Under the pieces are notes generated by a model, which made no database searches, was not told the origin of the DNA, and was given only the letters and a program-made list of their open reading frames with translations. Positions 1 through 64,000 of a stretch of DNA of 64,000 nt are shown here, one piece after another. Origin of the DNA: a virus. The stretch lies in the IMG/VR virus record IMGVR_UViG_3300029787_000021, positions 1 to 64,000 of that record; one strand, 5' to 3'. The position numbers and the translations under genes are program-made. Within the stretch, counting starts at the first letter, position 1. Each line of letters starts with the position of its first letter.

Positions 1-106
1 CTTCAGCTTGATAAGCATCATCTACAATATTAAAATCAAACTCACTAAAAGCATAAGATAATGCTTCACCTAATCCTCTTTCTAAAATAATACTTGATAA
101 TTTCAT
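1..106 (-). CDS. Partial gene with capsid-targeting-like N-terminus, downstream of prohead protease
   Basis: Only the first 35 codons are in the window; the gene runs off the left edge. The protein begins MKLSSIILERGLGEAL. The first nine residues match the peptide shared by several other proteins here (MKLSDIILE, MKLSNIIFE, MKLLNIILE) and end in I-L-E, a gp21-type cleavage motif. The ATG overlaps the TAA stop of the protease gene (TAATG), so translation is probably coupled. In T4 the scaffold gene 22 follows 21, so a scaffold or other internal head protein is plausible, but too little is visible to assign it. Confidence 0.7.
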   Translation of the reverse strand, partial: MKLSSIILERGLGEALSYAFSEFDFNIVDDAYQAE

Positions 107-681
107 TATGCTCTTAGAATATCGTTAATAATACCGTGTACAACTGTTAATTGAGTTACTTTCTTTTTACCCTCATTTAAGGAAATAGGATTCATAAAAG
201 CACCATGTGTAGACGGATTAGAAACGAAATCCCAACATACTAATTCAAAATCAGGTTGTACTTCTAAAGTACCCTCGTTAGTTTGTTGGACTGAGCCTGT
301 ACCTCTAGATGAGATACCTATTGTGTGTCCTGCTTTGATTATTTCTTTGACTATATTTCCGGAAGGAGTATTAAGTAACTCTACTTTACCCATTAAATCA
401 TCCCCATTCCAATATAAGTCTTTAACTATATGTGATGCATTCTTTAAAGATACGACTGGGGATTCAGGATGATCAAGTTCTCCATATGCATTACCGTTCT
501 TTACGAACTCATCCATATATTTTTTAGCTTCTCTTACTAGTATATCTTTTTCGTATACTCTACCATTCTGGTTTTTAGCACCAGCTCTTTGCATTACTCC
601 TTCTACTTCAAAGACTCCAGGTTTTAATTTGGATTCAGTAAGTATAGGATTAAACGGAGTTACATTTACTAATAATGCCAT
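106..681 (-). CDS. 21: Prohead core protease, T4 gp21-like
   Basis: 191 residues. Family members are serine proteases that assemble inside the prohead and cut scaffold, internal proteins and capsid proteins after (L/I)-x-E before DNA packaging. The sequence has the conserved GELDHP segment (residues about 67-72, candidate catalytic His) and the GISSRG segment (about 122-127, candidate catalytic Ser), followed by the FELVCWDFVSNPS block typical of the family. Its own N-terminus contains PILTE-S, a possible self-processing site. Neighbouring portal and terminase genes confirm a head module. No Shine-Dalgarno sequence is visible. Confidence 0.92.
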   Translation of the reverse strand: MALLVNVTPFNPILTESKLKPGVFEVEGVMQRAGAKNQNGRVYEKDILVREAKKYMDEFVKNGNAYGELDHPESPVVSLKNASHIVKDLYWNGDDLMGKVELLNTPSGNIVKEIIKAGHTIGISSRGTGSVQQTNEGTLEVQPDFELVCWDFVSNPSTHGAFMNPISLNEGKKKVTQLTVVHGIINDILRA

Positions 682-687
682 ACTATA

Positions 688-2640
688 TTATTTTTTTTCG
701 TTCATTGGTTTAGAATAAACTATTTGTTTATCTTCTTCCGAAACTCTTTGTTGTCTGATCATATCTTCTTCTTCAGGAGATAATCTTCTAGTTTTAGGTA
801 ATGGTACTTTATCGTAAGATAATCTTTGGTTTGTAAGATCTTTTAAGAATGCGGCTTGTAAAGCAGGTGCTAAATATGAACCAGCTTTTTCGTATGCACT
901 AGCTAATTTATCTCTATGTTTTAAAAAGTCACTTTCTAGAGCTTCTAATACTCCCATTAGTTCTTTTGCAGCTGCTTTAGTTTCAGTATTATACTCACCG
1001 TCCACATATCCCTGTAATCTACCTGTATATGCTTCAGCTAATATATCTTTAATAATAAACTTAAAGTTTTCTTTTAAAGCTCTTAACTTACTTTTATCTC
1101 TACCTTTAAATTTTGAAGGCTCTGATTCTATTTCTTTTTCTCCTCTTCTATTATATCCAGCTAATTCGTTTTTACCCATTGCTTTTTTAATAGCTTTATC
1201 TTTAGCTGCCATATAATCATCACCATCTATATCTCCATCTCCGTCGTGATCTTTTCCTTTCTTTTCTTTAATTTCTATTTCTTCAGAAGTTTCTTTTCTA
1301 TCTGTGCTGCAATGACCTTCGCTTATATCTTTTAAAGTTTTATCAATAGCAATTTTAAAATCTCTCATAGCATCTAAAGCTTCTTTTCTATCACCAGCTT
1401 CCATTGCATCTAACATTCTACCTAAGTGTCTATTCTCTCTGTGGTAATTTACATCTTCGAAAGAAGAATATAATTGTTTTAATTGATCTGTTGGAGAATT
1501 AATTCTAATTCTTAGTCCTGCTCTTAGCATACCATCATAATCAAAATCACTAGACCACATATCTCCTAATTCATAAGATTTAGGATTAAAAGCATTTTGT
1601 TTACCGTAATCTTTAGCTTTAGCCATAAATTCGTCAGACATTTTTTCTTCTATGTCATCTTCTTTAAACATTACGACTTTTTTACCGGTAATAGGATCTT
1701 CTTCATCTGGTAGAGCATCTATATCTTTTACAGACATAGCTCCTATTCCAGGTTCTTTATCTAGTCCTCCTTTGGGCTCTTTTACTAATATACCATTAGC
1801 ATCTGCAAAATCTTCAAATTCATCTGCAATATCTACTCCTCCTAATACGTCATTCCTATGAGTTCTTATAAAGTCCATTATATCTGATTGGTCTACTGAA
1901 GGATATTTTGCTTTAATAGTTTCAATACCTCTTTTAAGTATAGCTTTTAATCTTACATTAGAAGGTTGAGACATACTATTTAATGCATTAAGTATATTTT
2001 CTTTATTATTAATATAAAATTTGTAATCCATTCCCATATTAGTAGCATCATTTGCATTAATACTTCCTAACATATCTTCGAAGCTAATTTGAGCTCCAGC
2101 TTGTCTTGCTTTTATAAACTCGTTAAATATTCTTTCTGCGTAAGCATATATTTTATTTTTTACTGCTCCTTCATCTAATACTTCTTCTTTTAAATCTGCT
2201 TTTTTAAGTCCGTTAAATGAATCTTTATCATTACCTTTTTTATATTCAACAGGTTTATCATGCTTGTCTACTTTTTTACTTTCTCCAGCTATAAGATTTA
2301 AATAATATAATACGTCTTTTCTTAAATTTTTTATAGCTATTTTTTCACACTTATTTTTATCATCAGCAGATGCGGTTACAGAATCAATTCCTTTTTTCTC
2401 CAATTCATAATCGCAGCCTCTTTGTACTGCTTCTGGGGAGAACAGGTGGTCTTTTTCTTCATGTTTATCTTCAAAGAGCATACCTTTGTTTTTTAATATC
2501 TGAACTGTGTCTTTAAATCCGTTGTATTGTGTGATATACATTGGATAAAGTAGACGCATTTGTCTAGTAAATTCAGACTCTGCCATTAAGCCTTGCTTTA
2601 CGGCCTTATGCTTTTCTGTTACTGTTATTTTTCTACTCAT
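688..2640 (-). CDS. Large head-associated protein with EF-hand-like loop, unknown function
   Basis: 650 residues, hydrophilic and rich in Lys, Asp and Glu, probably mostly helical. No enzyme motif was found. Residues around 463-475 read DHDGDGDIDGDDY, a near-perfect 12-residue calcium-binding loop (Asp at 1, 3, 5 and 9, Gly at 6, acidic at 12), followed by a Lys/Ala-rich helix. The position between the protease and the portal, and the charged repetitive composition, suggest a scaffold or internal head protein. Several LxE motifs inside it could be cut by the protease. The start overlaps the next upstream gene by 8 bases. Confidence 0.75.
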   Translation of the reverse strand: MSRKITVTEKHKAVKQGLMAESEFTRQMRLLYPMYITQYNGFKDTVQILKNKGMLFEDKHEEKDHLFSPEAVQRGCDYELEKKGIDSVTASADDKNKCEKIAIKNLRKDVLYYLNLIAGESKKVDKHDKPVEYKKGNDKDSFNGLKKADLKEEVLDEGAVKNKIYAYAERIFNEFIKARQAGAQISFEDMLGSINANDATNMGMDYKFYINNKENILNALNSMSQPSNVRLKAILKRGIETIKAKYPSVDQSDIMDFIRTHRNDVLGGVDIADEFEDFADANGILVKEPKGGLDKEPGIGAMSVKDIDALPDEEDPITGKKVVMFKEDDIEEKMSDEFMAKAKDYGKQNAFNPKSYELGDMWSSDFDYDGMLRAGLRIRINSPTDQLKQLYSSFEDVNYHRENRHLGRMLDAMEAGDRKEALDAMRDFKIAIDKTLKDISEGHCSTDRKETSEEIEIKEKKGKDHDGDGDIDGDDYMAAKDKAIKKAMGKNELAGYNRRGEKEIESEPSKFKGRDKSKLRALKENFKFIIKDILAEAYTGRLQGYVDGEYNTETKAAAKELMGVLEALESDFLKHRDKLASAYEKAGSYLAPALQAAFLKDLTNQRLSYDKVPLPKTRRLSPEEEDMIRQQRVSEEDKQIVYSKPMNEKK

Positions 2641-2860
2641 TGTTTAAATAATCTATAAGTTTCGTACTATACGGTCTTTTCTTTTTTTTTACTTTACTAT
2701 AACCTATGGATTTAGCTTGTTTAGTAGCTCTGTTATCTCTACTGTTCTTACTAAAAGCATGAGGTGTTAAATAACTACCACCAGCACTGCCAGTAGTATT
2801 TGCTTCCTCTAATTCTTGCAACACTTCTTTAACTAATTCTTTAAGTTGACTTAACCTCAT
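2633..2860 (-). CDS. Small basic protein with capsid-targeting-like N-terminus
   Basis: 75 residues. The N-terminus, MRLSQLKELVKEVLQELEE, is an amphipathic helix with several possible (L/I)-x-E cleavage points. The rest is Ser/Gly- and then Lys/Arg-rich (KVKKKKRPYS), as in small DNA-binding internal proteins. It overlaps both neighbours by a few bases, so it sits in a tightly coupled head operon. A DNA-condensing internal protein is an inference. Confidence 0.7.
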   Translation of the reverse strand: MRLSQLKELVKEVLQELEEANTTGSAGGSYLTPHAFSKNSRDNRATKQAKSIGYSKVKKKKRPYSTKLIDYLNNE

Positions 2861-3711
2861 AGGTTCTTCAACTCTTTGATTAGATCATAATATTGCATTA
2901 TGTTAACCAGATGTGTATCAGATACTTTTTCTTTTTTAGAAATAGGTATAATATTTTTTGCTACCTCTTCTAATTTAATCTTTATCACATCATCTTTAAT
3001 ACCAGGTATTAATTTTGTAACTGCCTTAGATATCTTACCTAATTCTTCGTTGATAACATTTCGTAAACGTGTGGTCGAGTTTACTGATGTAATAAACTCT
3101 CTTAAAATATTTTTATGTTCAGGTGAAAAATCTTTATACCTGTCATTAAATTTTTCTAACAATATCTTAAATGTAAGTAATTTTAAATCTTTATCATATT
3201 TAGCAAATTCTTGTATTACTGAATCTTCTACGTCAGCTTTATTTACTATATCTGATGTGAGATGTTCTAAGATAGTTGTTCTGTTATTTACTAAGTAGTC
3301 CGGGTCTACTAGTTGATCGTTATTTTGTGCTTCTAATAAACAGTATAGAGCTGCTAAAGGTTTATAATCTGTTACTTGAATATTAAAAAATTCTTCAATA
3401 TTATAGCTTTTTTTAATTTCTGCTATAAGATGGTATTTTTGTTTTTTTAATGTTTCTTGATTGAGTTTTCTAGATATCTCTGTTATAGTCGATACTATGT
3501 TAGATGCTTTTTGAGTTGATACGTTTTTATTTCTTAAAATAAATTCGTATAATTTAAACTCTTTTGCTAAAGTTGTTTTACCTGTGTAGAATTTTTTAAT
3601 TATTCCTACAGCAGAGGAATCTTTTTTGGATAGAGTATCAGCAGCTATTTGCTTAACAAGTAGCTCAAAGATTAATCCAGTATTCCTAAACTTTGAATGT
3701 TTTATTTTCAT
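2857..3711 (-). CDS. Conserved head-module protein, unknown function
   Basis: 284 residues, helical, rich in Lys, Ile and Leu. It starts MKIKHSKFRNTGLIFELLVKQ. It has no recognisable catalytic motif and no membrane segment. It is the first gene downstream of the portal gene and is preceded by a late-type box (TATTTATA), so it probably starts a late transcript into the prohead protease. A role as a neck, portal-associated or scaffold protein is only inferred from position. Confidence 0.75.
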   Translation of the reverse strand: MKIKHSKFRNTGLIFELLVKQIAADTLSKKDSSAVGIIKKFYTGKTTLAKEFKLYEFILRNKNVSTQKASNIVSTITEISRKLNQETLKKQKYHLIAEIKKSYNIEEFFNIQVTDYKPLAALYCLLEAQNNDQLVDPDYLVNNRTTILEHLTSDIVNKADVEDSVIQEFAKYDKDLKLLTFKILLEKFNDRYKDFSPEHKNILREFITSVNSTTRLRNVINEELGKISKAVTKLIPGIKDDVIKIKLEEVAKNIIPISKKEKVSDTHLVNIMQYYDLIKELKNL

Positions 3712-3727
3712 TATACACGTTTACTAT

Positions 3728-3735
3728 TATAAATA
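3728..3735 (-). promoter_or_regulatory. Late box TATTTATA
   Basis: Sense strand CATATTTATAATAG, 16 bases before the ATG of the head-module gene at 3711. Confidence 0.65.
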
Positions 3736-3739
3736 TGGC

Positions 3740-5626
3740 CTAATCGCCTAAATCTTTAATATTGTCTTCCTTAAGTAGATTTGACTCTTTTTTTACGAAA
3801 TCCATAGATTTAAGCGTTTCTTCATTTTTAGCATATATGTTTTTAGTAATAAAGTTTTCATTTACATTTTCATTATCACTTGGAAAGCCACCGTGCATAC
3901 CATGAATACCTAAAGGATCTCTACCTCCTACAGGATTATCATTAGTACCATATACTGAGAATTTTTCAGTTGGTCTACCGCCTTCGGGACCTGGTTCTCC
4001 ATGCTTAGGTGGTGTTTCGTATCCAGGAGGGACTTGTCCTAAACTTCCTCCTTTTTCTGTTGCTGTTGCTCTTCTACCATACATAGAAGCTAAATCATGT
4101 GGAGTACCATAAGATCTGCCAGATTTAGCAGGATCGTTACCTTCTGCCTCTAGTTGAGCTATTCTAAATGCTCTTTTACCATCTTCTCTTACAAGATCTC
4201 TCATTTCATTATACTTATCTTCTGACATATCAAATATATGTTCGTAAATATAATCAGAAGAAAATAGTTTTGAGTCTTTCATTTGATTAGCTAAATCTAT
4301 TTTTTCTTTTAGTAATGCAACTTTTTCTTGTTCGTATATAACTGAAGGTGTGGTTAATTTAATTTCAAAATTAGTTAAAGATTCTCCTTCATATCCTTGA
4401 GAATATAAATGTACTAATGCTATTTTAGTTAACTCAGATTCTAGTATTCTTTGAATTCTTTCTACTGTTCTTGCGAATCTTATATCTTCTGCTGCTAATG
4501 TAGCTTTTCCGGTTAAATCTCCTTCATATCCAAAATAAGCTTTTGGAATTTTAATTGCTGCAAATAACTTATCTCTTAAGTATATAATATCGTTAGTACC
4601 ATCATAGTCTAATCCTTTGGTAGTTTCTATACGAGTAGAAGCATCTCCACCTCTAACAGGTAAGTAGAAGTCTTCCATCATATTTTGCATATTAAACTTA
4701 AGATTATATTGACCAGTATTAGGATCTACATAAGGAGTCTTTTTCATCTGGTTAATAGTCTTCTGCATAAACTGCTCTACTTCATTAGGTGGTATAGAAC
4801 CAACATTTACGTAAAACATTCTTTTTTCTGGTGCTCTCATTATACGATGTATTAACATCGCATCTTCCATTAAATTTAGTTGCTTATAAATTTTTCTAGC
4901 AGGCTCTAAATAAGAACGTCCATAAGGTAGATAAGCAGTATCAGAAAGTAATCTAAAATGAGCTACCTCGTAGTTATCTAATCTAATAACTTTTTTATTA
5001 TTTTTTCTAGGAATATAATTTGGATCATTTGAAGTAGCTAGTCCATCTGGATCAATAGTATATTCTACTTTTGTAGGTTCCTCTTCATCTACTCCTTCAT
5101 GTCTTGCTACGTTATATACTGTATAAGGTAGTACATTATAGACTCCAAATTTTTCTGAAATTTCTAATTTTAAGAAGAAATCTCCATACTTACACATATT
5201 TCTAGTCCATGACCATAAATTAAATTCTATATTTAAAACATCATAAAATAGATTATAAAGTATCCTTTGTATATTTTCATCTGAGGATTTTATTGATAAT
5301 ACTTCTCCTATATCATTTTTTACTGTTGCTTCATCAGAAAGTATATCAAGTGCAGAAGCTAATATGGCATCTGTATCCATAGCTTCATAATCAGAATAAA
5401 GTTGTACTCTTAATGTTTGGTAATTTAAGTTAGGATTATATATGTTTTGCTTATTATTAATGTATAATCTACTAAACCTATCAATTAAAGAGTTAGTCTC
5501 ATATTTACCTGATCTTTGTATTTGGTTGGCATCTATGACTTTTAGTTGATCTCCTCCGATGTTTCTTATTACTACATCGGTAGAAAATAATTTTGTAAGT
5601 CTACCGAAAAGTGATTTATCTGCCAT
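3740..5626 (-). CDS. 20: Portal vertex protein, T4 gp20-like
   Basis: 628 residues. Twelve copies form the ring through which DNA is packaged and ejected, and to which the neck binds. Family features seen are the N-terminal segment with a D-T-D-A-I-L-A-S-A-L-D-I motif, the LxPYGRSYLEPARKIYKQL region, the MRAPEKRMFYVNVG segment and the tunnel-helix region YFGYEGDLTGKATLA. The C-terminus is Gly/Pro/Asn-rich and extended. It lies directly between the terminase and other head genes, as in marine T4-like phages. A TATTTATA late box lies 17 bases upstream of the start. Confidence 0.93.
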   Translation of the reverse strand: MADKSLFGRLTKLFSTDVVIRNIGGDQLKVIDANQIQRSGKYETNSLIDRFSRLYINNKQNIYNPNLNYQTLRVQLYSDYEAMDTDAILASALDILSDEATVKNDIGEVLSIKSSDENIQRILYNLFYDVLNIEFNLWSWTRNMCKYGDFFLKLEISEKFGVYNVLPYTVYNVARHEGVDEEEPTKVEYTIDPDGLATSNDPNYIPRKNNKKVIRLDNYEVAHFRLLSDTAYLPYGRSYLEPARKIYKQLNLMEDAMLIHRIMRAPEKRMFYVNVGSIPPNEVEQFMQKTINQMKKTPYVDPNTGQYNLKFNMQNMMEDFYLPVRGGDASTRIETTKGLDYDGTNDIIYLRDKLFAAIKIPKAYFGYEGDLTGKATLAAEDIRFARTVERIQRILESELTKIALVHLYSQGYEGESLTNFEIKLTTPSVIYEQEKVALLKEKIDLANQMKDSKLFSSDYIYEHIFDMSEDKYNEMRDLVREDGKRAFRIAQLEAEGNDPAKSGRSYGTPHDLASMYGRRATATEKGGSLGQVPPGYETPPKHGEPGPEGGRPTEKFSVYGTNDNPVGGRDPLGIHGMHGGFPSDNENVNENFITKNIYAKNEETLKSMDFVKKESNLLKEDNIKDLGD

Positions 5627-5643
5627 TCTGTATTTTGTTTATA

Positions 5644-5651
5644 TATAAATA
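5644..5651 (-). promoter_or_regulatory. Late box TATTTATA (portal gene)
   Basis: Sense strand CTATTTATATATAAA, 17 bases before the portal ATG. Confidence 0.65.
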
Positions 5652-5654
5652 GTT

Positions 5655-7229
5655 CTATTTAAGTAACCATGTAATATCTTCTTCTCCACGGTTACTATCT
5701 ATAATATACGGATTATTTTGCATATATCCAACATTTGTCATAATAGCTTTGTTTCTGCTATTAAGGTTAGTAAATGATGATAATTGTGCTCTTGCTAAGT
5801 CCATACCTTGTTGTCTTAATTTAAGTGCAGTATCTCTTACAAATAAAGCTGTTGCACATGCTATAAGTAAATCGTCATTATAGTTTATTTGAGCTTGAGG
5901 TTTTCCATTTTTCCAAACAAAAACTCTCATTTCTGATAGTAATCTTTTAGATTGTATAGTAACTGATTTCTCTCTAACATACTCTATCATTTTAGCTATT
6001 ACTAAAGGACGAGTTCTCATAGACATAGTAAATCCTGGTACTAGTTTATCTCTTTCATATTTAGACATATATGATTCTACTGTTTCCATATTAGAAGTAG
6101 AGCTGTAGTATAAGTTTTTATACTGTCTTTCCATTATCTGTTCTATTGTAGCCCATCCTATATTGGCATTTTCAACCACTAATAGTGCATCATTATATTC
6201 AGCAGCAATACCAACTAATACATTACCAAAATCTTTAGGAGATAATTTACCTTTATACTCTGCTACTTGGACACACTGTTCAATATCGAATACATGGAAT
6301 GCAGAATAATCAGCACTATCACCTCTAGCTACGTCAGCAACTACCATATAGCTTTTAGTATAATCACATCCTTCCCATATCCACAAATTCCCATCTGCTC
6401 CTCTTCTTTCAACAGGATCTACTTGATAAGTTTTTTCATAGAATAACATATCATCTGGTTCAAAGACTGTATCACCGGAAGCTAAGAAATCACAATCACA
6501 CTCTTGACCGGCCATTCTAGGTCCTAAATCTGCATCTTGTTGTTCTCTCCACTGTTTATCTCTTTCAGGGTGTACTGTCCAAGGTAGTTTAATAGGTAAA
6601 AAACTATTTTCGCCAGTCTCTGCTTTTTCCCAAGTTTGATGAAACCAGTTACCTATACCATTAGGAGTAGATAAAGCCATACATTGACCACCGGTTGCTA
6701 ATGTTTGTTGTGCAGCAGTAAATGTTTCATCGATATTATCTATAAAGGCTGCCTCATCTATTAATAGTAGTGATACTGCTTCTGATCTTGCAGCATCTGC
6801 ATTAGATGATTTTGCAGTTATTTTAGATCCATTTTTTAATCTTAAAGATAGTTTATTTTTTTCTAATGCTGGTAGTTTAATCCATTTAGGTAATTGATCA
6901 TACATAAACATAGTCTTAGTAACTAAGTTACGAGCAGTTGCTTGAGTAGTTGCTAATGCAAGTACGTTTTTATCCTTATGAAATATCATTAACCAAAGAC
7001 TATAAGCAGAAGCTAAAGTTGAAATTCCTAACTGCCTAGACTTTAAGGTAATAATATACTGATGATCTCTAAATAAATGTAAAGCTTTTTCTTGAAAAGG
7101 ATAAAGATTAAATAGAATTCTACCTCTCGTAGGATGCTGTATAAAACAGTACTTACGCATGAAATAGGCTGGATCTTTAGCGCATTTAAGATATTCTTGC
7201 GCTATTATTTTTTTTATGTCTTGTGCCAT
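5655..7229 (-). CDS. 17: Terminase large subunit, T4 gp17-like
   Basis: 524 residues. This is the ATP-driven DNA packaging motor and headful nuclease. The ATPase domain has SRQLGIST (residues about 64-71) at the Walker A position and LLLIDEAAF (about 154-162) as Walker B plus catalytic Glu, followed by the LSTPNG coupling motif. The nuclease domain has VVADVARGDSADYSAF with the first metal-binding Asp, and a later IACATALF region. The usual Walker A Lys is replaced by Ile in the GKT position. Gene order 17-20-21 is conserved. Confidence 0.95.
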   Translation of the reverse strand: MAQDIKKIIAQEYLKCAKDPAYFMRKYCFIQHPTRGRILFNLYPFQEKALHLFRDHQYIITLKSRQLGISTLASAYSLWLMIFHKDKNVLALATTQATARNLVTKTMFMYDQLPKWIKLPALEKNKLSLRLKNGSKITAKSSNADAARSEAVSLLLIDEAAFIDNIDETFTAAQQTLATGGQCMALSTPNGIGNWFHQTWEKAETGENSFLPIKLPWTVHPERDKQWREQQDADLGPRMAGQECDCDFLASGDTVFEPDDMLFYEKTYQVDPVERRGADGNLWIWEGCDYTKSYMVVADVARGDSADYSAFHVFDIEQCVQVAEYKGKLSPKDFGNVLVGIAAEYNDALLVVENANIGWATIEQIMERQYKNLYYSSTSNMETVESYMSKYERDKLVPGFTMSMRTRPLVIAKMIEYVREKSVTIQSKRLLSEMRVFVWKNGKPQAQINYNDDLLIACATALFVRDTALKLRQQGMDLARAQLSSFTNLNSRNKAIMTNVGYMQNNPYIIDSNRGEEDITWLLK

Positions 7230-7237
7230 AACTCATT

Positions 7238-8332
7238 TTAGAAATTATAAGACCATCTAGGTAGCCCGTCTTTCATTTCAATTTTAATTTTAGAGCCAAC
7301 TAATTCAATTAACTTATCAGCTTTCACTCTTTGAAAAGCACCACTCTTATCATCTAAGAAAAATACTTCTCCAAATTCTTCATCAGCAATGTACTTATTA
7401 ATTACTTTCTTTGAAAAATGACTTTCTAATTTGTCTGCATCAATTCCGCTACCGCTTTTATATTTTGATAAATTAAACCCTTCAAAATCAATTCCTGGGT
7501 AGGTACTTAATATTGCTCTATTAGCAATTTCTATAGTATCATCAAACCTATCTTTGTTTTGATCTACTACTGCTGCTAATATTTTATTTATTCTATGAAA
7601 AGGTCTTTTACCTTTAGTTACACTAGTATCAATTTTTCTTATTAAAAAGTTGTTAACACCAGATATAATTTTATCAATCATTACTTTATCAGAATTTTTA
7701 CCAAACCCTGCTTTTTGTCCCATAGGAACTGCTCCTCTATTTTTTACTTCAATTCCTAATTCGCCTACAGAGACATCTCCTTTGCCTTTTCCATCACTTG
7801 AAACATCTTGACACATTACGCTTAAGAATACTTCTCCTTTTCCTGTAGCTATATTACCCATAGAAGGTTTAAGATCAAGTAGGTATCTTAAAGTTTCTGT
7901 AGATAATAGGTTTGTAAATTGTTTTGTTAAGTTTCCTCCGCCTTTACCGCTACCTAATGTATCGTAAGTAATCATTTTTCCACCTCTAACATATGAATGA
8001 AAATTTTGAATATCTCCATTATCTACTAAAGTATTGTATATTCTTCTTGAAGTAGCAGCTACTGATTTACCTTTGCTATTTAAATATTCAATTACATCAC
8101 CTTTGTAAGCTACTCCTGATATGCCGTTTAGTATTTGCTTTAAATCATCAGGAGTAAATTTACCATTTTGAATAGCGTCTACTACTTCTTGCTTAGAAAC
8201 TGCTCCATCTGTGTTAGTAAGTTCGTTTATTAGAGATTCTAATATAACCTTATCTTCAGGATTATTAATATTAGGTATTCCTGTTTTGGTTCTCCATGCC
8301 CACTCAGTATATAACTTATCAGTAATTTCCAT
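7238..8332 (-). CDS. Unknown protein with possible PD-(D/E)XK nuclease core
   Basis: 364 residues. An N-terminal region resembles a winged-helix or replication-type helical domain (SVAATSRRIYNTLVDNGDI). The centre reads GKGDVSVGELGIEVKNRG, with Asp followed by E-V-K on a likely beta strand, which resembles the PD-(D/E)XK nuclease core. The rest is not recognised. It lies 8 bases from the terminase gene. A DNA-cutting or DNA-end protein is plausible, but the call rests on one short motif. Confidence 0.7.
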   Translation of the reverse strand: MEITDKLYTEWAWRTKTGIPNINNPEDKVILESLINELTNTDGAVSKQEVVDAIQNGKFTPDDLKQILNGISGVAYKGDVIEYLNSKGKSVAATSRRIYNTLVDNGDIQNFHSYVRGGKMITYDTLGSGKGGGNLTKQFTNLLSTETLRYLLDLKPSMGNIATGKGEVFLSVMCQDVSSDGKGKGDVSVGELGIEVKNRGAVPMGQKAGFGKNSDKVMIDKIISGVNNFLIRKIDTSVTKGKRPFHRINKILAAVVDQNKDRFDDTIEIANRAILSTYPGIDFEGFNLSKYKSGSGIDADKLESHFSKKVINKYIADEEFGEVFFLDDKSGAFQRVKADKLIELVGSKIKIEMKDGLPRWSYNF

Positions 8333-8333
8333 A

Positions 8334-8624
8334 TTAGAATTTATTAAATAAATCTCTTAAAAGAGGTCTAAGTTTAGCATTCTTTTTTAAGTTGTCATTT
8401 ATATTGTCTAATAAAAAATCAAGCATTTTACCTAATTCTTGAGGTGTATTTACTCTTGCAAGATAGTTTTTTAAAGGACCGGCTAATACTTTTTCTAGTT
8501 TTTGAACTTCAGCTGAATCTCCTTTTGCTTGATCAGTAGGGGATTGTACTGCTGTACCTTGTGGTTCATTTTGCTCTACTTCTTGTAGAGGTTTCAATGT
8601 TATAATTTGACCTAGTTTTATCAT
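8334..8624 (-). CDS. Small protein, possible capsid-targeting N-terminus
   Basis: 96 residues. It starts MIKLGQIITLKPLQEVEQ, resembling the shared tag with a possible cut after L-Q-E. A Gln/Glu-rich linker follows, then a helical C-terminus (LEKVLAGPLKNYLARVN...). No family was recognised. The gene abuts its neighbours on both sides within the head operon. Confidence 0.68.
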   Translation of the reverse strand: MIKLGQIITLKPLQEVEQNEPQGTAVQSPTDQAKGDSAEVQKLEKVLAGPLKNYLARVNTPQELGKMLDFLLDNINDNLKKNAKLRPLLRDLFNKF

Positions 8625-8635
8625 AGTTGTTAGTT

Positions 8636-9754
8636 TTATGCTTCAGGTTCTTCACCTGGTTCTTCAAAATCTATTTCTTCTCCTCCTAAATCAGCTCCTA
8701 AATCAGCTCCTCCACCTTCTTCATCTCCTCCACCAAATTCATCACCACCTTCATCTCCGCCGCCGAACTCATCACCTCCACCAGCATCATCTCCTCCAGG
8801 AAAGTCTCCTCCTCCTCCGCCACCACCTCCGGTGTCGGTATCAGCAGGTTCTCCTGTTCCAGCTCCATCCATTGGACCTTCTTTATATAGTATAGATAAT
8901 TTATCTAATGCTTGTTGGTATTCACTAATTTTATCAATAAAGTATCTTTTACCCATTATTTCAGCTTGAAAAGATTTACCTGTCCATTTTAAAATATAAT
9001 CTTGTCCATTTTTTAAGTTTATTCTAAATGAACTTGGACGTGGTGAAATCCAATCAATAGTATCTACAAATTCTTTAAAATCTTCTGTTTGTAGTTTTAC
9101 TATAGCAGCTTGTAAGGTAGGGAATTTGCTAAGTATAGTATCTGTAGCATCTTCTAATACAGTTTCTTTTGGTGCGTCTGGATCTCCTGGTTGTTGTGGT
9201 TTAGGATCTTTAGCATTAACTTCAGCTAGCATATCAGGGTTAGGATATTTTTTCATTATACCTTCTAGTGCTACCTCCATAATACGTCTAGACTTCATCA
9301 TTGCATATTGATCAGGTCGCTCAGTTCTTAAATATCTCTGTAATTTTCTAAAATTAGTTTTTATTAACTCGAATAACTCTCTAGCTGCTTTATCTTTTCT
9401 TACATCAGCATTATTCATTAATTTTTTAATATCTAATATTATATCTGAATAGTCTTGATATAGATTTTCAAATGATGGTAGTTTAATTATTTTATGAGAA
9501 ATAGACCCTGTTGTTTTATTTTGACTGGTAAACTTAAAGTAAGTATCTCCATCGTTGGAAATAAAATCTTTATCCATATTTACTTTACCGTATCTGTCTT
9601 CTAATCCTTTTATAAATGATTTAGGATAATCTTTTAGTTTACGAGTATCAGGATCAGATTCAGGATCAATTGCATCTTCTTTTACTTCGTTTTGCTCAAT
9701 TAATACTTCTTGATATGCTTCGGCAATAATATCTTTTATATCTTTTATTTTCAT
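8636..9754 (-). CDS. Head-associated protein with Gly/Asp-rich tail and capsid-targeting-like N-terminus
   Basis: 372 residues. It starts MKIKDIKDIIAEAYQEVL. The IIAE-A segment closely resembles the T4 internal-protein targeting peptide MKTYQEFIAE-A. A helical core (residues about 60-290) is followed by a low-complexity, highly acidic tail of Gly, Asp and Glu (about 300-372). Such an acidic tail could mimic DNA or bind basic internal proteins. The tail's DNA explains a long plus-strand open frame here, which is not a gene. Confidence 0.72.
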   Translation of the reverse strand: MKIKDIKDIIAEAYQEVLIEQNEVKEDAIDPESDPDTRKLKDYPKSFIKGLEDRYGKVNMDKDFISNDGDTYFKFTSQNKTTGSISHKIIKLPSFENLYQDYSDIILDIKKLMNNADVRKDKAARELFELIKTNFRKLQRYLRTERPDQYAMMKSRRIMEVALEGIMKKYPNPDMLAEVNAKDPKPQQPGDPDAPKETVLEDATDTILSKFPTLQAAIVKLQTEDFKEFVDTIDWISPRPSSFRINLKNGQDYILKWTGKSFQAEIMGKRYFIDKISEYQQALDKLSILYKEGPMDGAGTGEPADTDTGGGGGGGGDFPGGDDAGGGDEFGGGDEGGDEFGGGDEEGGGADLGADLGGEEIDFEEPGEEPEA

Positions 9755-9755
9755 A

Positions 9756-12341
9756 TTATTTTTTTCTTCTTTTATGTCCGTGGTTAGATGAAGTAATAAC
9801 TTTTAATTCATTCAAAGGAATATTTTTTACTCGCTTACTACCTTCCTTGAAAAATACATCATAATGAGTAACTGTTCCGTCTTCTAATAAAGTATGTTGA
9901 CCTTCTAAACAAAGTCCATGTCCATATTTTTCATGTAGTACATGGTTAGCACAATCGTGTTCTATTTCTTTATCGTAATCTTTTTTTTCTTTTTCAATAT
10001 CTTTTTTTTCTTCTTTTAGATTCAATTTGTAGTGATCAGCGATTGCTTCGATTACCTCTTCTGCTTCATATTGTGTTGAGAATCCTGATTCGTTTGCTCT
10101 ATCATCTATAATACGGGTAATCATATCCAAATCACCTCTACCTTCTTTAACTAGCTTATCAATATATTTAGCTTGACCAGCATGTCCTTTAGAAGACTTT
10201 TTTAAAGATTTACTCATATCTTTTAATTTTTTCTTTTCTCCTTTATCAAGATCAGCTTCATCTAATTCATCTTCTTCTTCATCATAATATTTTTCGATAC
10301 CGTCAATCATAGATTCTAAAGTAGTATCGTATCTATTATAACTTGATCCCATATTAAATACACCATAAGAATCTCCTTTACTTAAGTAGCTTGGAAATTC
10401 TTGTTTTATTATCTCTCTAGCTTGGTCTCCTAAATCATTTACTCTACCTAATATATCTCTTAATTCATCTAAAGCATCTTCTTTGTCTACAGATAATTCA
10501 TCTAACTTTTGATTTTTACCTATATTTGCTACTTTATCTTGTAATGTTTTTTCTAAGTACTTCTTTTGTTTTGTAAGTTTTTTTAATTGTCCTATTAAAC
10601 TTTTATCTCCAGCATTATACTTTTTACCTAACTCTTTCATGTTATCAATTAAAACGTCATAAGCTTTTTGTATTCTAGCAACAGATTCTTCGTTAGTTTT
10701 TTTAGGTTTAACTATTTTAGTATATGCCATTGTCATTGGTGACTCATTCATATCGTACTGATCTATTTGTTTTTTTATTTTGTAAATCTTTTCATCTATA
10801 TCATTAAGTATACTTCCATAGTCATCTGCAATAGGACCTCCTTCTGGTTCTGCTTCTTGTTCCATGTTTCTAAGTATGTCTTCTCTTTCTTCTTCTAAAT
10901 CTTTAAGTCTTATTCTTAAGTCCATAGCTTCTTCTTGATCAATTCCACGAGGATCAAAATCCTCATCTATATCACTTACCGAAGAATCAACTACTTCAAT
11001 ACCGTGAGCTTGTAAATCATTAACTGCATCGTACATAAATGAATCTGCTTGTCCAGTTATAATATCATCAGATCTAAACGTAAAATAGAAAATAACATTA
11101 CCTGCTCCGTCTTTATCAACAATATCCATTTTAACAGAATTACCATCTATATTTCCATCTAAGATGTGTAAAGCTGAGTTATATTCTCTTCTTGGTACTT
11201 TAATGTAATGATGATCATCTCCTTTTCCTTCATCTAAAGGTTGATCATCATCTAAATAAGCTTTTATTAATTGTCTTATAAAGATCTGTCTTTCACCTTT
11301 ATCCCCTGCAAAATCAGCATGAACGAAATCTTCTAAATCATATGCATTTTCTACTTCAGCGAATTTATCAATCATACCTTGAAGTTCTGCTTTATTATCG
11401 AAGTAACCTTCAGCATATTGTACTATCCATACATCAAATGCTGCTTTTTGGCCTGAGTTAAGTTTGCTAAAATCCATGCTATTGAGGTCATCATTAGCAT
11501 CGTAACTTTCTCTTTCATTTAAATCTCCTGCGCTAGGAAACATATATCCATAATTAGCACCAAAGAACTCATTGAAATCATCCATCCCTCTTTCATTGCC
11601 TTCTTCAGTTCCGTCCCATTTACCATCTTGATCCCAATCTTTATGGGTTCTGAAGTATTCAGATACTATTCTATCTGATATCATACTAACTCCTGTATTA
11701 GGATTTCTATAATGGTCTTGAATTAGTTTAGCTACTGATTCTTCTTGTGTAGATTCTGTTATTTCATTTAAAGATCTAAAATGTTTTTGTAGTTCATTTG
11801 CTATAACATCTACATTTACTAAAGGCTTACCAGAAGGCATAACTCCTACATCTGCTATTTCCTTATCAAAAGACATATCGTTTAAATGTAGTGTATCGTC
11901 TTCTATATAAAAAGAAAATTCTTCTTCTCCTTTTTCTCCTTTGAATACTGCTTTAATATCAAAACTATTAGGTCTAATACGAATACCCTTCATACTAGCT
12001 AATTCTTCTCCTACTGCTAATAAAGCTTTAGCTGTTGCTTTCCCTACTTCCATAGCAATTGCAGCGGTTTCGTTTTGACCAAATTGAACTCCTTTGTCTT
12101 GTTCGGTTAATTTTACGTTAATACCTTTTTTAGCTAATTTTTCTGCCTTAGACTCGTCGTCAGTTTGTACTACCCCCTCTTGTTCGTTAAGTTTTTTCTC
12201 TAAACCTTCTTTTAAAGTTCTAAGTTCTTGTATTTTTAATTGAGTATTTTTTTTCGTTTGGTTTTTGTACCCGCCTGTTTTGATAGAATTCAATGCTTTT
12301 TCACAGATACTCAACTTATTTTTTATTTCTTCGTAAGTCAT
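9756..12341 (-). CDS. Large acidic head-associated protein with EF-hand-like loop
   Basis: 861 residues, rich in Asp, Glu and Lys, with coiled-coil stretches at the N-terminus (residues about 1-55) and near 550-620. Around residues 234-245 it reads DWDQDGKWDGTE, which fits the EF-hand loop (Asp at 1, 3, 5 and 9, Gly at 6, Glu at 12). No enzyme motif was recognised. A TATTTATA box lies 39 bases upstream of the start. It is probably a structural or internal head protein; multiple LxE sites could be protease targets. Confidence 0.72.
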   Translation of the reverse strand: MTYEEIKNKLSICEKALNSIKTGGYKNQTKKNTQLKIQELRTLKEGLEKKLNEQEGVVQTDDESKAEKLAKKGINVKLTEQDKGVQFGQNETAAIAMEVGKATAKALLAVGEELASMKGIRIRPNSFDIKAVFKGEKGEEEFSFYIEDDTLHLNDMSFDKEIADVGVMPSGKPLVNVDVIANELQKHFRSLNEITESTQEESVAKLIQDHYRNPNTGVSMISDRIVSEYFRTHKDWDQDGKWDGTEEGNERGMDDFNEFFGANYGYMFPSAGDLNERESYDANDDLNSMDFSKLNSGQKAAFDVWIVQYAEGYFDNKAELQGMIDKFAEVENAYDLEDFVHADFAGDKGERQIFIRQLIKAYLDDDQPLDEGKGDDHHYIKVPRREYNSALHILDGNIDGNSVKMDIVDKDGAGNVIFYFTFRSDDIITGQADSFMYDAVNDLQAHGIEVVDSSVSDIDEDFDPRGIDQEEAMDLRIRLKDLEEEREDILRNMEQEAEPEGGPIADDYGSILNDIDEKIYKIKKQIDQYDMNESPMTMAYTKIVKPKKTNEESVARIQKAYDVLIDNMKELGKKYNAGDKSLIGQLKKLTKQKKYLEKTLQDKVANIGKNQKLDELSVDKEDALDELRDILGRVNDLGDQAREIIKQEFPSYLSKGDSYGVFNMGSSYNRYDTTLESMIDGIEKYYDEEEDELDEADLDKGEKKKLKDMSKSLKKSSKGHAGQAKYIDKLVKEGRGDLDMITRIIDDRANESGFSTQYEAEEVIEAIADHYKLNLKEEKKDIEKEKKDYDKEIEHDCANHVLHEKYGHGLCLEGQHTLLEDGTVTHYDVFFKEGSKRVKNIPLNELKVITSSNHGHKRRKK

Positions 12342-12380
12342 ATTTTTCTTTTTACAGGTGTACTATAAAATGTAGTTTTT

Positions 12381-12388
12381 TATAAATA
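12381..12388 (-). promoter_or_regulatory. Late box TATTTATA
   Basis: Sense strand TCTATTTATAAAAAA, 39 bases before the ATG of the 861-residue gene. Confidence 0.6.
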
Positions 12389-12409
12389 GATTGCATTTAT
12401 GTAATACTC

Positions 12410-12778
12410 CTATTTGTTTAATAGATCAACTGCTTGAGTTTCAAATATTAAACGTAGTATAATAGCACTTATTAGTGCAAATATAATCCATAATGCTTTG
12501 TTAACTCCATCTTTCCACCTATTTATCTCATCAATTTGACGTACTTTGTCTTGAAAATCAGGGTCATTTGCCTCTAATCTACGTCTAAAAGCTGAGTTTT
12601 GGTTGGTTTTTACAATAACTCCGTCTTCAGGATTAAGTAGAGTATACTTAAGCTCAGACATATCATCTTTTAACTCTCTTACATCGTCTACTAATGCTTT
12701 GAGTTCTCCATTCGGCATGTGCTTTTTGATATTAAGCAATTCTTTAAGAACGCTCTCTAATATTTGTTTCTGTGTCAT
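12410..12778 (-). CDS. Small coiled-coil protein with C-terminal membrane segment (XhlA-like)
   Basis: 122 residues. It starts MTQKQILESVLKELLN, has a helical or coiled-coil middle, and ends with one hydrophobic segment (ALWIIFALISAIILRLIF, residues about 95-113). The layout resembles XhlA/holin-associated phage membrane proteins. It has its own late box 22 bases upstream. A lysis or membrane-anchor role is an inference. The I-L-E near the start also fits the protease motif, but the rest argues for a membrane protein. Confidence 0.6.
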   Translation of the reverse strand: MTQKQILESVLKELLNIKKHMPNGELKALVDDVRELKDDMSELKYTLLNPEDGVIVKTNQNSAFRRRLEANDPDFQDKVRQIDEINRWKDGVNKALWIIFALISAIILRLIFETQAVDLLNK

Positions 12779-12800
12779 TGAAAAATATTTTATATAGGTA

Positions 12801-12808
12801 TATAAATA
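12801..12808 (-). promoter_or_regulatory. Late box TATTTATA
   Basis: Sense strand TATATTTATTTATATACC, 22 bases before the XhlA-like gene. Confidence 0.6.
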
Positions 12809-12820
12809 AATATACCTTTT

Positions 12821-13396
12821 TTACTTAAGATGATCTTTAACCCATCCTATGTATTCGTAAATAGCTTCTTTAAACTTTTTATCTACTTTTCCTTTATTTC
12901 CTTTCCAATCCTCAACTACTCCTTGTTCAGTAACAAACGTATCTATTGAATTAACCTGGTCTAGCATCCACTGTTCAAGATCTTTAACAAATGCAGACAT
13001 ATTACCTTTTACCATGCTTTGTTCGTATGCTTCATAAAGACCATGTTTTCTTAGCTCAGCTTCGTATTTTATAGTACAGTTATAACAAAAGCCATGTATT
13101 TTATACATTTTTTTAGATAACCTATATTTCATACTACCCCCACATTTAGGGCAAGCTAGAGGTATTTTAATTGCTTTTTTAGCAGCATCTAGTTTTGTAA
13201 TATTTTGCTTAAGACCATTTTTGATAGTCCAGGTTTTTCCATTACTTTCCCAAACGTCTCCTTCTTTATGTCTTTTATTATTTTTACGATAGCCAACTCC
13301 TAATTTAGTTTTAGATGTAAAATCTTTATTTACTAAATTTCTTGCTCTTTGTAAGTCTGCTTCTTTAAATTCTTTTTTTAATAGGGATTCATTCAT
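12821..13396 (-). CDS. Zinc-ribbon protein, unknown function
   Basis: 191 residues. A four-Cys zinc-binding site is visible: CPKCGGSM (residues about 84-91) and GFCYNCTIKY (about 103-112). The N-terminal third is basic with many Lys/Asn (YRKNNKRHKEGDVWESNGK). The C-terminal part is helical (AFVKDLEQWMLDQVN). It overlaps the HAD nucleotidase gene by 8 bases, so the two are likely co-translated. A nucleic-acid-binding role is possible. Confidence 0.72.
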   Translation of the reverse strand: MNESLLKKEFKEADLQRARNLVNKDFTSKTKLGVGYRKNNKRHKEGDVWESNGKTWTIKNGLKQNITKLDAAKKAIKIPLACPKCGGSMKYRLSKKMYKIHGFCYNCTIKYEAELRKHGLYEAYEQSMVKGNMSAFVKDLEQWMLDQVNSIDTFVTEQGVVEDWKGNKGKVDKKFKEAIYEYIGWVKDHLK

Positions 13397-13934
13397 AACC
13401 TAATTTTTTTAATTCATCTATAACAGGTGAGATATCTCCACCTTTACATCTTATAGCTATACCGTTACTATCATTCCATTCCTTAATATTAGATTTTTTA
13501 TCATCTATTAATATACTTGATGGATTAGCGTGTCTTTGCTTATCTTTTGAATATGCAAATATAACTTTTGGTTTAGGATTAAGATTATTTTTTACCCATA
13601 AGTTTTTACCTAATCTAGAGGTATCATTTCTTGAAGGTGAAGTAAGAAGATGCGGTCTATAAGGTTTAATAAAATCCCATAATGCTTGACCTCCAGGCAT
13701 CCAATCCATTCCTACCCAAAATTTTACTCCTATTTTTACATCTATAAGTTCCCAAAAAGCAGGAGTACTATACTTTTTTTCATATTCCTGAGGATTCATT
13801 CCAGTAAAGTGTTCAAACCTACCTTCAAAATTAGTTAATACACCATCCATATCACAGTAAATCTGGTATGGTGGAACTTCTTTCTGTTCCGGTAGTGGGT
13901 ATGTTTCCAATATGTTAGTCAGCTTTATATTCAT
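13389..13934 (-). CDS. HAD-family 5'-nucleotidase-like protein with capsid-targeting-like N-terminus
   Basis: 181 residues. HAD motif I is YCDMDGVLTNFEGRF (nucleophile Asp plus acid/base Asp two residues on). Motif II is in LLTSPSRND. The late motif is ILIDDKKSNIKEW (metal-binding Asp pair). This fits deoxyribonucleotidase-like enzymes that remove phosphate from nucleoside monophosphates. The protein starts MNIKLTNILETYPLPEQ, so a cut after I-L-E would leave the whole catalytic domain intact. It overlaps both neighbours. Enzyme class is fairly sure; packaging in the head is inferred. Confidence 0.82.
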   Translation of the reverse strand: MNIKLTNILETYPLPEQKEVPPYQIYCDMDGVLTNFEGRFEHFTGMNPQEYEKKYSTPAFWELIDVKIGVKFWVGMDWMPGGQALWDFIKPYRPHLLTSPSRNDTSRLGKNLWVKNNLNPKPKVIFAYSKDKQRHANPSSILIDDKKSNIKEWNDSNGIAIRCKGGDISPVIDELKKLGYE

Positions 13935-15099
13935 TTTTTATTTTATCTTCCCAGTTTCTAAAAGTAATATTACCTAGTAGGTATGCTTCTTTTTCTATTT
14001 CTTTTAAAGCATCATCTTCGTTAGTATTAGTACCATAATGCTTTCCTAATCTACCTTGTAAATTTTGCATATGATGAATCATTTCGTGTGAAAATGATCT
14101 CATTATATCTTTAGGATGTCTATTCATTATAAAAAGTACTAATTCTTTTTTAGCAGGACTATAATATGCTGTTCTACCAAAAAAGTCTTGAGCTTCTGAG
14201 ATATCTTTCTTTATTTTTATTTCAGGCAAAGGAGTTATTTCCATGCCTTCGTCTATCATATATTCTAATAAGGAACTCATAAAAGGTTTAAAATCAAAAC
14301 TACTAATAGAGTTATTATTAGCTAATGAAATTCTTATATGGTTTTGATTAAAATCTATATCGTAATAATCAGTACTTATTACTCCTTGTAGTTTATTATA
14401 AAGATAACCTAATCTTTCTCTTTCTTTAGATGGAAGTTGTTTTACTGATCTATCTTCTAGCAGAGCTTCTAAAGTATTAAAAGCTATTTCGCTCATTTCT
14501 TCTTGTATAATAGAAGACTTTAAGGCATTAAGTATAGTTAATAATTCTTTTCTATCTAATTCTTTCGGAAAAAAGTCTCTTATATCATCTAAACTTCCTT
14601 TCAAAGCAATATTACGTAAATTAGTTGCTCTAACACTCTGAGTAGCAGGATTACTAACTGCTAATCCCTTAGCATTAGGTACGTTTTTAAATGTAGTAAC
14701 TCTTTTTAAATCAGGTAAATCTTCTTCTCCTCTTATACCTGTAATAGCATAAAATTCTTCTTGAGGATTCGCTTTAGCATAATCTTTAGCTGCAAACATT
14801 GGATTTTTTTGTCCATCTTCTACAACTACTCCTGGTAAGTATTTAGAATATATCTCCCATATTTGATGTGCTTCTTCTTTAGTAATCCCATTTCTTTCAC
14901 CACCACCAGCAAAAATAATAACTTTATCTATTGTAGGTTTATCTCCTTTATCTTGTTTAAGTACGCTTAAACCTTTTTCTTCATAATCATTAATATCATA
15001 TACCTGTCCATTATAAGAATTTGAAAGTAGCTTTTTTACTACTTCAAAATGACCTTTATGGGGTGGTTTAAATGCTCCTGGGTATAATGCTATTGCCAT
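13915..15099 (-). CDS. Nucleotidyltransferase fused to a zinc metallopeptidase-like domain
   Basis: 394 residues, two parts. Residues 1 to about 190 look like a cytidylyltransferase/NMN adenylyltransferase-type enzyme: LYPGAFKPPHKGHFEVV carries the GxFxPxHxGH nucleotide-binding motif, and AVSNPATQSVRATNLR resembles the ISSTxIR C-terminal motif. Residues about 290-394 contain SFSHEMIHHMQNLQGR, a HExxHH-type zinc-peptidase motif, with a downstream acidic segment (EIEKEAYLLGN) that could supply the third ligand. Between them, EEMSEIAFNTLEALLED contains possible prohead protease sites. It overlaps the nucleotidase gene, suggesting joint nucleotide or NAD metabolism. Confidence 0.8.
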   Translation of the reverse strand: MAIALYPGAFKPPHKGHFEVVKKLLSNSYNGQVYDINDYEEKGLSVLKQDKGDKPTIDKVIIFAGGGERNGITKEEAHQIWEIYSKYLPGVVVEDGQKNPMFAAKDYAKANPQEEFYAITGIRGEEDLPDLKRVTTFKNVPNAKGLAVSNPATQSVRATNLRNIALKGSLDDIRDFFPKELDRKELLTILNALKSSIIQEEMSEIAFNTLEALLEDRSVKQLPSKERERLGYLYNKLQGVISTDYYDIDFNQNHIRISLANNNSISSFDFKPFMSSLLEYMIDEGMEITPLPEIKIKKDISEAQDFFGRTAYYSPAKKELVLFIMNRHPKDIMRSFSHEMIHHMQNLQGRLGKHYGTNTNEDDALKEIEKEAYLLGNITFRNWEDKIKNEYKAD

Positions 15100-15102
15100 T
15101 AA

Positions 15103-16035
15103 TTATAAAAAGTTTTGTATTTCTCTATCAATTTCTTCAGGAGATGAATGTTTAAGAAGTTCTTGAAACTGGGGTGAGTATAACATTGCTGCTATATTAT
15201 TTAATACTTCTTCATGAGTTGCATCTCTTTTATCTTTACCGTCTCTATATTTTTTTATAGCAAGTTTTAATTTATCAGCTCCAGGTCCTACACCGTTAGC
15301 TTGAAATGCTTTTAAAAATACTTTTTTTGCTGCTTTATCTTCAGATCTATTATTTTTATCAAAATCTATCCCAGATACTGCTTGATCAAAAGCTTTTTGT
15401 TCTTCAGGTGTTATTTCAACAGGTTTAAAAAAACTTGATCCTCCTACTCCTTTACTTATATTATATTTTTCTAAATATTCTTTTATACCATCTACTCCTT
15501 TTGTAGCTGCTACATCGAACCCTTCAATCTCTTTTTTAAACTTACCGCTATAATCGTTTACAAATATGGATAAATTACCTTTAAGTAGTTTACTAAATTC
15601 TTCAATTTTTTGATATACATTTCTCCAAGTAGAAAATACAGCTGAACCTGGTATGTTTCTTTTCCTGCTAAAATTTTGGATATAAGAAACCATTGGATGA
15701 GTATACACCATAACCATATATGTATCGTATCCTTGTTCTATTAATTTTTTAAGGGTGTTAGTAAAACGAATTCCTGATGCTGTAGTATCCCAAACGAAAG
15801 ATTCTTTTTTGTCTATAGCAGCATTTACGTCTTTATCATTTTGTGCTGCTGCTGGACCTAATTTATTATACATTGGACTGTCAGGATCTTCAACATATTT
15901 ATCAGCATTGTATTGTTTTAGGCTATCTAAACTAAGCTGATTAAGGACATATGATTTTCCTACACCTGCTCCTCCAGCCATTACTACTGCTTTCGGTCTG
16001 CCATTTTGTTCTAGTATTATATTTAATAGTTTCAT
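15103..16035 (-). CDS. Zeta-toxin-like P-loop kinase with capsid-targeting-like N-terminus
   Basis: 310 residues from the ATG at 16035. This start is chosen over one 36 bases upstream because it gives MKLLNIILEQNGRPK, matching the shared tag, and begins one base after the preceding stop. Walker A is VVMAGGAGVGKSYVLN. Next come NADKYVEDPDS and ESFVWDTTAS, then an Arg-rich lid-like segment (FSRKRNIPGSAVFSTWRNV). This resembles zeta-toxin and related small-molecule or nucleotide-sugar kinases. The substrate cannot be told. A cut after I-L-E would leave the full kinase. Confidence 0.8.
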   Translation of the reverse strand: MKLLNIILEQNGRPKAVVMAGGAGVGKSYVLNQLSLDSLKQYNADKYVEDPDSPMYNKLGPAAAQNDKDVNAAIDKKESFVWDTTASGIRFTNTLKKLIEQGYDTYMVMVYTHPMVSYIQNFSRKRNIPGSAVFSTWRNVYQKIEEFSKLLKGNLSIFVNDYSGKFKKEIEGFDVAATKGVDGIKEYLEKYNISKGVGGSSFFKPVEITPEEQKAFDQAVSGIDFDKNNRSEDKAAKKVFLKAFQANGVGPGADKLKLAIKKYRDGKDKRDATHEEVLNNIAAMLYSPQFQELLKHSSPEEIDREIQNFL

Positions 16036-16036
16036 A

Positions 16037-16999
16037 TTAATTATTAATTCTACCTCCTCTACTTGAACCACTTGAGCTTCTACCAGAAGAAGATGATGAT
16101 GAACTTCCTCTACTAATATTACTAGAGCTTCTGCTAGAGCTATTATAAGAAGGCCTGGTGGTGTTTATATTAAGGTTATTATTTGAGTTAATATTAGGAG
16201 TTCTATTGTATATTCTTATATTATTATTAGGCACATTATTAGGATTAGTATAAACTCTAGGTTTAACGTTTAATCTTTCTCTTAGTCCGTTTACAATATT
16301 ATTAAGATTATTTTCAGGTACACTTCTTCTTGGATTATTATATCTTGTAATAATATTATTTTCAATGTTAGAATTTACTCTATTGTTAATATTATTAGAG
16401 CCTCTTCTACCATTTATAAAAGCTATATTAGTATTTTCTCTACTTGAATTCCAAATTGCATTATATCCTGGGTTATTGTATGGTCCGTTATACCAATTAT
16501 TCCAAGGTCTGTAAGGTCTAAACCAATTGTGTCTCCATGGATTGTGCCAACTACTATATCCCCAGTAGTAAGGATAATTAAATGCCCAATCGTACCAAAA
16601 ATCATACCTATTAAAATATACATCAAAAGAATTAAACGGCCTCCAATAACTATATCTAAAATTATTTGCATACCAATTGTAAGGCTGGTCCATAGCGTAT
16701 TGAGCGAAATTCCATCTAAAGGTATTATCAGTTCTAAGTTTCCATTTTAATTGTGAGTACGATAATGTGTCTATCTTTACATCTGCTGGTACTTGTAAAA
16801 CAACCTCTTCAGGTCCATATATTGGATCGTAGTTTAAAGTACTAAGTCTATAGGTACTACAACTACATAAAAATAATAGAAGTAATCCCATAAGTAAGCC
16901 TTTAGTCCAAGATAACCAAGCTGCTTGATAAGAAGATATATTCCATTTTTCTAACATTCCGTAGAAAATACTTTTATGCCATTGTATAAATTTATTCAT
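16037..16999 (-). CDS. Phage lipoprotein, aromatic- and Asn/Ser-rich
   Basis: 320 residues. After a short cytoplasmic part, GLLMGLLLLFLCSCSTYRL is a lipoprotein signal peptide with lipobox Cys (residues about 34-48). The mature part has a Trp/Tyr/Asn-rich block (residues about 110-175), then an Asn-rich and a Ser/Arg/Gly-rich tail. This composition is common among Bacteroidetes outer-membrane lipoproteins. A role in envelope alteration or superinfection exclusion is possible but unproven. It overlaps the nuclease gene by 8 bases. Confidence 0.75.
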   Translation of the reverse strand: MNKFIQWHKSIFYGMLEKWNISSYQAAWLSWTKGLLMGLLLLFLCSCSTYRLSTLNYDPIYGPEEVVLQVPADVKIDTLSYSQLKWKLRTDNTFRWNFAQYAMDQPYNWYANNFRYSYWRPFNSFDVYFNRYDFWYDWAFNYPYYWGYSSWHNPWRHNWFRPYRPWNNWYNGPYNNPGYNAIWNSSRENTNIAFINGRRGSNNINNRVNSNIENNIITRYNNPRRSVPENNLNNIVNGLRERLNVKPRVYTNPNNVPNNNIRIYNRTPNINSNNNLNINTTRPSYNSSSRSSSNISRGSSSSSSSGRSSSGSSRGGRINN

Positions 17000-17783
17000 T
17001 TCCTATTTTTAAAGTTGTAGGGTATTTGTAATAAATAGGCTCAGTTGTAGGGTGGTCTAACATATATAGATTGTAAATATTTTGAAATAATTTAAAGTTT
17101 TTATCTATATCATCTATCTGTAATAGTTTCCAACCCTTACCTTGTATTACATTTTTCTGTTTAGATGGACCTCTAGTATGAGCTTTTAACCAAATAATAC
17201 CAGTTCTATCTATTTTAATACCTCTAGATTCTTCTAATGCTTTAGCATAAGATGCTAGTTGAAGATCAAAAGATTTATGAATAGAGTTAGAAGTTTTAAT
17301 ATCTAATAACCAAGTTTCATTATTCATTTTAACTACTAAATCTGCTGTACCTGCATACTTATATTTATCTGACCATACAAAGTCTTCAGAAGATATCAGT
17401 TCAGGTTTAAAAGTTTCCCAAAAATCATAAAATTTTAATATCATTTCCCAAACTATTTGACTATACTTAGCTTTACCAAAATCATCCATCCAGCTTACCT
17501 CCTCTCCTAGTACGAGCTGTTCAGCAGCTTCGTGTACTTGAGTACCTTCTTTACCGGCACGTCTCATAATTAGATCGGCGTTATGCCCAACGTCTTTTAT
17601 CCATTGTTCAAAAAACTTATTTTTGGGCATATACTGGAGTATAGTAGTTACAGATGGATAAAATACTCCTTCCGATCTTTGATAAACTCTCCTATCAAGA
17701 AAGTTAATTTGTTTTAATTCTGGGTTAAATTCTAGTCTTTTCTTAGAATGTTCTTTTAATATATTTGTTCCTTGTTTAATCAT
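16992..17783 (-). CDS. PD-(D/E)XK nuclease (RecB/Cas4-like)
   Basis: 263 residues. The nuclease signature is clear: GTQVHEAAEQLVLG (the His of the GxxxH motif), then YKYAGTADLVVKMNNETWLLDIKTS (Asp, then D-x-K), then LQLASYAKAL (the QxxxY motif). This matches phage PDDEXK_1 exonucleases of the RecB/Cas4 type, which degrade single- or double-stranded DNA during recombination or host DNA breakdown. It overlaps the primase gene by 4 bases, so a replication/recombination role is likely. Confidence 0.88.
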   Translation of the reverse strand: MIKQGTNILKEHSKKRLEFNPELKQINFLDRRVYQRSEGVFYPSVTTILQYMPKNKFFEQWIKDVGHNADLIMRRAGKEGTQVHEAAEQLVLGEEVSWMDDFGKAKYSQIVWEMILKFYDFWETFKPELISSEDFVWSDKYKYAGTADLVVKMNNETWLLDIKTSNSIHKSFDLQLASYAKALEESRGIKIDRTGIIWLKAHTRGPSKQKNVIQGKGWKLLQIDDIDKNFKLFQNIYNLYMLDHPTTEPIYYKYPTTLKIGNE

Positions 17784-18703
17784 AAACCTAGTTTATATTG
17801 CATAATAGCTTGAAGGTCGAGCTGTTTTGCTGTTTGTATATGTTTTGTGAATTCCACAAATCCCATTTCACTAGGATCTTTATCCTCCATTTTTACTAAG
17901 AAAACCTTTTTGCCCATATTTAAAAATTGCTCACTATATTGTAACGCTTTAGATTGGGCATCTTTATCAAGCGCTATGTAAATCTCTTCCGATTTACTTT
18001 GTACTAATTTCTTCATTAATGAATTACTAATAGATTTTCCTAAAATAGGAACTGCATTTCTTTTAATAGCAATTGCATCGAATACTCCTTCGCATATTAC
18101 AATAGGGGTATTCCAGTTAATAAAATTTTCAAATATTATTATATCTTTTGATACTTCCGGATTTTTGTATTTAAAGTAATCTCCGTTATAACTTCTTGCA
18201 ACAAAAAAGTTGAGCTGATTGGATTCAGAATAACTTGGGATAATAATTCTTCCTCCATATTCTCCACTTGTACAGTATCCAATACTATATTTAATAAAAT
18301 CATTATCGGTAAATCCTCTCTCATATAAATACTTTTTTATTATATTTCCTACATAAGACGTAGAAGTAGCATTACATAGTAATTGAAACTCTTTAGGAAG
18401 CTGAACTACTGTGTCAAGATTAAGTTTATAATTTTGACCTTTAGGTAGGTACTTAAGAACATCGTTTGCTTGTTCTTTAGGAACTTTTAATTGATATAAA
18501 AGCGACCTTATCGTTCTACCTTTAGTTTCACATACCCAACATTCCCATGGGTTTTCACCTTTTTCATTGGTTGCAAAATTAATCTCTAGTTTCTGTTTTC
18601 TATGATTACAAAAAGGACAGTGAAAAGCATGATTAGCTCTAGCTCTTTTACTTCCTTTGCCTAATATATTTTCGACAGAAGCTAATAAAACAGTATATTC
18701 CAT
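17780..18703 (-). CDS. DNA primase (zinc finger plus TOPRIM)
   Basis: 307 residues. It makes RNA primers for lagging-strand synthesis. The N-terminal zinc finger is HCPFCNHRK...CWVCETKG (residues about 28-62). The TOPRIM domain has VICEGVFDAIAIKR (catalytic Glu) and EEIYIALDKDAQSKA (D-x-D-type motif). Both parts are as in DnaG-like and T4 gp61-like primases, and the length fits the phage type without a helicase-binding domain. It is co-transcribed with the nuclease gene within an otherwise late region. Confidence 0.9.
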   Translation of the reverse strand: MEYTVLLASVENILGKGSKRARANHAFHCPFCNHRKQKLEINFATNEKGENPWECWVCETKGRTIRSLLYQLKVPKEQANDVLKYLPKGQNYKLNLDTVVQLPKEFQLLCNATSTSYVGNIIKKYLYERGFTDNDFIKYSIGYCTSGEYGGRIIIPSYSESNQLNFFVARSYNGDYFKYKNPEVSKDIIIFENFINWNTPIVICEGVFDAIAIKRNAVPILGKSISNSLMKKLVQSKSEEIYIALDKDAQSKALQYSEQFLNMGKKVFLVKMEDKDPSEMGFVEFTKHIQTAKQLDLQAIMQYKLGL

Positions 18704-18755
18704 AAAGTCTGTAACTACTCTATACTAAGATAAGAAAAAATTATTAAAGAACCAA

Positions 18756-19196
18756 CTATACGTCGATCATTTTTAACTTACCTGATTTAGGGTGTTGCAT
18801 AACGTTATCTCCTATAAAGTCAAGTTCTTCAGGATCGATACCTAATCTCTTTGCTTCTTTTTCAGTAGCTTCAATCCATTCTTCCGGAATATTTTGATTT
18901 AGAGGTGCAAGTACTTCCATAGTTATAATGCCTAATTTACTATGTATGGTTTCAACGTCATAAATAAAAGCAAAATTATTTGTTTTTTTTCCTTTAAGTT
19001 TTTGTGCATGTTCAAGTTCTACTGAGTCTGTAGTAACTTTTACGGCTTTACCGTTCAATAAGAATACTGTTCCATAATCTCCACTAGGTTTATCACTAAT
19101 ATATACTCCACCTTGGTCTTTAATTTTATCAACCTCAGCTTCAAAATCAGGATCATACTGAAGTACTTCTCCTAATGTGATTCTAGTTGTTTTCAT
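18756..19196 (-). CDS. Very small protein-kinase-like protein
   Basis: 146 residues. The order of short motifs resembles a minimal protein or aminoglycoside kinase fold: SGDYGTVFLLNGKAVKVT (Gly loop and VAIK-type Lys), VELEHAQKL (possible helix-C Glu), GIITMEVLAPL (hinge), then FIGDNVMQHPKSGKLKMIDV (catalytic-loop-like Asp-Asn and a final I-D-V in place of DFG). It is half the usual kinase length and no activity can be asserted. It begins MKTTRITLGEVLQ, with L-G-E as a possible head-protease site. Confidence 0.65.
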   Translation of the reverse strand: MKTTRITLGEVLQYDPDFEAEVDKIKDQGGVYISDKPSGDYGTVFLLNGKAVKVTTDSVELEHAQKLKGKKTNNFAFIYDVETIHSKLGIITMEVLAPLNQNIPEEWIEATEKEAKRLGIDPEELDFIGDNVMQHPKSGKLKMIDV

Positions 19197-19206
19197 AATA
19201 ACGTTT

Positions 19207-19632
19207 TTAATCTAGTGGACCGTAATCTCCTCTTGACATTGCATCGCCAAACTCTCGAGATTGTTTTGTATCTACACTTACATAGATAGGATGATCTCCA
19301 GCACCTTTAACTCCTACACCATAATAAGAACTAATTCTTATACCTTCCAATTTATTACCTCTTTTTTCATGCGACTCAACTACCTGGGCAATTATAGTTT
19401 TAATATCTTGTTTCCAGTTACCTTCAGGAAAAATTTCTTTTTGATTAGGGTTAAAAGAACTAGTATCAATAGGAACTTTAATACTTTGAATAGTGTCTGG
19501 TATTCTATCTACTGCTTTATAAAAGTCATCTAATGTATCTGCATTACCAATCCAGTTTTCAGTATATTTTTTTCCATTTATTATACTGGCGCTTTCTCTA
19601 AATCCTTCAAATATGATATTACTCAGTTTCAT
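19207..19632 (-). CDS. Small protein with capsid-targeting-like N-terminus
   Basis: 141 residues from the internal ATG at 19632. That start gives MKLSNIIFEGFRESA, matching the shared tag; the longer frame from 19758 would overlap the upstream gene by 140 bases. The remainder has a repeated beta/alpha look (SIKVPIDTSSF, EGIRISSYYGVGVKGAG, YVSVDTKQSREFG) but no known family is recognised. It overlaps the next upstream gene by 14 bases. Candidate packaged protein. Confidence 0.7.
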   Translation of the reverse strand: MKLSNIIFEGFRESASIINGKKYTENWIGNADTLDDFYKAVDRIPDTIQSIKVPIDTSSFNPNQKEIFPEGNWKQDIKTIIAQVVESHEKRGNKLEGIRISSYYGVGVKGAGDHPIYVSVDTKQSREFGDAMSRGDYGPLD

Positions 19633-20050
19633 TTGTAGTCTTTTTATATTTACTGTGGTTAGATTCCCAGTTTGCTTTAGCATCTTCGTTTTTTTCTTTC
19701 TCTGCTTTAGTAGCATAAATTGCTTTTCTTTGAGCATCAGATTTATATTTTCCTTCATCCATTTCAGGGTGGAATAATAATTTAATTACTTTAGCTTCTT
19801 TTGCAACTGACTTACCATCTATTTCTACTTCTATAGGATATGGTTCGAATGTATCTGCCCAATATGCTATGTCGTAACTTTTATCTTTATTATTAGTTAC
19901 TAATAAACCTCGATTATATTTATCTTCTTCTGCTTGAAGTACTATTTCTTTATCTATAGGTAATATTAAATCACCCATTAGTTTGATATCGCCTTCTTCA
20001 TATCCACCTTCGTTGTATCGATTTTCAAGTATTATATCAGATAATTTCAT
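19619..20050 (-). CDS. Small acidic protein with capsid-targeting-like N-terminus
   Basis: 143 residues. It starts MKLSDIILENRYNEGGYEEG, the clearest example of the shared tag, with I-L-E at residues 7-9. A beta-rich middle (LPIDKEIVLQAEEDKYN, YDIAYWADTFEPYPIEVEID) is followed by a highly charged Lys/Glu helix at the C-terminus. No enzyme family is recognised. It is tightly packed between other tagged or small genes. Confidence 0.75.
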   Translation of the reverse strand: MKLSDIILENRYNEGGYEEGDIKLMGDLILPIDKEIVLQAEEDKYNRGLLVTNNKDKSYDIAYWADTFEPYPIEVEIDGKSVAKEAKVIKLLFHPEMDEGKYKSDAQRKAIYATKAEKEKNEDAKANWESNHSKYKKTTNETE

Positions 20051-20237
20051 TACGCTTAATTAATTCTCTTTTTATTATATTCTTTTTTCTTCTAAAGCTT
20101 AAACTTTCATACATCTTCTTTAATTCTTTAGTTGAAGTATTAGATGGTGTATAATGAATCCATTTCCATTTTTGTGTCATTCTGCCTCTAGAGTCTTTTT
20201 GGTATTCTTTAGTACTTGGTTTTAACTTTGAAGGCAT
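20037..20237 (-). CDS. Small basic protein
   Basis: 66 residues from the ATG at 20237, eight bases after the stop of the Cys-rich peptide. The frame can be extended to 20261, but that would overlap the peptide gene. Sequence is Lys/Arg-rich (MPSKLKPSTKEYQKDSRGRM and a basic helix at the end), consistent with a nucleic-acid-binding or internal protein. No family recognised. Confidence 0.6.
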   Translation of the reverse strand: MPSKLKPSTKEYQKDSRGRMTQKWKWIHYTPSNTSTKELKKMYESLSFRRKKNIIKRELIKRNEII

Positions 20238-20245
20238 AGCTTTTT

Positions 20246-20317
20246 TTAACAGTTGCAGCAAGAGCAGCTACATGAAGAGCCGCAGTTACAAGATTTACAA
20301 TTACAATTCATATTCAT
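20246..20317 (-). CDS. Cys-rich 23-residue peptide, metallothionein-like
   Basis: A 23-codon frame from ATG at 20317 to TAA. Nine of 23 residues are Cys (positions 5, 7, 10, 12, 16, 18, 20, 21 and 23), in C-x-C, C-x2-C and C-C spacings, with Asn, Ser, Gly and one Lys between. Such spacing is typical of metal-thiolate peptides. It has its own TATTTATA late box 13 bases upstream and sits at the head of a late operon, so it may be abundantly made. Metal binding is inferred from composition. Confidence 0.55.
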   Translation of the reverse strand: MNMNCNCKSCNCGSSCSCSCCNC

Positions 20318-20330
20318 TGCTTTAATTTAA

Positions 20331-20338
20331 TATAAATA
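20331..20338 (-). promoter_or_regulatory. Late box TATTTATA (Cys-rich peptide)
   Basis: Sense strand GCTATTTATATTAAAT, 13 bases before the ATG of the 23-residue peptide. Confidence 0.62.
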
Positions 20339-20481
20339 GCTTTTAACCCGGTATCCTTATCAAAAAGTTATTAATTTAATAAAACCGTCTCTAAGCGTTT
20401 TAAATATTTTTAGATACATTTATATTACCTAAATTAGATACGTTTAAAAATACAGTAAAAAATAGAGGAGCTACTTAGCTG

Positions 20482-20973
20482 TTATATAAAGTCTTTACGG
20501 TAAAACTTGCCTAATATGTTATCGTTAATATGAGCACTATATTTATTTTCTAATACTCCATTAACCATTAAGTGTTTAGTCTCAAAATACGTTAATAACT
20601 TTTTATTGGGAACAAATTCTAATATTTTCTTTTCCCAACTTTCATTTGAATTATCTTTTTTAGAAAGCTCTAAAATTTCTTTTTGAGATCCGTAATAATC
20701 TTTCCAATCTGATTCAGTAATAATTTTTTGTTTGAGAGGTGTTCGACCTTTCAACCCTTTTAAAGCTCTTTCTTCTTTAAGTTGTTGTAAAGCTCTTTTT
20801 CCTAATCTTTTATTTCTTTCAAAATAAAGCACTTTCTTTCCTATATATCTTACATCAGTTGGTTTATACCAAACTTCGTAAATGAACCCGTAGGTTCCTT
20901 CTGGCATATCTGAAATATCTGTGATTATCCTCCCTTGGTAAGTCCAAGAAGGTACTGTTGGCATATTTTCCAT
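20482..20973 (-). CDS. GIY-YIG-type endonuclease-like protein
   Basis: 163 residues. YGFIYEVWYKPTDVRYIGKK (residues about 28-47) has the spacing of the GIY-YIG motif. WKDYYGSQKEI lies further on, and LLTYFETKHLMV supplies the usual catalytic Glu. GIY-YIG nucleases are common in T4-like phages as homing endonucleases (Seg) or DNA-degrading enzymes. It sits alone between the cargo block and the tail-fibre genes, a typical site for a mobile endonuclease gene. Confidence 0.78.
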   Translation of the reverse strand: MENMPTVPSWTYQGRIITDISDMPEGTYGFIYEVWYKPTDVRYIGKKVLYFERNKRLGKRALQQLKEERALKGLKGRTPLKQKIITESDWKDYYGSQKEILELSKKDNSNESWEKKILEFVPNKKLLTYFETKHLMVNGVLENKYSAHINDNILGKFYRKDFI

Positions 20974-20988
20974 ATTATATCCTGGTCG

Positions 20989-21936
20989 CTATAAACGAGC
21001 TTTAAGCTCATCTATCTGTAACTGCTGCTCTTTAATTGCTTCAATTAATAACGCGACAATTTTTTCATAACGTACTGCTTTCATTCCCGATTCTCGAGTC
21101 TGAACTATTTCTGGGAGAACAGATTCAATTTCTTGAGCTATTACTCCGACATCTCTACCTGAATAGAGATCTTGTTTATCATTCCAATCAAATGAAACTC
21201 CATTAATTTTAAATATTTTTTCTAATGGTGAATCTATTGGTTGAATATTATCTTTTAACCTTTCATCCGAAGACTGAAATGCTATAACATCTCCTGATGC
21301 AGAAACTGCTCCTTTTACTAATATACCAAAAGGATTATCTCCAATTGATGATGATACTATTAAACTACCAGATACAGTAACATCCGCTGCAAATTTTTTC
21401 TCGCCTGTAAATGTTTGTGCTGTTGTTAAATGTGCTGTATCAGCATCTAAATAAGCAGATGCAATTGCAGTGCCTTGCCATACACCGGTTCCTATTGTAC
21501 CTACGGTTGTAATATTAGCTTGAGTAAAGTGTTCAGAAGATGCAAAGTTATCTGTAGAATCATGGTCAACTTGTGCTGAGCTTGATATTACTCCTTCACC
21601 TTCTTCTTTTAAAAAGTCACCATCTATTTGTGCTGATGCTGAAACTAAACCTGTTGGTAGTGCTGCAACTACTCCATCAGTAAAAGTAGCTGTTGAGGTA
21701 TCTAAAGCTATAGTTCTTGATGTTGCTATTGTACCTCCACCTGTTAATGCCCCAGTACCTGTTATACTTACACTTGAATGGTCTACATGTTCAGCAGATA
21801 CAAAACCAGTAGTACTGTCGTGATCTACTTGTGCTGATGCTGAAAGTACATTACTTAATCCATCAAAACCTAATGAGGCTGATATTGATCCAGTAATGTA
21901 TAAGGACCCTGTTAAATGTGTAGGTTGTACTGACAT
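20989..21936 (-). CDS. Tail fibre protein with C-terminal S74 intramolecular chaperone
   Basis: 315 residues. The N-terminal two-thirds is a Ser/Thr/Gly-rich fibre with repeats around SASAQVDHDST, giving a trimeric beta-rich fibre look. The C-terminal domain (residues about 225-315) starts SSDERLKDNIQPIDSPLEKI and includes DVGVIAQEIESVLPEIV and a final coiled coil (LIEAIKEQQLQIDELKARL). This is the peptidase S74 domain, which folds the trimer and then cuts itself off, usually at the Ser-Asp just before ERLK. Product is likely a receptor-binding fibre. Confidence 0.88.
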   Translation of the reverse strand: MSVQPTHLTGSLYITGSISASLGFDGLSNVLSASAQVDHDSTTGFVSAEHVDHSSVSITGTGALTGGGTIATSRTIALDTSTATFTDGVVAALPTGLVSASAQIDGDFLKEEGEGVISSSAQVDHDSTDNFASSEHFTQANITTVGTIGTGVWQGTAIASAYLDADTAHLTTAQTFTGEKKFAADVTVSGSLIVSSSIGDNPFGILVKGAVSASGDVIAFQSSDERLKDNIQPIDSPLEKIFKINGVSFDWNDKQDLYSGRDVGVIAQEIESVLPEIVQTRESGMKAVRYEKIVALLIEAIKEQQLQIDELKARL

Positions 21937-21940
21937 TTAT

Positions 21941-22507
21941 TTAAGTTAATCTTATTTGTACAAAGTTTCCGTTTCTATATAGACCTCCTACTGGTATACC
22001 TCCTGTTGCTGCAGCTGTATCATTAGCATAGGTGGCACCCAATACTTCTGTTAGTATAATATGTCCGTCTTTGACAGTCATTGATGTGGCTCCTGTATTG
22101 GTTAAAGTAAAAGAACCAGAAGTTAATAAACTTCCTGTTACATCTACAGAACCTGAAAATTGGTGTAAGTCCTGAGAGTCATCTCCAAACTTAGTTGAAC
22201 CAGATTGATGAATTATAGACGAAGAAACAAACTCAGTATGAAATTCTTGAGCTGTTATCGAATCAGTTATTACTAAAGAGCCGGTAATAGATGCAACGTT
22301 GTTTCCGTTTATAGAGCCGCTATAGTTAGTCCACGATGGTGATGCATTAAATGTCTTCTCAGCTCCAGAGCTTTCAGAAGTAAATAATGATAAATCACCT
22401 GTTTGAGGATTAACAGAAGATGAATTAAATACAAACCTTAGGTTATTATCCATTTCTGTTTGTGTTAATGCACTTCCTTTTACTACTCTTAATTTTATTT
22501 CAGGCAT
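21941..22507 (-). CDS. Tail fibre or spike protein
   Basis: 188 residues. Starts MPEIKLRVVKGSALTQTEMD, a segment common at the start of marine phage tail proteins (LTxxEMDxNF). The remainder is Ser/Thr/Gly-rich beta repeats (SGSVDVTGSLLTSGSF), similar in composition to the neighbouring S74 fibre, which lies four bases downstream. A short fibre or adaptor of the same fibre assembly is likely. Confidence 0.75.
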   Translation of the reverse strand: MPEIKLRVVKGSALTQTEMDNNLRFVFNSSSVNPQTGDLSLFTSESSGAEKTFNASPSWTNYSGSINGNNVASITGSLVITDSITAQEFHTEFVSSSIIHQSGSTKFGDDSQDLHQFSGSVDVTGSLLTSGSFTLTNTGATSMTVKDGHIILTEVLGATYANDTAAATGGIPVGGLYRNGNFVQIRLT

Positions 22508-22518
22508 AATTAATTAAT

Positions 22519-23505
22519 TTACATATCTAATTTTATTACAAATGTCATATCAGTATCTTCAGTTTTAGGTAATGGTTGACCTAATTTAGCAACTGCTAAT
22601 AATTCATTTGAGTCATTATATAACCCTACAGTTGTAATGTAAGGGTTAAAACTACTTCCTGTTACATTATCTTTCAAAATACCATCACTACTTTTTACAG
22701 AAGATGGATTTTGTGAAAAGTTCATTTCATAGTCTTTTACTTTACAACGTATGTTATAAGTATAAATAGGATGAGATGCTTTCCAGCTTATATCTAAATC
22801 CTCATTTATTAAATTTGTTAAACTTTCAGAGGTTATTAGAACTAACCCATGAGGGTATATTACATCTCCTAATTTTACACTGCTTGTAAAGTTTAATCCG
22901 TCTGATGCTGAGATTACTAAATTACCTTCACCATCATCAATATACTCTCTTCCTTCACCTGTTCTTAAAAGTTCAGATGTAAGAGGTTCTCCTATATACT
23001 CTCCTACCATGTAATCACCATCAGCATCTGTAATTGAACCTCCTTCTATGTATGAACCTGAGTATGCTTTAAAAGCTTCCGCTCCAGATACATGCATAAC
23101 AAAAGATCCAGGTTTTATATTAGTACCTACATGCGCTCTTGGTATAGAAATTATAGAAGCTTCAGAAGCTATTTTTCTTGAGCCAGAGCTGAATCCTGAT
23201 TGTATGTAATTATCGAACGAACCAGATTGTAATTTATCATCACCGTGAATAAAGTTGGAATAATATAACTGGTTAATACTACTAAATGCTAAAAAGTTAT
23301 TTCTTGAATTATTATTAAGAGTTGTAATTGAATCGAAAGGACTTATATAATAATCTCCAGAGCTACTATAAGCAAAAAAAGTATCTATCCCATATGTCTG
23401 TAGCCCGTTTACCGCACCACTTTGAGAGATAGCGTTGTAGCTTTTATGAGCTACATAGGATGTTACATAAACATCTTGTTTGTTTAGTTTTTTGTAAGCA
23501 CTCAT
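22519..23505 (-). CDS. Structural tail protein, paralogue of the next gene
   Basis: 328 residues, beta-rich. Starts MSAYKKLNKQDVYVTSYVAHK. The C-terminal half contains NPYITTVGLYNDSNELLAVA and LGQPLPKTEDTDMTFVIKLD, which align closely with the end of the adjacent upstream protein. The pair therefore arose by tandem duplication. Probably a virion protein of the tail or fibre base; no enzyme signature. Confidence 0.75.
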   Translation of the reverse strand: MSAYKKLNKQDVYVTSYVAHKSYNAISQSGAVNGLQTYGIDTFFAYSSSGDYYISPFDSITTLNNNSRNNFLAFSSINQLYYSNFIHGDDKLQSGSFDNYIQSGFSSGSRKIASEASIISIPRAHVGTNIKPGSFVMHVSGAEAFKAYSGSYIEGGSITDADGDYMVGEYIGEPLTSELLRTGEGREYIDDGEGNLVISASDGLNFTSSVKLGDVIYPHGLVLITSESLTNLINEDLDISWKASHPIYTYNIRCKVKDYEMNFSQNPSSVKSSDGILKDNVTGSSFNPYITTVGLYNDSNELLAVAKLGQPLPKTEDTDMTFVIKLDM

Positions 23506-23508
23506 TCA

Positions 23509-24549
23509 TTAATAATCAAGCTTTATCCTAACTAATGCTTCTTTAGTAAAATCTTTTAATAACGGTTTTGATAGTTTAGCTGTTGCTAATAAGTCATTGT
23601 TATCATTATATAGACCTACAGTAGTAATATACGATTGAGGACTATTAATCATAACGTCATGTCTTAATTCTCCAGATCCACTCGTATTAGAAGGATTAGA
23701 AGAATAATTAAATTCTGCATTTCTTGCTCTTACGAATACTAAATTAGAAGAAACTGTCTCTTCCCCGTTAAGTTTAAATGAAGCTCCATCTACTATAGCA
23801 TTAAATATCTTACCTGGGTTAGCTCCGTTAGCATTGTTACCTCTAGTAGATCCTAGTGTAATACCACCAGCAGATCCTGTTGCATCTAATGCCGCTGCGT
23901 TAAGTAGTATTAGTCCTACATCAGGTAGAAACTTACCGTAAGAACCAAATGTTCCGTCTTTTGTAAATCCGCTACTGTTATTAAAGTTACCTGAAGTAAC
24001 AACAGTTCCTAGAGAACCTGTTACAAGTTCAAATACTCTTCCTGCATCCGTAAATGTTGTTGTAGTTACTTGATTACTATTATCGGTTAGTACAATTCTT
24101 TCGTTTGCGTCTGATGGACACTTTAACGTTAATGCTAATGTACCCGGTAATAATTTTTCTTTATATCTAGCTCTCTCTAATGATATTGCATAGAAGTGAG
24201 AACCAGAATAGTCTCCAAAAATAAAGCTATCTTCTTCATCTGCTAATACTAATGATCTGTACTGACCATATACAGTAGCGCTTGGTGTCGAACCTGTTAC
24301 TGCAGTATTAAAATAAGCTGAGCCAGAACCTTTTTCATCTGCATAAGCTAATGAAAACTGTACCGCTGCTGTTGAATCATTACTAGCTGTTTGGTAAACG
24401 TTATAATAATATTCTCCTGAAGCACCTGCTACCTGTGTTGAGGAAGTAATAAACTCTGTCTGTTCAGTTACACCATTACTAAAAATTGTTGATGTGACTG
24501 ATTCAGCACTTATTACTACGTCTTGTGGATCAAATCTTTTATATGACAT
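23509..24549 (-). CDS. Structural tail protein, paralogue of the preceding gene
   Basis: 346 residues. Starts MSYKRFDPQDVVISAESVTS and ends SYITTVGLYNDNNDLLATAK...VRIKLDY, matching its neighbour in both termini while the middle differs. It is Ser/Thr/Gly/Ala-rich and beta-like. Variable middles with conserved ends are common among phage tail proteins that meet different partners. Position between fibre genes supports a tail structural role. Confidence 0.75.
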   Translation of the reverse strand: MSYKRFDPQDVVISAESVTSTIFSNGVTEQTEFITSSTQVAGASGEYYYNVYQTASNDSTAAVQFSLAYADEKGSGSAYFNTAVTGSTPSATVYGQYRSLVLADEEDSFIFGDYSGSHFYAISLERARYKEKLLPGTLALTLKCPSDANERIVLTDNSNQVTTTTFTDAGRVFELVTGSLGTVVTSGNFNNSSGFTKDGTFGSYGKFLPDVGLILLNAAALDATGSAGGITLGSTRGNNANGANPGKIFNAIVDGASFKLNGEETVSSNLVFVRARNAEFNYSSNPSNTSGSGELRHDVMINSPQSYITTVGLYNDNNDLLATAKLSKPLLKDFTKEALVRIKLDY

Positions 24550-24559
24550 CTCTTATATA

Positions 24560-25216
24560 TTAATTAGTTTTAGTAATAGTTACAGGTATTGTAATTCTAG
24601 CTCCTGAATCTCTTCCGATTACAGTGATAGTAGTCTGTAAAGCTGTAACTGTACCAAATAAAGTATTTACTGCTGTTGCAGTTAAGTTTAATGATGTTCC
24701 TATTACAGTTTTAGATATATTAGTACCTATAGTCTCTGTGTTATTTAATCTTTCAGCTTCTTCTGTGTTTACACCTACTCCTATAAATGTTCCTAATACT
24801 CTAGCATCTGCTATAGTTGCTGAGTATCCGTTAGCTTCAAATGTATTTGTCGATCCAAGATAGTTTAGCGTTTGAGGGGTAATTGCTAAAGAAGCTCCTT
24901 GTTTTAATGTTATTGCAGCGTAACCTAAATCTAGTACAGGTATTTTTGAAGTACCTCTAGGTAGAGTAGTTAGCTTGTATTTCATTATTTGAGTTTCATC
25001 TGGAAACGCTTCTAAAAGAGGCATATTTTCTAATGCTTCTCCATAATATGCAGAACCTGAGGGATGGTTTGGATTATATAATGTATAATCTATTTCGTCA
25101 TCTGCTAGTGCAAACTGTGTTAGTTTAAAGGAACCGTCCCCTCGTGCAAGTAATTCTCTTCCTTTCTTGGTCAGAATTGCATCAACGGTTACCACTGAGT
25201 TATTTAAGTATCCCAT
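24560..25216 (-). CDS. Conserved tail structural protein
   Basis: 218 residues. It starts MGYLNNSVVTVDAILTKKGRELLARGDG, a segment found in many marine T4-like virion proteins, followed by FKLTQFALADDEIDYTLYN. The rest is beta-rich with Ala, Thr and Ile. A TATTTATA box lies 21 bases upstream, so it may begin the late transcript that covers the fibre genes downstream. Exact location in the virion is unknown. Confidence 0.78.
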   Translation of the reverse strand: MGYLNNSVVTVDAILTKKGRELLARGDGSFKLTQFALADDEIDYTLYNPNHPSGSAYYGEALENMPLLEAFPDETQIMKYKLTTLPRGTSKIPVLDLGYAAITLKQGASLAITPQTLNYLGSTNTFEANGYSATIADARVLGTFIGVGVNTEEAERLNNTETIGTNISKTVIGTSLNLTATAVNTLFGTVTALQTTITVIGRDSGARITIPVTITKTN

Positions 25217-25237
25217 TTTTGTTATTAATTAATTTAT

Positions 25238-25245
25238 TATAAATA
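25238..25245 (-). promoter_or_regulatory. Late box TATTTATA
   Basis: Sense strand CATATTTATAATAAAT, 21 bases before the 218-residue tail gene. Confidence 0.65.
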
Positions 25246-25269
25246 TGTTCATTATTAAAAATAACCTTT

Positions 25270-26388
25270 TTATACTCCTGAGCCGGTTATATAAGCTCCT
25301 TTTTCATTAGTACCAAATACTTCGCCGGTTTCTAAGATAAATATCTTTTGACTAGGTATACGTACATATCTCCTTGTGCTTTCATCGTAATCATAAATAT
25401 GGCTACCAGATGTTGGGTATGTGCTATATTCCGTAAAAAACTTCTGCCCTACTGAGGAAGAGGTGTTATTAATAATATGAAATATAGGAGAATTAGTTGA
25501 ACTGCTATAAAATATTCTTTCTGTACCAGTATCTTTAAAATTAAAATAAAAAGTTTCTATGCTTCTTTCATTAGGATCAATTCCTACTATTGTAGTATTA
25601 TCCGCAAATAATTCGTGTCTAGAACCTTGAAATGATATAAAAGACAGCGCCGGTGTATCTTCGAAAAAGTCAGATACTTGTGCTGTATCTCCTACAGGGT
25701 TGTAGTTTGAACCAATAGCAAATAGTTTTGAACCATTATACCTACCGTTTATCCACCCGGTAGAATAGTAATTACTTTCCTGGACTGAAGCTTCTAAACT
25801 TCTTGAAGTAGCATTTTCTAAACTTGCAGTTATTTGTTCTAGGTTATTAGGTTGTAATTGACTCCTATCTCTATCTACTACAAACCTAAAATATGATTTT
25901 TTTACTTCTATTGCATTATTTTCATTTGCTTCGTATTGACTTAAATCAATTCTTCCTTCTACAAACGGTTCTAAGAATACAGTTTTATCTACAACATTAT
26001 TACTTCCTGTGATAAGATTATTAAAGAAAGGATCTCCTTCAGTATATGTTGAAGCACTAAGTAAAAGGCCGTCATGATCTTGAGCTTCTAATCTACCAAA
26101 TTGTATAAAGTAGTATCCGGTTTTTCGAGTAAGGTTAAGGTCTTTAAAATCTAATCTTGACGGACCTTGAGTTAATTGGCCAGACGACGATTGAAATATA
26201 GTTAATTCATTTAACTGATTTAAAGCACCTTCAACGTCAATTGCATTATCACTTTCAAAAGGAATCGATACTGCCCTAATTACATAATCAACTAAAGCTG
26301 CTCCAACTATATTAGATGAAGACATAAGTATGTTAATTGACCCGTCAGCTGGTTTTTGATTCGAAAAGTCTAGTAGATTAATTGGCAT
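25270..26388 (-). CDS. Tail structural protein
   Basis: 372 residues, beta-rich with many Ser, Asn and aromatic residues and no enzyme motif. Starts MPINLLDFSNQKPADGSINI. Its stop and the next gene's start meet at one base. It resembles other virion proteins of this region in composition only; the function is inferred from its place among fibre genes. Confidence 0.7.
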   Translation of the reverse strand: MPINLLDFSNQKPADGSINILMSSSNIVGAALVDYVIRAVSIPFESDNAIDVEGALNQLNELTIFQSSSGQLTQGPSRLDFKDLNLTRKTGYYFIQFGRLEAQDHDGLLLSASTYTEGDPFFNNLITGSNNVVDKTVFLEPFVEGRIDLSQYEANENNAIEVKKSYFRFVVDRDRSQLQPNNLEQITASLENATSRSLEASVQESNYYSTGWINGRYNGSKLFAIGSNYNPVGDTAQVSDFFEDTPALSFISFQGSRHELFADNTTIVGIDPNERSIETFYFNFKDTGTERIFYSSSTNSPIFHIINNTSSSVGQKFFTEYSTYPTSGSHIYDYDESTRRYVRIPSQKIFILETGEVFGTNEKGAYITGSGV

Positions 26389-27983
26389 TACTTAATATTG
26401 TGTGTTAGGATTCCGTTTGCATAATAAACGTCATCTGTTTCTACATTTAATTTATATACAGCTCCATTATACGATTCTTCTATTATGGATGTTATTTCAA
26501 TTTCTTCTCCTGCAGCATTCATAAACTTATCTCCAAGCTGTAGTTCAGTAGCATATTTAATTATCCACTCACTACCTCTTTTTACTATATGTAAATGAGC
26601 TTTAGTAGTTTTTAATAAACCGTTATTAAAGTTCCATACATACTCTGGGTTTGATGATGTATTGTTTATTACTTCAGCCTCTGTAGCTGTTCCGTCTATA
26701 CTTTCGTTAGACCATGCTCTTAAAGTATCAGCATTATCTGAATCTACTAATGTAGGAATATTTTTAGATAAAATTTTATCTCCTACTGATAGGTTTTCTA
26801 CTGCTGTTGTTGTTCCATCTGCTTTTGTAATCATAGTTCCTGCTACAACGCATAAATCTTGACAATCAGCTGCTGATGATACGTATCCGTAAGTACTTAT
26901 CGTAAGTGCATCCCCAATACCAGTTCCGAATCGTAATGCATAATAACCTGATGATAAATATCCGGTACCGGTTGCAGAAGTATATATTCTATCTCCTTGT
27001 ACAGGATTAGTTCCAGAACCATCATGATAATATGTAGAATAAGATCCTCCATTACAAGCAGCTAATAAAGTTCCTCCAGAAAACATTTGTACAGCAGTTC
27101 TTACGATCGGTGATCTAGTAGGTGTTACAGTAGGTGATGGTGTTGCACTAGGTGATGGAGTACTACTAACTGATACACTAGGAGTTACTGATGGAGTAAC
27201 GGATGGTGTTACTGACTTACTAGGAGTTTTACTCGGTGTTACAGAAGGTGTGCTCTGTGGTGTTACAGATACCGAAGGCGTTTTACTCGGTGTTACTGAC
27301 GGAGTAATAGAAGGTGTTGATGATACACCTGGTGTAGAACTTACCGTAATAGATGGTGTAATTGATGGAGTAACAGATACACTTGGTGTTTTACTTGGAG
27401 TAACGCTAGGGGTTACTGATGGTGTAACTGATGGAGTAACAGAAGCACTAGGTGTTTTAGATGGTGTAGCTGATGGTGTTTTTGTTGGTGTTATTGACAC
27501 ACTAGGTGTTTTACTTGGAGTAATAGATACCGAAGGGGTAACTGATACTGATGGGGTAGCTGAAGGTGTAACTGATACAGAAGGAGTTGGTGGTATAAAA
27601 TTAAAGTTATTTGTACACTCGTTTACACTTCTAAATATAAAAGTATTTACTCCTTGCCCTGAGGTTAGCGTAACTCCTCCGTTTAAATCATCTTTACCTA
27701 ATACATTTTTATAAGTAGTACTGTTTAAAGTAACACTTCCTGTTAAAAGAGAAGTACCAGTATACTCATCTACTATATCTGCATATTCACCATTAGCTGA
27801 TGCTGTATAGTCCCAGCCTCCTCCAGTTTCTGCAGCTGCATTAGGTCCTAAAATTTTATTTGCTTGAATTTCGGAGTTACAATATACAAAGAAAGGACCT
27901 GCATCCTGAATAGCACCTTGAGTACTACCGGTTGGGGTATCTTTAAATCCTATTACCTTATATTGAAATCCTAAAAAGCCCAT
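26388..27983 (-). CDS. Repeat-stalk adhesin with C-terminal Hint (intein-like) domain
   Basis: 531 residues in three parts. Residues about 1-130 form a beta domain. Residues about 131-292 are Ser/Thr-Pro repeats (SVTPSVTPSKTPS type), an extended stalk. Then comes a ~80-residue Cys-containing tip domain. From residue 378 to the end is a Hint domain: it starts CVVAGTMITKADG, has the block B TxxH (TKAH) and ends YYANGILTHNIK. The terminal His-Asn is present, but the next residue is Ile, so ordinary splicing is not possible; self-cleavage at Cys378 is. A late box lies 10 bases upstream. Confidence 0.82.
   Translation of the reverse strand: MGFLGFQYKVIGFKDTPTGSTQGAIQDAGPFFVYCNSEIQANKILGPNAAAETGGGWDYTASANGEYADIVDEYTGTSLLTGSVTLNSTTYKNVLGKDDLNGGVTLTSGQGVNTFIFRSVNECTNNFNFIPPTPSVSVTPSATPSVSVTPSVSITPSKTPSVSITPTKTPSATPSKTPSASVTPSVTPSVTPSVTPSKTPSVSVTPSITPSITVSSTPGVSSTPSITPSVTPSKTPSVSVTPQSTPSVTPSKTPSKSVTPSVTPSVTPSVSVSSTPSPSATPSPTVTPTRSPIVRTAVQMFSGGTLLAACNGGSYSTYYHDGSGTNPVQGDRIYTSATGTGYLSSGYYALRFGTGIGDALTISTYGYVSSAADCQDLCVVAGTMITKADGTTTAVENLSVGDKILSKNIPTLVDSDNADTLRAWSNESIDGTATEAEVINNTSSNPEYVWNFNNGLLKTTKAHLHIVKRGSEWIIKYATELQLGDKFMNAAGEEIEITSIIEESYNGAVYKLNVETDDVYYANGILTHNIK
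27108..27592 (-). repeat. Ser/Thr-Pro codon repeats in adhesin gene
   Basis: About 485 bp coding for roughly 160 residues of S-V-T-P-S / K-T-P-S units. The DNA copies differ mostly at third codon positions, so the repeats are kept for protein composition rather than being recent identical duplications. A similar block lies in the 28044-31901 gene; recombination between the two is possible. Confidence 0.9.
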
Positions 27984-27993
27984 TATATTTTAT

Positions 27994-28001
27994 TATAAAT
28001 A
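27994..28001 (-). promoter_or_regulatory. Late box TATTTATA (adhesin gene)
   Basis: Sense strand AATATTTATAATAAAA, 10 bases before the ATG of the Hint-domain adhesin. Confidence 0.65.
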
Positions 28002-28043
28002 TTTAAGTTAACATATATTTTTCTATTTTCCAACTTTTTCATA

Positions 28044-31000
28044 TTAAATCATACACATCATTGATGAACCAAAACTTGATCCATTCCAATACATTACTTT
28101 TGGTCCATTACTAAACCACCTAGCAGAAGGATAAGAAGTACTATTAGATAGTCTCCATATATAATTCGCTGATATAAAACTACTTGTATCAGTATACCAC
28201 GTACTTGGTGATGAAGACTGTGCAGCACAAGCCGATGTTTCGTCAGCTCCCCACCCTAACGTCTGTGCATATCTAGTACCTATCGGTGAATTAGATGGTG
28301 TTATCGAAGGAGTTTTCGATGGAGTTACCGAAGGTGTAGTACTAGGAGTTGCAGATGGAGTAACAGAAGCACTAGGAGTTTTACTTGGAGTAACTGATGG
28401 TGTAACCGAAGGTGTTACGCTAGGGGTAACAGAAGCACTTGGTGTTTTAGACGGTGTTACGCTAGGAGTAACTGATGCGCTAGGTGTTTTAGACGGCGTT
28501 ACTGAAGGAGTTACAGACGGTGTAACTGAAGGAGTAACAGATGCACTAGGAGTTACCGAAGGAGTTACCGAAGGAGTAACAGATGCACTAGGAGTCTTAG
28601 ATGGTGTTACTGATGCACTAGGAGTTTTACTTGGTGTTACCGAAGGTGTTACTGAAGCACTTGGTGTCTTAGATGGTGTTACCGAAGGTGTTACAGACGG
28701 CGTAACAGAAGCACTAGGTGTCTTAGATGGTGTAACAGACGGTGTAACAGAAGCACTTGGTGTTACTGATGGGGTTATCGAAGGAGTAACTGATACCGAT
28801 GCTGTCTTAGATGGTGTTACTGATACTGATGCTGTTTTAGATGGTGTTACTGATGGTGTTGCTGAAGGCGTCTTAGATGGTGTTATACTAGGAGTAATTG
28901 ACGGTGTTACTGATACTGATGGAGTAACAGAAGGCGTCGAAGATATTACCGGTGTAACAGAAACAGATGGTGTAGCGCTAGGAGTAACAGAAGGTGTTAC
29001 TGATGGCGGTACAAATAATCTAACTTCAAAGTTACAATCAAATGACATATCAAATACTGATATATCAAATATTAAATTTTTACCAGACTGCTTTTTAAAT
29101 GTATTATCTCTACTTATATCTTGTTGAGCAGCTATAATTAATGAACCACTTAATTCACCATCGAAAGTAGGACTTTCATCATCTATAATTTTTAATGCTG
29201 AACCTGATTTTGTAGGTACAAACTTATTATATGCAGTTGTGCTATTAAAAGAATATTTATCTCCTATATCATAAAGACCTGCTGATCCTGCTGATGCAGA
29301 TACTATTTCGATAGAGCCTGTGTAGTCTCTTTGTTCAAATGAACCAGATACTAATTTAGCTTTACTCCTATTTAATACGTTTGGTTTGATTATTACTCCT
29401 ACAGAAGCATTAGCTCTTGCAGGTATATAATCTTTAATAGATTTAAATAAAGTATTATCAAAAAATCTTATTAATGATACAAAGTCTTTTAAATCATATT
29501 TACTGTTATCTTTAGTATAGTCTTCTAATAGGGGTTTCAAACCTGAATATGAACTATTATGACTATCGTCTGGTGCTCCTATATAATCGTCTATATTTAT
29601 ACCTCCAGCAGCTGATGCTGAAAAGTGTATTTGAGTATTTATATTATCTGTTGGAGAAAAACCTACTTCTAAAGTATGTCTACCTGGTGATCTTTTATAT
29701 ATTTTTCTTCTTATGGTTCTATTAGCTAATAATGCATCTCCTTCTGCTAATGAACCGGTTACGTCTACCGTAACTCTATCTAAAGAGGTTAAGCTTTTAT
29801 CTTCTATGTCTATACTACCGCCCATATTAGGATGATTACCGCAGTAGTAATATAGGGTATCCGGAGCTGTTTGAGAGACTAAAAAAGTATATTTTAAATC
29901 TGTACCTAAGGTTCCTCCATTGTCTGACCATCCATTAGTATATTGATCTCCTGAGTTGTGCTCACCATCAGAGGTTGTTGATAAACGGATAGGATGAGTA
30001 CCATTAGTACTATCAGATTGATTAAATGTATAAGTATGTCCTCTTAATAAAGTTAGAGTTTCTTGCAATACTCCGTCTATATAATATCTATTACCTGCTC
30101 CTGGGTTATCAACTGTTATAGTGTATTCTCTATCTAATGATCCTGTTATATGTTCAGATGGAGATAAATAAACGTTTTGTTCTCTATCTATATCACCATC
30201 AATATTAATAGTTAATATATCAGAAGGTACTCCATAACAGTTTATTAATGCTCTTAAACCTCTTTCAGTTCCTTTAGCTTTAGTTATATAAGGAAGGTTA
30301 TGATAAATTCTTTTATATACTTCTTGTATATATGATTTTTTAGGCATAGGCTGTAAAAAGGCCTGAGGTCCGGATGATGCTGTAACGTGTGTAGTACTGC
30401 CTGATGTGTATTCCTGTCCTGTAAAATATGAGAATAGGTTTTCTAAAGTTTCATTACTAGAATATAATTTAACACCGAATCCTTTTAGTGCTTCTCCAAC
30501 TAAATCTCTAGATATTCCATGATTTAATCTATTATCATTATCATATTTATCAGACAGTGCTCTTTGGTAAATCCATATATTATCAAAGTGTTGACCTAAC
30601 ATATATGTAAATGTCAGTGCTTCATTATTACTAGTATCTTCTCTTATAAATGCGGGTATAGCGTTAGTAAGTGCATTAAAATTACTTACATCATAATTAG
30701 AAGCAGAAGAAACATTATCATTAAACCACGTTGTTGTAGCAGCATTACTGCTTGACATTAAAATATAAGGTCGAGAAGTATTAGATTTAGGCCAGGAATA
30801 GCTTCCGCTTTCATAATATAGAAATCTATCGTAGTGATCAAAGTTATCTACTACTCCCGAGATAAGTCCTTCATAGTATTCTATACTACCGGTTACGTCT
30901 GCGTTATTACTTCCCTGTGCTTTTAGCGTTGCTACACTACTGCTATATCCTTCTACTAATTGTAGTTTATATTTAAAGTTTCTTAATCTTTCCTCAGCTG

Positions 31001-31901
31001 ATCCAAAGTGTACAAAGTTTTCATAATCCTCATGATCTATACTTATAGATGAACCACTTTCATTAGCCATCGACATTAGTTCATAATAAGAACTACTTAC
31101 AGGGTAACTAAATAGTTCGTTAAAATTATAATACGGACTAGGAGTTCCTTGCTCATCATCTGTATCTACTTGATAATTAGGTCCTGCTAAGCTTTCAAAT
31201 ACTTCAGGATCTACTATTGTTTCCGCAGTTACTTCGTACGCTTGACTATCACTTATTATATCAATAATAGTTAATAGATCTTTTCTTTTTATAGATTTAG
31301 GTAAAGGTTCGTATAATTTTACTAATACGGCTGTTTGACCTTTATATTGCTGGGAGCTAATATTAACTCCTATGGCTAGTTTATTTTCTAAAAAGTTTAA
31401 CCTAAAATCACTAAAATAAGATTCACTATTTATAGAGGCTTCTATATTACTAGTTACTCTAGATATAAAACCATCTGATAGTTCTGGTGTTAAAAGTCTT
31501 AACTCCGTTCTGTCTTTTGAGATAGTCTCTATATAAAATCTTGGTTGATTAGTTCTTCTGCTATATAGGTTATTTACAAAGTTATAAACCAGTCTGATAT
31601 CTCCTGAGTTATAGCCTAATTCAATAGCATCTTGTACCGGATCTATTTCTATTCTTGACTCGCCAGACTTACCTGCTCCTGCTGCTGTAGCTAAAAACGA
31701 GTATCCTTTGTAATTATAAGATGATTTTAAGAGAACACCTGTAAGGTCATAAGCATGGACTTCCATGTTATTAACCCCTGTTTTAAATGTATTAGCTAGA
31801 GTAAAATCACCGACCAGTCTTATATCACTTTCATTATATAAGTCTATACCTGTTACTTGTTCAGGAAATAGTGAAACTACATTATACTCTATTTTAGCCA
31901 T
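28044..31901 (-). CDS. Giant tail protein with cupredoxin-like domain, Ser/Thr-Pro stalk and tip domain
   Basis: 1285 residues. The N-terminal ~580 residues are a structural tail domain with repeated SGSYSW- and SSSNA-type stretches. Around residues 590-700 a cupredoxin-like domain has THPIRL (His), YYYCGNHPNMGG (Cys, His, Met): the full set of type-1 copper ligands. A further structural region follows, then a Ser/Thr-Pro repeat stalk of about 240 residues. A ~75-residue C-terminal domain with Cys (ETSACAAQSSSPSTWYTDT) resembles the tip domain of the 26388-27983 protein. Likely an adhesin or large fibre. Confidence 0.82.
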   Translation of the reverse strand: MAKIEYNVVSLFPEQVTGIDLYNESDIRLVGDFTLANTFKTGVNNMEVHAYDLTGVLLKSSYNYKGYSFLATAAGAGKSGESRIEIDPVQDAIELGYNSGDIRLVYNFVNNLYSRRTNQPRFYIETISKDRTELRLLTPELSDGFISRVTSNIEASINSESYFSDFRLNFLENKLAIGVNISSQQYKGQTAVLVKLYEPLPKSIKRKDLLTIIDIISDSQAYEVTAETIVDPEVFESLAGPNYQVDTDDEQGTPSPYYNFNELFSYPVSSSYYELMSMANESGSSISIDHEDYENFVHFGSAEERLRNFKYKLQLVEGYSSSVATLKAQGSNNADVTGSIEYYEGLISGVVDNFDHYDRFLYYESGSYSWPKSNTSRPYILMSSSNAATTTWFNDNVSSASNYDVSNFNALTNAIPAFIREDTSNNEALTFTYMLGQHFDNIWIYQRALSDKYDNDNRLNHGISRDLVGEALKGFGVKLYSSNETLENLFSYFTGQEYTSGSTTHVTASSGPQAFLQPMPKKSYIQEVYKRIYHNLPYITKAKGTERGLRALINCYGVPSDILTINIDGDIDREQNVYLSPSEHITGSLDREYTITVDNPGAGNRYYIDGVLQETLTLLRGHTYTFNQSDSTNGTHPIRLSTTSDGEHNSGDQYTNGWSDNGGTLGTDLKYTFLVSQTAPDTLYYYCGNHPNMGGSIDIEDKSLTSLDRVTVDVTGSLAEGDALLANRTIRRKIYKRSPGRHTLEVGFSPTDNINTQIHFSASAAGGINIDDYIGAPDDSHNSSYSGLKPLLEDYTKDNSKYDLKDFVSLIRFFDNTLFKSIKDYIPARANASVGVIIKPNVLNRSKAKLVSGSFEQRDYTGSIEIVSASAGSAGLYDIGDKYSFNSTTAYNKFVPTKSGSALKIIDDESPTFDGELSGSLIIAAQQDISRDNTFKKQSGKNLIFDISVFDMSFDCNFEVRLFVPPSVTPSVTPSATPSVSVTPVISSTPSVTPSVSVTPSITPSITPSKTPSATPSVTPSKTASVSVTPSKTASVSVTPSITPSVTPSASVTPSVTPSKTPSASVTPSVTPSVTPSKTPSASVTPSVTPSKTPSASVTPSKTPSASVTPSVTPSVTPSASVTPSVTPSVTPSVTPSKTPSASVTPSVTPSKTPSASVTPSVTPSVTPSVTPSKTPSASVTPSATPSTTPSVTPSKTPSITPSNSPIGTRYAQTLGWGADETSACAAQSSSPSTWYTDTSSFISANYIWRLSNSTSYPSARWFSNGPKVMYWNGSSFGSSMMCMI
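28285..29010 (-). repeat. Ser/Thr-Pro codon repeats in giant tail protein gene
   Basis: About 725 bp encoding roughly 240 residues of units such as SVTPSKTPSA. Copies vary at synonymous positions (Pro as GGT/GGA, Val as AAC/TAC on the plus strand, and so on). Length change by slippage or unequal recombination is expected in such a tract. Confidence 0.9.
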
Positions 31902-31911
31902 TTACCTTTTA

Positions 31912-32283
31912 TTAGCCGGTTGTATTATTATTTGTTGGTTGGAAACTGTTTGCCTTTTCAAGCTCAAGTCTCAATATATCTTCATTAGAATCTACTAATT
32001 GAGCTCTAAGGTTAGCAATTTCATCTAAAAGCGGCTGTAATTGGTCATCTGTTTCATCAAGATCCACAAGTTCTGAGCTTCTTCTAATTAAGTATTCATG
32101 AGAAGAATTAGAGTTTCTTAATGGTATCTCTAAATAAAGTTTATTATACAACCTAAAAAATTCTGCTACAGTATCAGTATCAACTAATTCTATAGGAGGA
32201 ACAAACGTTTTAAAGTTTCTATCTACTACTCTTTCGAATTCAGTTCTGTTAAATACAGTTTTTTGTATATTAATTTCAGCCAT
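31912..32283 (-). CDS. Small coiled-coil virion protein
   Basis: 123 residues. Starts MAEINIQKTVFNRTEFERVVDRNFKTF and ends in a leucine-rich heptad region (LLDEIANLRAQLVDSNEDILRLELEKANSF), a probable coiled coil. It overlaps the 32276-33391 gene by 8 bases and lies between fibre and baseplate genes, so it is likely an adaptor in the tail. No known family is recognised. Confidence 0.75.
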   Translation of the reverse strand: MAEINIQKTVFNRTEFERVVDRNFKTFVPPIELVDTDTVAEFFRLYNKLYLEIPLRNSNSSHEYLIRRSSELVDLDETDDQLQPLLDEIANLRAQLVDSNEDILRLELEKANSFQPTNNNTTG

Positions 32284-33391
32284 TTTGAGTTACTTTAAAA
32301 ATATTATCATTATCTATAACTACTTCACTTCCGTCTAAAGATGAACTAACTAATATTTTGTAATATCTTTGAGGTTGTAAAGTATCCATATATAAATCAA
32401 AATAACTTCCATTACTATCACAACTAATCTTAGTATGTGTACTATTAAAGTCCACTACCATTTCATCTGTAAAATCATCTTTAATTCCATAATAAGAGTT
32501 TTCTGGTAGTGCTAGATTAGTGTTATAAATAGAAGCTGTAGTAAATGTTCTAGTAGGGTACTTTTGTTTAGCTGTTAGTCTAAATCTTTGTTTGCTAACA
32601 TTTTTATATGTACCTCTATTATTTTTTATTCCTATAGTAGCTACATCAGTACCTAATACAGATAATGACCCAGTACTATATGATGAATCATCCCAAGCTA
32701 TTTCTAGATAAGGAGAATATATAGTATTCGTGTCTCTGCTATAATATCTTAGTTTAATAGATGAAGTAGTTTCAAACTCGTATTCATCTGCTAATTTTAC
32801 TATAAAACCATAATTATCTATAGATTCAGAGTGTATTAATTTTACTGCGTTAGTTACGTCTATTGACATATCTAAATCACTATATAAAGGATATGATTGA
32901 GTTGTCTGCAGATCTAGCCCTAAAGATCCTGTATACCAATGTCCTCCTCCTGCGGCTGCTCCTGTATTACTACCTGAGAAAGAACCGGTTGTAAAACTAG
33001 GATAAGAGCTTACAGTCCATGCATTAGTTGCCCCGTCTGATCTATGTTTCCAAGTACATCCGCTGTTATTTACAGGATCATCATAATACTTACCTAAACC
33101 ATTATCCCATGATACAGCTAGTGGAAATGATTCTATACTTATATTATCTTTTAATTCTGTTGCATCTGCAAGAAAGTAGTTTAGACTTGCTGAAAATCCA
33201 CCTGTTACTTTACCGTTAAGGGTACTTTGTATTTCAGATAGACTATATTGAGTCAATATTCTAGAAGCTTTACCTTCCTGATTAACAGGGAATCCGCCAA
33301 TTTCAGCGATTTCATCTCTACCAGCATTTGAACCTGATCGTTCAGAGCTTATAAAGGTGTCTTTTTCTGGGTATAGTCTAAATATTGCCAT
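32276..33391 (-). CDS. Tail protein with DNRLRE-like beta domain
   Basis: 371 residues. It starts MAIFRLYPEKDTFISSERSGSNAG, which resembles the start of DNRLRE-type carbohydrate-binding beta-sandwich domains, and contains DVTNAVKLIHSES and IKLRYYSRDTNTIYSPYLEI, as such domains do. It lies next to gp6 and gp25, so a baseplate-attached or receptor-contact protein is likely. The domain assignment is from pattern alone. Confidence 0.68.
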   Translation of the reverse strand: MAIFRLYPEKDTFISSERSGSNAGRDEIAEIGGFPVNQEGKASRILTQYSLSEIQSTLNGKVTGGFSASLNYFLADATELKDNISIESFPLAVSWDNGLGKYYDDPVNNSGCTWKHRSDGATNAWTVSSYPSFTTGSFSGSNTGAAAGGGHWYTGSLGLDLQTTQSYPLYSDLDMSIDVTNAVKLIHSESIDNYGFIVKLADEYEFETTSSIKLRYYSRDTNTIYSPYLEIAWDDSSYSTGSLSVLGTDVATIGIKNNRGTYKNVSKQRFRLTAKQKYPTRTFTTASIYNTNLALPENSYYGIKDDFTDEMVVDFNSTHTKISCDSNGSYFDLYMDTLQPQRYYKILVSSSLDGSEVVIDNDNIFKVTQNG

Positions 33392-33392
33392 C

Positions 33393-35216
33393 TTATACTG
33401 TTGTTATTCTTCCTTTTATGTCCGAATTAGGATATTTTATTTCAAATATACAAGGATCATATGAAGGATATATTACGTTGTTTCTTAAAGCTGAGTTTAC
33501 ATCGTATTCGTATTTAGAATATACTCCGCCAACTTTATTTACTATCTCTATTTTCTGTACTGTTTGTACTCCTTTTACCTTATCAAGCAATGTATTCATT
33601 TTAGAAAGGTTTATAGGTTGATTTATATTTCTATTTTCTATTGCCATATATGATTTTATAGCATTAGTACAGTTAAGTAGTACTTGTCTACCTGTATGAT
33701 TAGGTAAAGCTAATACTTCAAAGTTTATACCTATATTAACTATAAATGCATCTTTAATATTTACTGAGTCAGTAATTAGCATATATTGTGATAAGTATTT
33801 CTTAAGATTTTCTTTTAGGTTTTGAGTAGATGTTATCAACTTACCATTATTATCGTAAGCTAAAACATACATTGATAATGCAAATGGATTATTATTTACT
33901 AAGCTTGTTGTAGCTTCATCTTGAGTAGCTTCATCTTGGGTAATAAACGTTTTAGCTACACTACCAAATCTAGCAGGTAAAGAGTTAGCTCTAACGCTAT
34001 AATCTTGTAATGTTACCGCTCTTCCCTGTTCACCGAAAGCTCTCATAGCATTTTCTCTTATTTCTTGAGTACTATCTCCGTCTTTACCTCCAGTAGCGGC
34101 TAAAGGATTAGTAAACGATAATGTATTAACATAAGTATCGTCCGTAGCACTTGTAGTGACTGCTTTGGTTGTTGTAATTGTATTAGCAGGTACGTTAGAT
34201 ACTATGCCTCCTCCTTTTAAATATTTTATAGTTAACGTAGTATTTGATGGAGCTAAGCCATAAGTACCGGTAAATAAGAAGTTTGAAGGATCATAAGAGT
34301 GATCCATTCTACTTATACCTTCTGCATTACCAACACCTACGTTATTGGGATTAGGTGTAATAGAAACATCTTCAGAAGGACTTACTCCTGCACCAAATTG
34401 TAGTTGTAAATTACCTTGAGAATTAAATCTAGTAACAAATCTTCTAGGCACTTTTCTTAATACTAATTTATGAGATACTCTATTACTGTCTGAGTCTGTG
34501 TTAGCTTCGTCGTCAAATATAGTTTCTTGTCCTAAGTAAGGTACTTCGTAATAAACGTTACTATTAGTATCAGTAACTGACAGTATTCCGACTATATTAC
34601 TATCGTCTACCGTAATAGTTTTAAATTTTTCTGCATTTCCAATAGCAACTGTTGTTGTTAATACTTCTCCTGAAAATGCTTTTGCTTTCTTTTTTAATGT
34701 ATATTGAGCTGGATTACCTGACTCTACAGAATGTACTGTAATATCAGTTGGATCTAATGAACTAGAAAAAGAAAAGTCTACTGATTTATCTATTATAAAG
34801 TCCGGTTGCCCTGATACATTAGCGGTTAATTGTGCGTCTTCACTTATTAATATTGCTTGATTAAAGTTAGGTTGGTAATTATCGCCGGATGCTAATGCTG
34901 CTACTTGTTGAGATACTTCTATTTCAACTTCTGATACTGTGGTAACTTTTGGTCTATACCCTAACATGTATGCTAACGAATATAAATTCTCAGGGTTTTT
35001 AGCATGTTGTATAAATGTTTCTTGTAGTTGTATATCTTGATAAAAAGATAATACATCACCAACATAAGATGCCATCTCTATAAACATCATACCTGGAGAG
35101 GTAGGAGAGAAATCGTTATACGAATCAGGATAGTAGTTTTTTGCAAACTCTACTAACTGGTTTTTAAAGTCAGCAAAATTCCTGTTTACGTATTTTATAT
35201 CTTTAGTTTTTGCCAT
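33393..35216 (-). CDS. 6: Baseplate wedge protein, T4 gp6-like
   Basis: 607 residues. gp6 forms the ring of the baseplate inner wedge. The N-terminal block (KYVNRNFADFKNQLVEFAKN, then FSPTSPGMMFIEMASYVGDV and YMLGYRPK) is the conserved gp6/baseplate-J-like region of T4-type phages, and the later SFTNPLAATGGKDGDSTQE and RAVTLQDYSVRAN segments also match. It joins gp25 at one shared base, the usual 25-6 arrangement. Confidence 0.92.
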   Translation of the reverse strand: MAKTKDIKYVNRNFADFKNQLVEFAKNYYPDSYNDFSPTSPGMMFIEMASYVGDVLSFYQDIQLQETFIQHAKNPENLYSLAYMLGYRPKVTTVSEVEIEVSQQVAALASGDNYQPNFNQAILISEDAQLTANVSGQPDFIIDKSVDFSFSSSLDPTDITVHSVESGNPAQYTLKKKAKAFSGEVLTTTVAIGNAEKFKTITVDDSNIVGILSVTDTNSNVYYEVPYLGQETIFDDEANTDSDSNRVSHKLVLRKVPRRFVTRFNSQGNLQLQFGAGVSPSEDVSITPNPNNVGVGNAEGISRMDHSYDPSNFLFTGTYGLAPSNTTLTIKYLKGGGIVSNVPANTITTTKAVTTSATDDTYVNTLSFTNPLAATGGKDGDSTQEIRENAMRAFGEQGRAVTLQDYSVRANSLPARFGSVAKTFITQDEATQDEATTSLVNNNPFALSMYVLAYDNNGKLITSTQNLKENLKKYLSQYMLITDSVNIKDAFIVNIGINFEVLALPNHTGRQVLLNCTNAIKSYMAIENRNINQPINLSKMNTLLDKVKGVQTVQKIEIVNKVGGVYSKYEYDVNSALRNNVIYPSYDPCIFEIKYPNSDIKGRITTV

Positions 35217-35626
35217 TATTGTTCAAAATTAATATTTAGAAAATCTTCTATACCAGTTTCAGCTATTTGGTAGCTCATACTAAAATTTACTGAGTTATTA
35301 TCAGGATCTGCTGTTGTAGAAATTTTACTTGGTATAACCGCTGGGAAGTAGTTTCTTAACGAAGATCTTACTTCTTGGTCTATTTGTTCTATTTTTTCTT
35401 CAGTTATATTATCAAATAGAAGATTTCTTAATCCTGTGCCTAAACCAGGGCTAAAGAATCTTTCTCCTCTACCAGTTAAGAAAAAATTAATTATATTATT
35501 TTTTATAGCATCTTTTGTAGTATATGTAGAGTTAAACACAGCTTGACCGCTAAACGGTAGAGAGATCCCTACAGCTTTTCTAGGCTGTCTATCTAGTGGA
35601 TTAATTCTTTTTACTTCAAATGCCAT
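35216..35626 (-). CDS. 25: Baseplate wedge protein, T4 gp25-like
   Basis: 136 residues, the usual length of gp25, which connects the baseplate wedge to the sheath. The family pattern is clear: AIKNNIINFFLTGRGERFFSPGLGTGLRNLLF, then a helix (EEKIEQIDQEVRSSLRNYFP) and a final beta region. The E-x-x-F-x-P-x-x-G core is intact. It overlaps gp6 by one base. Confidence 0.93.
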   Translation of the reverse strand: MAFEVKRINPLDRQPRKAVGISLPFSGQAVFNSTYTTKDAIKNNIINFFLTGRGERFFSPGLGTGLRNLLFDNITEEKIEQIDQEVRSSLRNYFPAVIPSKISTTADPDNNSVNFSMSYQIAETGIEDFLNINFEQ

Positions 35627-35627
35627 A

Positions 35628-36047
35628 TTATGTTAATTGTCTACTACTTTTTTTATTAGCTAAATCTAATATATCTTTAGCTTTACCTACAAATTCTAAT
35701 TTACTTATATCTATACCCGGCTCTGGTCCGCTGTTCATACCCATTCCAGATGCCATTCTATTTGCTGTGGAAGGCTGTCCTCCCATTATATTATTAGCAT
35801 CTTCTTTTGTCATAGTATTCATAGTCTGGTTTAGCATCTCTGTTATAGGAGTCAAATTCTTTTTATTAGTCTCATTTAACTTAGGATCTACCGACCATTT
35901 TCTAGTTTTAGTGTCTGCTTTCTTGTAACCACTCGTTTCAGGTTTACTGGCAAACTTAACTGCCTCATTTAAAATGTCTTTCAACTCGTCCTGGACGGCT
36001 GCTCTGACTTCTTCTCTTATTATTTTTCGTAAACTATCTAGTTTCAT
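35628..36047 (-). CDS. Small protein with tag-like N-terminus, unknown function
   Basis: 139 residues. It starts MKLDSLRKIIREEVRAAVQDEL, which resembles the shared capsid-tag (I-R-E near residue 12) but extends into a long helix. The rest is Lys-, Asn- and Met-rich with no known domain. A TATTTATA box ends only three bases before the ATG, so the message may be leaderless. It lies just upstream of the baseplate gene 25. Confidence 0.65.
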   Translation of the reverse strand: MKLDSLRKIIREEVRAAVQDELKDILNEAVKFASKPETSGYKKADTKTRKWSVDPKLNETNKKNLTPITEMLNQTMNTMTKEDANNIMGGQPSTANRMASGMGMNSGPEPGIDISKLEFVGKAKDILDLANKKSSRQLT

Positions 36048-36050
36048 AAT

Positions 36051-36058
36051 TATAAATA
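36051..36058 (-). promoter_or_regulatory. Late box TATTTATA, close to ATG
   Basis: Sense strand GATATTTATAATTATG; only three bases separate the box from the ATG, so the transcript would be leaderless if used. Confidence 0.5.
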
Positions 36059-36065
36059 TCCTTTA

Positions 36066-37271
36066 TTACAATAATGCTAGCTGAGTATTCAATCTTACTT
36101 TCATATCATCTAATATTATTCTTGGTTTTGGTGTAAAAGTTTCAGGGGATGTTAATACTACTGCACTAGGGTCCCCATTATTCCACAATTGTGCAGTACC
36201 AAATCTTCTTTGAGCTATAAGAGGTGATGTTGGATCATCTTGTACTCTTAATAAATATACGTTACCATCCAGAGCTGTAAATAATTCTGAGTTTGGAGGC
36301 AGTCCATCTACTCCTGTTGCATCTCCTGTATTAAGAGGTAATCCATCAGGTCCTATTAAACCATCTTCTCCACTACCGCCATCTACGTCTGGGTTAGTAC
36401 TATTATCAAAATCTCCTTCGATTGCTCTTCTTCTCAATCTACTTTTTATACCTTCCGGTATAAGATCTGATTGATTCATTTCATCGAATATATCAAGTAT
36501 GTCCAGCATAGCATCGTCAAATCCATCACCAGTACCTCCATCTAATTCACTTTGTATAAGTCCTAACGCGTCTGCTAATGTATCTTCTAATTCATTTAAT
36601 AGGTCATTTAATTCAGGATCTATTTCTTCATCAGGGTCTATACCATTTAAAACTTCACAATATGCTCCAGCAAAAGCACATACCTCGTTAATCTTATCTA
36701 GTACAGACATAGCTGGTACTAGTGCTGCTTGAAGGGTAGCTACTAGGGTTTGTATTGCTTGAACTATCTTAGTTATTTTTTCTACTATTTTATTTACTTT
36801 AGCTCTAATATTACTAAGCGCAGTTGTTACACTTACCGGTATACCTATACCAGGAGGAACCGATTGAGGTAAAGGAATACTTAATACTACATTAACTATT
36901 CTTAACAGCCTCGAAATAGGTCCTAAAAGCCTCTGAGCTGTACCTAGTAATTTAGTTGCGGTATCTCCTATCTTACCTGCAAAATCATTTAGTCTATCTT
37001 GTAAGGAGCTTACAGAATCCATTCTTTCACATATAGACGGTGATACTTTTTCTGTTATTGCTCCTGTTGCTACCTGGAGTATAACTGCTTTCATTTTATT
37101 AAGTATAACCTGTTTAGATTCTTTAAATTTAGATACTATATTACCTTTAGCTCTACCTATAGCTACACCTATCTTTTCTTTAAGATTAGTTTTTTCCATA
37201 CCCGAACTGTCCGGCTGGGTACCGATTGGCGGGGTATTTTCAGTTGACTGTAATCCTGGTTGATCTGCCAT
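36066..37271 (-). CDS. Helical tail or baseplate protein, unknown
   Basis: 401 residues. Residues about 20-210 are long helices with an Ala/Ile/Val-rich stretch (LRIVNVVLSIPLPQSVPPGIG...KIVEKITKIVQAIQTLVATLQAA), two Cys (EVCAFAGAYCE), then an Asp/Gly-rich linker and a small beta C-terminus. The hydrophobic helical core could suit a baseplate hub or tape-measure-like part. It shares one base with the neighbouring 424-residue baseplate gene. Confidence 0.68.
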   Translation of the reverse strand: MADQPGLQSTENTPPIGTQPDSSGMEKTNLKEKIGVAIGRAKGNIVSKFKESKQVILNKMKAVILQVATGAITEKVSPSICERMDSVSSLQDRLNDFAGKIGDTATKLLGTAQRLLGPISRLLRIVNVVLSIPLPQSVPPGIGIPVSVTTALSNIRAKVNKIVEKITKIVQAIQTLVATLQAALVPAMSVLDKINEVCAFAGAYCEVLNGIDPDEEIDPELNDLLNELEDTLADALGLIQSELDGGTGDGFDDAMLDILDIFDEMNQSDLIPEGIKSRLRRRAIEGDFDNSTNPDVDGGSGEDGLIGPDGLPLNTGDATGVDGLPPNSELFTALDGNVYLLRVQDDPTSPLIAQRRFGTAQLWNNGDPSAVVLTSPETFTPKPRIILDDMKVRLNTQLALL

Positions 37272-38545
37272 TATACTCTTCTATTACGTAGATTAGGTTC
37301 TAAGAAAATATTTTCTGAAAGAGCTGTTTCTTGATCTTTCTCTAATCTTTCTAATTCAGCTTTTATTGCATTAGCTGCTGATATTTGTTTAGGTATCCAA
37401 GTTGAGGGTAAATGTGGTTGAGCCATCGAATCAACTAAACTATATAAAGCAGCTATTAAATCTTTTTGTAACGTTACCATGGTTCTACCTAGTATAGCAG
37501 GTTCAGCAATCTGTGCTTGTGAAGAACCTTTTGTTGCGTTACGTAATCTAAGCGCGTTAATACCTATGTATATTTTTTGGGCACTTATAATTACTTTATT
37601 ATCGTCTCCTCTACCATCTATATTTACGGAATTAGCAGATATACCAACTGCTTCATTACCTGATATAAGTATTGAATCTTCTTTAGAGTTTAATACTATT
37701 CTATCTGAGTTAATTACTGCTTGAGATCCAGAGTATATATTTAGTTCTGCTGGTGGTACTATTAGTCTGTTTTCAGGGTCTTCTTGGTCGCTATCGATAA
37801 AAGATGCTCCTATAAAGCTTATATTATCTTCTGAAGATGCTGATAAAGGTAGAGCATGTGCTTCAGTTAAATAAATAGATGTTGGGTCTTCGTTTATATC
37901 CTCTAATACCGGGGTATACCCATCTCCTGTTTCTTTTTGTCCATTCCTTATAATAGTAAGAGCTTTCATGTTATTGCTCTCTTCTATTTCTTCTCCACTG
38001 GTTCTTTCTATAATATAAGGATTATTAGGTGATTTAGCTCCTGTAAATCTAATAGAGGATCCAAATCTTGATTCAATCATAGTATCTCCTGGGAATGGTA
38101 GTAGTGGTGCTAGTACGGCCGAATCTATGAAAAAATTATTTTCTTCTGCTTTTGGATATTCAGATACATTAGAATCAGGGTGAGGGTTCCAGTGTGGGTG
38201 ATTCCATATCGATAAAGGTATATCATAGTAGGTTTTAGATGTATCTGAGCTATCTACCTGTTCTTGAGATATGGGTCCTATACAGATGTATACTATTTCT
38301 TGTAATAAAGGAAATGTAATAAAGTTTCTGCTTTTAGGATACGCTTTACCTAACTTATCTACTCTATTTTGTAATCCTGAATCTCCTAATATTCTGTATC
38401 TAATTGCTCCTATATCACTATATCCAGTAAAAGACGGGTGTCTTTCATCCAGTATTACGTCCATAACTCTTGCTGGTACTATTCCTGGTGGAGAATCTAT
38501 TTGGACTTTACTTGGTGATGTAGGATAAAACGGATTATTACTCAT
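37271..38545 (-). CDS. Baseplate hub/spike-like protein
   Basis: 424 residues. N-terminal beta region begins MSNNPFYPTSPSKVQIDSPP and includes PARVMDVILDERHPSF and IGAIRYRILGD, an OB-fold-like start found in marine phage baseplate hub proteins. The C-terminal half has short regular beta repeats (INSDRIVLNSKEDSILISGN, SVNIDGRGDDNKVIISAQKIYIG), as in VgrG/gp5-type spike helices. No lysozyme motif is visible. Likely part of the central spike or hub. Confidence 0.72.
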   Translation of the reverse strand: MSNNPFYPTSPSKVQIDSPPGIVPARVMDVILDERHPSFTGYSDIGAIRYRILGDSGLQNRVDKLGKAYPKSRNFITFPLLQEIVYICIGPISQEQVDSSDTSKTYYDIPLSIWNHPHWNPHPDSNVSEYPKAEENNFFIDSAVLAPLLPFPGDTMIESRFGSSIRFTGAKSPNNPYIIERTSGEEIEESNNMKALTIIRNGQKETGDGYTPVLEDINEDPTSIYLTEAHALPLSASSEDNISFIGASFIDSDQEDPENRLIVPPAELNIYSGSQAVINSDRIVLNSKEDSILISGNEAVGISANSVNIDGRGDDNKVIISAQKIYIGINALRLRNATKGSSQAQIAEPAILGRTMVTLQKDLIAALYSLVDSMAQPHLPSTWIPKQISAANAIKAELERLEKDQETALSENIFLEPNLRNRRV

Positions 38546-38906
38546 TACTTTCTTCTTCTTCTGGGTTAGCTTTGTCTTCTACTTCAGTTAACTCCGAAGC
38601 TTCTAGTAAATCAGCTAGTTCAGAAGGGTCGAAGAAGTCAGCTCCGTCACCTTTACTAGCAGCTGATTCTATTCTCTGTATTATAGCTGCCATTTTTATA
38701 AGGTGTTCATCATTTTTTACTCCTATTTCCATATACTCTTTAATCATAGGTACTACTAAAGTAGCATCTCCTATATTCTCTATTAAAGGTTTAAGTTCTC
38801 CAATAAGAGAGCTTACTTGATTTCGAGTACTGCTAGAGTTATTATGTATTTCTTCTAATAAATCAGATAAAGTCTTATCTTTAAATATGGTTTTATCTAA
38901 GGCCAT
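38538..38906 (-). CDS. Small acidic helical protein
   Basis: 122 residues, acidic, mainly helical (SDLLEEIHNNSSSTRNQVSSL and DEHLIKMAAIIQRIESAA). It ends EDKANPEEEESNE. Its stop overlaps the start of the baseplate hub gene by 8 bases. A late box lies 11 bases upstream, so it may start the late transcript into the baseplate genes. No family is recognised; a baseplate assembly factor is plausible. Confidence 0.7.
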   Translation of the reverse strand: MALDKTIFKDKTLSDLLEEIHNNSSSTRNQVSSLIGELKPLIENIGDATLVVPMIKEYMEIGVKNDEHLIKMAAIIQRIESAASKGDGADFFDPSELADLLEASELTEVEDKANPEEEESNE

Positions 38907-38917
38907 AGTTTTTTTAT

Positions 38918-38925
38918 TATAAATA
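38918..38925 (-). promoter_or_regulatory. Late box TATTTATA
   Basis: Sense strand GTCTATTTATAATAAA, 11 bases before the 122-residue gene upstream of the baseplate block. Confidence 0.65.
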
Positions 38926-38927
38926 GA

Positions 38928-39662
38928 CTATTTAACGTAATTTATATTATGAATAATAAGTCCTTGATCTTCATACTGCTGAAATAGTTCGTAAAACTCT
39001 ATTTTTAGTTTAGATATTACTCTAGTAAGGTGAGGAGTTTCACAATCAGTCATTTCTCTAATGTAAATATAAAGAGCTTTTTTCTTAAATATACCTATAT
39101 CGTTTCTAGTTTTAAATATAGTAAGTACAGCATCTGCTACTTTTAACTCGCTTTCTTTAGAAAACAAGGTATCTATCTTATCATAGGTTTTATCTACGAA
39201 TAAATCTATAAACTGACCTAAAGTTAAGGCATCTTCATGGTACGGGTCTTGGGTTTTACCGTAAATTCTATCTGTATCATCAACATTATGCTCTAAATCT
39301 TTGAAGTCTCCATGCTGTAATAGCTTTTTATAGTTTTTATTATTGTAGTTAATTAACCATCTCTTAACGATAGTACCAAAATACGAGTAAGCTTTAGCAC
39401 CATAGGTGGGATCAAACTTCATAATCTTCTCTTCTAGTAAAACAGTAACGATCACATGCTTTAAATCCTCAATATCAGGTACGTCAGTATAATAAAACTT
39501 AAATGTGTGTATTATATTCTCTGCTAGCTTGTAAAAAGGGTAATAAATGTGGTCGGTGAAGATTTTTGCTCGGTAATCTGAGTCAGTACTCTCGTTATAT
39601 CTTACTATATACTCTTCGGTTTCTTTTGTAAAGTAGTTAGCTTTGCTTTTTGCTCTGCCCAT
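38928..39662 (-). CDS. 55: Late-transcription sigma factor, T4 gp55-like
   Basis: 244 residues. It directs host RNA polymerase to late promoters together with a sliding clamp in T4. The recognisable start is YFTKETEEYIVRYNES, followed by a sigma region-2-like segment (DHIYYPFYKLAENIIHTFKF, DIEDLKHVIVTVLLEEKIMKFDP, AYSYFGTIVKRWLINYNN). A longer C-terminal helical part follows. It is the best candidate to recognise the TATTTATA boxes. It overlaps the next gene by 26 bases. Confidence 0.85.
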   Translation of the reverse strand: MGRAKSKANYFTKETEEYIVRYNESTDSDYRAKIFTDHIYYPFYKLAENIIHTFKFYYTDVPDIEDLKHVIVTVLLEEKIMKFDPTYGAKAYSYFGTIVKRWLINYNNKNYKKLLQHGDFKDLEHNVDDTDRIYGKTQDPYHEDALTLGQFIDLFVDKTYDKIDTLFSKESELKVADAVLTIFKTRNDIGIFKKKALYIYIREMTDCETPHLTRVISKLKIEFYELFQQYEDQGLIIHNINYVK

Positions 39663-39945
39663 ATTCGTTGGTTACTTGGAACTTATTAAGTTCATCTTGT
39701 ACAGTTTTTAGTTGATTAAAAAAGTAACCGGTCTCGTCATCTGATTGGAATGCTCCTTTGGAATCGAGTTCTTTTAAGTGGGCTTGTGATTGATTTATTG
39801 TATCTGATAGATTTGTAATGAATTTTGCCTGTTCTTCAACTGCATCTTCATACTTTTCCACTCTTACTAACAGATTTCTTATAAAAAATCCTGAAATTGC
39901 TATTATTAAGCCTAAGGCACAATAAATTACTATAGGATCTGCCAT
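39637..39945 (-). CDS. Small membrane-anchored coiled-coil protein
   Basis: 102 residues. An N-terminal membrane segment (IVIYCALGLIIAISGFFI, residues about 4-21) is followed by a coiled coil (EDAVEEQAKFITNLSDTINQSQAHLKEL). The end overlaps the start of the gp55 gene by 26 bases, so the two are likely translated together. Similar short proteins sit before gp55 in other T4-like phages; the function is unknown. Confidence 0.72.
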   Translation of the reverse strand: MADPIVIYCALGLIIAISGFFIRNLLVRVEKYEDAVEEQAKFITNLSDTINQSQAHLKELDSKGAFQSDDETGYFFNQLKTVQDELNKFQVTNEYGQSKKQS

Positions 39946-39947
39946 AA

Positions 39948-40682
39948 TTATAGTTTTTTTAATGTTTTTAATAGTCCTTCCGAAGAATTTACTCTTTTTC
40001 CTGTGGAACTACTTGTTTTTTTGACTTTAGGAGTAGTACTCCCCTTACTAGCTAACCATTTATCATATTCTACCTTGGAAGCAAGGAAGTCTGCGCAGTG
40101 TAATACGTTAACTATAGATGTTTTCATCCTAGAGTTGGGGTTATTACTAAAAAAGTAAGGTTTATTACCGTCTGCAAATACTCCATCGTGGCATTTTATA
40201 GCTAAATACTCTTTTTCTGTGATTTTTATACCATACTGCTGTAGTGTATAAAGAGATCTATCTGGGACTAACATAAATGTAAGGTCACCATTAGGGGTAT
40301 ACATCTCTTGTAGCTTATCTTGCCTCCATTTGTCGGTCTGAGGTAAGTAAGATGCTTGATCTTTGGTACCAATTTTACCTAAATCATGGAATAGACCTGC
40401 AAATACAAGTTCTTCCATAGTAAAATCAATAGTCCCACCCATTTCTTCATAAAGTCTGGATTGTTTAACGGCATATTGAACTACTCTATTAACATGATCT
40501 ACGTATCCGCCTGGAAATGCATTATGGTACCAAGTTTTTCCACTAGCAGGTGCCATAACATAGGTATCGGCAAGATCCTCAAGCATGATATTTACGTCAT
40601 TCTTACGATCTCCTATATACTTGTCTACTATCTTTAAATGTAGATCCCAATTTTTTTGAATTTGTTCTGCTGTTAAGCTCAT
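39948..40682 (-). CDS. HD-domain hydrolase
   Basis: 244 residues. HD motif elements are HNAFPGGYVDHVNRVVQYA (first His), FAGLFHDLGKIG (His-Asp), then a later IKCHDGVFADG. HD proteins of this size usually hydrolyse nucleotides or phosphodiesters; the substrate cannot be told. The C-terminus is Ser/Lys-rich. It is transcribed from a near-consensus early promoter whose -10-like box ends five bases before the ATG, so the message may be leaderless. Confidence 0.82.
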   Translation of the reverse strand: MSLTAEQIQKNWDLHLKIVDKYIGDRKNDVNIMLEDLADTYVMAPASGKTWYHNAFPGGYVDHVNRVVQYAVKQSRLYEEMGGTIDFTMEELVFAGLFHDLGKIGTKDQASYLPQTDKWRQDKLQEMYTPNGDLTFMLVPDRSLYTLQQYGIKITEKEYLAIKCHDGVFADGNKPYFFSNNPNSRMKTSIVNVLHCADFLASKVEYDKWLASKGSTTPKVKKTSSSTGKRVNSSEGLLKTLKKL

Positions 40683-40687
40683 ATATT

Positions 40688-40718
40688 ATAAATTACGAAT
40701 TAAAATTTTAATTTCCAA
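40688..40718 (-). promoter_or_regulatory. Early-type promoter, variant -10 (HD-domain gene)
   Basis: AGTTGG, with TTG followed by exactly 20 bases and then TAATTTAT. The -10 box deviates from TATATTTA. It ends five bases before the ATG of the HD-domain gene. Confidence 0.55.
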
Positions 40719-40863
40719 CTAATCGAATACAATTATCCTCGCTTGGTGTAACTAATTTCTATTTCTTAATACTTTATATATAATTTCATATAATCTTTTC
40801 TATATATTCTTTATATAAATCTTATATATTATAGAAGTTAGTGTTTTTTTTGCAGAATGGCAA

Positions 40864-41451
40864 CTATTCTACAATAAATTTTTCTACGTACCCTTCTTTT
40901 TCAATAAAAGTATTACCAAACTCCCACATAACTTTCATATAAAGCGATATAGTATCACCTACTAATTCGGGAGGAAAAGGTCCAACTGTTCTTCTACTTG
41001 TATAGTTATTCTCATTTTCATTAAAATATATTCTAGTATTATTCTGAACTATAGGGAGAATAGTACCTTCGAATTGGTTTAAATATACGATAGTATCTCT
41101 AACTGGTATAGGAGTACCTTGATAATCCTCTAAACCATTATAAGGACTATATAAAGGTATAGTAAAAGCTATTGAATCTCCAAGCACCCAATAGGTATCT
41201 GTATCAAATCTAGCACTAACTATACTACTTTCTACTTTATCTGCTATAACATCTACTGAGAAGTATGGATAATACTCCTGATTCCAATCTAGATCTATAT
41301 GATAGTAACCATTTTCATCCTGTTCGGAAGGAAATACCATAGTAGCTTCCGGATCTATATATAAGTTATCTTCTTCTGGAGAACAACTAAATATAAATAT
41401 CATTAAGAAAAATATGAATATGTAAAATATTAATTCAACAATAAACTTCAT
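40864..41451 (-). CDS. Phage lipoprotein
   Basis: 195 residues from the ATG at 41451. This start gives a clean lipoprotein signal: MKFIVELIFYIFIFFLMIF followed by IFSCSPEEDN with lipobox Cys. The acidic residues after the Cys (S-P-E-E-D) fit the Bacteroidetes lipoprotein export signal for surface display. The mature part is beta-rich and aromatic, with no known domain. Made early or middle from the promoter at 41770-41800, it may block superinfection, which is an inference. Confidence 0.75.
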   Translation of the reverse strand: MKFIVELIFYIFIFFLMIFIFSCSPEEDNLYIDPEATMVFPSEQDENGYYHIDLDWNQEYYPYFSVDVIADKVESSIVSARFDTDTYWVLGDSIAFTIPLYSPYNGLEDYQGTPIPVRDTIVYLNQFEGTILPIVQNNTRIYFNENENNYTSRRTVGPFPPELVGDTISLYMKVMWEFGNTFIEKEGYVEKFIVE

Positions 41452-41491
41452 TATTCTTAAAAAACAACCCGTATCATGACTATTCCATTTA

Positions 41492-41752
41492 TCAATCATT
41501 TCTATAAGCATATTTATGAGTATCTGGGTATATAGTATACATGTTATCTTTGTAAGAAGAACTTTCAAAAATAAACATAACTAACTCCTCTATTTCAACC
41601 TCCTGTGGTGAATCACACTCTTGGTATTCTCTTTTTACTTCTAAAAGTAGCCCTTCGAAGTCATCCGTAGATAGAGATTTATCTACATAATTTTGCTTTA
41701 AGATATCTTTTACTTCATCTTTTAGCCAAACATCAAAATTTATATTTATCAT
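41492..41752 (-). CDS. Small acidic protein, unknown
   Basis: 86 residues. Starts MININFDVWLKDEVKDILKQ. Acidic and helical, with no membrane segment or motif. It is the first gene after a strong early promoter (41770-41800) and carries the short conserved leader ending AAGGTT just before the ATG. It precedes the lipoprotein gene and may be co-transcribed with it. Confidence 0.75.
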   Translation of the reverse strand: MININFDVWLKDEVKDILKQNYVDKSLSTDDFEGLLLEVKREYQECDSPQEVEIEELVMFIFESSSYKDNMYTIYPDTHKYAYRND

Positions 41753-41769
41753 AACCTTAATTTATTACA

Positions 41770-41800
41770 TAAATATACGAACTTTCCGGCAGATTTCCAA
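41770..41800 (-). promoter_or_regulatory. Early-type promoter TTG-N20-TATATTTA
   Basis: Minus-strand AGTTGG (TTG box 41798-41800), 20-base spacer, TATATTTA at 41770-41777. The leader ends AAGGTT before the ATG at 41752. Confidence 0.85.
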
Positions 41801-41805
41801 CTAAT

Positions 41806-42690
41806 TCACCAAGTTTTTTTAGTAATATGCTCATAAACTACCTTAGCTAACTCTAAATGATCACCAGAATTAGGATGAGCTCCAGTATAACCCGTATTAG
41901 TACCAGTAAGAAAGCTTCTTAGACTAGTAGAACCGTTAGGAAATACAATTAAGTCTCTATGTCTTATCTCTCCTTTAAATTTTTGAGACTTAAAATCTAA
42001 ATTATTCTCATCTCTATATTTGCCGTATGTATTAAAAGATGATAGATCTACAAGATTATTTACGAAAACTATCTTCACCTTATTAACCTGACAATAACAA
42101 GATAAAAGCTCTATCTGATGTAATAAATCTTGTTCTAATATATCTATTTCTGAAAAGTACTTTATATGAGTTTTCCAGTAATGATCCCACCAATCTTTCT
42201 CTATATAAGGAAACCTCTCCTTTCTATAGAAATCCAGACCGGACTCTGCACCTCCTCCTCCTTCTATAATCATATCTTTATTTATAGAAAACATCATATC
42301 AGCTATATGTATAGCCTCCCACCTTTTATATTCCACATTATATCTATCTTCTCTTAATAGCTCGGTAAGACCTACCACTAATACCCTATCATAAGGACCA
42401 TGAGTTTGCCCAGATGATTCTAACCAGTGCATAGCCTTCCTAAAGATACCGCTATTACTATCTCCTCTTACAGATAAATTAACTGATTCAGCACCGCATT
42501 TAGTTGCAATAAACTTTTCAAAGGTATTATTCCTATAGTGCGCAATATTCTCTTTACCCCCTAAAAGAAGCTTTTTATAATGTTTAGCATGTTCAGGAGC
42601 ATAGTTGGTCCTATTAATTTCTTCTCCTTCTGTAGCAGAATGAAAAAAAGAACAACCTACAGCACATATAACGTTAAAATCTTTATTCAT
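41806..42690 (-). CDS. SGNH/GDSL hydrolase-like protein
   Basis: 294 residues. Elements suggesting an SGNH-type esterase fold are VICAVGCSFFHSA near the N-terminus (the block I Ser), SVRGDSNSGIFRKAM and VLVVGLTELLRED in the middle (possible block III-type), and TGAHPNSGDHLELAKVV near the end (a D/S-x-x-H-type block V). Family members cut acyl or acetyl esters on sugars. The catalytic set is not fully convincing, so substrate and activity are open. Confidence 0.7.
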   Translation of the reverse strand: MNKDFNVICAVGCSFFHSATEGEEINRTNYAPEHAKHYKKLLLGGKENIAHYRNNTFEKFIATKCGAESVNLSVRGDSNSGIFRKAMHWLESSGQTHGPYDRVLVVGLTELLREDRYNVEYKRWEAIHIADMMFSINKDMIIEGGGGAESGLDFYRKERFPYIEKDWWDHYWKTHIKYFSEIDILEQDLLHQIELLSCYCQVNKVKIVFVNNLVDLSSFNTYGKYRDENNLDFKSQKFKGEIRHRDLIVFPNGSTSLRSFLTGTNTGYTGAHPNSGDHLELAKVVYEHITKKTW

Positions 42691-42693
42691 AAG

Positions 42694-42753
42694 AAGTGGG
42701 GGCGGTTAGGGGGTTTATTAACAGCGTAGCTCGCCGCGCAAAAGCGCGCAAAG
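42694..42753. other. G-rich tract and GC hairpin at operon boundary
   Basis: In a very AT-rich genome this stretch has GGGGGCGGTTAGGGGG (plus strand, 42698-42713) and then a perfect five-pair GC hairpin, CGCGC-AAAA-GCGCG (42735-42748). There is no U-run after the hairpin on either strand. It separates the SGNH-like gene from the 157-residue protein gene. It may be a terminator or a structural boundary element. Confidence 0.5.
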
Positions 42754-42767
42754 TTGCACCGAAAAAT

Positions 42768-43241
42768 TTATGTTCTATTAAGTAAGGATTGTATATCATA
42801 ATCAGATAACTCTAGTGTATGCAAAGGCCCATCAGATAATAGGCATGCATCTATATATTTTTTTATAACGGCACATCTTTCGTACTCTTCTCTATTCTCG
42901 AAATAGCCTCTTAGGCCATCTAGCATATTAAGTAATTTAGTATAATCGTGTTCTTTAGCGGCCTTCTCTATACTGGGCGTTTCTACGAGATCAATTCTTT
43001 TAAGGCTATTGACGAGTTTTACGAAGTATTTGTGTTTAATCTTAGACTTTACTTGGGTGTACTGAGAGCCGTATTGTTCGGATTGAATTTGATTAAGAAT
43101 GTAATAGTTTTCAAAAGCTTTGATAAAGTCTCCTAATACATAAGAAGCGTTATTGAACTTGATTATGACATCATGCTCTTTATATACCTCTTTATCTTCT
43201 TTATTAAATATATCAAAGATACTCTTATTTAACTTCTTCAT
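42768..43241 (-). CDS. Small protein with UVR-like helical motif
   Basis: 157 residues, helical. LLNMLDGLRGYFENREEYERCAVIKKYID resembles the UvrB/UvrC interaction motif, which is also common in small phage proteins. A late-type box variant (TATTTATT, 43261-43268) lies 19 bases upstream. It points away from the plus-strand mini-operon, so the two promoters form a divergent pair. Function unknown. Confidence 0.75.
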   Translation of the reverse strand: MKKLNKSIFDIFNKEDKEVYKEHDVIIKFNNASYVLGDFIKAFENYYILNQIQSEQYGSQYTQVKSKIKHKYFVKLVNSLKRIDLVETPSIEKAAKEHDYTKLLNMLDGLRGYFENREEYERCAVIKKYIDACLLSDGPLHTLELSDYDIQSLLNRT

Positions 43242-43260
43242 TCTAGTTCTATATCTCTTT

Positions 43261-43268
43261 AATAAATA
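43261..43268 (-). promoter_or_regulatory. Late-box variant TATTTATT
   Basis: Sense strand CTATTTATTAAAG, 19 bases before the 157-residue gene, and divergent from the plus-strand promoter that begins two bases away. Confidence 0.45.
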
Positions 43269-43269
43269 G

Positions 43270-43300
43270 TTGGTATTCTGAAAGATATTTCTTATATTAA
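43270..43300 (+). promoter_or_regulatory. Plus-strand early-type promoter TTG-N20-TATATTAA
   Basis: TTG (43270-43272, within AGTTGG), 20-base spacer, TATATTAA (43293-43300), 19 bases before the first plus-strand mini-gene. Same box, same spacing as the minus-strand promoters. Confidence 0.82.
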
Positions 43301-43319
43301 TATATATACTGATAATTAT

Positions 43320-43466
43320 ATGTTCGATAATATTAAAATAATAGCTCTAGGCCACGGGTTCTTATTAGGTATGCAATATTTCGCACCTTATGAAACAGAT
43401 GAAGATGATCTCCACGAGTTAAATATATACTTGTTCTTATTCTGTATCTCATTAAGATGGAAATAA
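43320..43466 (+). CDS. Plus-strand mini-protein
   Basis: 48 residues, on the strand opposite to nearly all genes. It starts MFDNIKIIALGHGFLLGMQY, has a charged centre (ETDEDDLHELN) and a hydrophobic end (IYLFLFCISLRWK). The start is 19 bases after a consensus early-type promoter on the plus strand (43270-43300), which strongly supports it as a real gene. Function is not recognised. Confidence 0.72.
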   Translation: MFDNIKIIALGHGFLLGMQYFAPYETDEDDLHELNIYLFLFCISLRWK

Positions 43467-43580
43467 ACCCTATATAGAGAAATTTTGCTAAAAAATTTTT
43501 TCATATATTTAGTAAAAACTGGGTAAATAACTATATCGAAATCTACCCATAGAGTCATCAGTACTATAAAGGATATTATA

Positions 43581-43763
43581 ATGGCTATAGATAATAGTTT
43601 ATATGTAGGTTTATTAGAAGAAAAGCAGCAATGGTCTGATAAACTAGATTTAGCCTTAGATGATGAAAACTATAGATTATGTGCTTTATATAGAGATAAG
43701 ATAAAAGCTATAGATAAGAAGATTATGAATATTATATATCCTACTAATAATTTAATAAGATGA
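43581..43763 (+). CDS. Plus-strand mini-protein with UVR-like helix
   Basis: 60 residues. MAIDNSLYVGLLEEKQQWSD continues into DKLDLALDDENYRLCALYRDKIKAID, a UvrB/UvrC-like two-helix motif (ten-residue repeat with L..A...Y..A..R..I). It lies on the plus strand and its TGA overlaps the next ATG (ATGA), so the genes are coupled. The promoter at 43270-43300 probably drives the whole group. Confidence 0.72.
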   Translation: MAIDNSLYVGLLEEKQQWSDKLDLALDDENYRLCALYRDKIKAIDKKIMNIIYPTNNLIR

Positions 43764-43891
43764 TACCAAAAATGATACCATATTTAGAATTAGACCTTAA
43801 TCCCACCGTATTAGAAGAAGGCATAGTAGTTACTATATGCTTTGCATTACTGATGTGGGGTTTATTTGATATATTTTATAATGAAAGATAA
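43760..43891 (+). CDS. Plus-strand mini-protein with one membrane segment
   Basis: 43 residues. Starts MIPKMIPYLELDLNPTVLEE and has one hydrophobic segment, IVVTICFALLMWGLFDIF. The ATG overlaps the preceding stop (ATGA), and its own end overlaps the next gene by 11 bases. The tight overlaps argue that this is a translated gene rather than a chance frame. Function unknown, probably a membrane peptide. Confidence 0.6.
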   Translation: MIPKMIPYLELDLNPTVLEEGIVVTICFALLMWGLFDIFYNER

Positions 43892-43988
43892 GAATACCAT
43901 AGGAGATAGCCTTAGAAGAGGATTTATCTTTGCTACTATAGTACTAATAGCTACGATGATATATAAATATATATACTCTATACTCTAG
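43881..43988 (+). CDS. Plus-strand mini-protein with one membrane segment
   Basis: 35 residues. The N-terminus is charged (MKDKNTIGDSLRRG), followed by a membrane segment (FIFATIVLIATMIYKYIYSI). It overlaps the preceding gene by 11 bases and closes the plus-strand group. Positive-inside charge suggests a cytoplasmic N-terminus. Function unknown. Confidence 0.58.
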   Translation: MKDKNTIGDSLRRGFIFATIVLIATMIYKYIYSIL

Positions 43989-44082
43989 AAGTTAGCAGAG
44001 AGATATTCTTAGGTATGGGCAAGCCAGGCATACTACGTACCGGTAAGGGAACTATACTGTCAGTGTTATATAAGGGTGATGT

Positions 44083-44124
44083 CTAGGTACAGGCAGTTTG
44101 ACCTAGCATGGACATCCAATCCAT
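44083..44124 (+). other. Two adjacent hairpins in structured non-coding stretch
   Basis: After the plus-strand mini-genes there is a more GC-rich 150-base stretch (43989-44142). In it, CTAGGT (44083-44088) pairs with ACCTAG (44101-44106) and ATGGA (44108-44112) pairs with TCCAT (44120-44124). A short open frame at 44015-44086 is possible but weak. The stretch may be a structured 3' end or small RNA. Confidence 0.35.
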
Positions 44125-44142
44125 AGAGCCATATATAATAAT

Positions 44143-44265
44143 ATGCCTACTATAGATAGAAAGATTATACTCTTAATAGCCTCTATAGGATTATCTATTA
44201 TAGCTCTGATAGCATCTCTATTAAACTCATACCACTCTCTCATATATATTATTTATTTATTATAG
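44143..44265 (+). CDS. Possible plus-strand membrane mini-protein
   Basis: 40 residues, starting MPTIDRKIILLIASIGLSII and ending IYIIYLL; almost entirely hydrophobic. It follows the structured stretch without its own clear promoter and runs into the end of the minus-strand gene at 44253-44411 with a 13-base convergent overlap. It could be the last member of the plus-strand group, but chance hydrophobic frames are common in such AT-rich DNA. Confidence 0.35.
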   Translation: MPTIDRKIILLIASIGLSIIALIASLLNSYHSLIYIIYLL

Positions 44266-44411
44266 TATTCTGGAACGTTATGCACTCTATATACTATATC
44301 CTTTAGTCTATCTATACTATCCATAAGCCTATTACTAGGCCTATCATCGTACATTCCTTCTAGATTAAGCAAGATCGGCATAAGATCCTGATATAGTTTA
44401 TCATTATCCAT
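44253..44411 (-). CDS. Small protein driven by an early promoter
   Basis: 52 residues. Starts MDNDKLYQDLMPILLNLEGM and continues with a helical charged region (RLMDSIDRLKDIVYRVHNV). It lies directly behind a consensus early promoter (44436-44466) and the conserved leader (AGTATAAATAAAGGTT). That combination strongly supports it as a real gene. Function unknown. Confidence 0.72.
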   Translation of the reverse strand: MDNDKLYQDLMPILLNLEGMYDDRPSNRLMDSIDRLKDIVYRVHNVPEYYNK

Positions 44412-44886
44412 GTGTATATAACCTTTATTTATACTTAAATATACGAACTTTTCTGGTAAGATCCAACTGTTTTAACGGTTATTTTCTTGCCTATATAGAA
44501 AAAAAGTAGGAGGGAGGTAGGCAGGCCTGATTAAATACCTTATCTTTTCATACGCTAATACGTCTATCTTATATACAACCTATATATTTTTATATGTTTA
44601 TATGTGTATATCTTTATATTAATATATACTTATATCTTATTACATATACGTTAAGTGATATAGTATCTTATAGCCCTTTATCTCCCTATCATAGGTAATG
44701 TCTCCTATAGTATCTTATGTTGTTTAGTATCGAGTAGTAGCCTCAGTCATCCATACCTCAGAGACACGATAAGTACTTTGATTTAATTGTCCATATTAGA
44801 GATTGGATAGTAAGAAAGGTAGGACTATTCATCAATTTTGCGCGTGGCACCTTCGGTGGAGAGAGAGAAACGCCCCCTCACTCCCC
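44412..44886. other. Long gene-poor region: early promoter, AT-rich tract, GC hairpin, G-rich tract
   Basis: About 475 bases without a convincing gene. It holds the promoter at 44436-44466, a very AT-rich stretch of alternating TA/TTTATA words (about 44540-44700), a small hairpin CACC-TTC-GGTG (44848-44858) and a minus-strand GGGGGAGTGAGGGGG tract (44873-44887). The AT-rich tract could be a replication or transcription boundary. No origin can be proved from the sequence. Confidence 0.5.
44436..44466 (-). promoter_or_regulatory. Early-type promoter TTG-N20-TATATTTA
   Basis: TTG at 44464-44466, 20-base spacer, TATATTTA at 44436-44443, then AGTATAAATAAAGGTT leading to the 52-residue gene. Confidence 0.85.
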
Positions 44887-45381
44887 CTACAGCAGTCCAT
44901 CCTCACCCCTCTCATAACACGCCACAAGGCTATATCTAACTCCTGCTTGTAAGGTACACACCTCATGATCTAAAGTAGAATCAAACATCATTCCACTATC
45001 TACCCTCTTTGATATATCATATGGTTTATCTTTTATATCATATACTATAGTATTACCTCCTCTATATGTAGATGGATCACTCAATTGTACTACCAATGAT
45101 CTAGTTCTTTTAAACGATCTATCGGTATCCCATAGATCATTATGCTTCTTTATATAGTCTCCTACCTTATATCTTATAATATAAAACTCATTTAACTCTT
45201 CTCCTCTTACTTTATATTCATCTAGCTTATTAAATACTTCTGTATAACCATGGGCTGGAGTAATAGTTATTATATCTCTATTGAAGATACTTGTGCTATC
45301 ATTGCTATAGTTTACGCTTTGACTAACTCTTTGTAGCTCACTTATTATTTCTTCTCCTAATATATTATCTAATTCTTTCAT
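44887..45381 (-). CDS. 2OG-Fe(II) oxygenase
   Basis: 164 residues. These enzymes hydroxylate protein or nucleic acid substrates using 2-oxoglutarate and iron. The iron ligands are visible: KKHNDLWD (His-x-Asp, residues about 78-80) and STLDHEVCTL (distal His). The 2-oxoglutarate Arg lies in GVRYSLVACYE. The RGGNTIVYDI strand is typical of the prolyl-4-hydroxylase branch. It is three bases from a second enzyme of the same family. The substrate is unknown. Confidence 0.88.
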   Translation of the reverse strand: MKELDNILGEEIISELQRVSQSVNYSNDSTSIFNRDIITITPAHGYTEVFNKLDEYKVRGEELNEFYIIRYKVGDYIKKHNDLWDTDRSFKRTRSLVVQLSDPSTYRGGNTIVYDIKDKPYDISKRVDSGMMFDSTLDHEVCTLQAGVRYSLVACYERGEDGLL

Positions 45382-45384
45382 AGT

Positions 45385-45918
45385 TTATAATATAGAACGT
45401 TTATCACCCATTTGATCTCTAGTAAGCCATAATACTAAACTATATCTTATTCCTTCTTCTATAGGAGTTACCTCATGTAATAGATTAGCCGGAAACATTA
45501 TACAACTACCTATCTGTTTACTAGCTTTAAAATAAGCTTTATTATCTTTAATATTATTATATATCAAAAGGTCTCCTCCTTTATAGTTATCTGGATTGCT
45601 AAGTTGTATTATTAATGTTTTATATCTATTATTATATCCTTCTCCAACATCTCTATGTCTCTTAAATACATCTCCTTTTTTATATCTAACTAACTTATAA
45701 TAGACAGGAAGCTTTTGTATTCCTAATTGCTTCTTAAGCTCATATATACTAGAAACAAACTTACCATAATTATATACAGTTTGTTCAGATGATATTCTTT
45801 CTTTTGATTCATAATTAAAAGCACCTACCTTACTATTCTTCCAATTATCAGATGCATTATCTAGAATGTCAGCACATTCTTTTTCAGATAGTATTTGTTT
45901 TTGTATAACTTCGCTCAT
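45385..45918 (-). CDS. 2OG-Fe(II) oxygenase, paralogue of the next gene
   Basis: 177 residues from the ATG at 45918, which overlaps the upstream stop (TAATG); the longer frame to 45969 runs into the neighbouring gene. Ligands: KRHRDVGEG (His-x-Asp), NLLHEVTPI (distal His) and GIRYSLVLWL (2OG Arg). It aligns throughout with the adjacent 164-residue enzyme, including YKGGDLLIYN, so the two are tandem duplicates that may act on related substrates. Confidence 0.88.
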   Translation of the reverse strand: MSEVIQKQILSEKECADILDNASDNWKNSKVGAFNYESKERISSEQTVYNYGKFVSSIYELKKQLGIQKLPVYYKLVRYKKGDVFKRHRDVGEGYNNRYKTLIIQLSNPDNYKGGDLLIYNNIKDNKAYFKASKQIGSCIMFPANLLHEVTPIEEGIRYSLVLWLTRDQMGDKRSIL

Positions 45919-46490
45919 TAATGATTCATATATGCTGAAGGAGAAGGTAGTCCTCCGTAGTGGCACCATTCTATTTCTTTATACTTATGATTAGTCATTG
46001 CACACCATAAATCATAATCTTCTTGATTAACTCTATAACCCCAATGTAATAACGATTGCTGTATCCTTGGACTAGCCTGCCAATCATTAGCTTCATATAT
46101 CCTTCTATAGATAAGCTTTCTCCATCTTCCATTCTTACCACAAAAATCTTGCCATCTTCTTATCTGTCTATAATCATCATCACATCTGAGACCCATATCA
46201 TATTTAATATACCATTCTATCCATCCATAAGGATCTCTCTGACTAAACCAATTCATCTCTTTCCAATAGCTATATGGCATACCACTCCTTACTTTAAATT
46301 TATTACGTTTAGGTCTATATGTTGGAGCCATATATAGATCTTTATCTATACCTATAAACATATCTTTTATAGCAGGATCCATTTTCTTTTTAGGTCCAGC
46401 GTTAGGACCAAAGTATGATCCTCCCATTATACCTTCTTCAAACATCTCTCTTGGAGTTGTATTAGGATAAAATTCTATCATTTGAACCAT
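45918..46490 (-). CDS. Conserved phage protein next to the oxygenases, unknown
   Basis: 190 residues, rich in Trp, Tyr and Arg. Starts MVQMIEFYPNTTPREMFEEG, then GIMGGSYFGPNAG. This F-Y-P-x-x-x-x-P-R-E-M-F-E start followed by a G-G-S/T-Y-F segment is a pattern I associate with small conserved genes of marine T4-like phages. No catalytic motif is evident. It overlaps the membrane protein gene upstream by 13 bases and couples by TAATG to the oxygenase gene. Confidence 0.75.
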   Translation of the reverse strand: MVQMIEFYPNTTPREMFEEGIMGGSYFGPNAGPKKKMDPAIKDMFIGIDKDLYMAPTYRPKRNKFKVRSGMPYSYWKEMNWFSQRDPYGWIEWYIKYDMGLRCDDDYRQIRRWQDFCGKNGRWRKLIYRRIYEANDWQASPRIQQSLLHWGYRVNQEDYDLWCAMTNHKYKEIEWCHYGGLPSPSAYMNH

Positions 46491-46642
46491 TGTATTAGTA
46501 TATTAATTGATATTAGTATGTTAGTAACTACTGCTTGAATTATAATCAAAGTTCTAAATCTAGCTACTGCATCTGCTTCTCTTTTAGTTTCACCTATCTT
46601 TTCACCAAGAGCTCTAGCCCATAATCTCCATAATTTCTTCAT
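46478..46642 (-). CDS. Small membrane protein, conserved phage family
   Basis: 54 residues. The start MKKLWRLWARALGEKIGETK and the following EADAVARFRTLIII form a charged helix leading into one membrane segment (IIQAVVTNILISINILI). The pattern is familiar from short membrane proteins of marine T4-like phages. It overlaps the next gene by 13 bases. Function unknown. Confidence 0.78.
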   Translation of the reverse strand: MKKLWRLWARALGEKIGETKREADAVARFRTLIIIQAVVTNILISINILIQWFK

Positions 46643-46646
46643 CGTC

Positions 46647-47528
46647 TTAATTTATTGTTTCAAAAAATTTATAAAAGCTAACATTATCATTAAAGAATTC
46701 ATCTGTTACCCAATCTTGATCTGTATCTTCATGATACCACGTATCAAATGTAAACGTTTTAAACCATTCTGGATTATTAATAGCTATTGGAGTTAATATA
46801 GCTTCATGATCTAATAAATGCTCTTTGGTTAAACATTTTTCAGAATTAACTTCAAACTCACTAATTAGATGCTGTATACTATCTTTATATCCTCCGAATA
46901 ATCCTCCTATAGCATTAGATTTATAAAAATGATAATTATCAAATACTTCATTCATAATCTTATTACTATGGTACTGCGCAGTATTTCTTATATCTAATAA
47001 CTTATCTCCAACCCACTTATTAATTTTATTAAATAATTCTTTATTATATATCTTATCATAAGTATATTGATATTCACACTCCGCAAAGCCAGTCGCTAAT
47101 TCTATATTACTATTGTATTTATCTGGGTACAAACCTCTATGTGATAAACCAGCATCTATCCAATAAATGTAATCATACTCAGGCAAATAATTCTCCTTTA
47201 TAAAACTCATCTTATACTGTCCTAGTTCATAATAACATTTAAACTTATCTAAATGCTTCTCTCTTATTTTAAGAGCTCTTTGATTATGTTCTGAATCTTT
47301 TAATTCTCTAACTATTACTTCTATATTACTAACGTTATATTGTGAGAGTTTATCTACTAACAATGAGGATGTAGCAGAACTTGTATAACATTTTATAGGT
47401 AAGTTAGACTTACTAATTTGAATAAGAGAATAAACATATCTCCATAATCTAGCATTACCTCCATGAAGATAATAAGGGTGACCTGGTTCAAATGCATATA
47501 TTCCTGTAACAAGTAATGTATTAGTCAC
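46647..47528 (-). CDS. Glycosyltransferase-like protein (HtrL/WlaTC type)
   Basis: 293 residues. YIYWIDAGLSHRG (the D-x-G-type site that replaces DxD), a later AIGGLFGGYKDSI segment and DHEAILTPIAINNPEWF are features of the WlaTC/HtrL group of GT-A-type sugar transferases. The length fits a single-domain enzyme. It overlaps the next upstream gene by 8 bases. The target sugar and acceptor (DNA, virion or host surface) cannot be told. Confidence 0.72.
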   Translation of the reverse strand: MTNTLLVTGIYAFEPGHPYYLHGGNARLWRYVYSLIQISKSNLPIKCYTSSATSSLLVDKLSQYNVSNIEVIVRELKDSEHNQRALKIREKHLDKFKCYYELGQYKMSFIKENYLPEYDYIYWIDAGLSHRGLYPDKYNSNIELATGFAECEYQYTYDKIYNKELFNKINKWVGDKLLDIRNTAQYHSNKIMNEVFDNYHFYKSNAIGGLFGGYKDSIQHLISEFEVNSEKCLTKEHLLDHEAILTPIAINNPEWFKTFTFDTWYHEDTDQDWVTDEFFNDNVSFYKFFETIN

Positions 47529-47859
47529 TTATCTTTCTATTTTTTTTAAATATATCAATTAATGTCTGTACGTCTCTTTTTTTATAAAAACGAATATTCT
47601 CATAATCAGAGAACTCTACATACCATCCATCTCCTTTTACAGTAGGTAAATCAAAAGCTTTATTAGTATTAGTTACTAACTCTAATCCTGGTTTATCATA
47701 TTCTTCTTCCCATCCAGAGAAGCCATACTTACCTGCTTCATCTAAAGTAAAAGCATAAAAGTAGTAAGGTTCATCTCCAAAGAAGCCATCTTCATCTAAT
47801 TGTTCTCTTGAGTATATTACTTTTTCGAATCCTAATGATAATAAATCTTCTTGTGTCAT
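47521..47859 (-). CDS. Small acidic protein, unknown
   Basis: 112 residues, starting MTQEDLLSLGFEKVIYSREQ. It is rich in Asp, Glu, Tyr and Phe with a mixed beta/alpha pattern (PYYFYAFTLDEAGKYGFSG, GWYVEFSDYENIRFYKK). No known motif. It shares four bases (ATGA) with the upstream 60-residue gene and overlaps the glycosyltransferase gene by 8. Confidence 0.72.
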   Translation of the reverse strand: MTQEDLLSLGFEKVIYSREQLDEDGFFGDEPYYFYAFTLDEAGKYGFSGWEEEYDKPGLELVTNTNKAFDLPTVKGDGWYVEFSDYENIRFYKKRDVQTLIDIFKKNRKISD

Positions 47860-48038
47860 TTTACAAATAACTTTTTACTTTTATCTCTAGCTATTTTATT
47901 TAGCTCTTTAATATACATATTCCCTTCTATAAATCTTTTAGATAGCTCATAATATTTTAAAGCATTTAGTAGCTGATTATAATTACAACAGCTTTCTATT
48001 ACGTTTTTAACTTTAGAATAATATTGCAGCTCTCTCAT
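47856..48038 (-). CDS. Small helical protein, unknown
   Basis: 60 residues, starting MRELQYYSKVKNVIESCCNY. Helical with Lys, Tyr and Leu; two adjacent Cys. The ATGA overlap with the downstream gene and the one-base gap to the upstream gene place it firmly in the operon. No family recognised. Confidence 0.65.
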   Translation of the reverse strand: MRELQYYSKVKNVIESCCNYNQLLNALKYYELSKRFIEGNMYIKELNKIARDKSKKLFVK

Positions 48039-48039
48039 T

Positions 48040-48261
48040 TTATTTAGTAATAGAATATATTTTATGTTTAGCTTTCCATTTTTTTATAAAAGACTCTCCA
48101 CATCCTAATTCAACTATCTCTGCTCCTCTTGGAATGTCTCTAGTTCCTATTCTATTGATCTTATCAATATGAGGACCTCTAAATACTTTCATATACTTTT
48201 TAGCTTTCTTTCTTGGTGAAAGCTTATATACTGCTACTACAGTAGGGTTTCTTTGTATCAT
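48040..48261 (-). CDS. Small basic protein, unknown
   Basis: 73 residues, starting MIQRNPTVVAVYKLSPRKKA. It is Lys/Arg-rich with a single Cys and a GAEIVELGCGES segment that looks like a nucleotide- or cofactor-binding turn but is too short to assign. It overlaps the membrane mini-protein gene by four bases. Confidence 0.65.
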   Translation of the reverse strand: MIQRNPTVVAVYKLSPRKKAKKYMKVFRGPHIDKINRIGTRDIPRGAEIVELGCGESFIKKWKAKHKIYSITK

Positions 48262-48386
48262 ACTATTAAACTTAAAATAAATAAAACTAACATTATACCA
48301 ACTAATCCAATCATTGCTCCTACAGCATGACCTTCTACTTGATCTTTTCTTCTACCTTGTCTATATTTTATATCTTCTTCTGTCAT
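48258..48386 (-). CDS. Small membrane protein
   Basis: 42 residues. A charged N-terminus (MTEEDIKYRQGRRKDQVEGH) is followed by one membrane segment (AVGAMIGLVGIMLVLFILSL). Its TGA overlaps the next ATG. It fills a gap between two tightly spaced genes. Function unknown. Confidence 0.65.
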   Translation of the reverse strand: MTEEDIKYRQGRRKDQVEGHAVGAMIGLVGIMLVLFILSLIV

Positions 48387-48389
48387 AAT

Positions 48390-48683
48390 TTATTTACCTG
48401 GGTGTATTATTGTATTTAAATTTTTAGGTGTTACTATATTATTAGTACCATGCATATATAATGGACCATAATAATCTTCAGTCACCATTTCAATATCGAA
48501 GAAACCTTTTATTCCTTGCCCAGGTTGTTTTTTAGGTTGAGTGATTCTTCTTTTACCATCGAAAGATCTAAAGTCTCTAGATGTTACTCTGTACCAAGTA
48601 TCTTTGATACATACTTCTAATACTCCTGCAGTATTAAAATGATTCTCTAACTTTACTGTTTCTCCTCTTTTCTCAGCTGCCAT
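48390..48683 (-). CDS. Small beta-rich protein, unknown
   Basis: 97 residues, starting MAAEKRGETVKLENHFNTAG. It contains LEVCIKDTWYRVTSRDFRSF and a later DIEMVTEDYYGPLYMHGTN, suggesting a small beta-barrel fold. No motif recognised. It overlaps the next upstream gene by 11 bases. Confidence 0.68.
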   Translation of the reverse strand: MAAEKRGETVKLENHFNTAGVLEVCIKDTWYRVTSRDFRSFDGKRRITQPKKQPGQGIKGFFDIEMVTEDYYGPLYMHGTNNIVTPKNLNTIIHPGK

Positions 48684-48846
48684 CGTATATTGAAAATTTT
48701 TTAGCTCCTCTTGGTGCTCTTATTTTAGCTATACTAATCGCAGTAGCTTCATCTTCTGCTTCTACATCTATGATATCGAAATCGTATCCCATATCTTCTT
48801 TACCCATAAAATGCAGGTACCAATACATTACTCTATAACTATGCAT
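48673..48846 (-). CDS. Small protein, unknown
   Basis: 57 residues from the internal ATG at 48846, chosen because it overlaps the upstream gene by 8 bases instead of 59. It reads MHSYRVMYWYLHFMGKEDMG and then DIIDVEAEDEATAISIAKIR, a short beta-alpha unit of the kind seen in many small phage regulators. No function is assigned. Confidence 0.65.
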   Translation of the reverse strand: MHSYRVMYWYLHFMGKEDMGYDFDIIDVEAEDEATAISIAKIRAPRGAKKFSIYDGS

Positions 48847-49369
48847 ATGCTTTTCCTTTAACTTTAATTCTTTTACCATACTTATCTTCCATTTCATAAT
48901 AGAAATCTATAAGACTATTCGCACCTGAGCGCTCTACTTCCTTATCATAATCTGAAAGCTCCATTTTAAACTCCCAGGTAAATAGTTTCCTTATTTCAGC
49001 TAATTTAGCTGCTTCATCTTTAGCGAAGTCTTCTTCTAATCTTTTTTTACGCCCTCTATCAATTGAACATTCTCTACTCCATAAAGCAACATCAACTTCA
49101 CCATTTTGAGTAGTAGCTTTAAGATACTTATCATTCATAGTATGATATACTAATTCTATTTCAAGTAAGAAAGAACCTTGATCGAAATCACCATTCAGTA
49201 TTCTATCTCTAAATGGATGCCTGCTACTAAGTTTATTATTCTTTAAGCAGTAACTCCTCCACCACATAAACTTATTATAAGACATCTTATTATAATCAGC
49301 AGATAGTTTCTTCTCTATATACTTCCTACTCCACTTAGGTTGAAAAGGTAACTTAGAAGGGTAACTCAT
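48839..49369 (-). CDS. Phage protein, unknown, charged
   Basis: 176 residues from the ATG at 49369, starting MSYPSKLPFQPKWSRKYIEK. Earlier Met codons would push it further into the upstream gene. It is rich in Lys, Glu and aromatic residues (YNKFMWWRSYCLKNNKLSSR), with a long charged helix later. No motif recognised. It overlaps the upstream gene by 17 bases. Confidence 0.7.
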   Translation of the reverse strand: MSYPSKLPFQPKWSRKYIEKKLSADYNKMSYNKFMWWRSYCLKNNKLSSRHPFRDRILNGDFDQGSFLLEIELVYHTMNDKYLKATTQNGEVDVALWSRECSIDRGRKKRLEEDFAKDEAAKLAEIRKLFTWEFKMELSDYDKEVERSGANSLIDFYYEMEDKYGKRIKVKGKAYA

Positions 49370-49586
49370 CGTTCTTATTTTTATCACTAGGTCTAGATAT
49401 ATCATCTAACTTTTTATAATCAAAGCTAGCGAAAGGCTGCCTACCTATCTCTACTACTTCAGAGTCTTGCACATTAACGATAGCATTTATCTTATCGTTA
49501 GCTTTATGAGCTCTTTTTCTAGCCATATAATCATTAGGAGCATAAACGTATGCTTCAAACTTAACTACATATCTATTATCTTTCAT
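49353..49586 (-). CDS. Small protein, unknown
   Basis: 77 residues from the ATG at 49586, which sits one base after the preceding stop. It starts MKDNRYVVKFEAYVYAPNDY and contains AHKANDKINAIVNVQDSEVV, a small beta-alpha-beta pattern like that of the 57-residue protein at 48673-48846. The end is acidic and disordered. No function is assigned. Confidence 0.68.
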   Translation of the reverse strand: MKDNRYVVKFEAYVYAPNDYMARKRAHKANDKINAIVNVQDSEVVEIGRQPFASFDYKKLDDISRPSDKNKNDELPF

Positions 49587-49587
49587 A

Positions 49588-50103
49588 TTAAAATAATTCA
49601 AGTTGAACAACAGGAGGATTCTGAGTCATTTTATCAACCTTAAACGCACTCGTTACTTTACGAGTAGGTCTAAACTCTTCTCCTCTATTATCTATTAACA
49701 CACCATCCTTAACAGTAAAAGCATGCTTACTAACTCCTAAGATATAAGTACCTTTAGGGTTATCTTTAATAAAAGACTTTACAGTCTTCATTCTATTTAC
49801 TAATTCACCATAAAGTTTATACTGATTAGTAATCTTAGATTCACCTAAGACTTGAAGAGCAAACATATCGTCTCCTAGCTCGATTCCATTCTTTTCAACT
49901 TTATCTAGAACAGAAGATTCAAATTGAACTCCTTTACCTTTCTTTCTCTTGAAAGTTTTCTTAACGTATTTATGAGCTAGATCATAATCAGAGTCAGTAG
50001 CAGCTGCAAGAGCTCTTACAAAACAATCATTCTTTTCAGATTTAGCTAATTTAGAACTATTATAACCTTTAACAGTACTAGTAGATTTTTTAAATTTATT
50101 CAT
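49588..50103 (-). CDS. Papain-like (C39-type) cysteine peptidase-like protein
   Basis: 171 residues from the ATG at 50103, 24 bases after the promoter -10 box and at the end of the conserved leader. NDCFVRALAAATDSDYDLAH has the active-site Cys context of papain-like peptidases. GTYILGVSKHAFTVKDGVLID supplies the His, and the Asp after VLI could be the third residue. It is the first gene of a long early operon, so it may act on host proteins. Activity is inferred. Confidence 0.78.
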   Translation of the reverse strand: MNKFKKSTSTVKGYNSSKLAKSEKNDCFVRALAAATDSDYDLAHKYVKKTFKRKKGKGVQFESSVLDKVEKNGIELGDDMFALQVLGESKITNQYKLYGELVNRMKTVKSFIKDNPKGTYILGVSKHAFTVKDGVLIDNRGEEFRPTRKVTSAFKVDKMTQNPPVVQLELF

Positions 50104-50127
50104 AACCTTTTTTCTATTATTTATACT

Positions 50128-50158
50128 TAAATATACGAATTTTTTTCCAGAATTCCAA
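50128..50158 (-). promoter_or_regulatory. Early-type promoter TTG-N20-TATATTTA
   Basis: TTG at 50156-50158, 20-base spacer, TATATTTA at 50128-50135; the leader AGTATAAATAATAG... ends AAAGGTT at the ATG of the peptidase-like gene. Confidence 0.88.
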
Positions 50159-50174
50159 CTGTTTAAGGGGTTAT

Positions 50175-50987
50175 TTACCCAACCATATTTAATGGTTGAG
50201 TATGTAACCAACCTACATTTCTATTAGTATTTAAACTAAAGAATAAAGCATCCATTTGACCACCTCTACGGTTCTTCGAGAAGAAGAAAGCTCTTCCTTC
50301 GTCCATAAACTTCATATGAGCCATACCAGTCATCATATGCTTAAACCTATTCGATCCAGCAAACTCACCCATTTTAGTAACCTGCTGAATAACAAGGAAA
50401 GCAGTATTTACTTTACCTAAGTTCTCAGCTTTATTATGCTTTTCTAAAAGATTCAATACTTCAGTCTCAGCTCTTTTTACTGACATATTAGTATGAAAGT
50501 CTGAAATAGCACCTACAACCTCAGCCATAGAATCAATTAATACAACATCCCATCCTTCAGTTAAAATACTTTTAAGAATTATTAATGGATCTTTTTCGAT
50601 AAAATCACCCATAAATAAAATACTTAAATCACCAAATTTAGGGAATCTTTTAACATATCCATGCATATCAATTCTATTCATCTCACCAGAAATAAATAAA
50701 GTCTTTTTGCCTCTAGTATTAAGATCTGAAAGTATATCTAACATAACAGTAGATTTACCAACTCCAGGATCTCCTACGATAGCATAGTTAGTACCTTTCA
50801 TTAAACCACCTTCAGCAGAAAATAAACTATCTATTTTTTTACCAGTAGGCATAGGGATAAATAAGTTTTTATCAAACTTAATATCATTCATTTTAACAGT
50901 AGAAGGTCTCCAAGTTCTGAAAGAACCAGTATTAATAGATTTTTCTACTCTTTTTTTAGTAACGGAATTTTTAACTGTAATATTCAT
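50175..50987 (-). CDS. RecA/RadA-like ATPase
   Basis: 270 residues from the ATG at 50987, chosen by its promoter and leader. Walker A is YAIVGDPGVGKSTVML and Walker B is WDVVLIDSMAE, with a later VNTAFLVIQQV sensor-like strand. The pattern fits the RecA/KaiC/RadA branch of P-loop ATPases. An N-terminal segment (RTWRPSTVKMNDIKFDKN) precedes the ATPase domain. A role in recombination or replication-fork repair is likely; no DnaB or UvsX identity can be fixed. Confidence 0.85.
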   Translation of the reverse strand: MNITVKNSVTKKRVEKSINTGSFRTWRPSTVKMNDIKFDKNLFIPMPTGKKIDSLFSAEGGLMKGTNYAIVGDPGVGKSTVMLDILSDLNTRGKKTLFISGEMNRIDMHGYVKRFPKFGDLSILFMGDFIEKDPLIILKSILTEGWDVVLIDSMAEVVGAISDFHTNMSVKRAETEVLNLLEKHNKAENLGKVNTAFLVIQQVTKMGEFAGSNRFKHMMTGMAHMKFMDEGRAFFFSKNRRGGQMDALFFSLNTNRNVGWLHTQPLNMVG

Positions 50988-51013
50988 AACCTTTATTGCT
51001 TTATTATTATACC

Positions 51014-51044
51014 TTAATATATGAAGAATTTTCCGGAATAGCAA
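51014..51044 (-). promoter_or_regulatory. Early-type promoter TTG-N20-TATATTAA
   Basis: TTG at 51042-51044, 20-base spacer, TATATTAA at 51014-51021; the leader ends AATAAAGGTT at the ATG of the RecA-like gene and decides that start. Confidence 0.85.
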
Positions 51045-51073
51045 CTTTTTTACTAGTTATTTCCGGAAAAATA

Positions 51074-51250
51074 CTAAATTTCTCCGTATTCAATCAAAAT
51101 AGTAACAAAAGCTAAGTGTATTTTAATAGTAACATAGTTACATAATTTATCGGCTTGAATTACTTCATAACCTAGAATTAAACCTTCGTGAGGCCATCTA
51201 AAGTTAAGTGCTAATTCCCAAAAACTATTATCATCAAAATTTAAACTCAT
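51074..51250 (-). CDS. Small protein, unknown
   Basis: 58 residues, starting MSLNFDDNSFWELALNFRWP and continuing LGYEVIQADKLCNYVTIKIH. The ATG overlaps the preceding TGA (ATGA), supporting co-translation with the SWIM protein. It ends just upstream of the promoter of the RecA-like gene. No family recognised. Confidence 0.68.
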   Translation of the reverse strand: MSLNFDDNSFWELALNFRWPHEGLILGYEVIQADKLCNYVTIKIHLAFVTILIEYGEI

Positions 51251-51567
51251 AATTTTTCTTTTACTTCTTTAATATGTTTACAATTTCTATGAGCAATATA
51301 ACCCCAACAGCTACAACTAAGCTCATTTCTAGCATTATATCTTACGATATATTCTTCACCAGATCTAGCTGATATAAACTTCCAGACCTTCTCTTCTTTC
51401 TCTTCGAATAACTCCTCGAAGGGTTTCTTTTCCATAATTATATCTTCGAAAGAAGTATCTTCTTCTACAACCGTCCAGGAAGGAACATGATACCGGACGC
51501 CGGAGGAGACGGTTATGAATCCTCCGATTCCGACGTTTGATCTCGGTACCAAATAGGTCTTACGCAT
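51247..51567 (-). CDS. SWIM zinc-finger protein
   Basis: 106 residues. The C-terminus has SCSCWGYIAHRNCKHIKEV, the CxC-x7-CxH SWIM zinc-finger pattern, which usually binds DNA or proteins. An N-terminal beta region (VGIGGFITVSSGVRYHVPSW) precedes a Glu/Lys-rich linker. It overlaps the upstream gene by 8 bases and the downstream gene by 4. It is expressed from the 52475-52505 promoter, so an early regulator is possible. Confidence 0.8.
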   Translation of the reverse strand: MRKTYLVPRSNVGIGGFITVSSGVRYHVPSWTVVEEDTSFEDIIMEKKPFEELFEEKEEKVWKFISARSGEEYIVRYNARNELSCSCWGYIAHRNCKHIKEVKEKL

Positions 51568-52447
51568 CTACAGTCCAGGAATGACTATTATACGAGCCTA
51601 TCAAAGCATCTTCCAATTTAGATATTCTAATTTTATCTAGAACATCTTCTCTAGTATGATTTTCATACTTATCAGTTTCTGAGTTCCATCTTCTAATAAT
51701 CTTCTCTACTTTAAGAGAACAAGATTTACCTGAGTAAGACATATGAACTATTTTAGCTTTTTTAATTCCACTAACATACCAGTCATATCTTACTTGAACG
51801 CTAAATCCATCTTCACGAGTAATATTGATACCTTTTTTCAGATCTGAGATCATATTATCTCTTTTGTAATTATCTCTATCAGTTTTTACTTCTTCAATTT
51901 CTCTTCTATATTTAACAATCTTCTCAGTAAGCTTTCTTCCTTTACCACTATATTTCTTTTCACAGGTATTAAGATCAGCTAAGATATCATCTTTAAAATC
52001 TTTAATAGTCATAGCAATTTGACCATTAAACATAAACCTTTCTAAATTTTTATCTGAGTATTTATCGCTAGTAGAATAAGTGCTTATACCAATATCAGTA
52101 TATTCTTTTCCTTTATCTTCATTAGAGGAATTAGTATAGATAGTACATAATTCATAACTTCTATATTTAATTACTTTATCATAATCTTCTTTTTCTTCAT
52201 TCCAAACTTCTTTTTCAAATTTATCACCTCTACAAGAAATAGTAAGATAATCGACACCTCCAGAATAATCAAGACCTTCTAAATTAGTTTCGATACCTTC
52301 AGTACCTTCAAAATAAGATAATAAAATATCTTTCATCTCTTTCTCTTGAGAATTCCAATATTCTTTTCTTTGATCTTCTAATTTTTCTTTTGCTTTTCTA
52401 AGTTTATCCTCTTTAGAATCAAGAGCTTCAAAAATGTATTTAGACAT
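51560..52447 (-). CDS. Coiled-coil protein, first gene of an early operon
   Basis: 295 residues, highly charged. It begins MSKYIFEALDSKEDKLRKAK with a long N-terminal coiled coil. Another coiled coil follows in the middle (YRREIEEVKTDRDNYKRDNM), between beta segments. It lies 27 bases from a consensus promoter -10 box and carries the conserved AAAATAAAGGTT leader. No enzyme family is recognised. Confidence 0.8.
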   Translation of the reverse strand: MSKYIFEALDSKEDKLRKAKEKLEDQRKEYWNSQEKEMKDILLSYFEGTEGIETNLEGLDYSGGVDYLTISCRGDKFEKEVWNEEKEDYDKVIKYRSYELCTIYTNSSNEDKGKEYTDIGISTYSTSDKYSDKNLERFMFNGQIAMTIKDFKDDILADLNTCEKKYSGKGRKLTEKIVKYRREIEEVKTDRDNYKRDNMISDLKKGINITREDGFSVQVRYDWYVSGIKKAKIVHMSYSGKSCSLKVEKIIRRWNSETDKYENHTREDVLDKIRISKLEDALIGSYNSHSWTVDA

Positions 52448-52474
52448 AACCTTTATTTTAAAATTTATATACTA

Positions 52475-52505
52475 TAAATATACGAACTTTTATTCAGACT
52501 TCCAA
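52475..52505 (-). promoter_or_regulatory. Early-type promoter TTG-N20-TATATTTA
   Basis: TTG at 52503-52505, 20-base spacer, TATATTTA at 52475-52482; the leader ends AATAAAGGTT at the ATG of the 295-residue gene. An imperfect inverted repeat with plus-strand 52524-52540 overlaps its upstream part. Confidence 0.88.
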
Positions 52506-52544
52506 CTGTTCCCCCAAGTATTTTAGGAGGAACTGGAAGTTTAG

Positions 52545-52689
52545 CATTCCCGGCAGGACTCGAACCTGCGACCTCTTTAACCCATTTGCTTTTCACGATC
52601 GTATCTATTACGAGTTTCACTTTTACGTATAAGTTACTCCTCCGCGCCTGGTTAAGCTAAAGCGAGCTACCTACTGCTCTACGGGACAT
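52545..52689 (-). tRNA. tRNA-like gene with about 70-base interruption in the anticodon loop
   Basis: A full T-arm (GCAGG-TTCGAGT-CCTGC, plus-strand 52553-52569), an AGGTC variable loop, a D-arm (GAGC-AGTAGGTA-GCTC, 52664-52679) and T8-A9 are present. The anticodon stem CTTTA (52658-52662) pairs with TAAAG (52575-52579), but 78 bases lie between them instead of 7. If the excess is removed, UGG (Pro) is one possible anticodon, although base 33 would be C. The acceptor stem pairs only in five positions (TCCCG/CGGGA); the tip is mismatched. A promoter at 52693-52723 starts RNA close to its 5' end. Confidence 0.5.
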
Positions 52690-52692
52690 CTA

Positions 52693-52723
52693 TCAATATA
52701 CGAATAAAAACTCATTTAAACAA
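52693..52723 (-). promoter_or_regulatory. Early-type promoter TTG-N20-TATATTGA before tRNA-like gene
   Basis: TTG at 52721-52723, 20-base spacer, TATATTGA at 52693-52700. The predicted start falls near 52686-52688, at the 5' end of the tRNA-like acceptor stem. Confidence 0.82.
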
Positions 52724-52757
52724 CTTTCTCCTATGTTTTTTTAAGTGAGTCTAAAGC

Positions 52758-52765
52758 TATTTATT
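52758..52765 (+). promoter_or_regulatory. Plus-strand late-box variant TATTTATT
   Basis: CTATTTATTATA, 99 bases upstream of the plus-strand membrane gene. This is the only promoter-like box seen in the 52724-52864 gap; the distance lowers confidence. Confidence 0.35.
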
Positions 52766-52864
52766 ATACACAGCGATACCTCCGATAGACCTCGCTATTC
52801 TATCCCCACAGTTCCCTTAAAATTTTATCGAAGTTACTTATAACTAACATTTAAACTTTATTAT

Positions 52865-53098
52865 ATGGATTTTTTAAAGAAAGTTGGCGATTGGGCTAAC
52901 ACATTAACTGAAATTGGTATTTCTTTTATTGCTCTTGGAGTAGTAATTGAAGTATTATTTAAAGGAGCAGTAATACCTTTCTGGCCTGAAGTATCTGTAG
53001 TAGAAAATATTATGGGTATTCTTGGATCATTAAGTAACGAAGGACTACTAGGACTAGTAGGAGCATTCGTCCTTTATCATATTCTTAAAAAGAAATAA
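52865..53098 (+). CDS. Plus-strand membrane protein
   Basis: 77 residues. It starts MDFLKKVGDWANTLTEIG and has two membrane segments (ISFIALGVVIEVLF and GLLGLVGAFVLYHILKKK, with a hydrophobic linker). The layout resembles short membrane proteins found in marine T4-like phages. It is one of few plus-strand genes, has a late-type box variant at 52758-52765 upstream, and is followed by a strong terminator at 53121-53146. Function unknown. Confidence 0.78.
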   Translation: MDFLKKVGDWANTLTEIGISFIALGVVIEVLFKGAVIPFWPEVSVVENIMGILGSLSNEGLLGLVGAFVLYHILKKK

Positions 53099-53120
53099 GA
53101 ATATATAATTAATGACAGTA

Positions 53121-53146
53121 AGAGGTCCTTCGGGGCCTCTTTTTTT
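53121..53146 (+). terminator. Rho-independent terminator
   Basis: Eight-pair stem AGAGGTCC/GGGCCTCT with a UUCG tetraloop (53121-53140) followed by TTTTTT on the plus strand. It ends the plus-strand membrane gene and lies directly at the end of the convergent ferredoxin reductase gene. Confidence 0.9.
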
Positions 53147-53861
53147 ATCCAAATATCTCTATTCTAATATCTTCTTGCATTTTATAACCTAAATCATCTA
53201 AGTAACCTTTTCCTTCTTCAATCATTTTAGTCCATCCACAATAGTATATTAATGGTTTCTTATCAGCTGTTGCAAGTTCTGGTAAGTAAGCTGTATGAAC
53301 ATATCCATTATGTCCTTCCCATTTTTCTTGAGATAAACAAGGAACATATTCGAAGTTAGGTATTCTTTTTTCTAATTCTAACATTTCTTCGTAGTAACAA
53401 ATATCAGCTTTAGTTCTGGTACCGAAGAATAGTTTTAACTTTTTAGTAGGTACTTTATTATCTGCTATATAATTTAACATAGATCTAAAAGGACTTATCC
53501 CAGAACCTGTACTTACAAAATATATATCTCTATCAATTACCTCAGGTAAAGTAAATATCCCCATAGGTCCTCTATACATTACTTCATCTCCTACCTTAGC
53601 TCTATTAAAAAGATAGTCACACATTTTACCTCCTATAAGATTAGTAACTATTATTTCTAATTTATTAGAACCATCAGGCCAAGAAGATAAAGAATAGTTT
53701 CTAGCTATTACTTCATTAGGATCATTAGGATCTTTTATAGCTAATTGTATTAATTGCCCTGGTATATAATTTATTTTATCATAAAGAGGGTTCTCTATTA
53801 TAAATCTCCAGTTTTTATCAGTTTCTTTTATTATTTCGGTAATTACTCCTAATTCATTCAT
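53145..53861 (-). CDS. Ferredoxin/flavodoxin--NADP reductase
   Basis: 238 residues, usual for bacterial FNR. It moves electrons between NADPH and ferredoxin or flavodoxin. FAD-binding ARNYSLSSW (R-x-Y-S type), NADP-binding VSTGSGISPFRS (G-x-G-x-x-P), and the C-terminal CGWTKMIEEGKGYLDDLGY and IEIFG end are all present. It is an auxiliary metabolic gene, perhaps supplying reductant for ribonucleotide reductase or a phage ferredoxin; no partner is seen in the window. It overlaps the next upstream gene by 8 bases. Confidence 0.92.
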   Translation of the reverse strand: MNELGVITEIIKETDKNWRFIIENPLYDKINYIPGQLIQLAIKDPNDPNEVIARNYSLSSWPDGSNKLEIIVTNLIGGKMCDYLFNRAKVGDEVMYRGPMGIFTLPEVIDRDIYFVSTGSGISPFRSMLNYIADNKVPTKKLKLFFGTRTKADICYYEEMLELEKRIPNFEYVPCLSQEKWEGHNGYVHTAYLPELATADKKPLIYYCGWTKMIEEGKGYLDDLGYKMQEDIRIEIFG

Positions 53862-54051
53862 CTTTAAATAATTCTTGTATCCATGTTACTATAAATACCA
53901 AAAGAGAGTACGGCCAAGTACTCATTTGGTAGTATCTTTCATAATTGCTAAAAGGTCCTCCAATTCCATGTTTATTACAAAATCGTTCTAACCATAATGC
54001 CCATAAACAACCACATATTATATATAAAGATATATATTGTATTATTTCCAT
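53854..54051 (-). CDS. Small membrane protein
   Basis: 65 residues. Two hydrophobic segments (IIQYISLYIICGCLWALWL and WPYSLLVFIVTWIQELF) flank an aromatic loop (GIGGPFSNYERYYQ). It sits between the reductase gene and a small protein gene in one operon. Function is not recognised. Confidence 0.7.
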   Translation of the reverse strand: MEIIQYISLYIICGCLWALWLERFCNKHGIGGPFSNYERYYQMSTWPYSLLVFIVTWIQELFKDE

Positions 54052-54052
54052 T

Positions 54053-54211
54053 TTATCTAGGGTTTGGTACTAATCTAAAAGTACAGGCTGGTCTACCATT
54101 TATTATAGGCATACCAAATTCATCATACTCTATTGTCTTTACTTTAGTTCTTTTATTTTTAAAACGACCTACCATTATAGTATCGCCTACTTTAACATTT
54201 ATTTTAATCAT
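54053..54211 (-). CDS. Small conserved phage protein
   Basis: 52 residues, basic and beta-rich: MIKINVKVGDTIMVGRFKNK, then RTKVKTIEYDEFGMPIINGR and PACTFRLVPN. The K-V-G-D-T-I-x-V-G-R-F-K-N-K start and the I-N-G-R-P-A end are features I associate with a small family in marine T4-like phages. It overlaps the upstream gene by four bases and ends one base before the next gene. Function unknown. Confidence 0.78.
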   Translation of the reverse strand: MIKINVKVGDTIMVGRFKNKRTKVKTIEYDEFGMPIINGRPACTFRLVPNPR

Positions 54212-54999
54212 AATAATTTTGTATAAGTACTTAAATCTTTATTTTCTTTATCTTTAATTAGGCATTTTTTACCCCAGAGTTCTTTATTATCTAAATCAAT
54301 AAAGAATTTATATGTAAAATCTGATTTAAATATATTAGCAGGCATAGTCATGCACCAAGAGTCTTCTCCTTTAGGTATTTGTATAAATAACGACATAAAC
54401 TTTTTCTTAGCCAAATGAGCTGCTAATAAACTATGAGCTGAACCTTGAAATAAATCAAAAGGTCTATCGATTAAAGGTGCTCCCATTTGACCATACTTCA
54501 TAAAAGACCAATACTGTTCAGGATAAAATTGATCTGACCATGCTATATTATCATACATATTATCATCTTTCCATTGATAATCCTTTGGGTATAAATCTCT
54601 TACTAACTCAGGATATTTTTTATCATATTGTACTTTCTTATCATATAATTCTGAAGCAGTTAAATTATCTATATCTAATTCTTCACAGAATTGCTTTAGT
54701 ATTTTATAATTCATATGACCATATGGAGTAGATCTAACTTCATCTATAAAAAAACTTATAGGAAAATTAATATAAACTAAGTTACTATTTAAAGGGGTCA
54801 TCCTAACCTGAGATTGCATTTGATATCTTATTTTAGGTTCTTTACCATTTTGAAGAATAAAAGTTTCTCTAAAGTTATTTGGATTTACCTCAGTAGTAAC
54901 TTTATCAAATCCTTTTTTGATCATCTTAACGACTTCATTCTCAACTAAAACATATTCATATGCTCTAACAATATCAAAACTAATTAAAGTATCTATCAT
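54208..54999 (-). CDS. Phage protein, unknown, aromatic-rich
   Basis: 263 residues, starting MIDTLISFDIVRAYEYVLVE. It is rich in Tyr, Phe, Lys and Asp. Segments such as RMTPLNSNLVYINFPISFF and DSWCMTMPANIFKSDFTYKF look beta-like, with helices between. No motif was recognised. It overlaps the small upstream coiled-coil gene by four bases. Confidence 0.72.
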   Translation of the reverse strand: MIDTLISFDIVRAYEYVLVENEVVKMIKKGFDKVTTEVNPNNFRETFILQNGKEPKIRYQMQSQVRMTPLNSNLVYINFPISFFIDEVRSTPYGHMNYKILKQFCEELDIDNLTASELYDKKVQYDKKYPELVRDLYPKDYQWKDDNMYDNIAWSDQFYPEQYWSFMKYGQMGAPLIDRPFDLFQGSAHSLLAAHLAKKKFMSLFIQIPKGEDSWCMTMPANIFKSDFTYKFFIDLDNKELWGKKCLIKDKENKDLSTYTKLL

Positions 55000-55151
55000 T
55001 TTTTTAGTCTCTTTTCTATAGCTGCCATCTCTTGTTGAAGCTTTTGAATTTTTAGTTTATTATCTTTAGATTTATCATATTTTAAATCTATAATTTTATT
55101 TATTATTTCATCTAGGCTTTTTTCGTCTTCGTATTCTTGTAGTGTGTTCAT
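54996..55151 (-). CDS. Small coiled-coil protein
   Basis: 51 residues. After MNTLQEYEDEKSLDEIINKI it continues as one long helix (LKIQKLQQEMAAIEKRLKK). The TGA overlaps the next ATG (ATGA). It fills a gap between two genes and is tightly coupled to them. Function unknown. Confidence 0.65.
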   Translation of the reverse strand: MNTLQEYEDEKSLDEIINKIIDLKYDKSKDNKLKIQKLQQEMAAIEKRLKK

Positions 55152-55514
55152 TTATTTTCTCTTATAATCGTCTTCTAATCTTATAATATCGTCTTCACCA
55201 AAGTAAGAGCCTGTTTGTACTTCTATAAAAACTAAATCGTTATCAAAACTTGGATTCATTACTCTATGAGTATCTTCTTGATTAATATTAATTGTTTCTC
55301 CATAGCTTTTCCATATCTCTTTGTCGTTAACTTCTATTTTAGCAGTACCATTAACTATTACCCAAACTTCACTTCTATACTGATGAAGTTGTAGAGATAG
55401 TCTTTGCTGAGGTTTAACTATAATCTCTTTAACCTTACAATAAGTTTCATTTAATAATATTTTATACTCACCCCAAGGTCGTTTTGGTCCTTCTTTTAGT
55501 TTGACGTCTTCCAT
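55152..55514 (-). CDS. Cupin, mannose-6-phosphate isomerase type II-like
   Basis: 120 residues from the ATG at 55514. RPWGEYKILL, then LSLQLHQYRSEVWVIVNGTA, EDTHRVMNPS and FIEVQTGSYFGEDDIIRLED are the pattern of the C-terminal cupin domain of ManC-type enzymes, with metal ligands in LHQYRSE and the HRV segment. These act on sugar phosphates of GDP-mannose and surface polysaccharide synthesis. It stands alone without the guanylyltransferase domain. It overlaps the upstream membrane gene by 19 bases. Confidence 0.82.
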   Translation of the reverse strand: MEDVKLKEGPKRPWGEYKILLNETYCKVKEIIVKPQQRLSLQLHQYRSEVWVIVNGTAKIEVNDKEIWKSYGETININQEDTHRVMNPSFDNDLVFIEVQTGSYFGEDDIIRLEDDYKRK

Positions 55515-55846
55515 AGTACTTGAATACCAATTAATACAAAACATAAACTTAGACTAACCCAAGTTTTTAAGTTCATACCTTCACTAAAATAATAATTTAC
55601 AAATAAGGCATATTGAAGCATACCTATACTAAATCCTATAAATCTAGCAGGCCATAATAAACCTTCCATTGCATCTACTGTGTACTTAGTACCCCATATA
55701 AAAAAGAATGAAATAACAAATCCTGCTGCTGCTACAGCCCATTCATTTTCTCTAAAACTTTTCCATAAGAATTGTCCGTTTAGTTGATACCATACTAATA
55801 TATGTCCTATTAGGAAACAACCTATCCCAAGGAACAAATCCTTCAT
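55496..55846 (-). CDS. Four-segment membrane protein
   Basis: 116 residues from the ATG at 55846; a longer start at 55861 is also possible. It starts MKDLFLGIGCFLIGHILVWY and has four hydrophobic segments, the last TWVSLSLCFVLIGIQVLW. The pattern is like small multi-pass proteins seen in marine T4-like phages. Function unknown. Confidence 0.72.
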   Translation of the reverse strand: MKDLFLGIGCFLIGHILVWYQLNGQFLWKSFRENEWAVAAAGFVISFFFIWGTKYTVDAMEGLLWPARFIGFSIGMLQYALFVNYYFSEGMNLKTWVSLSLCFVLIGIQVLWKTSN

Positions 55847-55861
55847 ATTTGCTACTACCAT

Positions 55862-56056
55862 TTAATTATATATTAACCAACGTTCTGTTTCGTCTTTATT
55901 TATTAAGGAATGTTTAAGTGTTCTTCCTTGTGGTTTTCTCATTACTCTTTCATATGTATAGTTATCTATTTTAATATGATAACCATCTATAACCGTTTCA
56001 GCTATTTTATACGTCATCTTTGCTCTAGGAACGTATACTACTGTATCTAATTTCAT
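55862..56056 (-). CDS. Small basic protein, first gene after an early promoter
   Basis: 64 residues, starting MKLDTVVYVPRAKMTYKIAE and continuing GYHIKIDNYTYERVMRKPQG. It is beta-rich and basic. It lies 16 bases after the TATATTAG box of an early promoter (56073-56103), so it begins a transcript toward the membrane, cupin and reductase genes. Function unknown. Confidence 0.72.
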   Translation of the reverse strand: MKLDTVVYVPRAKMTYKIAETVIDGYHIKIDNYTYERVMRKPQGRTLKHSLINKDETERWLIYN

Positions 56057-56072
56057 ATAACTTTATTTATAA

Positions 56073-56103
56073 CTAATATAAGAAAAAATAGGCAGAAATC
56101 CAA
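56073..56103 (-). promoter_or_regulatory. Early-type promoter TTG-N20-TATATTAG
   Basis: TTG at 56101-56103, 20-base spacer, TATATTAG at 56073-56080, 16 bases before the ATG of the 64-residue gene. Confidence 0.82.
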
Positions 56104-56104
56104 C

Positions 56105-57094
56105 TTAAATCAGCTTTATCTGTGAGCTAGCTCGATAGTTACCTAATAATTCTTGATCTGTTTTTATATCTTTTAATGCTATTCCAGAATTACTATTTAT
56201 ATTTCCTTCTGAAAATGCTGTGTTTATTAATGCTAAAGGTTCTGAAAATAAAAAATTAGTATCTTTTATTAATCTAAGTTCAATTAAAGTTTTAAAGTTA
56301 GGATGTAAATCATTAGTATACGAACGTAATATATAAGCAGCTACGGATATTGGTAATGATTCTAATTCATCTCTAGTAATTTTATACCAACCTGTTTCTC
56401 CTTTCCATAATGGAAATACTTGTTCACCTGCTTTTATATCAACTAATGCAAAAAGACCTACTCCATGAATAGGACTTTGTCTTTGATATGACTTTACAGA
56501 TGAATCTAGATACTCCATAACATCTAATCTATCTTTTTTATTAAATTCTCCATTTGAAAAGTAAGTCCATCCTATTTTGTGACTTGTAGGATACCCTTCT
56601 ATTCCCCAATCAGTAGGAACTACTTTAAAATTTATATCTTTTCTAATTTTACTATATTCATATATTGAAAGAATACACCCTTCATTGGCTATAATTTTAC
56701 AATGATCCTCAAAAGATTTATATTTATTCCATTCTTGTTCTGTTGGTTCTTCATAGAAGAAGTCTAACATTTTCTTTAACTGTTTTTTAGTTTTATGTCT
56801 ACTAAAGTTTTCATCTTCAGGACAAAAAGTATCCATAAAGATACCATCATATTTCATATGTAAATTAGGTAATACGTCTATCCAATCACCATGAAATACA
56901 TTAACGTTAGGTTTATCCCAACTCCATAATAATGCTCTTTCGTATAAATCTTCTCTGATTTCAATTATTGTAAGAGATTTTACTCCTTTATTATAGAAAT
57001 ATTCTGATGTAACACCCCATCCATAACCAACATCTAATATATGCTTATCAGGAGATGTCATCAAATCTAAAACCTCTTTTTCAAATATAACCAT
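56105..57094 (-). CDS. SAM methyltransferase fused to a SET domain
   Basis: 329 residues. Residues 1 to about 185 are a class I methyltransferase: KHILDVGYGWGVTSEYF (motif I), SLTIIEIREDLYERA (acidic residue after beta 2) and DGIFMDTFCPED (post-I). Residues about 200-329 form a SET-like domain: SPIHGVGLFALVDIKAGEQV, then LINTAFSEGNINSNSG (the NHxxxPN-like knot) and DIKTDQELLGNY (final Tyr). SET enzymes methylate lysine; the first domain resembles guanidinoacetate-type methyltransferases. Two methyltransferase folds in one polypeptide suggest protein methylation, which is inferred. Confidence 0.82.
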   Translation of the reverse strand: MVIFEKEVLDLMTSPDKHILDVGYGWGVTSEYFYNKGVKSLTIIEIREDLYERALLWSWDKPNVNVFHGDWIDVLPNLHMKYDGIFMDTFCPEDENFSRHKTKKQLKKMLDFFYEEPTEQEWNKYKSFEDHCKIIANEGCILSIYEYSKIRKDINFKVVPTDWGIEGYPTSHKIGWTYFSNGEFNKKDRLDVMEYLDSSVKSYQRQSPIHGVGLFALVDIKAGEQVFPLWKGETGWYKITRDELESLPISVAAYILRSYTNDLHPNFKTLIELRLIKDTNFLFSEPLALINTAFSEGNINSNSGIALKDIKTDQELLGNYRASSQIKLI

Positions 57095-57104
57095 TTATTT
57101 TATC

Positions 57105-57446
57105 TTACCATTTTCTGCAACTCCAGTATCTTGCTTTCCATTTTGGTCCCGGAGTAGAACATTTATGTCTTGCTCTAAAAGATTTACGTCTAGCAGGATT
57201 ACTTTTTCTAATCCTCATAGTTTTTCTTTTAGCAGATGTTCCTCCATGACCGAAGTTAACTTTAACTACGTTACCTTTTTGATTTTTAACGTATACTTTA
57301 AACTTTTTAACATCACCTCTAGTAGGTTTATTAAGTTTTACTTTTCTTCCTCTGTATTCAGCCTCTTCAATAGGACCTAAGGATATAGTATACCCCTCAG
57401 CTAATTCTTCAGAGTATACATCCCATTCGTTAAATTGTTCTTTCAT
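57105..57446 (-). CDS. Conserved basic phage protein, C-terminal Cys/His-rich
   Basis: 113 residues. The core GDVKKFKVYVKNQKGNVVKV continues NFGHGG..., and the end reads NPARRKSFRARHKCSTPGPK followed by WKARYWSCRKW. This K-K-F-x-V-Y-V-K-N and S-F-R-A-R-H-x-C...Y-W-S-C arrangement is a pattern I recognise from marine T4-like phages; the Cys/His set could bind zinc. Its start and the Hint-like gene's stop share one base. Function unknown; head or DNA binding is possible. Confidence 0.8.
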   Translation of the reverse strand: MKEQFNEWDVYSEELAEGYTISLGPIEEAEYRGRKVKLNKPTRGDVKKFKVYVKNQKGNVVKVNFGHGGTSAKRKTMRIRKSNPARRKSFRARHKCSTPGPKWKARYWSCRKW

Positions 57447-57931
57447 TAGTCGTTTGCTCTATTAAACCTACCAACACAAATTCCTTGAGCGAAATAGTTA
57501 TTACTATCATTTACTCCCCAATCACCTCCATAAGAAATATGAAGTAACTCATGATCATCTACAACTCCAATAGCAGATACTTCAACATAAGCTCCTGTAT
57601 TGTCAAGACATTTATCTCCTACTTGTATTTGTACATCAGTTGCAGCAGTGATTGCAGGATCATGACAAACCCATGTTCCGCCTTCTTTATAAAAAATTTG
57701 ATTAGTTGAACATTTAACTCTTCTTCCATCAGCAAAGTCAATGTTAACTGTTGGCATAGTTTCTAATACAAATCCAGTAATCTCTTTTTCAAAGATTTCA
57801 TTACCATGCTCGAAAGAATGATATGCTATCCAATCCCCAGAAACAAGATCCTGAGCTTTAGATTGACCATTGTGGCCTACTGGTACGCCTCGGTTAACTT
57901 GGTAGATTAGTGTGTTTTGTGCTACTGCCAT
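57446..57931 (-). CDS. Stand-alone, probably inactive Hint-like protein
   Basis: 161 residues. The order of beta segments matches the Hint fold of the neighbouring 754-residue protein: SGDWIAYHSFEHGN, VNIDFADGRRVKCSTNQIFY (block B place, with TNQ instead of TxxH), VQIQVGDKCLDNTGAYVEVS and NNYFAQGICVGRFN. There is no N-terminal Cys before the G-x-P region, and the C-terminal His-Asn is replaced by Gly-Arg. It therefore looks like a degraded Hint domain kept for structure. Confidence 0.7.
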   Translation of the reverse strand: MAVAQNTLIYQVNRGVPVGHNGQSKAQDLVSGDWIAYHSFEHGNEIFEKEITGFVLETMPTVNIDFADGRRVKCSTNQIFYKEGGTWVCHDPAITAATDVQIQVGDKCLDNTGAYVEVSAIGVVDDHELLHISYGGDWGVNDSNNYFAQGICVGRFNRAND

Positions 57932-57964
57932 AATATAATTATTTATTAGTTAATTTAAATACAA

Positions 57965-58108
57965 CTAGCTATGTTTAGCTTTAAAGTAAGTTATAAAATT
58001 ATTAATAGTAGTATTAATAGATGCTTTTTGTGCATCAGTTACTGAGTATAATGTTCTACTATTTACTTCAGTATTAGCTACTTTTTGATAAAATATTGGC
58101 TTCCTCAT
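57965..58108 (-). CDS. Small basic protein with late box
   Basis: 47 residues, starting MRKPIFYQKVANTEVNSRTL and ending NTTINNFITYFKAKHS. It lies four bases behind a TATTTATA box (58113-58120), so the message may be leaderless. Its place between two Hint-type structural genes suggests a late role. No family is recognised. Confidence 0.65.
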   Translation of the reverse strand: MRKPIFYQKVANTEVNSRTLYSVTDAQKASINTTINNFITYFKAKHS

Positions 58109-58112
58109 ATAA

Positions 58113-58120
58113 TATAAATA
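58113..58120 (-). promoter_or_regulatory. Late box TATTTATA, close to ATG
   Basis: Sense strand CCTATTTATATTATATG, four bases before the ATG of the 47-residue gene. Confidence 0.55.
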
Positions 58121-58122
58121 GG

Positions 58123-60387
58123 TTATTTATTGTGAACTATAATACCATTGGCAACATAATTGTGATATTCTTTTACTGTAAAATTGAATACTCTTTGATC
58201 TGGTTTAGAATCTATAACATCTATTGAAGAAATAGCTTTCCATTCTCCGCAACAATTTATCTCATCTCCAGGTTCTAATATACTAAACTCTTCTACATCT
58301 GGTTTTAAAGCTTTCCAACCCTGTTTAGTAAGGAAAGGATGCTCTGGTGTAAATTCAATATTACATATTCCTTCTCCATTAATAGTATATAAATCTCTAT
58401 CTCCTACTACTGTTGGTTCGATATCTATTACTTTACTTACTACCAACTCTTCTCCGTTCCAAGATAATACTTCATCACCAATTACTATATCTTCTATATT
58501 TTTTATATCTTCATTAGCTAAACTAATTTCAGTACCTTCTACGAAACAACAACCAAAACCTCCTGGAGGAACTCTGTTATGAACTAAAAATCCATTAGCA
58601 TAAAAATTATTATTATCAGCAACTTCATCTAAATTATATACTGTTTCATTATGAGGATTTTCTTCAATAAATGTAAGTTCATAAAAATTACCATCGTGAT
58701 TTAAACATTTATCTCCTACAACTAAAGCTCGATCTGCAATATTACTTTCAGCTGGTTTATATGCTGACCATCCGCTTCCACTTACATAAAATGGATGATC
58801 GAAAGTACAAGTATTAAAATTATCGTTAGAAAATTCTAAATAAACTACAGGTTGATTATGTTTAGTTTGAATTTGAGTAACTTCTCTTTCCTCTTGTTGT
58901 TCTGAGTCTAAATTATAAGTTAATACTGTATCACTAATTGCAATATCTTCTATATTTTTAATTAAAGGAACTTCTCCATTACTTAAAGTAATCTTAGTCC
59001 CAGCTACAAAACAAGGAGCATTATGTACTAAAAAGTTAGATCCAGATAATTGATAATTATCATCATCTTCAACATTAATTTGTCTATAACCAGCAGCAGT
59101 TGTAGTTACTCCAGTATATCCTTCAGTTACAGCTTCAAACCCACTACCAGATACCCAAACTGAATGAGTATTAGGAAAGATATTTTGAGCATATTCCCAT
59201 TCTACTCTATCAATCACTGCATTATAAACTAAATATGCTTCATTAGGAGAAGTGTATCCAGTTGCATTTGCTGTTTTAATCTCACTAATAATATTATTAC
59301 TAGCTGATATTTCATAAGAAGATAAAACTAAAGATCCAGTAGCATGAGAACCATCAGGTAATTGATTTCCTGAGTGACTCCACTCGTACCAGTCTTGATT
59401 ATCTTCAGGTGATCCACTAACAAAGTATGATAATACTGCATTAGAAGCTGATACATCTTTAGCTAAAATAAAATCACCAGACATGCTAATTAAACTTTCA
59501 CCATAAGGCCATACTCCATAAGTTCTTTCAGTCATATGATTGGTAGCAAAACAAAACTTATAGTATGTTTCCAATTCACTACTAATATTTGCAGTATTAA
59601 AATCGTTTAAACTTTCTGGTTCATCAAAATAAGCTCCTACTTTATAGTTACCTATAGATACTTGATCTAAATTAGCACCGTAAACAAAAGTAAAATTTCT
59701 AATAGAAGTTACTTTATCTCCTTGCTTCTCACTAGAATTATAATGATAGTTCTGAATCATTGAATCCTCATTTTTAACTTCATTTATAAAATTATTCCAT
59801 CTATCAGAAGAACCTGAAGTTGCATGACCAATTTTATACATTTTCATAGTCTGATGAGCTTCAGTTGCTTTTTTAGTAACTGCATCAATAATATTATCTG
59901 GGTTTAGATTAGATTTATCTATATGGTCTATAACTCCAGTTGCTGAGGATGAATAGTAGAATTCAGTAACTTGATCTTCAGCAGAGTTATCACTAAATAA
60001 CTTAAGTAGGTTAAGTTTACCTTTTGCATAAGTAGAATCTAATACTGCATTTTCATCATAAGCTAATCTAATAATAAATTTATTATCAGCATCTGAAGGT
60101 GAAGTAGGATAAATACTATCTATTTTTTCTGCTACTGCTGTGAAAGAATGACTATGAGCTGATGCTACAGATGACGATAAATACTCAACGAATTTGTCAT
60201 GATAAGCATCTTTATATATTACATATACTGAATCTATACTCCCAGTCATCATTGATACTATAGGAGTTACATCAACTTCGTTTCCTAAACTAGAGTTAAT
60301 AAATGAAGTATCGGTATTTATTTCTAATAACCTTATGTTATTTGATTCATCAACACAGAAGTCTGATGAGAAAATAGTTCCTTTCAT
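58123..60387 (-). CDS. Virion protein with two tandem C-terminal Hint domains
   Basis: 754 residues. Residues 1 to about 455 are a Ser/Asn-rich structural region with fibre-like segments (the SGSGFEAVTEGYTGVTTTAA type). Hint 1 spans about 459-604: CFVAGTKITLSNG, block B TFDHPF, end FYANGFLVHN, then Arg. A nine-residue linker leads to Hint 2 at about 614-754: CFVEGTEISLAN, TPEHPF, end YVANGIIVHN, then Lys and the C-terminus. Neither has a +1 Cys/Ser/Thr, so ordinary splicing is unlikely; self-cleavage is plausible. A late box is present upstream. Confidence 0.85.
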   Translation of the reverse strand: MKGTIFSSDFCVDESNNIRLLEINTDTSFINSSLGNEVDVTPIVSMMTGSIDSVYVIYKDAYHDKFVEYLSSSVASAHSHSFTAVAEKIDSIYPTSPSDADNKFIIRLAYDENAVLDSTYAKGKLNLLKLFSDNSAEDQVTEFYYSSSATGVIDHIDKSNLNPDNIIDAVTKKATEAHQTMKMYKIGHATSGSSDRWNNFINEVKNEDSMIQNYHYNSSEKQGDKVTSIRNFTFVYGANLDQVSIGNYKVGAYFDEPESLNDFNTANISSELETYYKFCFATNHMTERTYGVWPYGESLISMSGDFILAKDVSASNAVLSYFVSGSPEDNQDWYEWSHSGNQLPDGSHATGSLVLSSYEISASNNIISEIKTANATGYTSPNEAYLVYNAVIDRVEWEYAQNIFPNTHSVWVSGSGFEAVTEGYTGVTTTAAGYRQINVEDDDNYQLSGSNFLVHNAPCFVAGTKITLSNGEVPLIKNIEDIAISDTVLTYNLDSEQQEEREVTQIQTKHNQPVVYLEFSNDNFNTCTFDHPFYVSGSGWSAYKPAESNIADRALVVGDKCLNHDGNFYELTFIEENPHNETVYNLDEVADNNNFYANGFLVHNRVPPGGFGCCFVEGTEISLANEDIKNIEDIVIGDEVLSWNGEELVVSKVIDIEPTVVGDRDLYTINGEGICNIEFTPEHPFLTKQGWKALKPDVEEFSILEPGDEINCCGEWKAISSIDVIDSKPDQRVFNFTVKEYHNYVANGIIVHNK

Positions 60388-60400
60388 TCTTGAATTTTTA

Positions 60401-60408
60401 TATAAATA
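60401..60408 (-). promoter_or_regulatory. Late box TATTTATA (tandem Hint gene)
   Basis: Sense strand ACTATTTATATAAAAA, 13 bases before the ATG of the 754-residue gene. Confidence 0.65.
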
Positions 60409-60426
60409 GTAACTAGTACTATATTA

Positions 60427-60780
60427 TTAGTTCAAATTATTAAAAAAATGTATAGTCCAAGCTACTAATCCATTCAATTGCAGTACTACTAAGTTCCACT
60501 GTCTTCTTACAGTAACTTGAAATAATACACAACAAAAACCTATAATAAATAAAATAGGTTCAACAGTCCATTGACCTGCCATTAAAAAACCAGCTCCCAT
60601 ATACCCTACTCTTGAGGACATTCTTTCTATAGGAGTTAGTTTTCTTTCTCTAACCATAAACTTTAAAAAGTGCCTCCACCATCTATGTTCACATTGACGG
60701 CAAGTTAACTTATGCTTACCTTTATAGAATTTATACATCCATAAAGGTCGTTTCTGATTACATTTATTGCATTTTCTCAC
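60427..60780 (-). CDS. Zinc-ribbon membrane protein
   Basis: 117 residues. MRKCNKCNQKRPLWMYKFYK and later KLTCRQCEHRWW form a four-Cys zinc ribbon. Hydrophobic segments follow (YMGAGFLMAGQWTVEPILFI and FCCVLFQVTV), and another at the end. It couples with the upstream gene by an ATGA-type overlap. Similar zinc-ribbon membrane proteins occur in marine T4-like phages; the function is unknown. Confidence 0.75.
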   Translation of the reverse strand: MRKCNKCNQKRPLWMYKFYKGKHKLTCRQCEHRWWRHFLKFMVRERKLTPIERMSSRVGYMGAGFLMAGQWTVEPILFIIGFCCVLFQVTVRRQWNLVVLQLNGLVAWTIHFFNNLN

Positions 60781-61013
60781 CTTCTAACTTTATGCAAATT
60801 ACTACCCCATCCTTGTCTACGATCCATCGAAGCTATTTCTTTAGCTACATTAGGATCTTTTATCACCTCAGTCTCTGCATAAGTAGTCTTTCCGGAAATA
60901 ATATTTCGTACATACCATCTTCCCGTACTACTACACTTTACACAAGTTTTAGTTTCAGGTAAAGCTTCTATTCTTAGAGGGTTTATAACCTCTTGACATT
61001 TAATGCATTTCAT
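60777..61013 (-). CDS. DksA/TraR-type zinc-finger protein
   Basis: 78 residues from the ATG at 61013, starting MKCIKCQEVINPLRIEALPE and continuing TKTCVKCSSTGRWYV. The C-x2-C, then R-I-E-A-L-P, then C-x2-C is the DksA zinc-finger signature. The coiled-coil part of true DksA is missing. It overlaps the upstream gene by 14 bases, so these zinc-protein genes are co-translated. A transcription modulator is possible. Confidence 0.75.
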   Translation of the reverse strand: MKCIKCQEVINPLRIEALPETKTCVKCSSTGRWYVRNIISGKTTYAETEVIKDPNVAKEIASMDRRQGWGSNLHKVRR

Positions 61014-61170
61014 GATCGCAGTCTTTTTTATGCCTAAACCATCCACCACATTTACACTTAACGTAGTAGACAGTTGAAGCTATAACTGGGGAGCCAGCAA
61101 GGGCAGTCCAAATATTCGGATGCCAATGCTCTCCACAAAAACCTAATGCATGCTTAATTACTTCTATCAC
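61000..61170 (-). CDS. Small Cys/His-rich protein, GTG start
   Basis: 56 residues. GTG at 61170 overlaps the TAG stop of the DUF932 gene (TAGTG); no ATG fits. It reads MIEVIKHALGFCGEHWHPNI, then ALAGSPVIASTVYYVKCKCG and GWFRHKKDCDH. Cys and His are arranged as a zinc-binding site. The pattern C-G-E-H-x-H-P-N and V-K-C-K-C-G-G-W-F is one I recognise from other marine T4-like phages. Function unknown. Confidence 0.75.
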   Translation of the reverse strand: MIEVIKHALGFCGEHWHPNIWTALAGSPVIASTVYYVKCKCGGWFRHKKDCDHEMH

Positions 61171-62015
61171 TATATTAAAGCTGTTGCTAGTTTAAACAAA
61201 TCTTGGTTAATTTTAAGATCTTTCTCAAAAGACTTAATCTTTCTAACCTTTCTTACTTTAGCACCTCTTAAAGCAGCACTAAATCCTCCTTGAGTAACTT
61301 TCTCTTGAACTACGTTAAAGACTTTCCAAAGATCATTACCTTTATCTTCATCCCTAGTAGGTTCTAAAATATCCTCAATCGTTTCTTCATCATAATCAAA
61401 CTTAGTAGCTTCTGGAGTATCTAATTTAATTCCAGCTCTAAGTATCATAGCATCTAAAGCTAATTTATTTTTTTCATCTTGAGTAAGCTCTCTACTTTTC
61501 ATCTGATTAAGAACTTCTACTTTAGCAGGTAAAGATTTTACAGCAGAAGAAACAACGTCTCTAAGCTCTGCAAAAGTATAACCTTTATGCCTTATCTTAA
61601 AATCAGAGAACTCTTCATCAGCAATAACTAAACCATTAGAACAAACTAATCTATAGATACCTACTTTAAATTGAAAAGCATTAAACCCATCATGAGAGTT
61701 AGTCATAATAATTCTAGGAAAAGCATCATCTCCATCTTTACCTTTTATCATAATATCAGGATTCTGAAAGGATATCATATGCTTACTAAATATAGTAGGA
61801 CCTCCTTTAGAAGTTCTCATAGTAGCTTGAACAGGTTTCCATCCTAATTTTTCTAAATCATCGATAATAGTTTCAGTATTAACATGAAGGTATTTTTTAC
61901 TAACGTCTGGGTTAGTAGGTTCAGTAGCGAATGCTACAGGACACGTTTCTCTAATTTGATCTTTTGAAAGGTAAGTCTCTAACCCTGTCTCGTAAGACTG
62001 CATAATATCTGCCAT
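61170..62015 (-). CDS. DUF932 phage/plasmid-like protein
   Basis: 281 residues. The DUF932 pattern is visible: YLHVNTETIIDDLEKLGWKP, then TIFSKHMISFQNPDIM, FPRIIMTNSHDGFNAFQFKV and GIYRLVCSNGLVIADEE. DUF932 proteins are common in phages and plasmids; their role is not settled but is linked to DNA metabolism or anti-host functions. It is the first gene of a transcript from the consensus promoter at 62043-62073 with the conserved leader. Confidence 0.9.
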   Translation of the reverse strand: MADIMQSYETGLETYLSKDQIRETCPVAFATEPTNPDVSKKYLHVNTETIIDDLEKLGWKPVQATMRTSKGGPTIFSKHMISFQNPDIMIKGKDGDDAFPRIIMTNSHDGFNAFQFKVGIYRLVCSNGLVIADEEFSDFKIRHKGYTFAELRDVVSSAVKSLPAKVEVLNQMKSRELTQDEKNKLALDAMILRAGIKLDTPEATKFDYDEETIEDILEPTRDEDKGNDLWKVFNVVQEKVTQGGFSAALRGAKVRKVRKIKSFEKDLKINQDLFKLATALI

Positions 62016-62042
62016 AACTTTTATTTTTAATTATTTATACTA

Positions 62043-62073
62043 TAAATATACGAAAAAAAACTCGGGTAGGCAA
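62043..62073 (-). promoter_or_regulatory. Early-type promoter TTG-N20-TATATTTA
   Basis: TTG at 62071-62073, 20-base spacer, TATATTTA at 62043-62050; the leader TAGTATAAATAA... ends AAAAGTT at the ATG of the DUF932 gene. Confidence 0.87.
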
Positions 62074-62379
62074 CTATTTTATATGAAATTTTTCAATATT
62101 ATCTTTAAGTTTCCAAGTATCAATACATTGATCTTGAGTACCATTTGCTTCGTAAAATTTTAAACATACATCTAATGCTTTAGACCAATCTGAAATAGGT
62201 AAAGATATTTCATAACATATATCTTCATTTCTAAATGATATACTAAATAGTTTTACTGTCTTTTTACTAAAGAGATATCCTTCGTTTATACCGTTATAAA
62301 CTCCATCTACTATCTTCTTATTAGAATAAGAAAATAACTCTTCAAACTCCTGTAACGTATTAAAATTAAGATTTATCAT
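62074..62379 (-). CDS. Small protein with probable leaderless mRNA
   Basis: 101 residues, starting MINLNFNTLQEFEELFSYSN. Mixed beta/alpha with no motif. The ATG lies six bases after the TATATTTA box of the promoter at 62386-62416, so the predicted transcript begins at or next to the ATG. No function is assigned. Confidence 0.72.
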   Translation of the reverse strand: MINLNFNTLQEFEELFSYSNKKIVDGVYNGINEGYLFSKKTVKLFSISFRNEDICYEISLPISDWSKALDVCLKFYEANGTQDQCIDTWKLKDNIEKFHIK

Positions 62380-62385
62380 TATAAC

Positions 62386-62416
62386 TAAATATACGAACTA
62401 ACCATCAATAAACCAA
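62386..62416 (-). promoter_or_regulatory. Early-type promoter TTG-N20-TATATTTA, leaderless gene
   Basis: TTG at 62414-62416, 20-base spacer, TATATTTA at 62386-62393; only six bases (GTTATA) separate the box from the ATG. Confidence 0.82.
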
Positions 62417-62998
62417 CTTATATCCGTTAAATTTTAAGATATAATCTACTGTTGTAGTTCCGAATCCATCTTTTGATACTCTACCATTTCTTAAAAACTT
62501 TCTTACTCCTCCTGCTCCTACTAAATGAGCTGCTGCTATCAATCCTGATTCAGTGATAAATACTCCATGGATAGTTTTACCATCATACTTTTCTATATGT
62601 CTACTCAAAGATTTTTTATTCTTTTTCATTAATTTTATCATAGCTTCTTCTTGAATAGAAGGATTTGATAAAAATTCTTCTTTACTTAAATTATATCCTA
62701 ACCATCTTAAAGTTTTAGGTCCGAATTGATATTTACCCATATACCCATACTTATTTACAATATCATATCTATTAGAGGATTCTCTATGACCAATAGCATC
62801 TAAAAACTCGTTTTGACTAAAAGTTATTACTTTATTTACTTTAACTGTAGTAATAGGTATTGGATCAAATATATGTATAGGTTTAGGTTTAATTTCTATA
62901 ATTGAAATTGCTGGCATTATTACTCTTTTGTAGACTGTGAATGCCATTAATGAGGACACACATAGAGCCACAACAGGTACTAAAATAAGTTTTTTCAT
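62405..62998 (-). CDS. Endolysin-like transglycosylase with N-terminal signal/anchor
   Basis: 197 residues. An N-terminal hydrophobic segment (KLILVPVVALCVSSLMAFTV) is a signal or membrane anchor. From residue about 60: FLDAIGHRESSNRYDIVNKY and GYMGKYQFGPKTLRWLGYNL carry the catalytic Glu and the GxxGxYQFGxxT pattern of lysozyme-like transglycosylases. A later region (GLIAAAHLVGAGGVRKFL) also fits this family. It probably cuts host peptidoglycan at lysis, perhaps as a signal-anchor endolysin. Confidence 0.82.
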   Translation of the reverse strand: MKKLILVPVVALCVSSLMAFTVYKRVIMPAISIIEIKPKPIHIFDPIPITTVKVNKVITFSQNEFLDAIGHRESSNRYDIVNKYGYMGKYQFGPKTLRWLGYNLSKEEFLSNPSIQEEAMIKLMKKNKKSLSRHIEKYDGKTIHGVFITESGLIAAAHLVGAGGVRKFLRNGRVSKDGFGTTTVDYILKFNGYKLVY

Positions 62999-63018
62999 AT
63001 AGTTTGTTTAGGTTGAAC

Positions 63019-63177
63019 TTAGAAGAGGTCTAAAAATGAAGTACCAATCTTCTTATCGCGTAACTTTTCGTTTCGCTCATGTTGCTTTACGAGGTTGTCT
63101 GCAACTATTCTTTCTAAAGGTTTTTTCTTTTTGAAAGTAGAAAACTTTTTTATTTTACTAAAGTCTTTCTTTTTCAT
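63019..63177 (-). CDS. Small very basic protein
   Basis: 52 residues, Lys/Arg-rich: MKKKDFSKIKKFSTFKKKKP, then LERIVADNLVKQHERNEKLR. It follows a late-box variant (TATTTATT) by six bases. A DNA- or RNA-binding internal protein is possible from composition alone. No family recognised. Confidence 0.62.
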   Translation of the reverse strand: MKKKDFSKIKKFSTFKKKKPLERIVADNLVKQHERNEKLRDKKIGTSFLDLF

Positions 63178-63183
63178 ATATTA

Positions 63184-63191
63184 AATAAATA
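63184..63191 (-). promoter_or_regulatory. Late-box variant TATTTATT
   Basis: Sense strand ACTATTTATTTAATAT, six bases before the 52-residue basic gene. Confidence 0.45.
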
Positions 63192-63193
63192 GT

Positions 63194-63829
63194 TTATATT
63201 CTAGAAATATATTCTTCTCCAGGCTTCTCGTCATCTTCCATTAAGCCTAATTCTCTTAAATGTTCAATATGATGTTCATCCATTTCCCAAGTAAACTCTT
63301 CACCATGTTTTTCTACATAGTCTTCCATTTTAACTACTTGTTGATCTGTTATAGGACTAACTCCGTATAAAAATGAACAATTATAACATAATAACTCTAT
63401 ATTATCTAAAGTAAAATCTTTTTTATCTTTATTTTTATGATGTAATATTAAAGGAACTCTATTATCTATAACTCTTCTTTCTGCAAATCCACATTTATTA
63501 CATTTCTCTTCTATTACTGCCTCAAAAATTAATCTTTCTTTTATCTTCTGAGGATCAAAATGAGTAGAAGGAACTCTACCTTCTATTAAATCCATTAAAG
63601 GAGGTGTTTTACCTTTACCAGATAAGAACTTTGGTATACCTTTACCAGCTTGATTTAAATGCATATCTAATAATGACTTACCTGTCTTATCATCTTTATA
63701 AAGTTTAGCATATTTTTTATAATGATTATAAGATACATGTAAGTATCTAGCAGCAGCTCGATTAGATCGAGTTTGCGACATAGCTCTTAATAAATCTTCT
63801 TTAGAAAGTATTTTAGCTGGTCTACCCAT
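63194..63829 (-). CDS. HNH endonuclease-like protein with N-terminal helix-turn-helix
   Basis: 211 residues. An N-terminal helix-turn-helix-like part (LLRAMSQTRSNRAAARYLHVSYN) suggests sequence-specific DNA binding. The C-terminal nuclease has CNKCGFAE, then VPLILHHKNKDKKDFTLDNIELLCYNC: zinc Cys pairs around H-H-x-N, then D-N-I-E-L-L-C-x-x-C, the HNH pattern. Such genes are often homing endonucleases in T4-like phages, but a packaging or DNA-degradation role is possible. Its ATG overlaps the upstream stop. Confidence 0.82.
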   Translation of the reverse strand: MGRPAKILSKEDLLRAMSQTRSNRAAARYLHVSYNHYKKYAKLYKDDKTGKSLLDMHLNQAGKGIPKFLSGKGKTPPLMDLIEGRVPSTHFDPQKIKERLIFEAVIEEKCNKCGFAERRVIDNRVPLILHHKNKDKKDFTLDNIELLCYNCSFLYGVSPITDQQVVKMEDYVEKHGEEFTWEMDEHHIEHLRELGLMEDDEKPGEEYISRI

Positions 63830-63993
63830 TAACTATCTTCTGAGTTCATAGTATTATGAATACCTTCTTTTTGAGTTTGATTAGCCGCACTCTCATCTTT
63901 ATCATAATCTAACATCTCTAAGTCAATATTCTCTTTTAAGCCAGAACTAGCATTATCCATTTCTGCTAATCTTACAGCTGTATTTTGATCCAT
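63829..63993 (-). CDS. Small acidic protein, possibly truncated by window edge
   Basis: 54 residues from the ATG at 63993; the frame stays open to the window edge, so the true start may lie further upstream. It reads MDQNTAVRLAEMDNASSGLK and then KENIDLEMLDYDKDESAANQ, acidic and probably disordered. It overlaps the HNH gene by one base (TAATG). No family recognised. Confidence 0.55.
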   Translation of the reverse strand: MDQNTAVRLAEMDNASSGLKENIDLEMLDYDKDESAANQTQKEGIHNTMNSEDS

Positions 63994-64000
63994 AATCTGT

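Follow-up and report, generated by a model that had tools for sequence, protein, structure and literature searches.

The window analysed here is a stretch of 64,000 nucleotides from the IMG/VR virus record IMGVR_UViG_3300029787_000021, a marine T4-like virus of bacteria. Its head-module landmarks are encoded on the minus strand and comprise the prohead protease gp21 at 106..681, which had been named in the initial annotation and is confirmed by a Peptidase_S77 match (Pfam PF03420, E 4.6e-33, 114.8 bits versus a cut-off of 27), the portal protein gp20 at 3740..5626 (PF07230, E 1.2e-72) and the terminase large subunit gp17 at 5655..7229 (PF03237). The portal and the terminase are untagged; four other proteins, all on the minus strand, open with the short peptide MKL(S/L)xII(L/F)E, as read directly. 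MKLSSIILE (80..106) begins the gene just after gp21, which is truncated at record base 1 and whose same-position genes in relatives start with MKLASIILEA, MKLSELILES and MKLSKIILEN. MKLSNIIFE (19606-19632) begins a 141-residue protein (19207..19632) whose orthologues also begin at the tag and for which a Pfam search returned no match; MKLSDIILE (20024-20050) begins a 143-residue protein (19619..20050), and MKLLNIILE (16009-16035) a zeta-toxin-like P-loop kinase (15103..16035).

Gene starts were called with a simple purpose-written caller, and two of the strict-tag start codons are internal methionines of longer reading frames, i.e., 19207-19758 and the GTG-started 15103-16071. The methionine of the tag is taken as the true start because the homologues of 143 residues in contig G001 and 141 residues in contig G007 begin at MKLTNIIFE and MKLTSIIFE, respectively, and because 17 of 17 zeta-like kinases align from the tag onward. 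Most synonymous positions differ among the four strict tags: the codons are TTA/CTG/TTA/CTA at L3, ATT/ATC/ATA/ATA at I6 and TTA/TTT/CTT/CTA at residue 8. Therefore, it is the peptide that is shared and not the DNA, which excludes both a duplicated DNA element and a repeat with a regulatory role. The shared N-terminus claimed in the initial annotation is thus borne out in these four proteins, at the level of the peptide and above chance.

The best-characterized tagged protein is the zeta-toxin-like kinase (Pfam Zeta_toxin PF06414, 38.9 bits versus a cut-off of 22.3), with the Walker A sequence GGAGVGKS. In an alignment of 17 homologues I7, L8 and E9 are invariant and the four residues that follow are hypervariable; the entropy is 0.64 bits in the tag, 2.24 in the linker, 0.28 in the P-loop and 1.02 in the remainder. 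The tag directly precedes the folded domain in all 17, and in the AlphaFold model it forms a low-confidence helix lying outside the fold. Foldseek matches of this model include epsilon/zeta and PezT with low TM-scores, O-phosphoseryl-tRNA kinase being ranked first, and the predicted structure suggests that the substrate could differ from a UDP-sugar. A phmmer search of this kinase against the PDB gave no match, nor did a tblastn search of the kinase and one distant tagged protein against annotated phage records.

A second kinase-like protein, encoded at 18756..19196 on the minus strand, is a miniature protein-kinase-fold protein whose tag is degenerate in the window (MKTTRITLGE) and strict (MKLSKIILE) in the aligned orthologues. 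In its AlphaFold model residues 1-12 have a pLDDT below 50 and lie outside the fold, the domain starting at residue 16; the top Foldseek matches in the PDB are protein kinases and pseudokinases (84 at E<=0.001). The SGDYG loop, K53 and a closing Asp are conserved, and most of the C-lobe is absent, as judged from the predicted fold only. Variants in which the glutamate is displaced (IILKE, IILHE and VILGE) still keep L/I-x-E. The HAD 5'-3' deoxyribonucleotidase-like protein at 13389..13934, also on the minus strand (PHROG 2643, residues 22-166), is a weak candidate: its N-terminus MNIKLTNILE keeps I-L-E and not the hydrophobic register, only 3 of 16 family members pass the hhxE test described below, and the domain begins near residue 22. 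In relatives, a Fe/Mn superoxide dismutase domain begins at residue 14, after the tag MIKMSDILLEA, and a tag stands directly before a GNAT-nucleotidyltransferase domain. The proposal that the cut would fall just before the catalytic domain of each enzyme agrees with the tags of the zeta-like and miniature kinases, which precede the folded domain.

Other families carry the tag as well. The 75-residue protein at 2633..2860 (minus strand), with the tag MRLSQLKELVKE (2825-2860) and the motif in 48 of 48 family members, sits between the portal side and gp21, as gp67 does in T4, and a 372-residue protein at 8636..9754 (minus strand), with an acidic, Gly-rich C-terminus, carries MKIKDIKDIIAE followed by A (9719-9754), 44 of 51 family members being tagged. 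The body of the 143-residue protein is shared with a homologue in contig G005 (38% over 91 residues, E 8e-22) that bears another tag, FNIKKFLIE/N (here and below the slash separates the tag from the next residue), so that two tag types occur within a single family, depending on the phage. The family at 7238-8332 has MNLIDKVILE/W in relatives; the motif fits many of these and not the window copy. In the 284-residue family at 2857-3711 the hhxE match comes from a conserved internal segment, LIYE, and the P7 test failed, for which the family was excluded. The protein at 35628-36047 matches the motif, but it is encoded in the baseplate (tail) module; there, as in the similar helix at 12410-12778, no break follows the Glu, and conservation continues beyond the motif in 7 of 7 relatives. 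Because conservation runs through the Glu, both were set aside, and the former is, from its sequence, probably an ordinary amphipathic helix and not a tag. Among the looser members listed in the initial annotation, 2633-2860 and 8636-9754 are therefore retained, 13389-13934, 18756-19196 and 8334-8624 (which did not pass the hydrophobic P7/P4 test) are weak in the window, and 35628-36047 probably does not belong to the set. Most of the tagged proteins gave no match in PHROGs and Pfam.

The distribution of the tag was evaluated in ten related T4-like phage contigs, with the terminase gp17 as the centre of the head module and internal windows of the same proteins as controls. The motif hhxE, ending at residue 7-18, was present in 101/244 head-module N-termini versus 15/244 internal windows; outside the head module the values were 92/1103 and 85/1103 (p=0.64). 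P7 was hydrophobic in 82 of the 105 hhxE N-termini of the head module versus 166 of 423 internal ones (p=6e-13). A motif that imitates the register of the T4 capsid-targeting sequence (CTS), i.e., hydrophobic-x-x-hydrophobic-hydrophobic-x-E ending at residue 8-16, was found in 82/262 (31%) of the head-module N-termini, 41/1085 (4%) of those elsewhere and 1-2% of the internal controls; with one vote per family the difference persisted (22/59 versus 16/326, p=1e-10). Within genomes, N-terminal similarity between unrelated head-module families was detected in 61 of 2927 pairs, the corresponding figures from two internal windows being 3 and 13. The tags cluster around terminase, portal and gp21, and in four long genomes the sliding-window density of tags peaks at the head module. 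These hhxE, register and per-family enrichments rule out a chance origin; an equal frequency of the tag on early proteins, which had been named as an argument against the proposal, was not observed. The 41/1085 matches elsewhere include amphipathic helices at N-termini outside the head module that also fit the register motif.

A pattern scan of IMG/VR, which covered ATT/GAA-type codons only and whose figures are illustrative and not frequencies, placed the tag on many unrelated open reading frames among the matches listed. The tagged proteins form at least 87 body clusters, and the tag types include MKLSxIILE, MKKSxLxxIIKE, FDLKKFLxEN and RMQKLAGIITES; by inspection, the hydrophobic P7/P4 is present in types A, B, C and D. 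The tags are modular: they precede complete folded domains, are swapped between phages, and have behind them either a linker of hypervariable sequence or an insertion of 33 residues. Among the matches listed, the S77 protease was detected in 6 of 15 contigs with a long tagged frame versus 0 of 9 chance-match contigs; 9 of the 15 lacked an S77 protease or T4 portal, these being fragments or chance matches. In addition to the window and these six contigs, a gp21-type protease is annotated in Flavobacterium phage immuto; it is by this protease that the tag would be cut away. For immuto the predicted mature N-termini are ALDASTPAPNEIPG (113188), NKLTTNSKILKE (118632), ESDFMPKYQIYC (109856) and AKTIREAA (scaffold, 125626); a search of the literature found no virion proteomics of this relative.

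In T4, the controls read are MKTYQEFIAE/A for ipII and ipIII, MAKINELLRE/S for gp24 and MLKEQLIAE/A for gp22, and mutagenesis of the CTS assigned targeting to residues 4 and 7 and processing to residues 8 and 10 (PMC9026906). The register of the tag is that of the T4 CTS, with hydrophobic P7/P4 and the L/I-x-E end; as in IPI, IPII, IPIII and Alt, a peptide of about ten residues stands on otherwise unrelated proteins, with hydrophobic P7/P4/P3, Glu at P1 and a gp21-type protease. In contrast with T4, the tag sequence is MKLSxIILE plus at least three further types, the tagged genes surround terminase, portal and gp21 instead of forming separate ip loci, and the proposed packaged cargo would be richer in enzymes, among them a zeta-like kinase, a miniature kinase, a superoxide dismutase and a GNAT-nucleotidyltransferase. 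Like Ip1-Ip3, which are GmrSD type IV restriction inhibitors (PMC12373910), these are variable proteins united by an N-terminal leader alone, here a putative packaging signal; unlike them, the cargo is mostly enzymatic or of unassigned role, and restriction inhibition is not indicated. In phiKZ and SPN3US an N-terminal propeptide that probably targets ejection proteins is cut by a gp21-family protease after x-x-E (PMC5694885), as proposed here, but many of those propeptides exceed 100 residues and phiKZ uses S/A-x-E, as opposed to 9-14 residues and L/I-x-E here. Polyvalent and MuF-fused effectors (PMC5512222, PMC9503650) are also predicted DNA-accompanying enzymes, including GNAT and nucleotide-acting ones; their delivery was deduced from structural-domain fusion or gene context, whereas here it is proposed for single proteins that begin with a short, putatively cleavable tag.

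The comparative evidence strongly favours the targeting leader with a gp21 site that the initial annotation had put forward, although several members (8334, 13389 and 35628) fit it poorly, and we consider it likely that the tag is a T4-type capsid-targeting leader, on which packaging, removal by the protease and ejection would depend. The tagged proteins could instead be only prohead core or scaffold, docked and cut through the tag and then degraded or lost without delivery. The tag alone does not mean delivery, because the motifs of T4 gp22, gp67 and gp68 mark core proteins that are cut to pieces during maturation (PMC9026906), and the genes at the gp67 and gp22 positions carry the same motif here; nevertheless, predicted enzymes with conserved catalytic parts (a complete zeta-like kinase, the miniature kinase, the Fe/Mn superoxide dismutase and the GNAT-nucleotidyltransferase) lie behind the tag, and the presence and repertoire of tagged proteins vary between phages, as do T4 internal proteins, which makes this explanation unlikely for the set as a whole. 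The delivered arsenal suggested in the initial annotation is narrowed: predicted enzymes do carry the tag, while several tagged proteins resemble components of the head core more than weapons, those at the gp22 and gp67 positions probably being core structure and not cargo.

More improbable still is that the helix mediates an interaction or a localisation, e.g., at the host membrane or portal, with no part in proteolysis, its closing Glu reflecting helix composition. The peptide is amphipathic, and the helices at 35628-36047 and 12410-12778 resemble it; against this, all 17 kinases keep the Glu and the I/L two residues ahead of it unchanged while the next four residues are hypervariable, L/I-x-E is kept when the Glu shifts, and the tags are concentrated beside the protease. 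A start-codon or DNA effect, i.e., A+T-rich codons after ATG or a recent 27-bp duplication, might be suspected in a window of 31% G+C, where MK starts are common; with residues kept over scrambled synonymous sites and N-termini in the rest of the genome at internal background, it was largely ruled out and is hardly credible.

For the targeting leader, the following sequence of events is proposed. Late in infection, the short helix would dock each tagged protein, by its hydrophobic face (P7 and P4), on the scaffold core of the prohead, and the growing shell would close around the docked protein. Cleavage by the gp21-type protease after (I/L)-x-E would follow and release the mature protein inside the head, which it would leave together with the DNA when the next cell is infected. 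With less confidence, we infer that the enzyme cargo (the kinases, and in relatives the superoxide dismutase and GNAT-nucleotidyltransferase) may act on the host early in infection.

Among the papers searched, which took in few subscription journals and preprints, none described tags of this kind in T4-like phages of marine or flavobacterial origin; if the targeting reading is true, the present results suggest new packaging tags beyond those of T4. A broader reading, to which we give slightly less than an even chance, is a clade-wide, modular capsid-import code in marine and flavobacterial T4-like phages, in which interchangeable tags load dozens of unrelated enzymes, kinases and a superoxide dismutase among them, into the head as a first-strike kit to be delivered, the tag classes perhaps addressing different core partners or positions. 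If this is true, virion cargo would be readable from sequence in abundant uncultured phages, and leader-bearing proteins would become candidate injected effectors, which would give a functional context to many hypothetical proteins and yield a list of enzymes of early infection to be tested, among them a superoxide dismutase and the zeta-like kinase as candidates for delivery by the phage.

A T4-type head module lies on the minus strand of the window (the first 64,000 of the 73,431 bases of the virus record), with the terminase (5655-7229), the portal (3740-5626) and the prohead protease gp21 (106-681), and is syntenic with the head region of the closest annotated phage, Flavobacterium phage immuto. 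The T4 gene order is 17-18-19-20-67-68-21-22-23; here the 67/68 positions are taken by a small gene (2633-2860) and a large one (688-2640), and gp21 is followed by gene 1-106, truncated by the record end. The four strict N-termini recognized in the initial annotation were confirmed and align as MKLSSIILE, MKLSNIIFE, MKLSDIILE and MKLLNIILE, with gene starts that rest on a simple gene caller and homology. Since their codons differ at most synonymous positions, the peptide itself is the object of selection. Among the looser examples proposed, those at 8636 and 2633 fit, and that at 18756 is a degenerate copy with strict orthologues; those at 13389 and 8334 keep L/I-x-E and nothing further of the motif, and that at 35628 lies in the tail module and shows no tag-like behaviour. 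A SegE-type GIY-YIG homing endonuclease (20482-20973, PF19835) adjoins the tagged gene cluster.

The leader is modular. Across 17 aligned homologues of the zeta-toxin-like kinase (15103-16035), I7-L8-E9 is invariant and the four residues that follow rank with the protein's most variable positions (2.24 bits versus a mean of 1.02), with the P-loop domain starting right after them. AlphaFold models the tag as a low-confidence helix ahead of the fold (mean pLDDT 53 at residues 1-10, 85 over the next ten), and residues 1-12 of the mini-kinase (18756-19196) as unstructured. A homologue of 19619-20050 in contig G005, from a related phage, shares the body (38% identity, E 8e-22) and carries a leader of another type (C), FNIKKFLIE|N (the bar marks the predicted cut); another, L222, retains the tag with about 33 residues inserted ahead of the body. 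Where the Glu is shifted (IILKE, IILHE, VILGE), L/I-x-E is still present.

For packaging in T4, MKTYQEFIAE, the ten-residue N-terminus of IPIII, is enough; residues 4 and 7 chiefly determine targeting and 8 and 10 processing, and gp21 cleaves after L/I-x-E (PMC9026906). The hydrophobic residues of MKLSxIILE are equally spaced from the Glu, i.e., at P7, P4 and P3, as in three other recurring leaders of relatives, MKKSQLRQIIKE|A, FDLKKFLxE|N and RMQKLAGIITE|S. The same arrangement recurs in T4 control proteins (ipII and ipIII FIAE|A, gp24 LLRE|S, and gp22 LIAE|A, the last without the hydrophobic P7). P7 was hydrophobic in 82 of 105 head-module N-termini picked solely by a hydrophobic-hydrophobic-x-Glu motif (hhxE) versus 166/423 internal motifs (p=6e-13), a test framed after many tags had been seen, with a register taken from T4 mutagenesis. 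In immuto, the RMQKLAGIITE|S type, in the longer form MKKQILSEQF(R/K)RMQ(K/F)LAGIITE|S, begins two proteins (L005:11675-12139 and L003:25061-25456) and matches the P7/P4/P3/P1 register.

Frequencies were obtained from 80 terminase relatives, the long contigs carrying nine of these, and the whole genome of immuto, with genes called by one blind rule and hhxE scored when ending at residue 7-18. It occurred in 101/244 head-module proteins versus 15/244 internal windows of the same proteins (p=8e-33); elsewhere, N-termini were at background (92/1103 versus 85/1103, p=0.64). When each family of orthologues was counted once, the motif occurred in 22/59 head-module families versus 16/326 elsewhere (p=1e-10), and in 1/59 and 0/59 for two internal control windows; 26-kb sliding windows peaked on the head module in four long genomes. 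As the excess is confined to the head module, the tag is not equally frequent on early proteins; equal frequency was what the initial annotation had named as evidence against its proposal. An apparent exception to this confinement is an immuto gene (L003:1803-2318) with a MENFDLKKFLVENRLTYNSKLINE leader, beside DNA polymerase and ssDNA-binding genes. A short Lys-rich protein (record 66268-66492) with a MTRLTLAQMIGE leader lies about 60 kb from the head module; its homologues, with leader MPFKKSQILELVKE, sit within that module.

Proposed tagged cargo in the window includes the zeta-toxin-like kinase (Pfam above cut-off; related by Foldseek, at low TM-scores, to O-phosphoseryl-tRNA kinase and epsilon/zeta), the miniature protein-kinase fold of 146 residues, two small proteins without an assigned function and, less certainly, a HAD deoxyribonucleotidase (13389-13934). 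In related phages, MIKMSDILLEA directly precedes an Fe/Mn superoxide dismutase (contig G009, L135:5709-6356; domain from residue 14), a candidate virion-delivered enzyme, and MKLTQLILE a GNAT acetyltransferase fused to a polymerase-beta-type nucleotidyltransferase (contig G004, L109:393-1646). A codon-biased IMG/VR scan found, among the matches listed, MK-hydrophobic-(S/T)-x-I-I-x-E leaders on many more unrelated ORFs; among these matches, an S77 protease and T4 portal accompanied 6 of 15 real-ORF contigs, and the protease none of nine chance-match contigs. The nucleotidyltransferase-like protein 13915-15099 is untagged between two tagged genes; therefore, tagging is selective. Its N-terminus is cytidylyltransferase-like and an HExxH stretch (SHEMIHH) lies close to its C-terminus; the syntenic immuto protein (907 residues, annotated NMN-adenylyltransferase) is also untagged.

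Together, these comparisons make it quite probable that the tag is a T4-type capsid-targeting leader that would provide both targeting and cleavage; functional delivery of the tagged proteins into the host is less probable. Some of them are likely structural, because T4 core proteins bearing the same motif are degraded (PMC9026906); this likely applies to those at the gp67 and gp22 positions, and possibly to 8636-9754. What is new in this probable T4-type leader, relative to the open-access literature, is its sequence, the occurrence of several interchangeable types, and its predicted enzymatic cargo.
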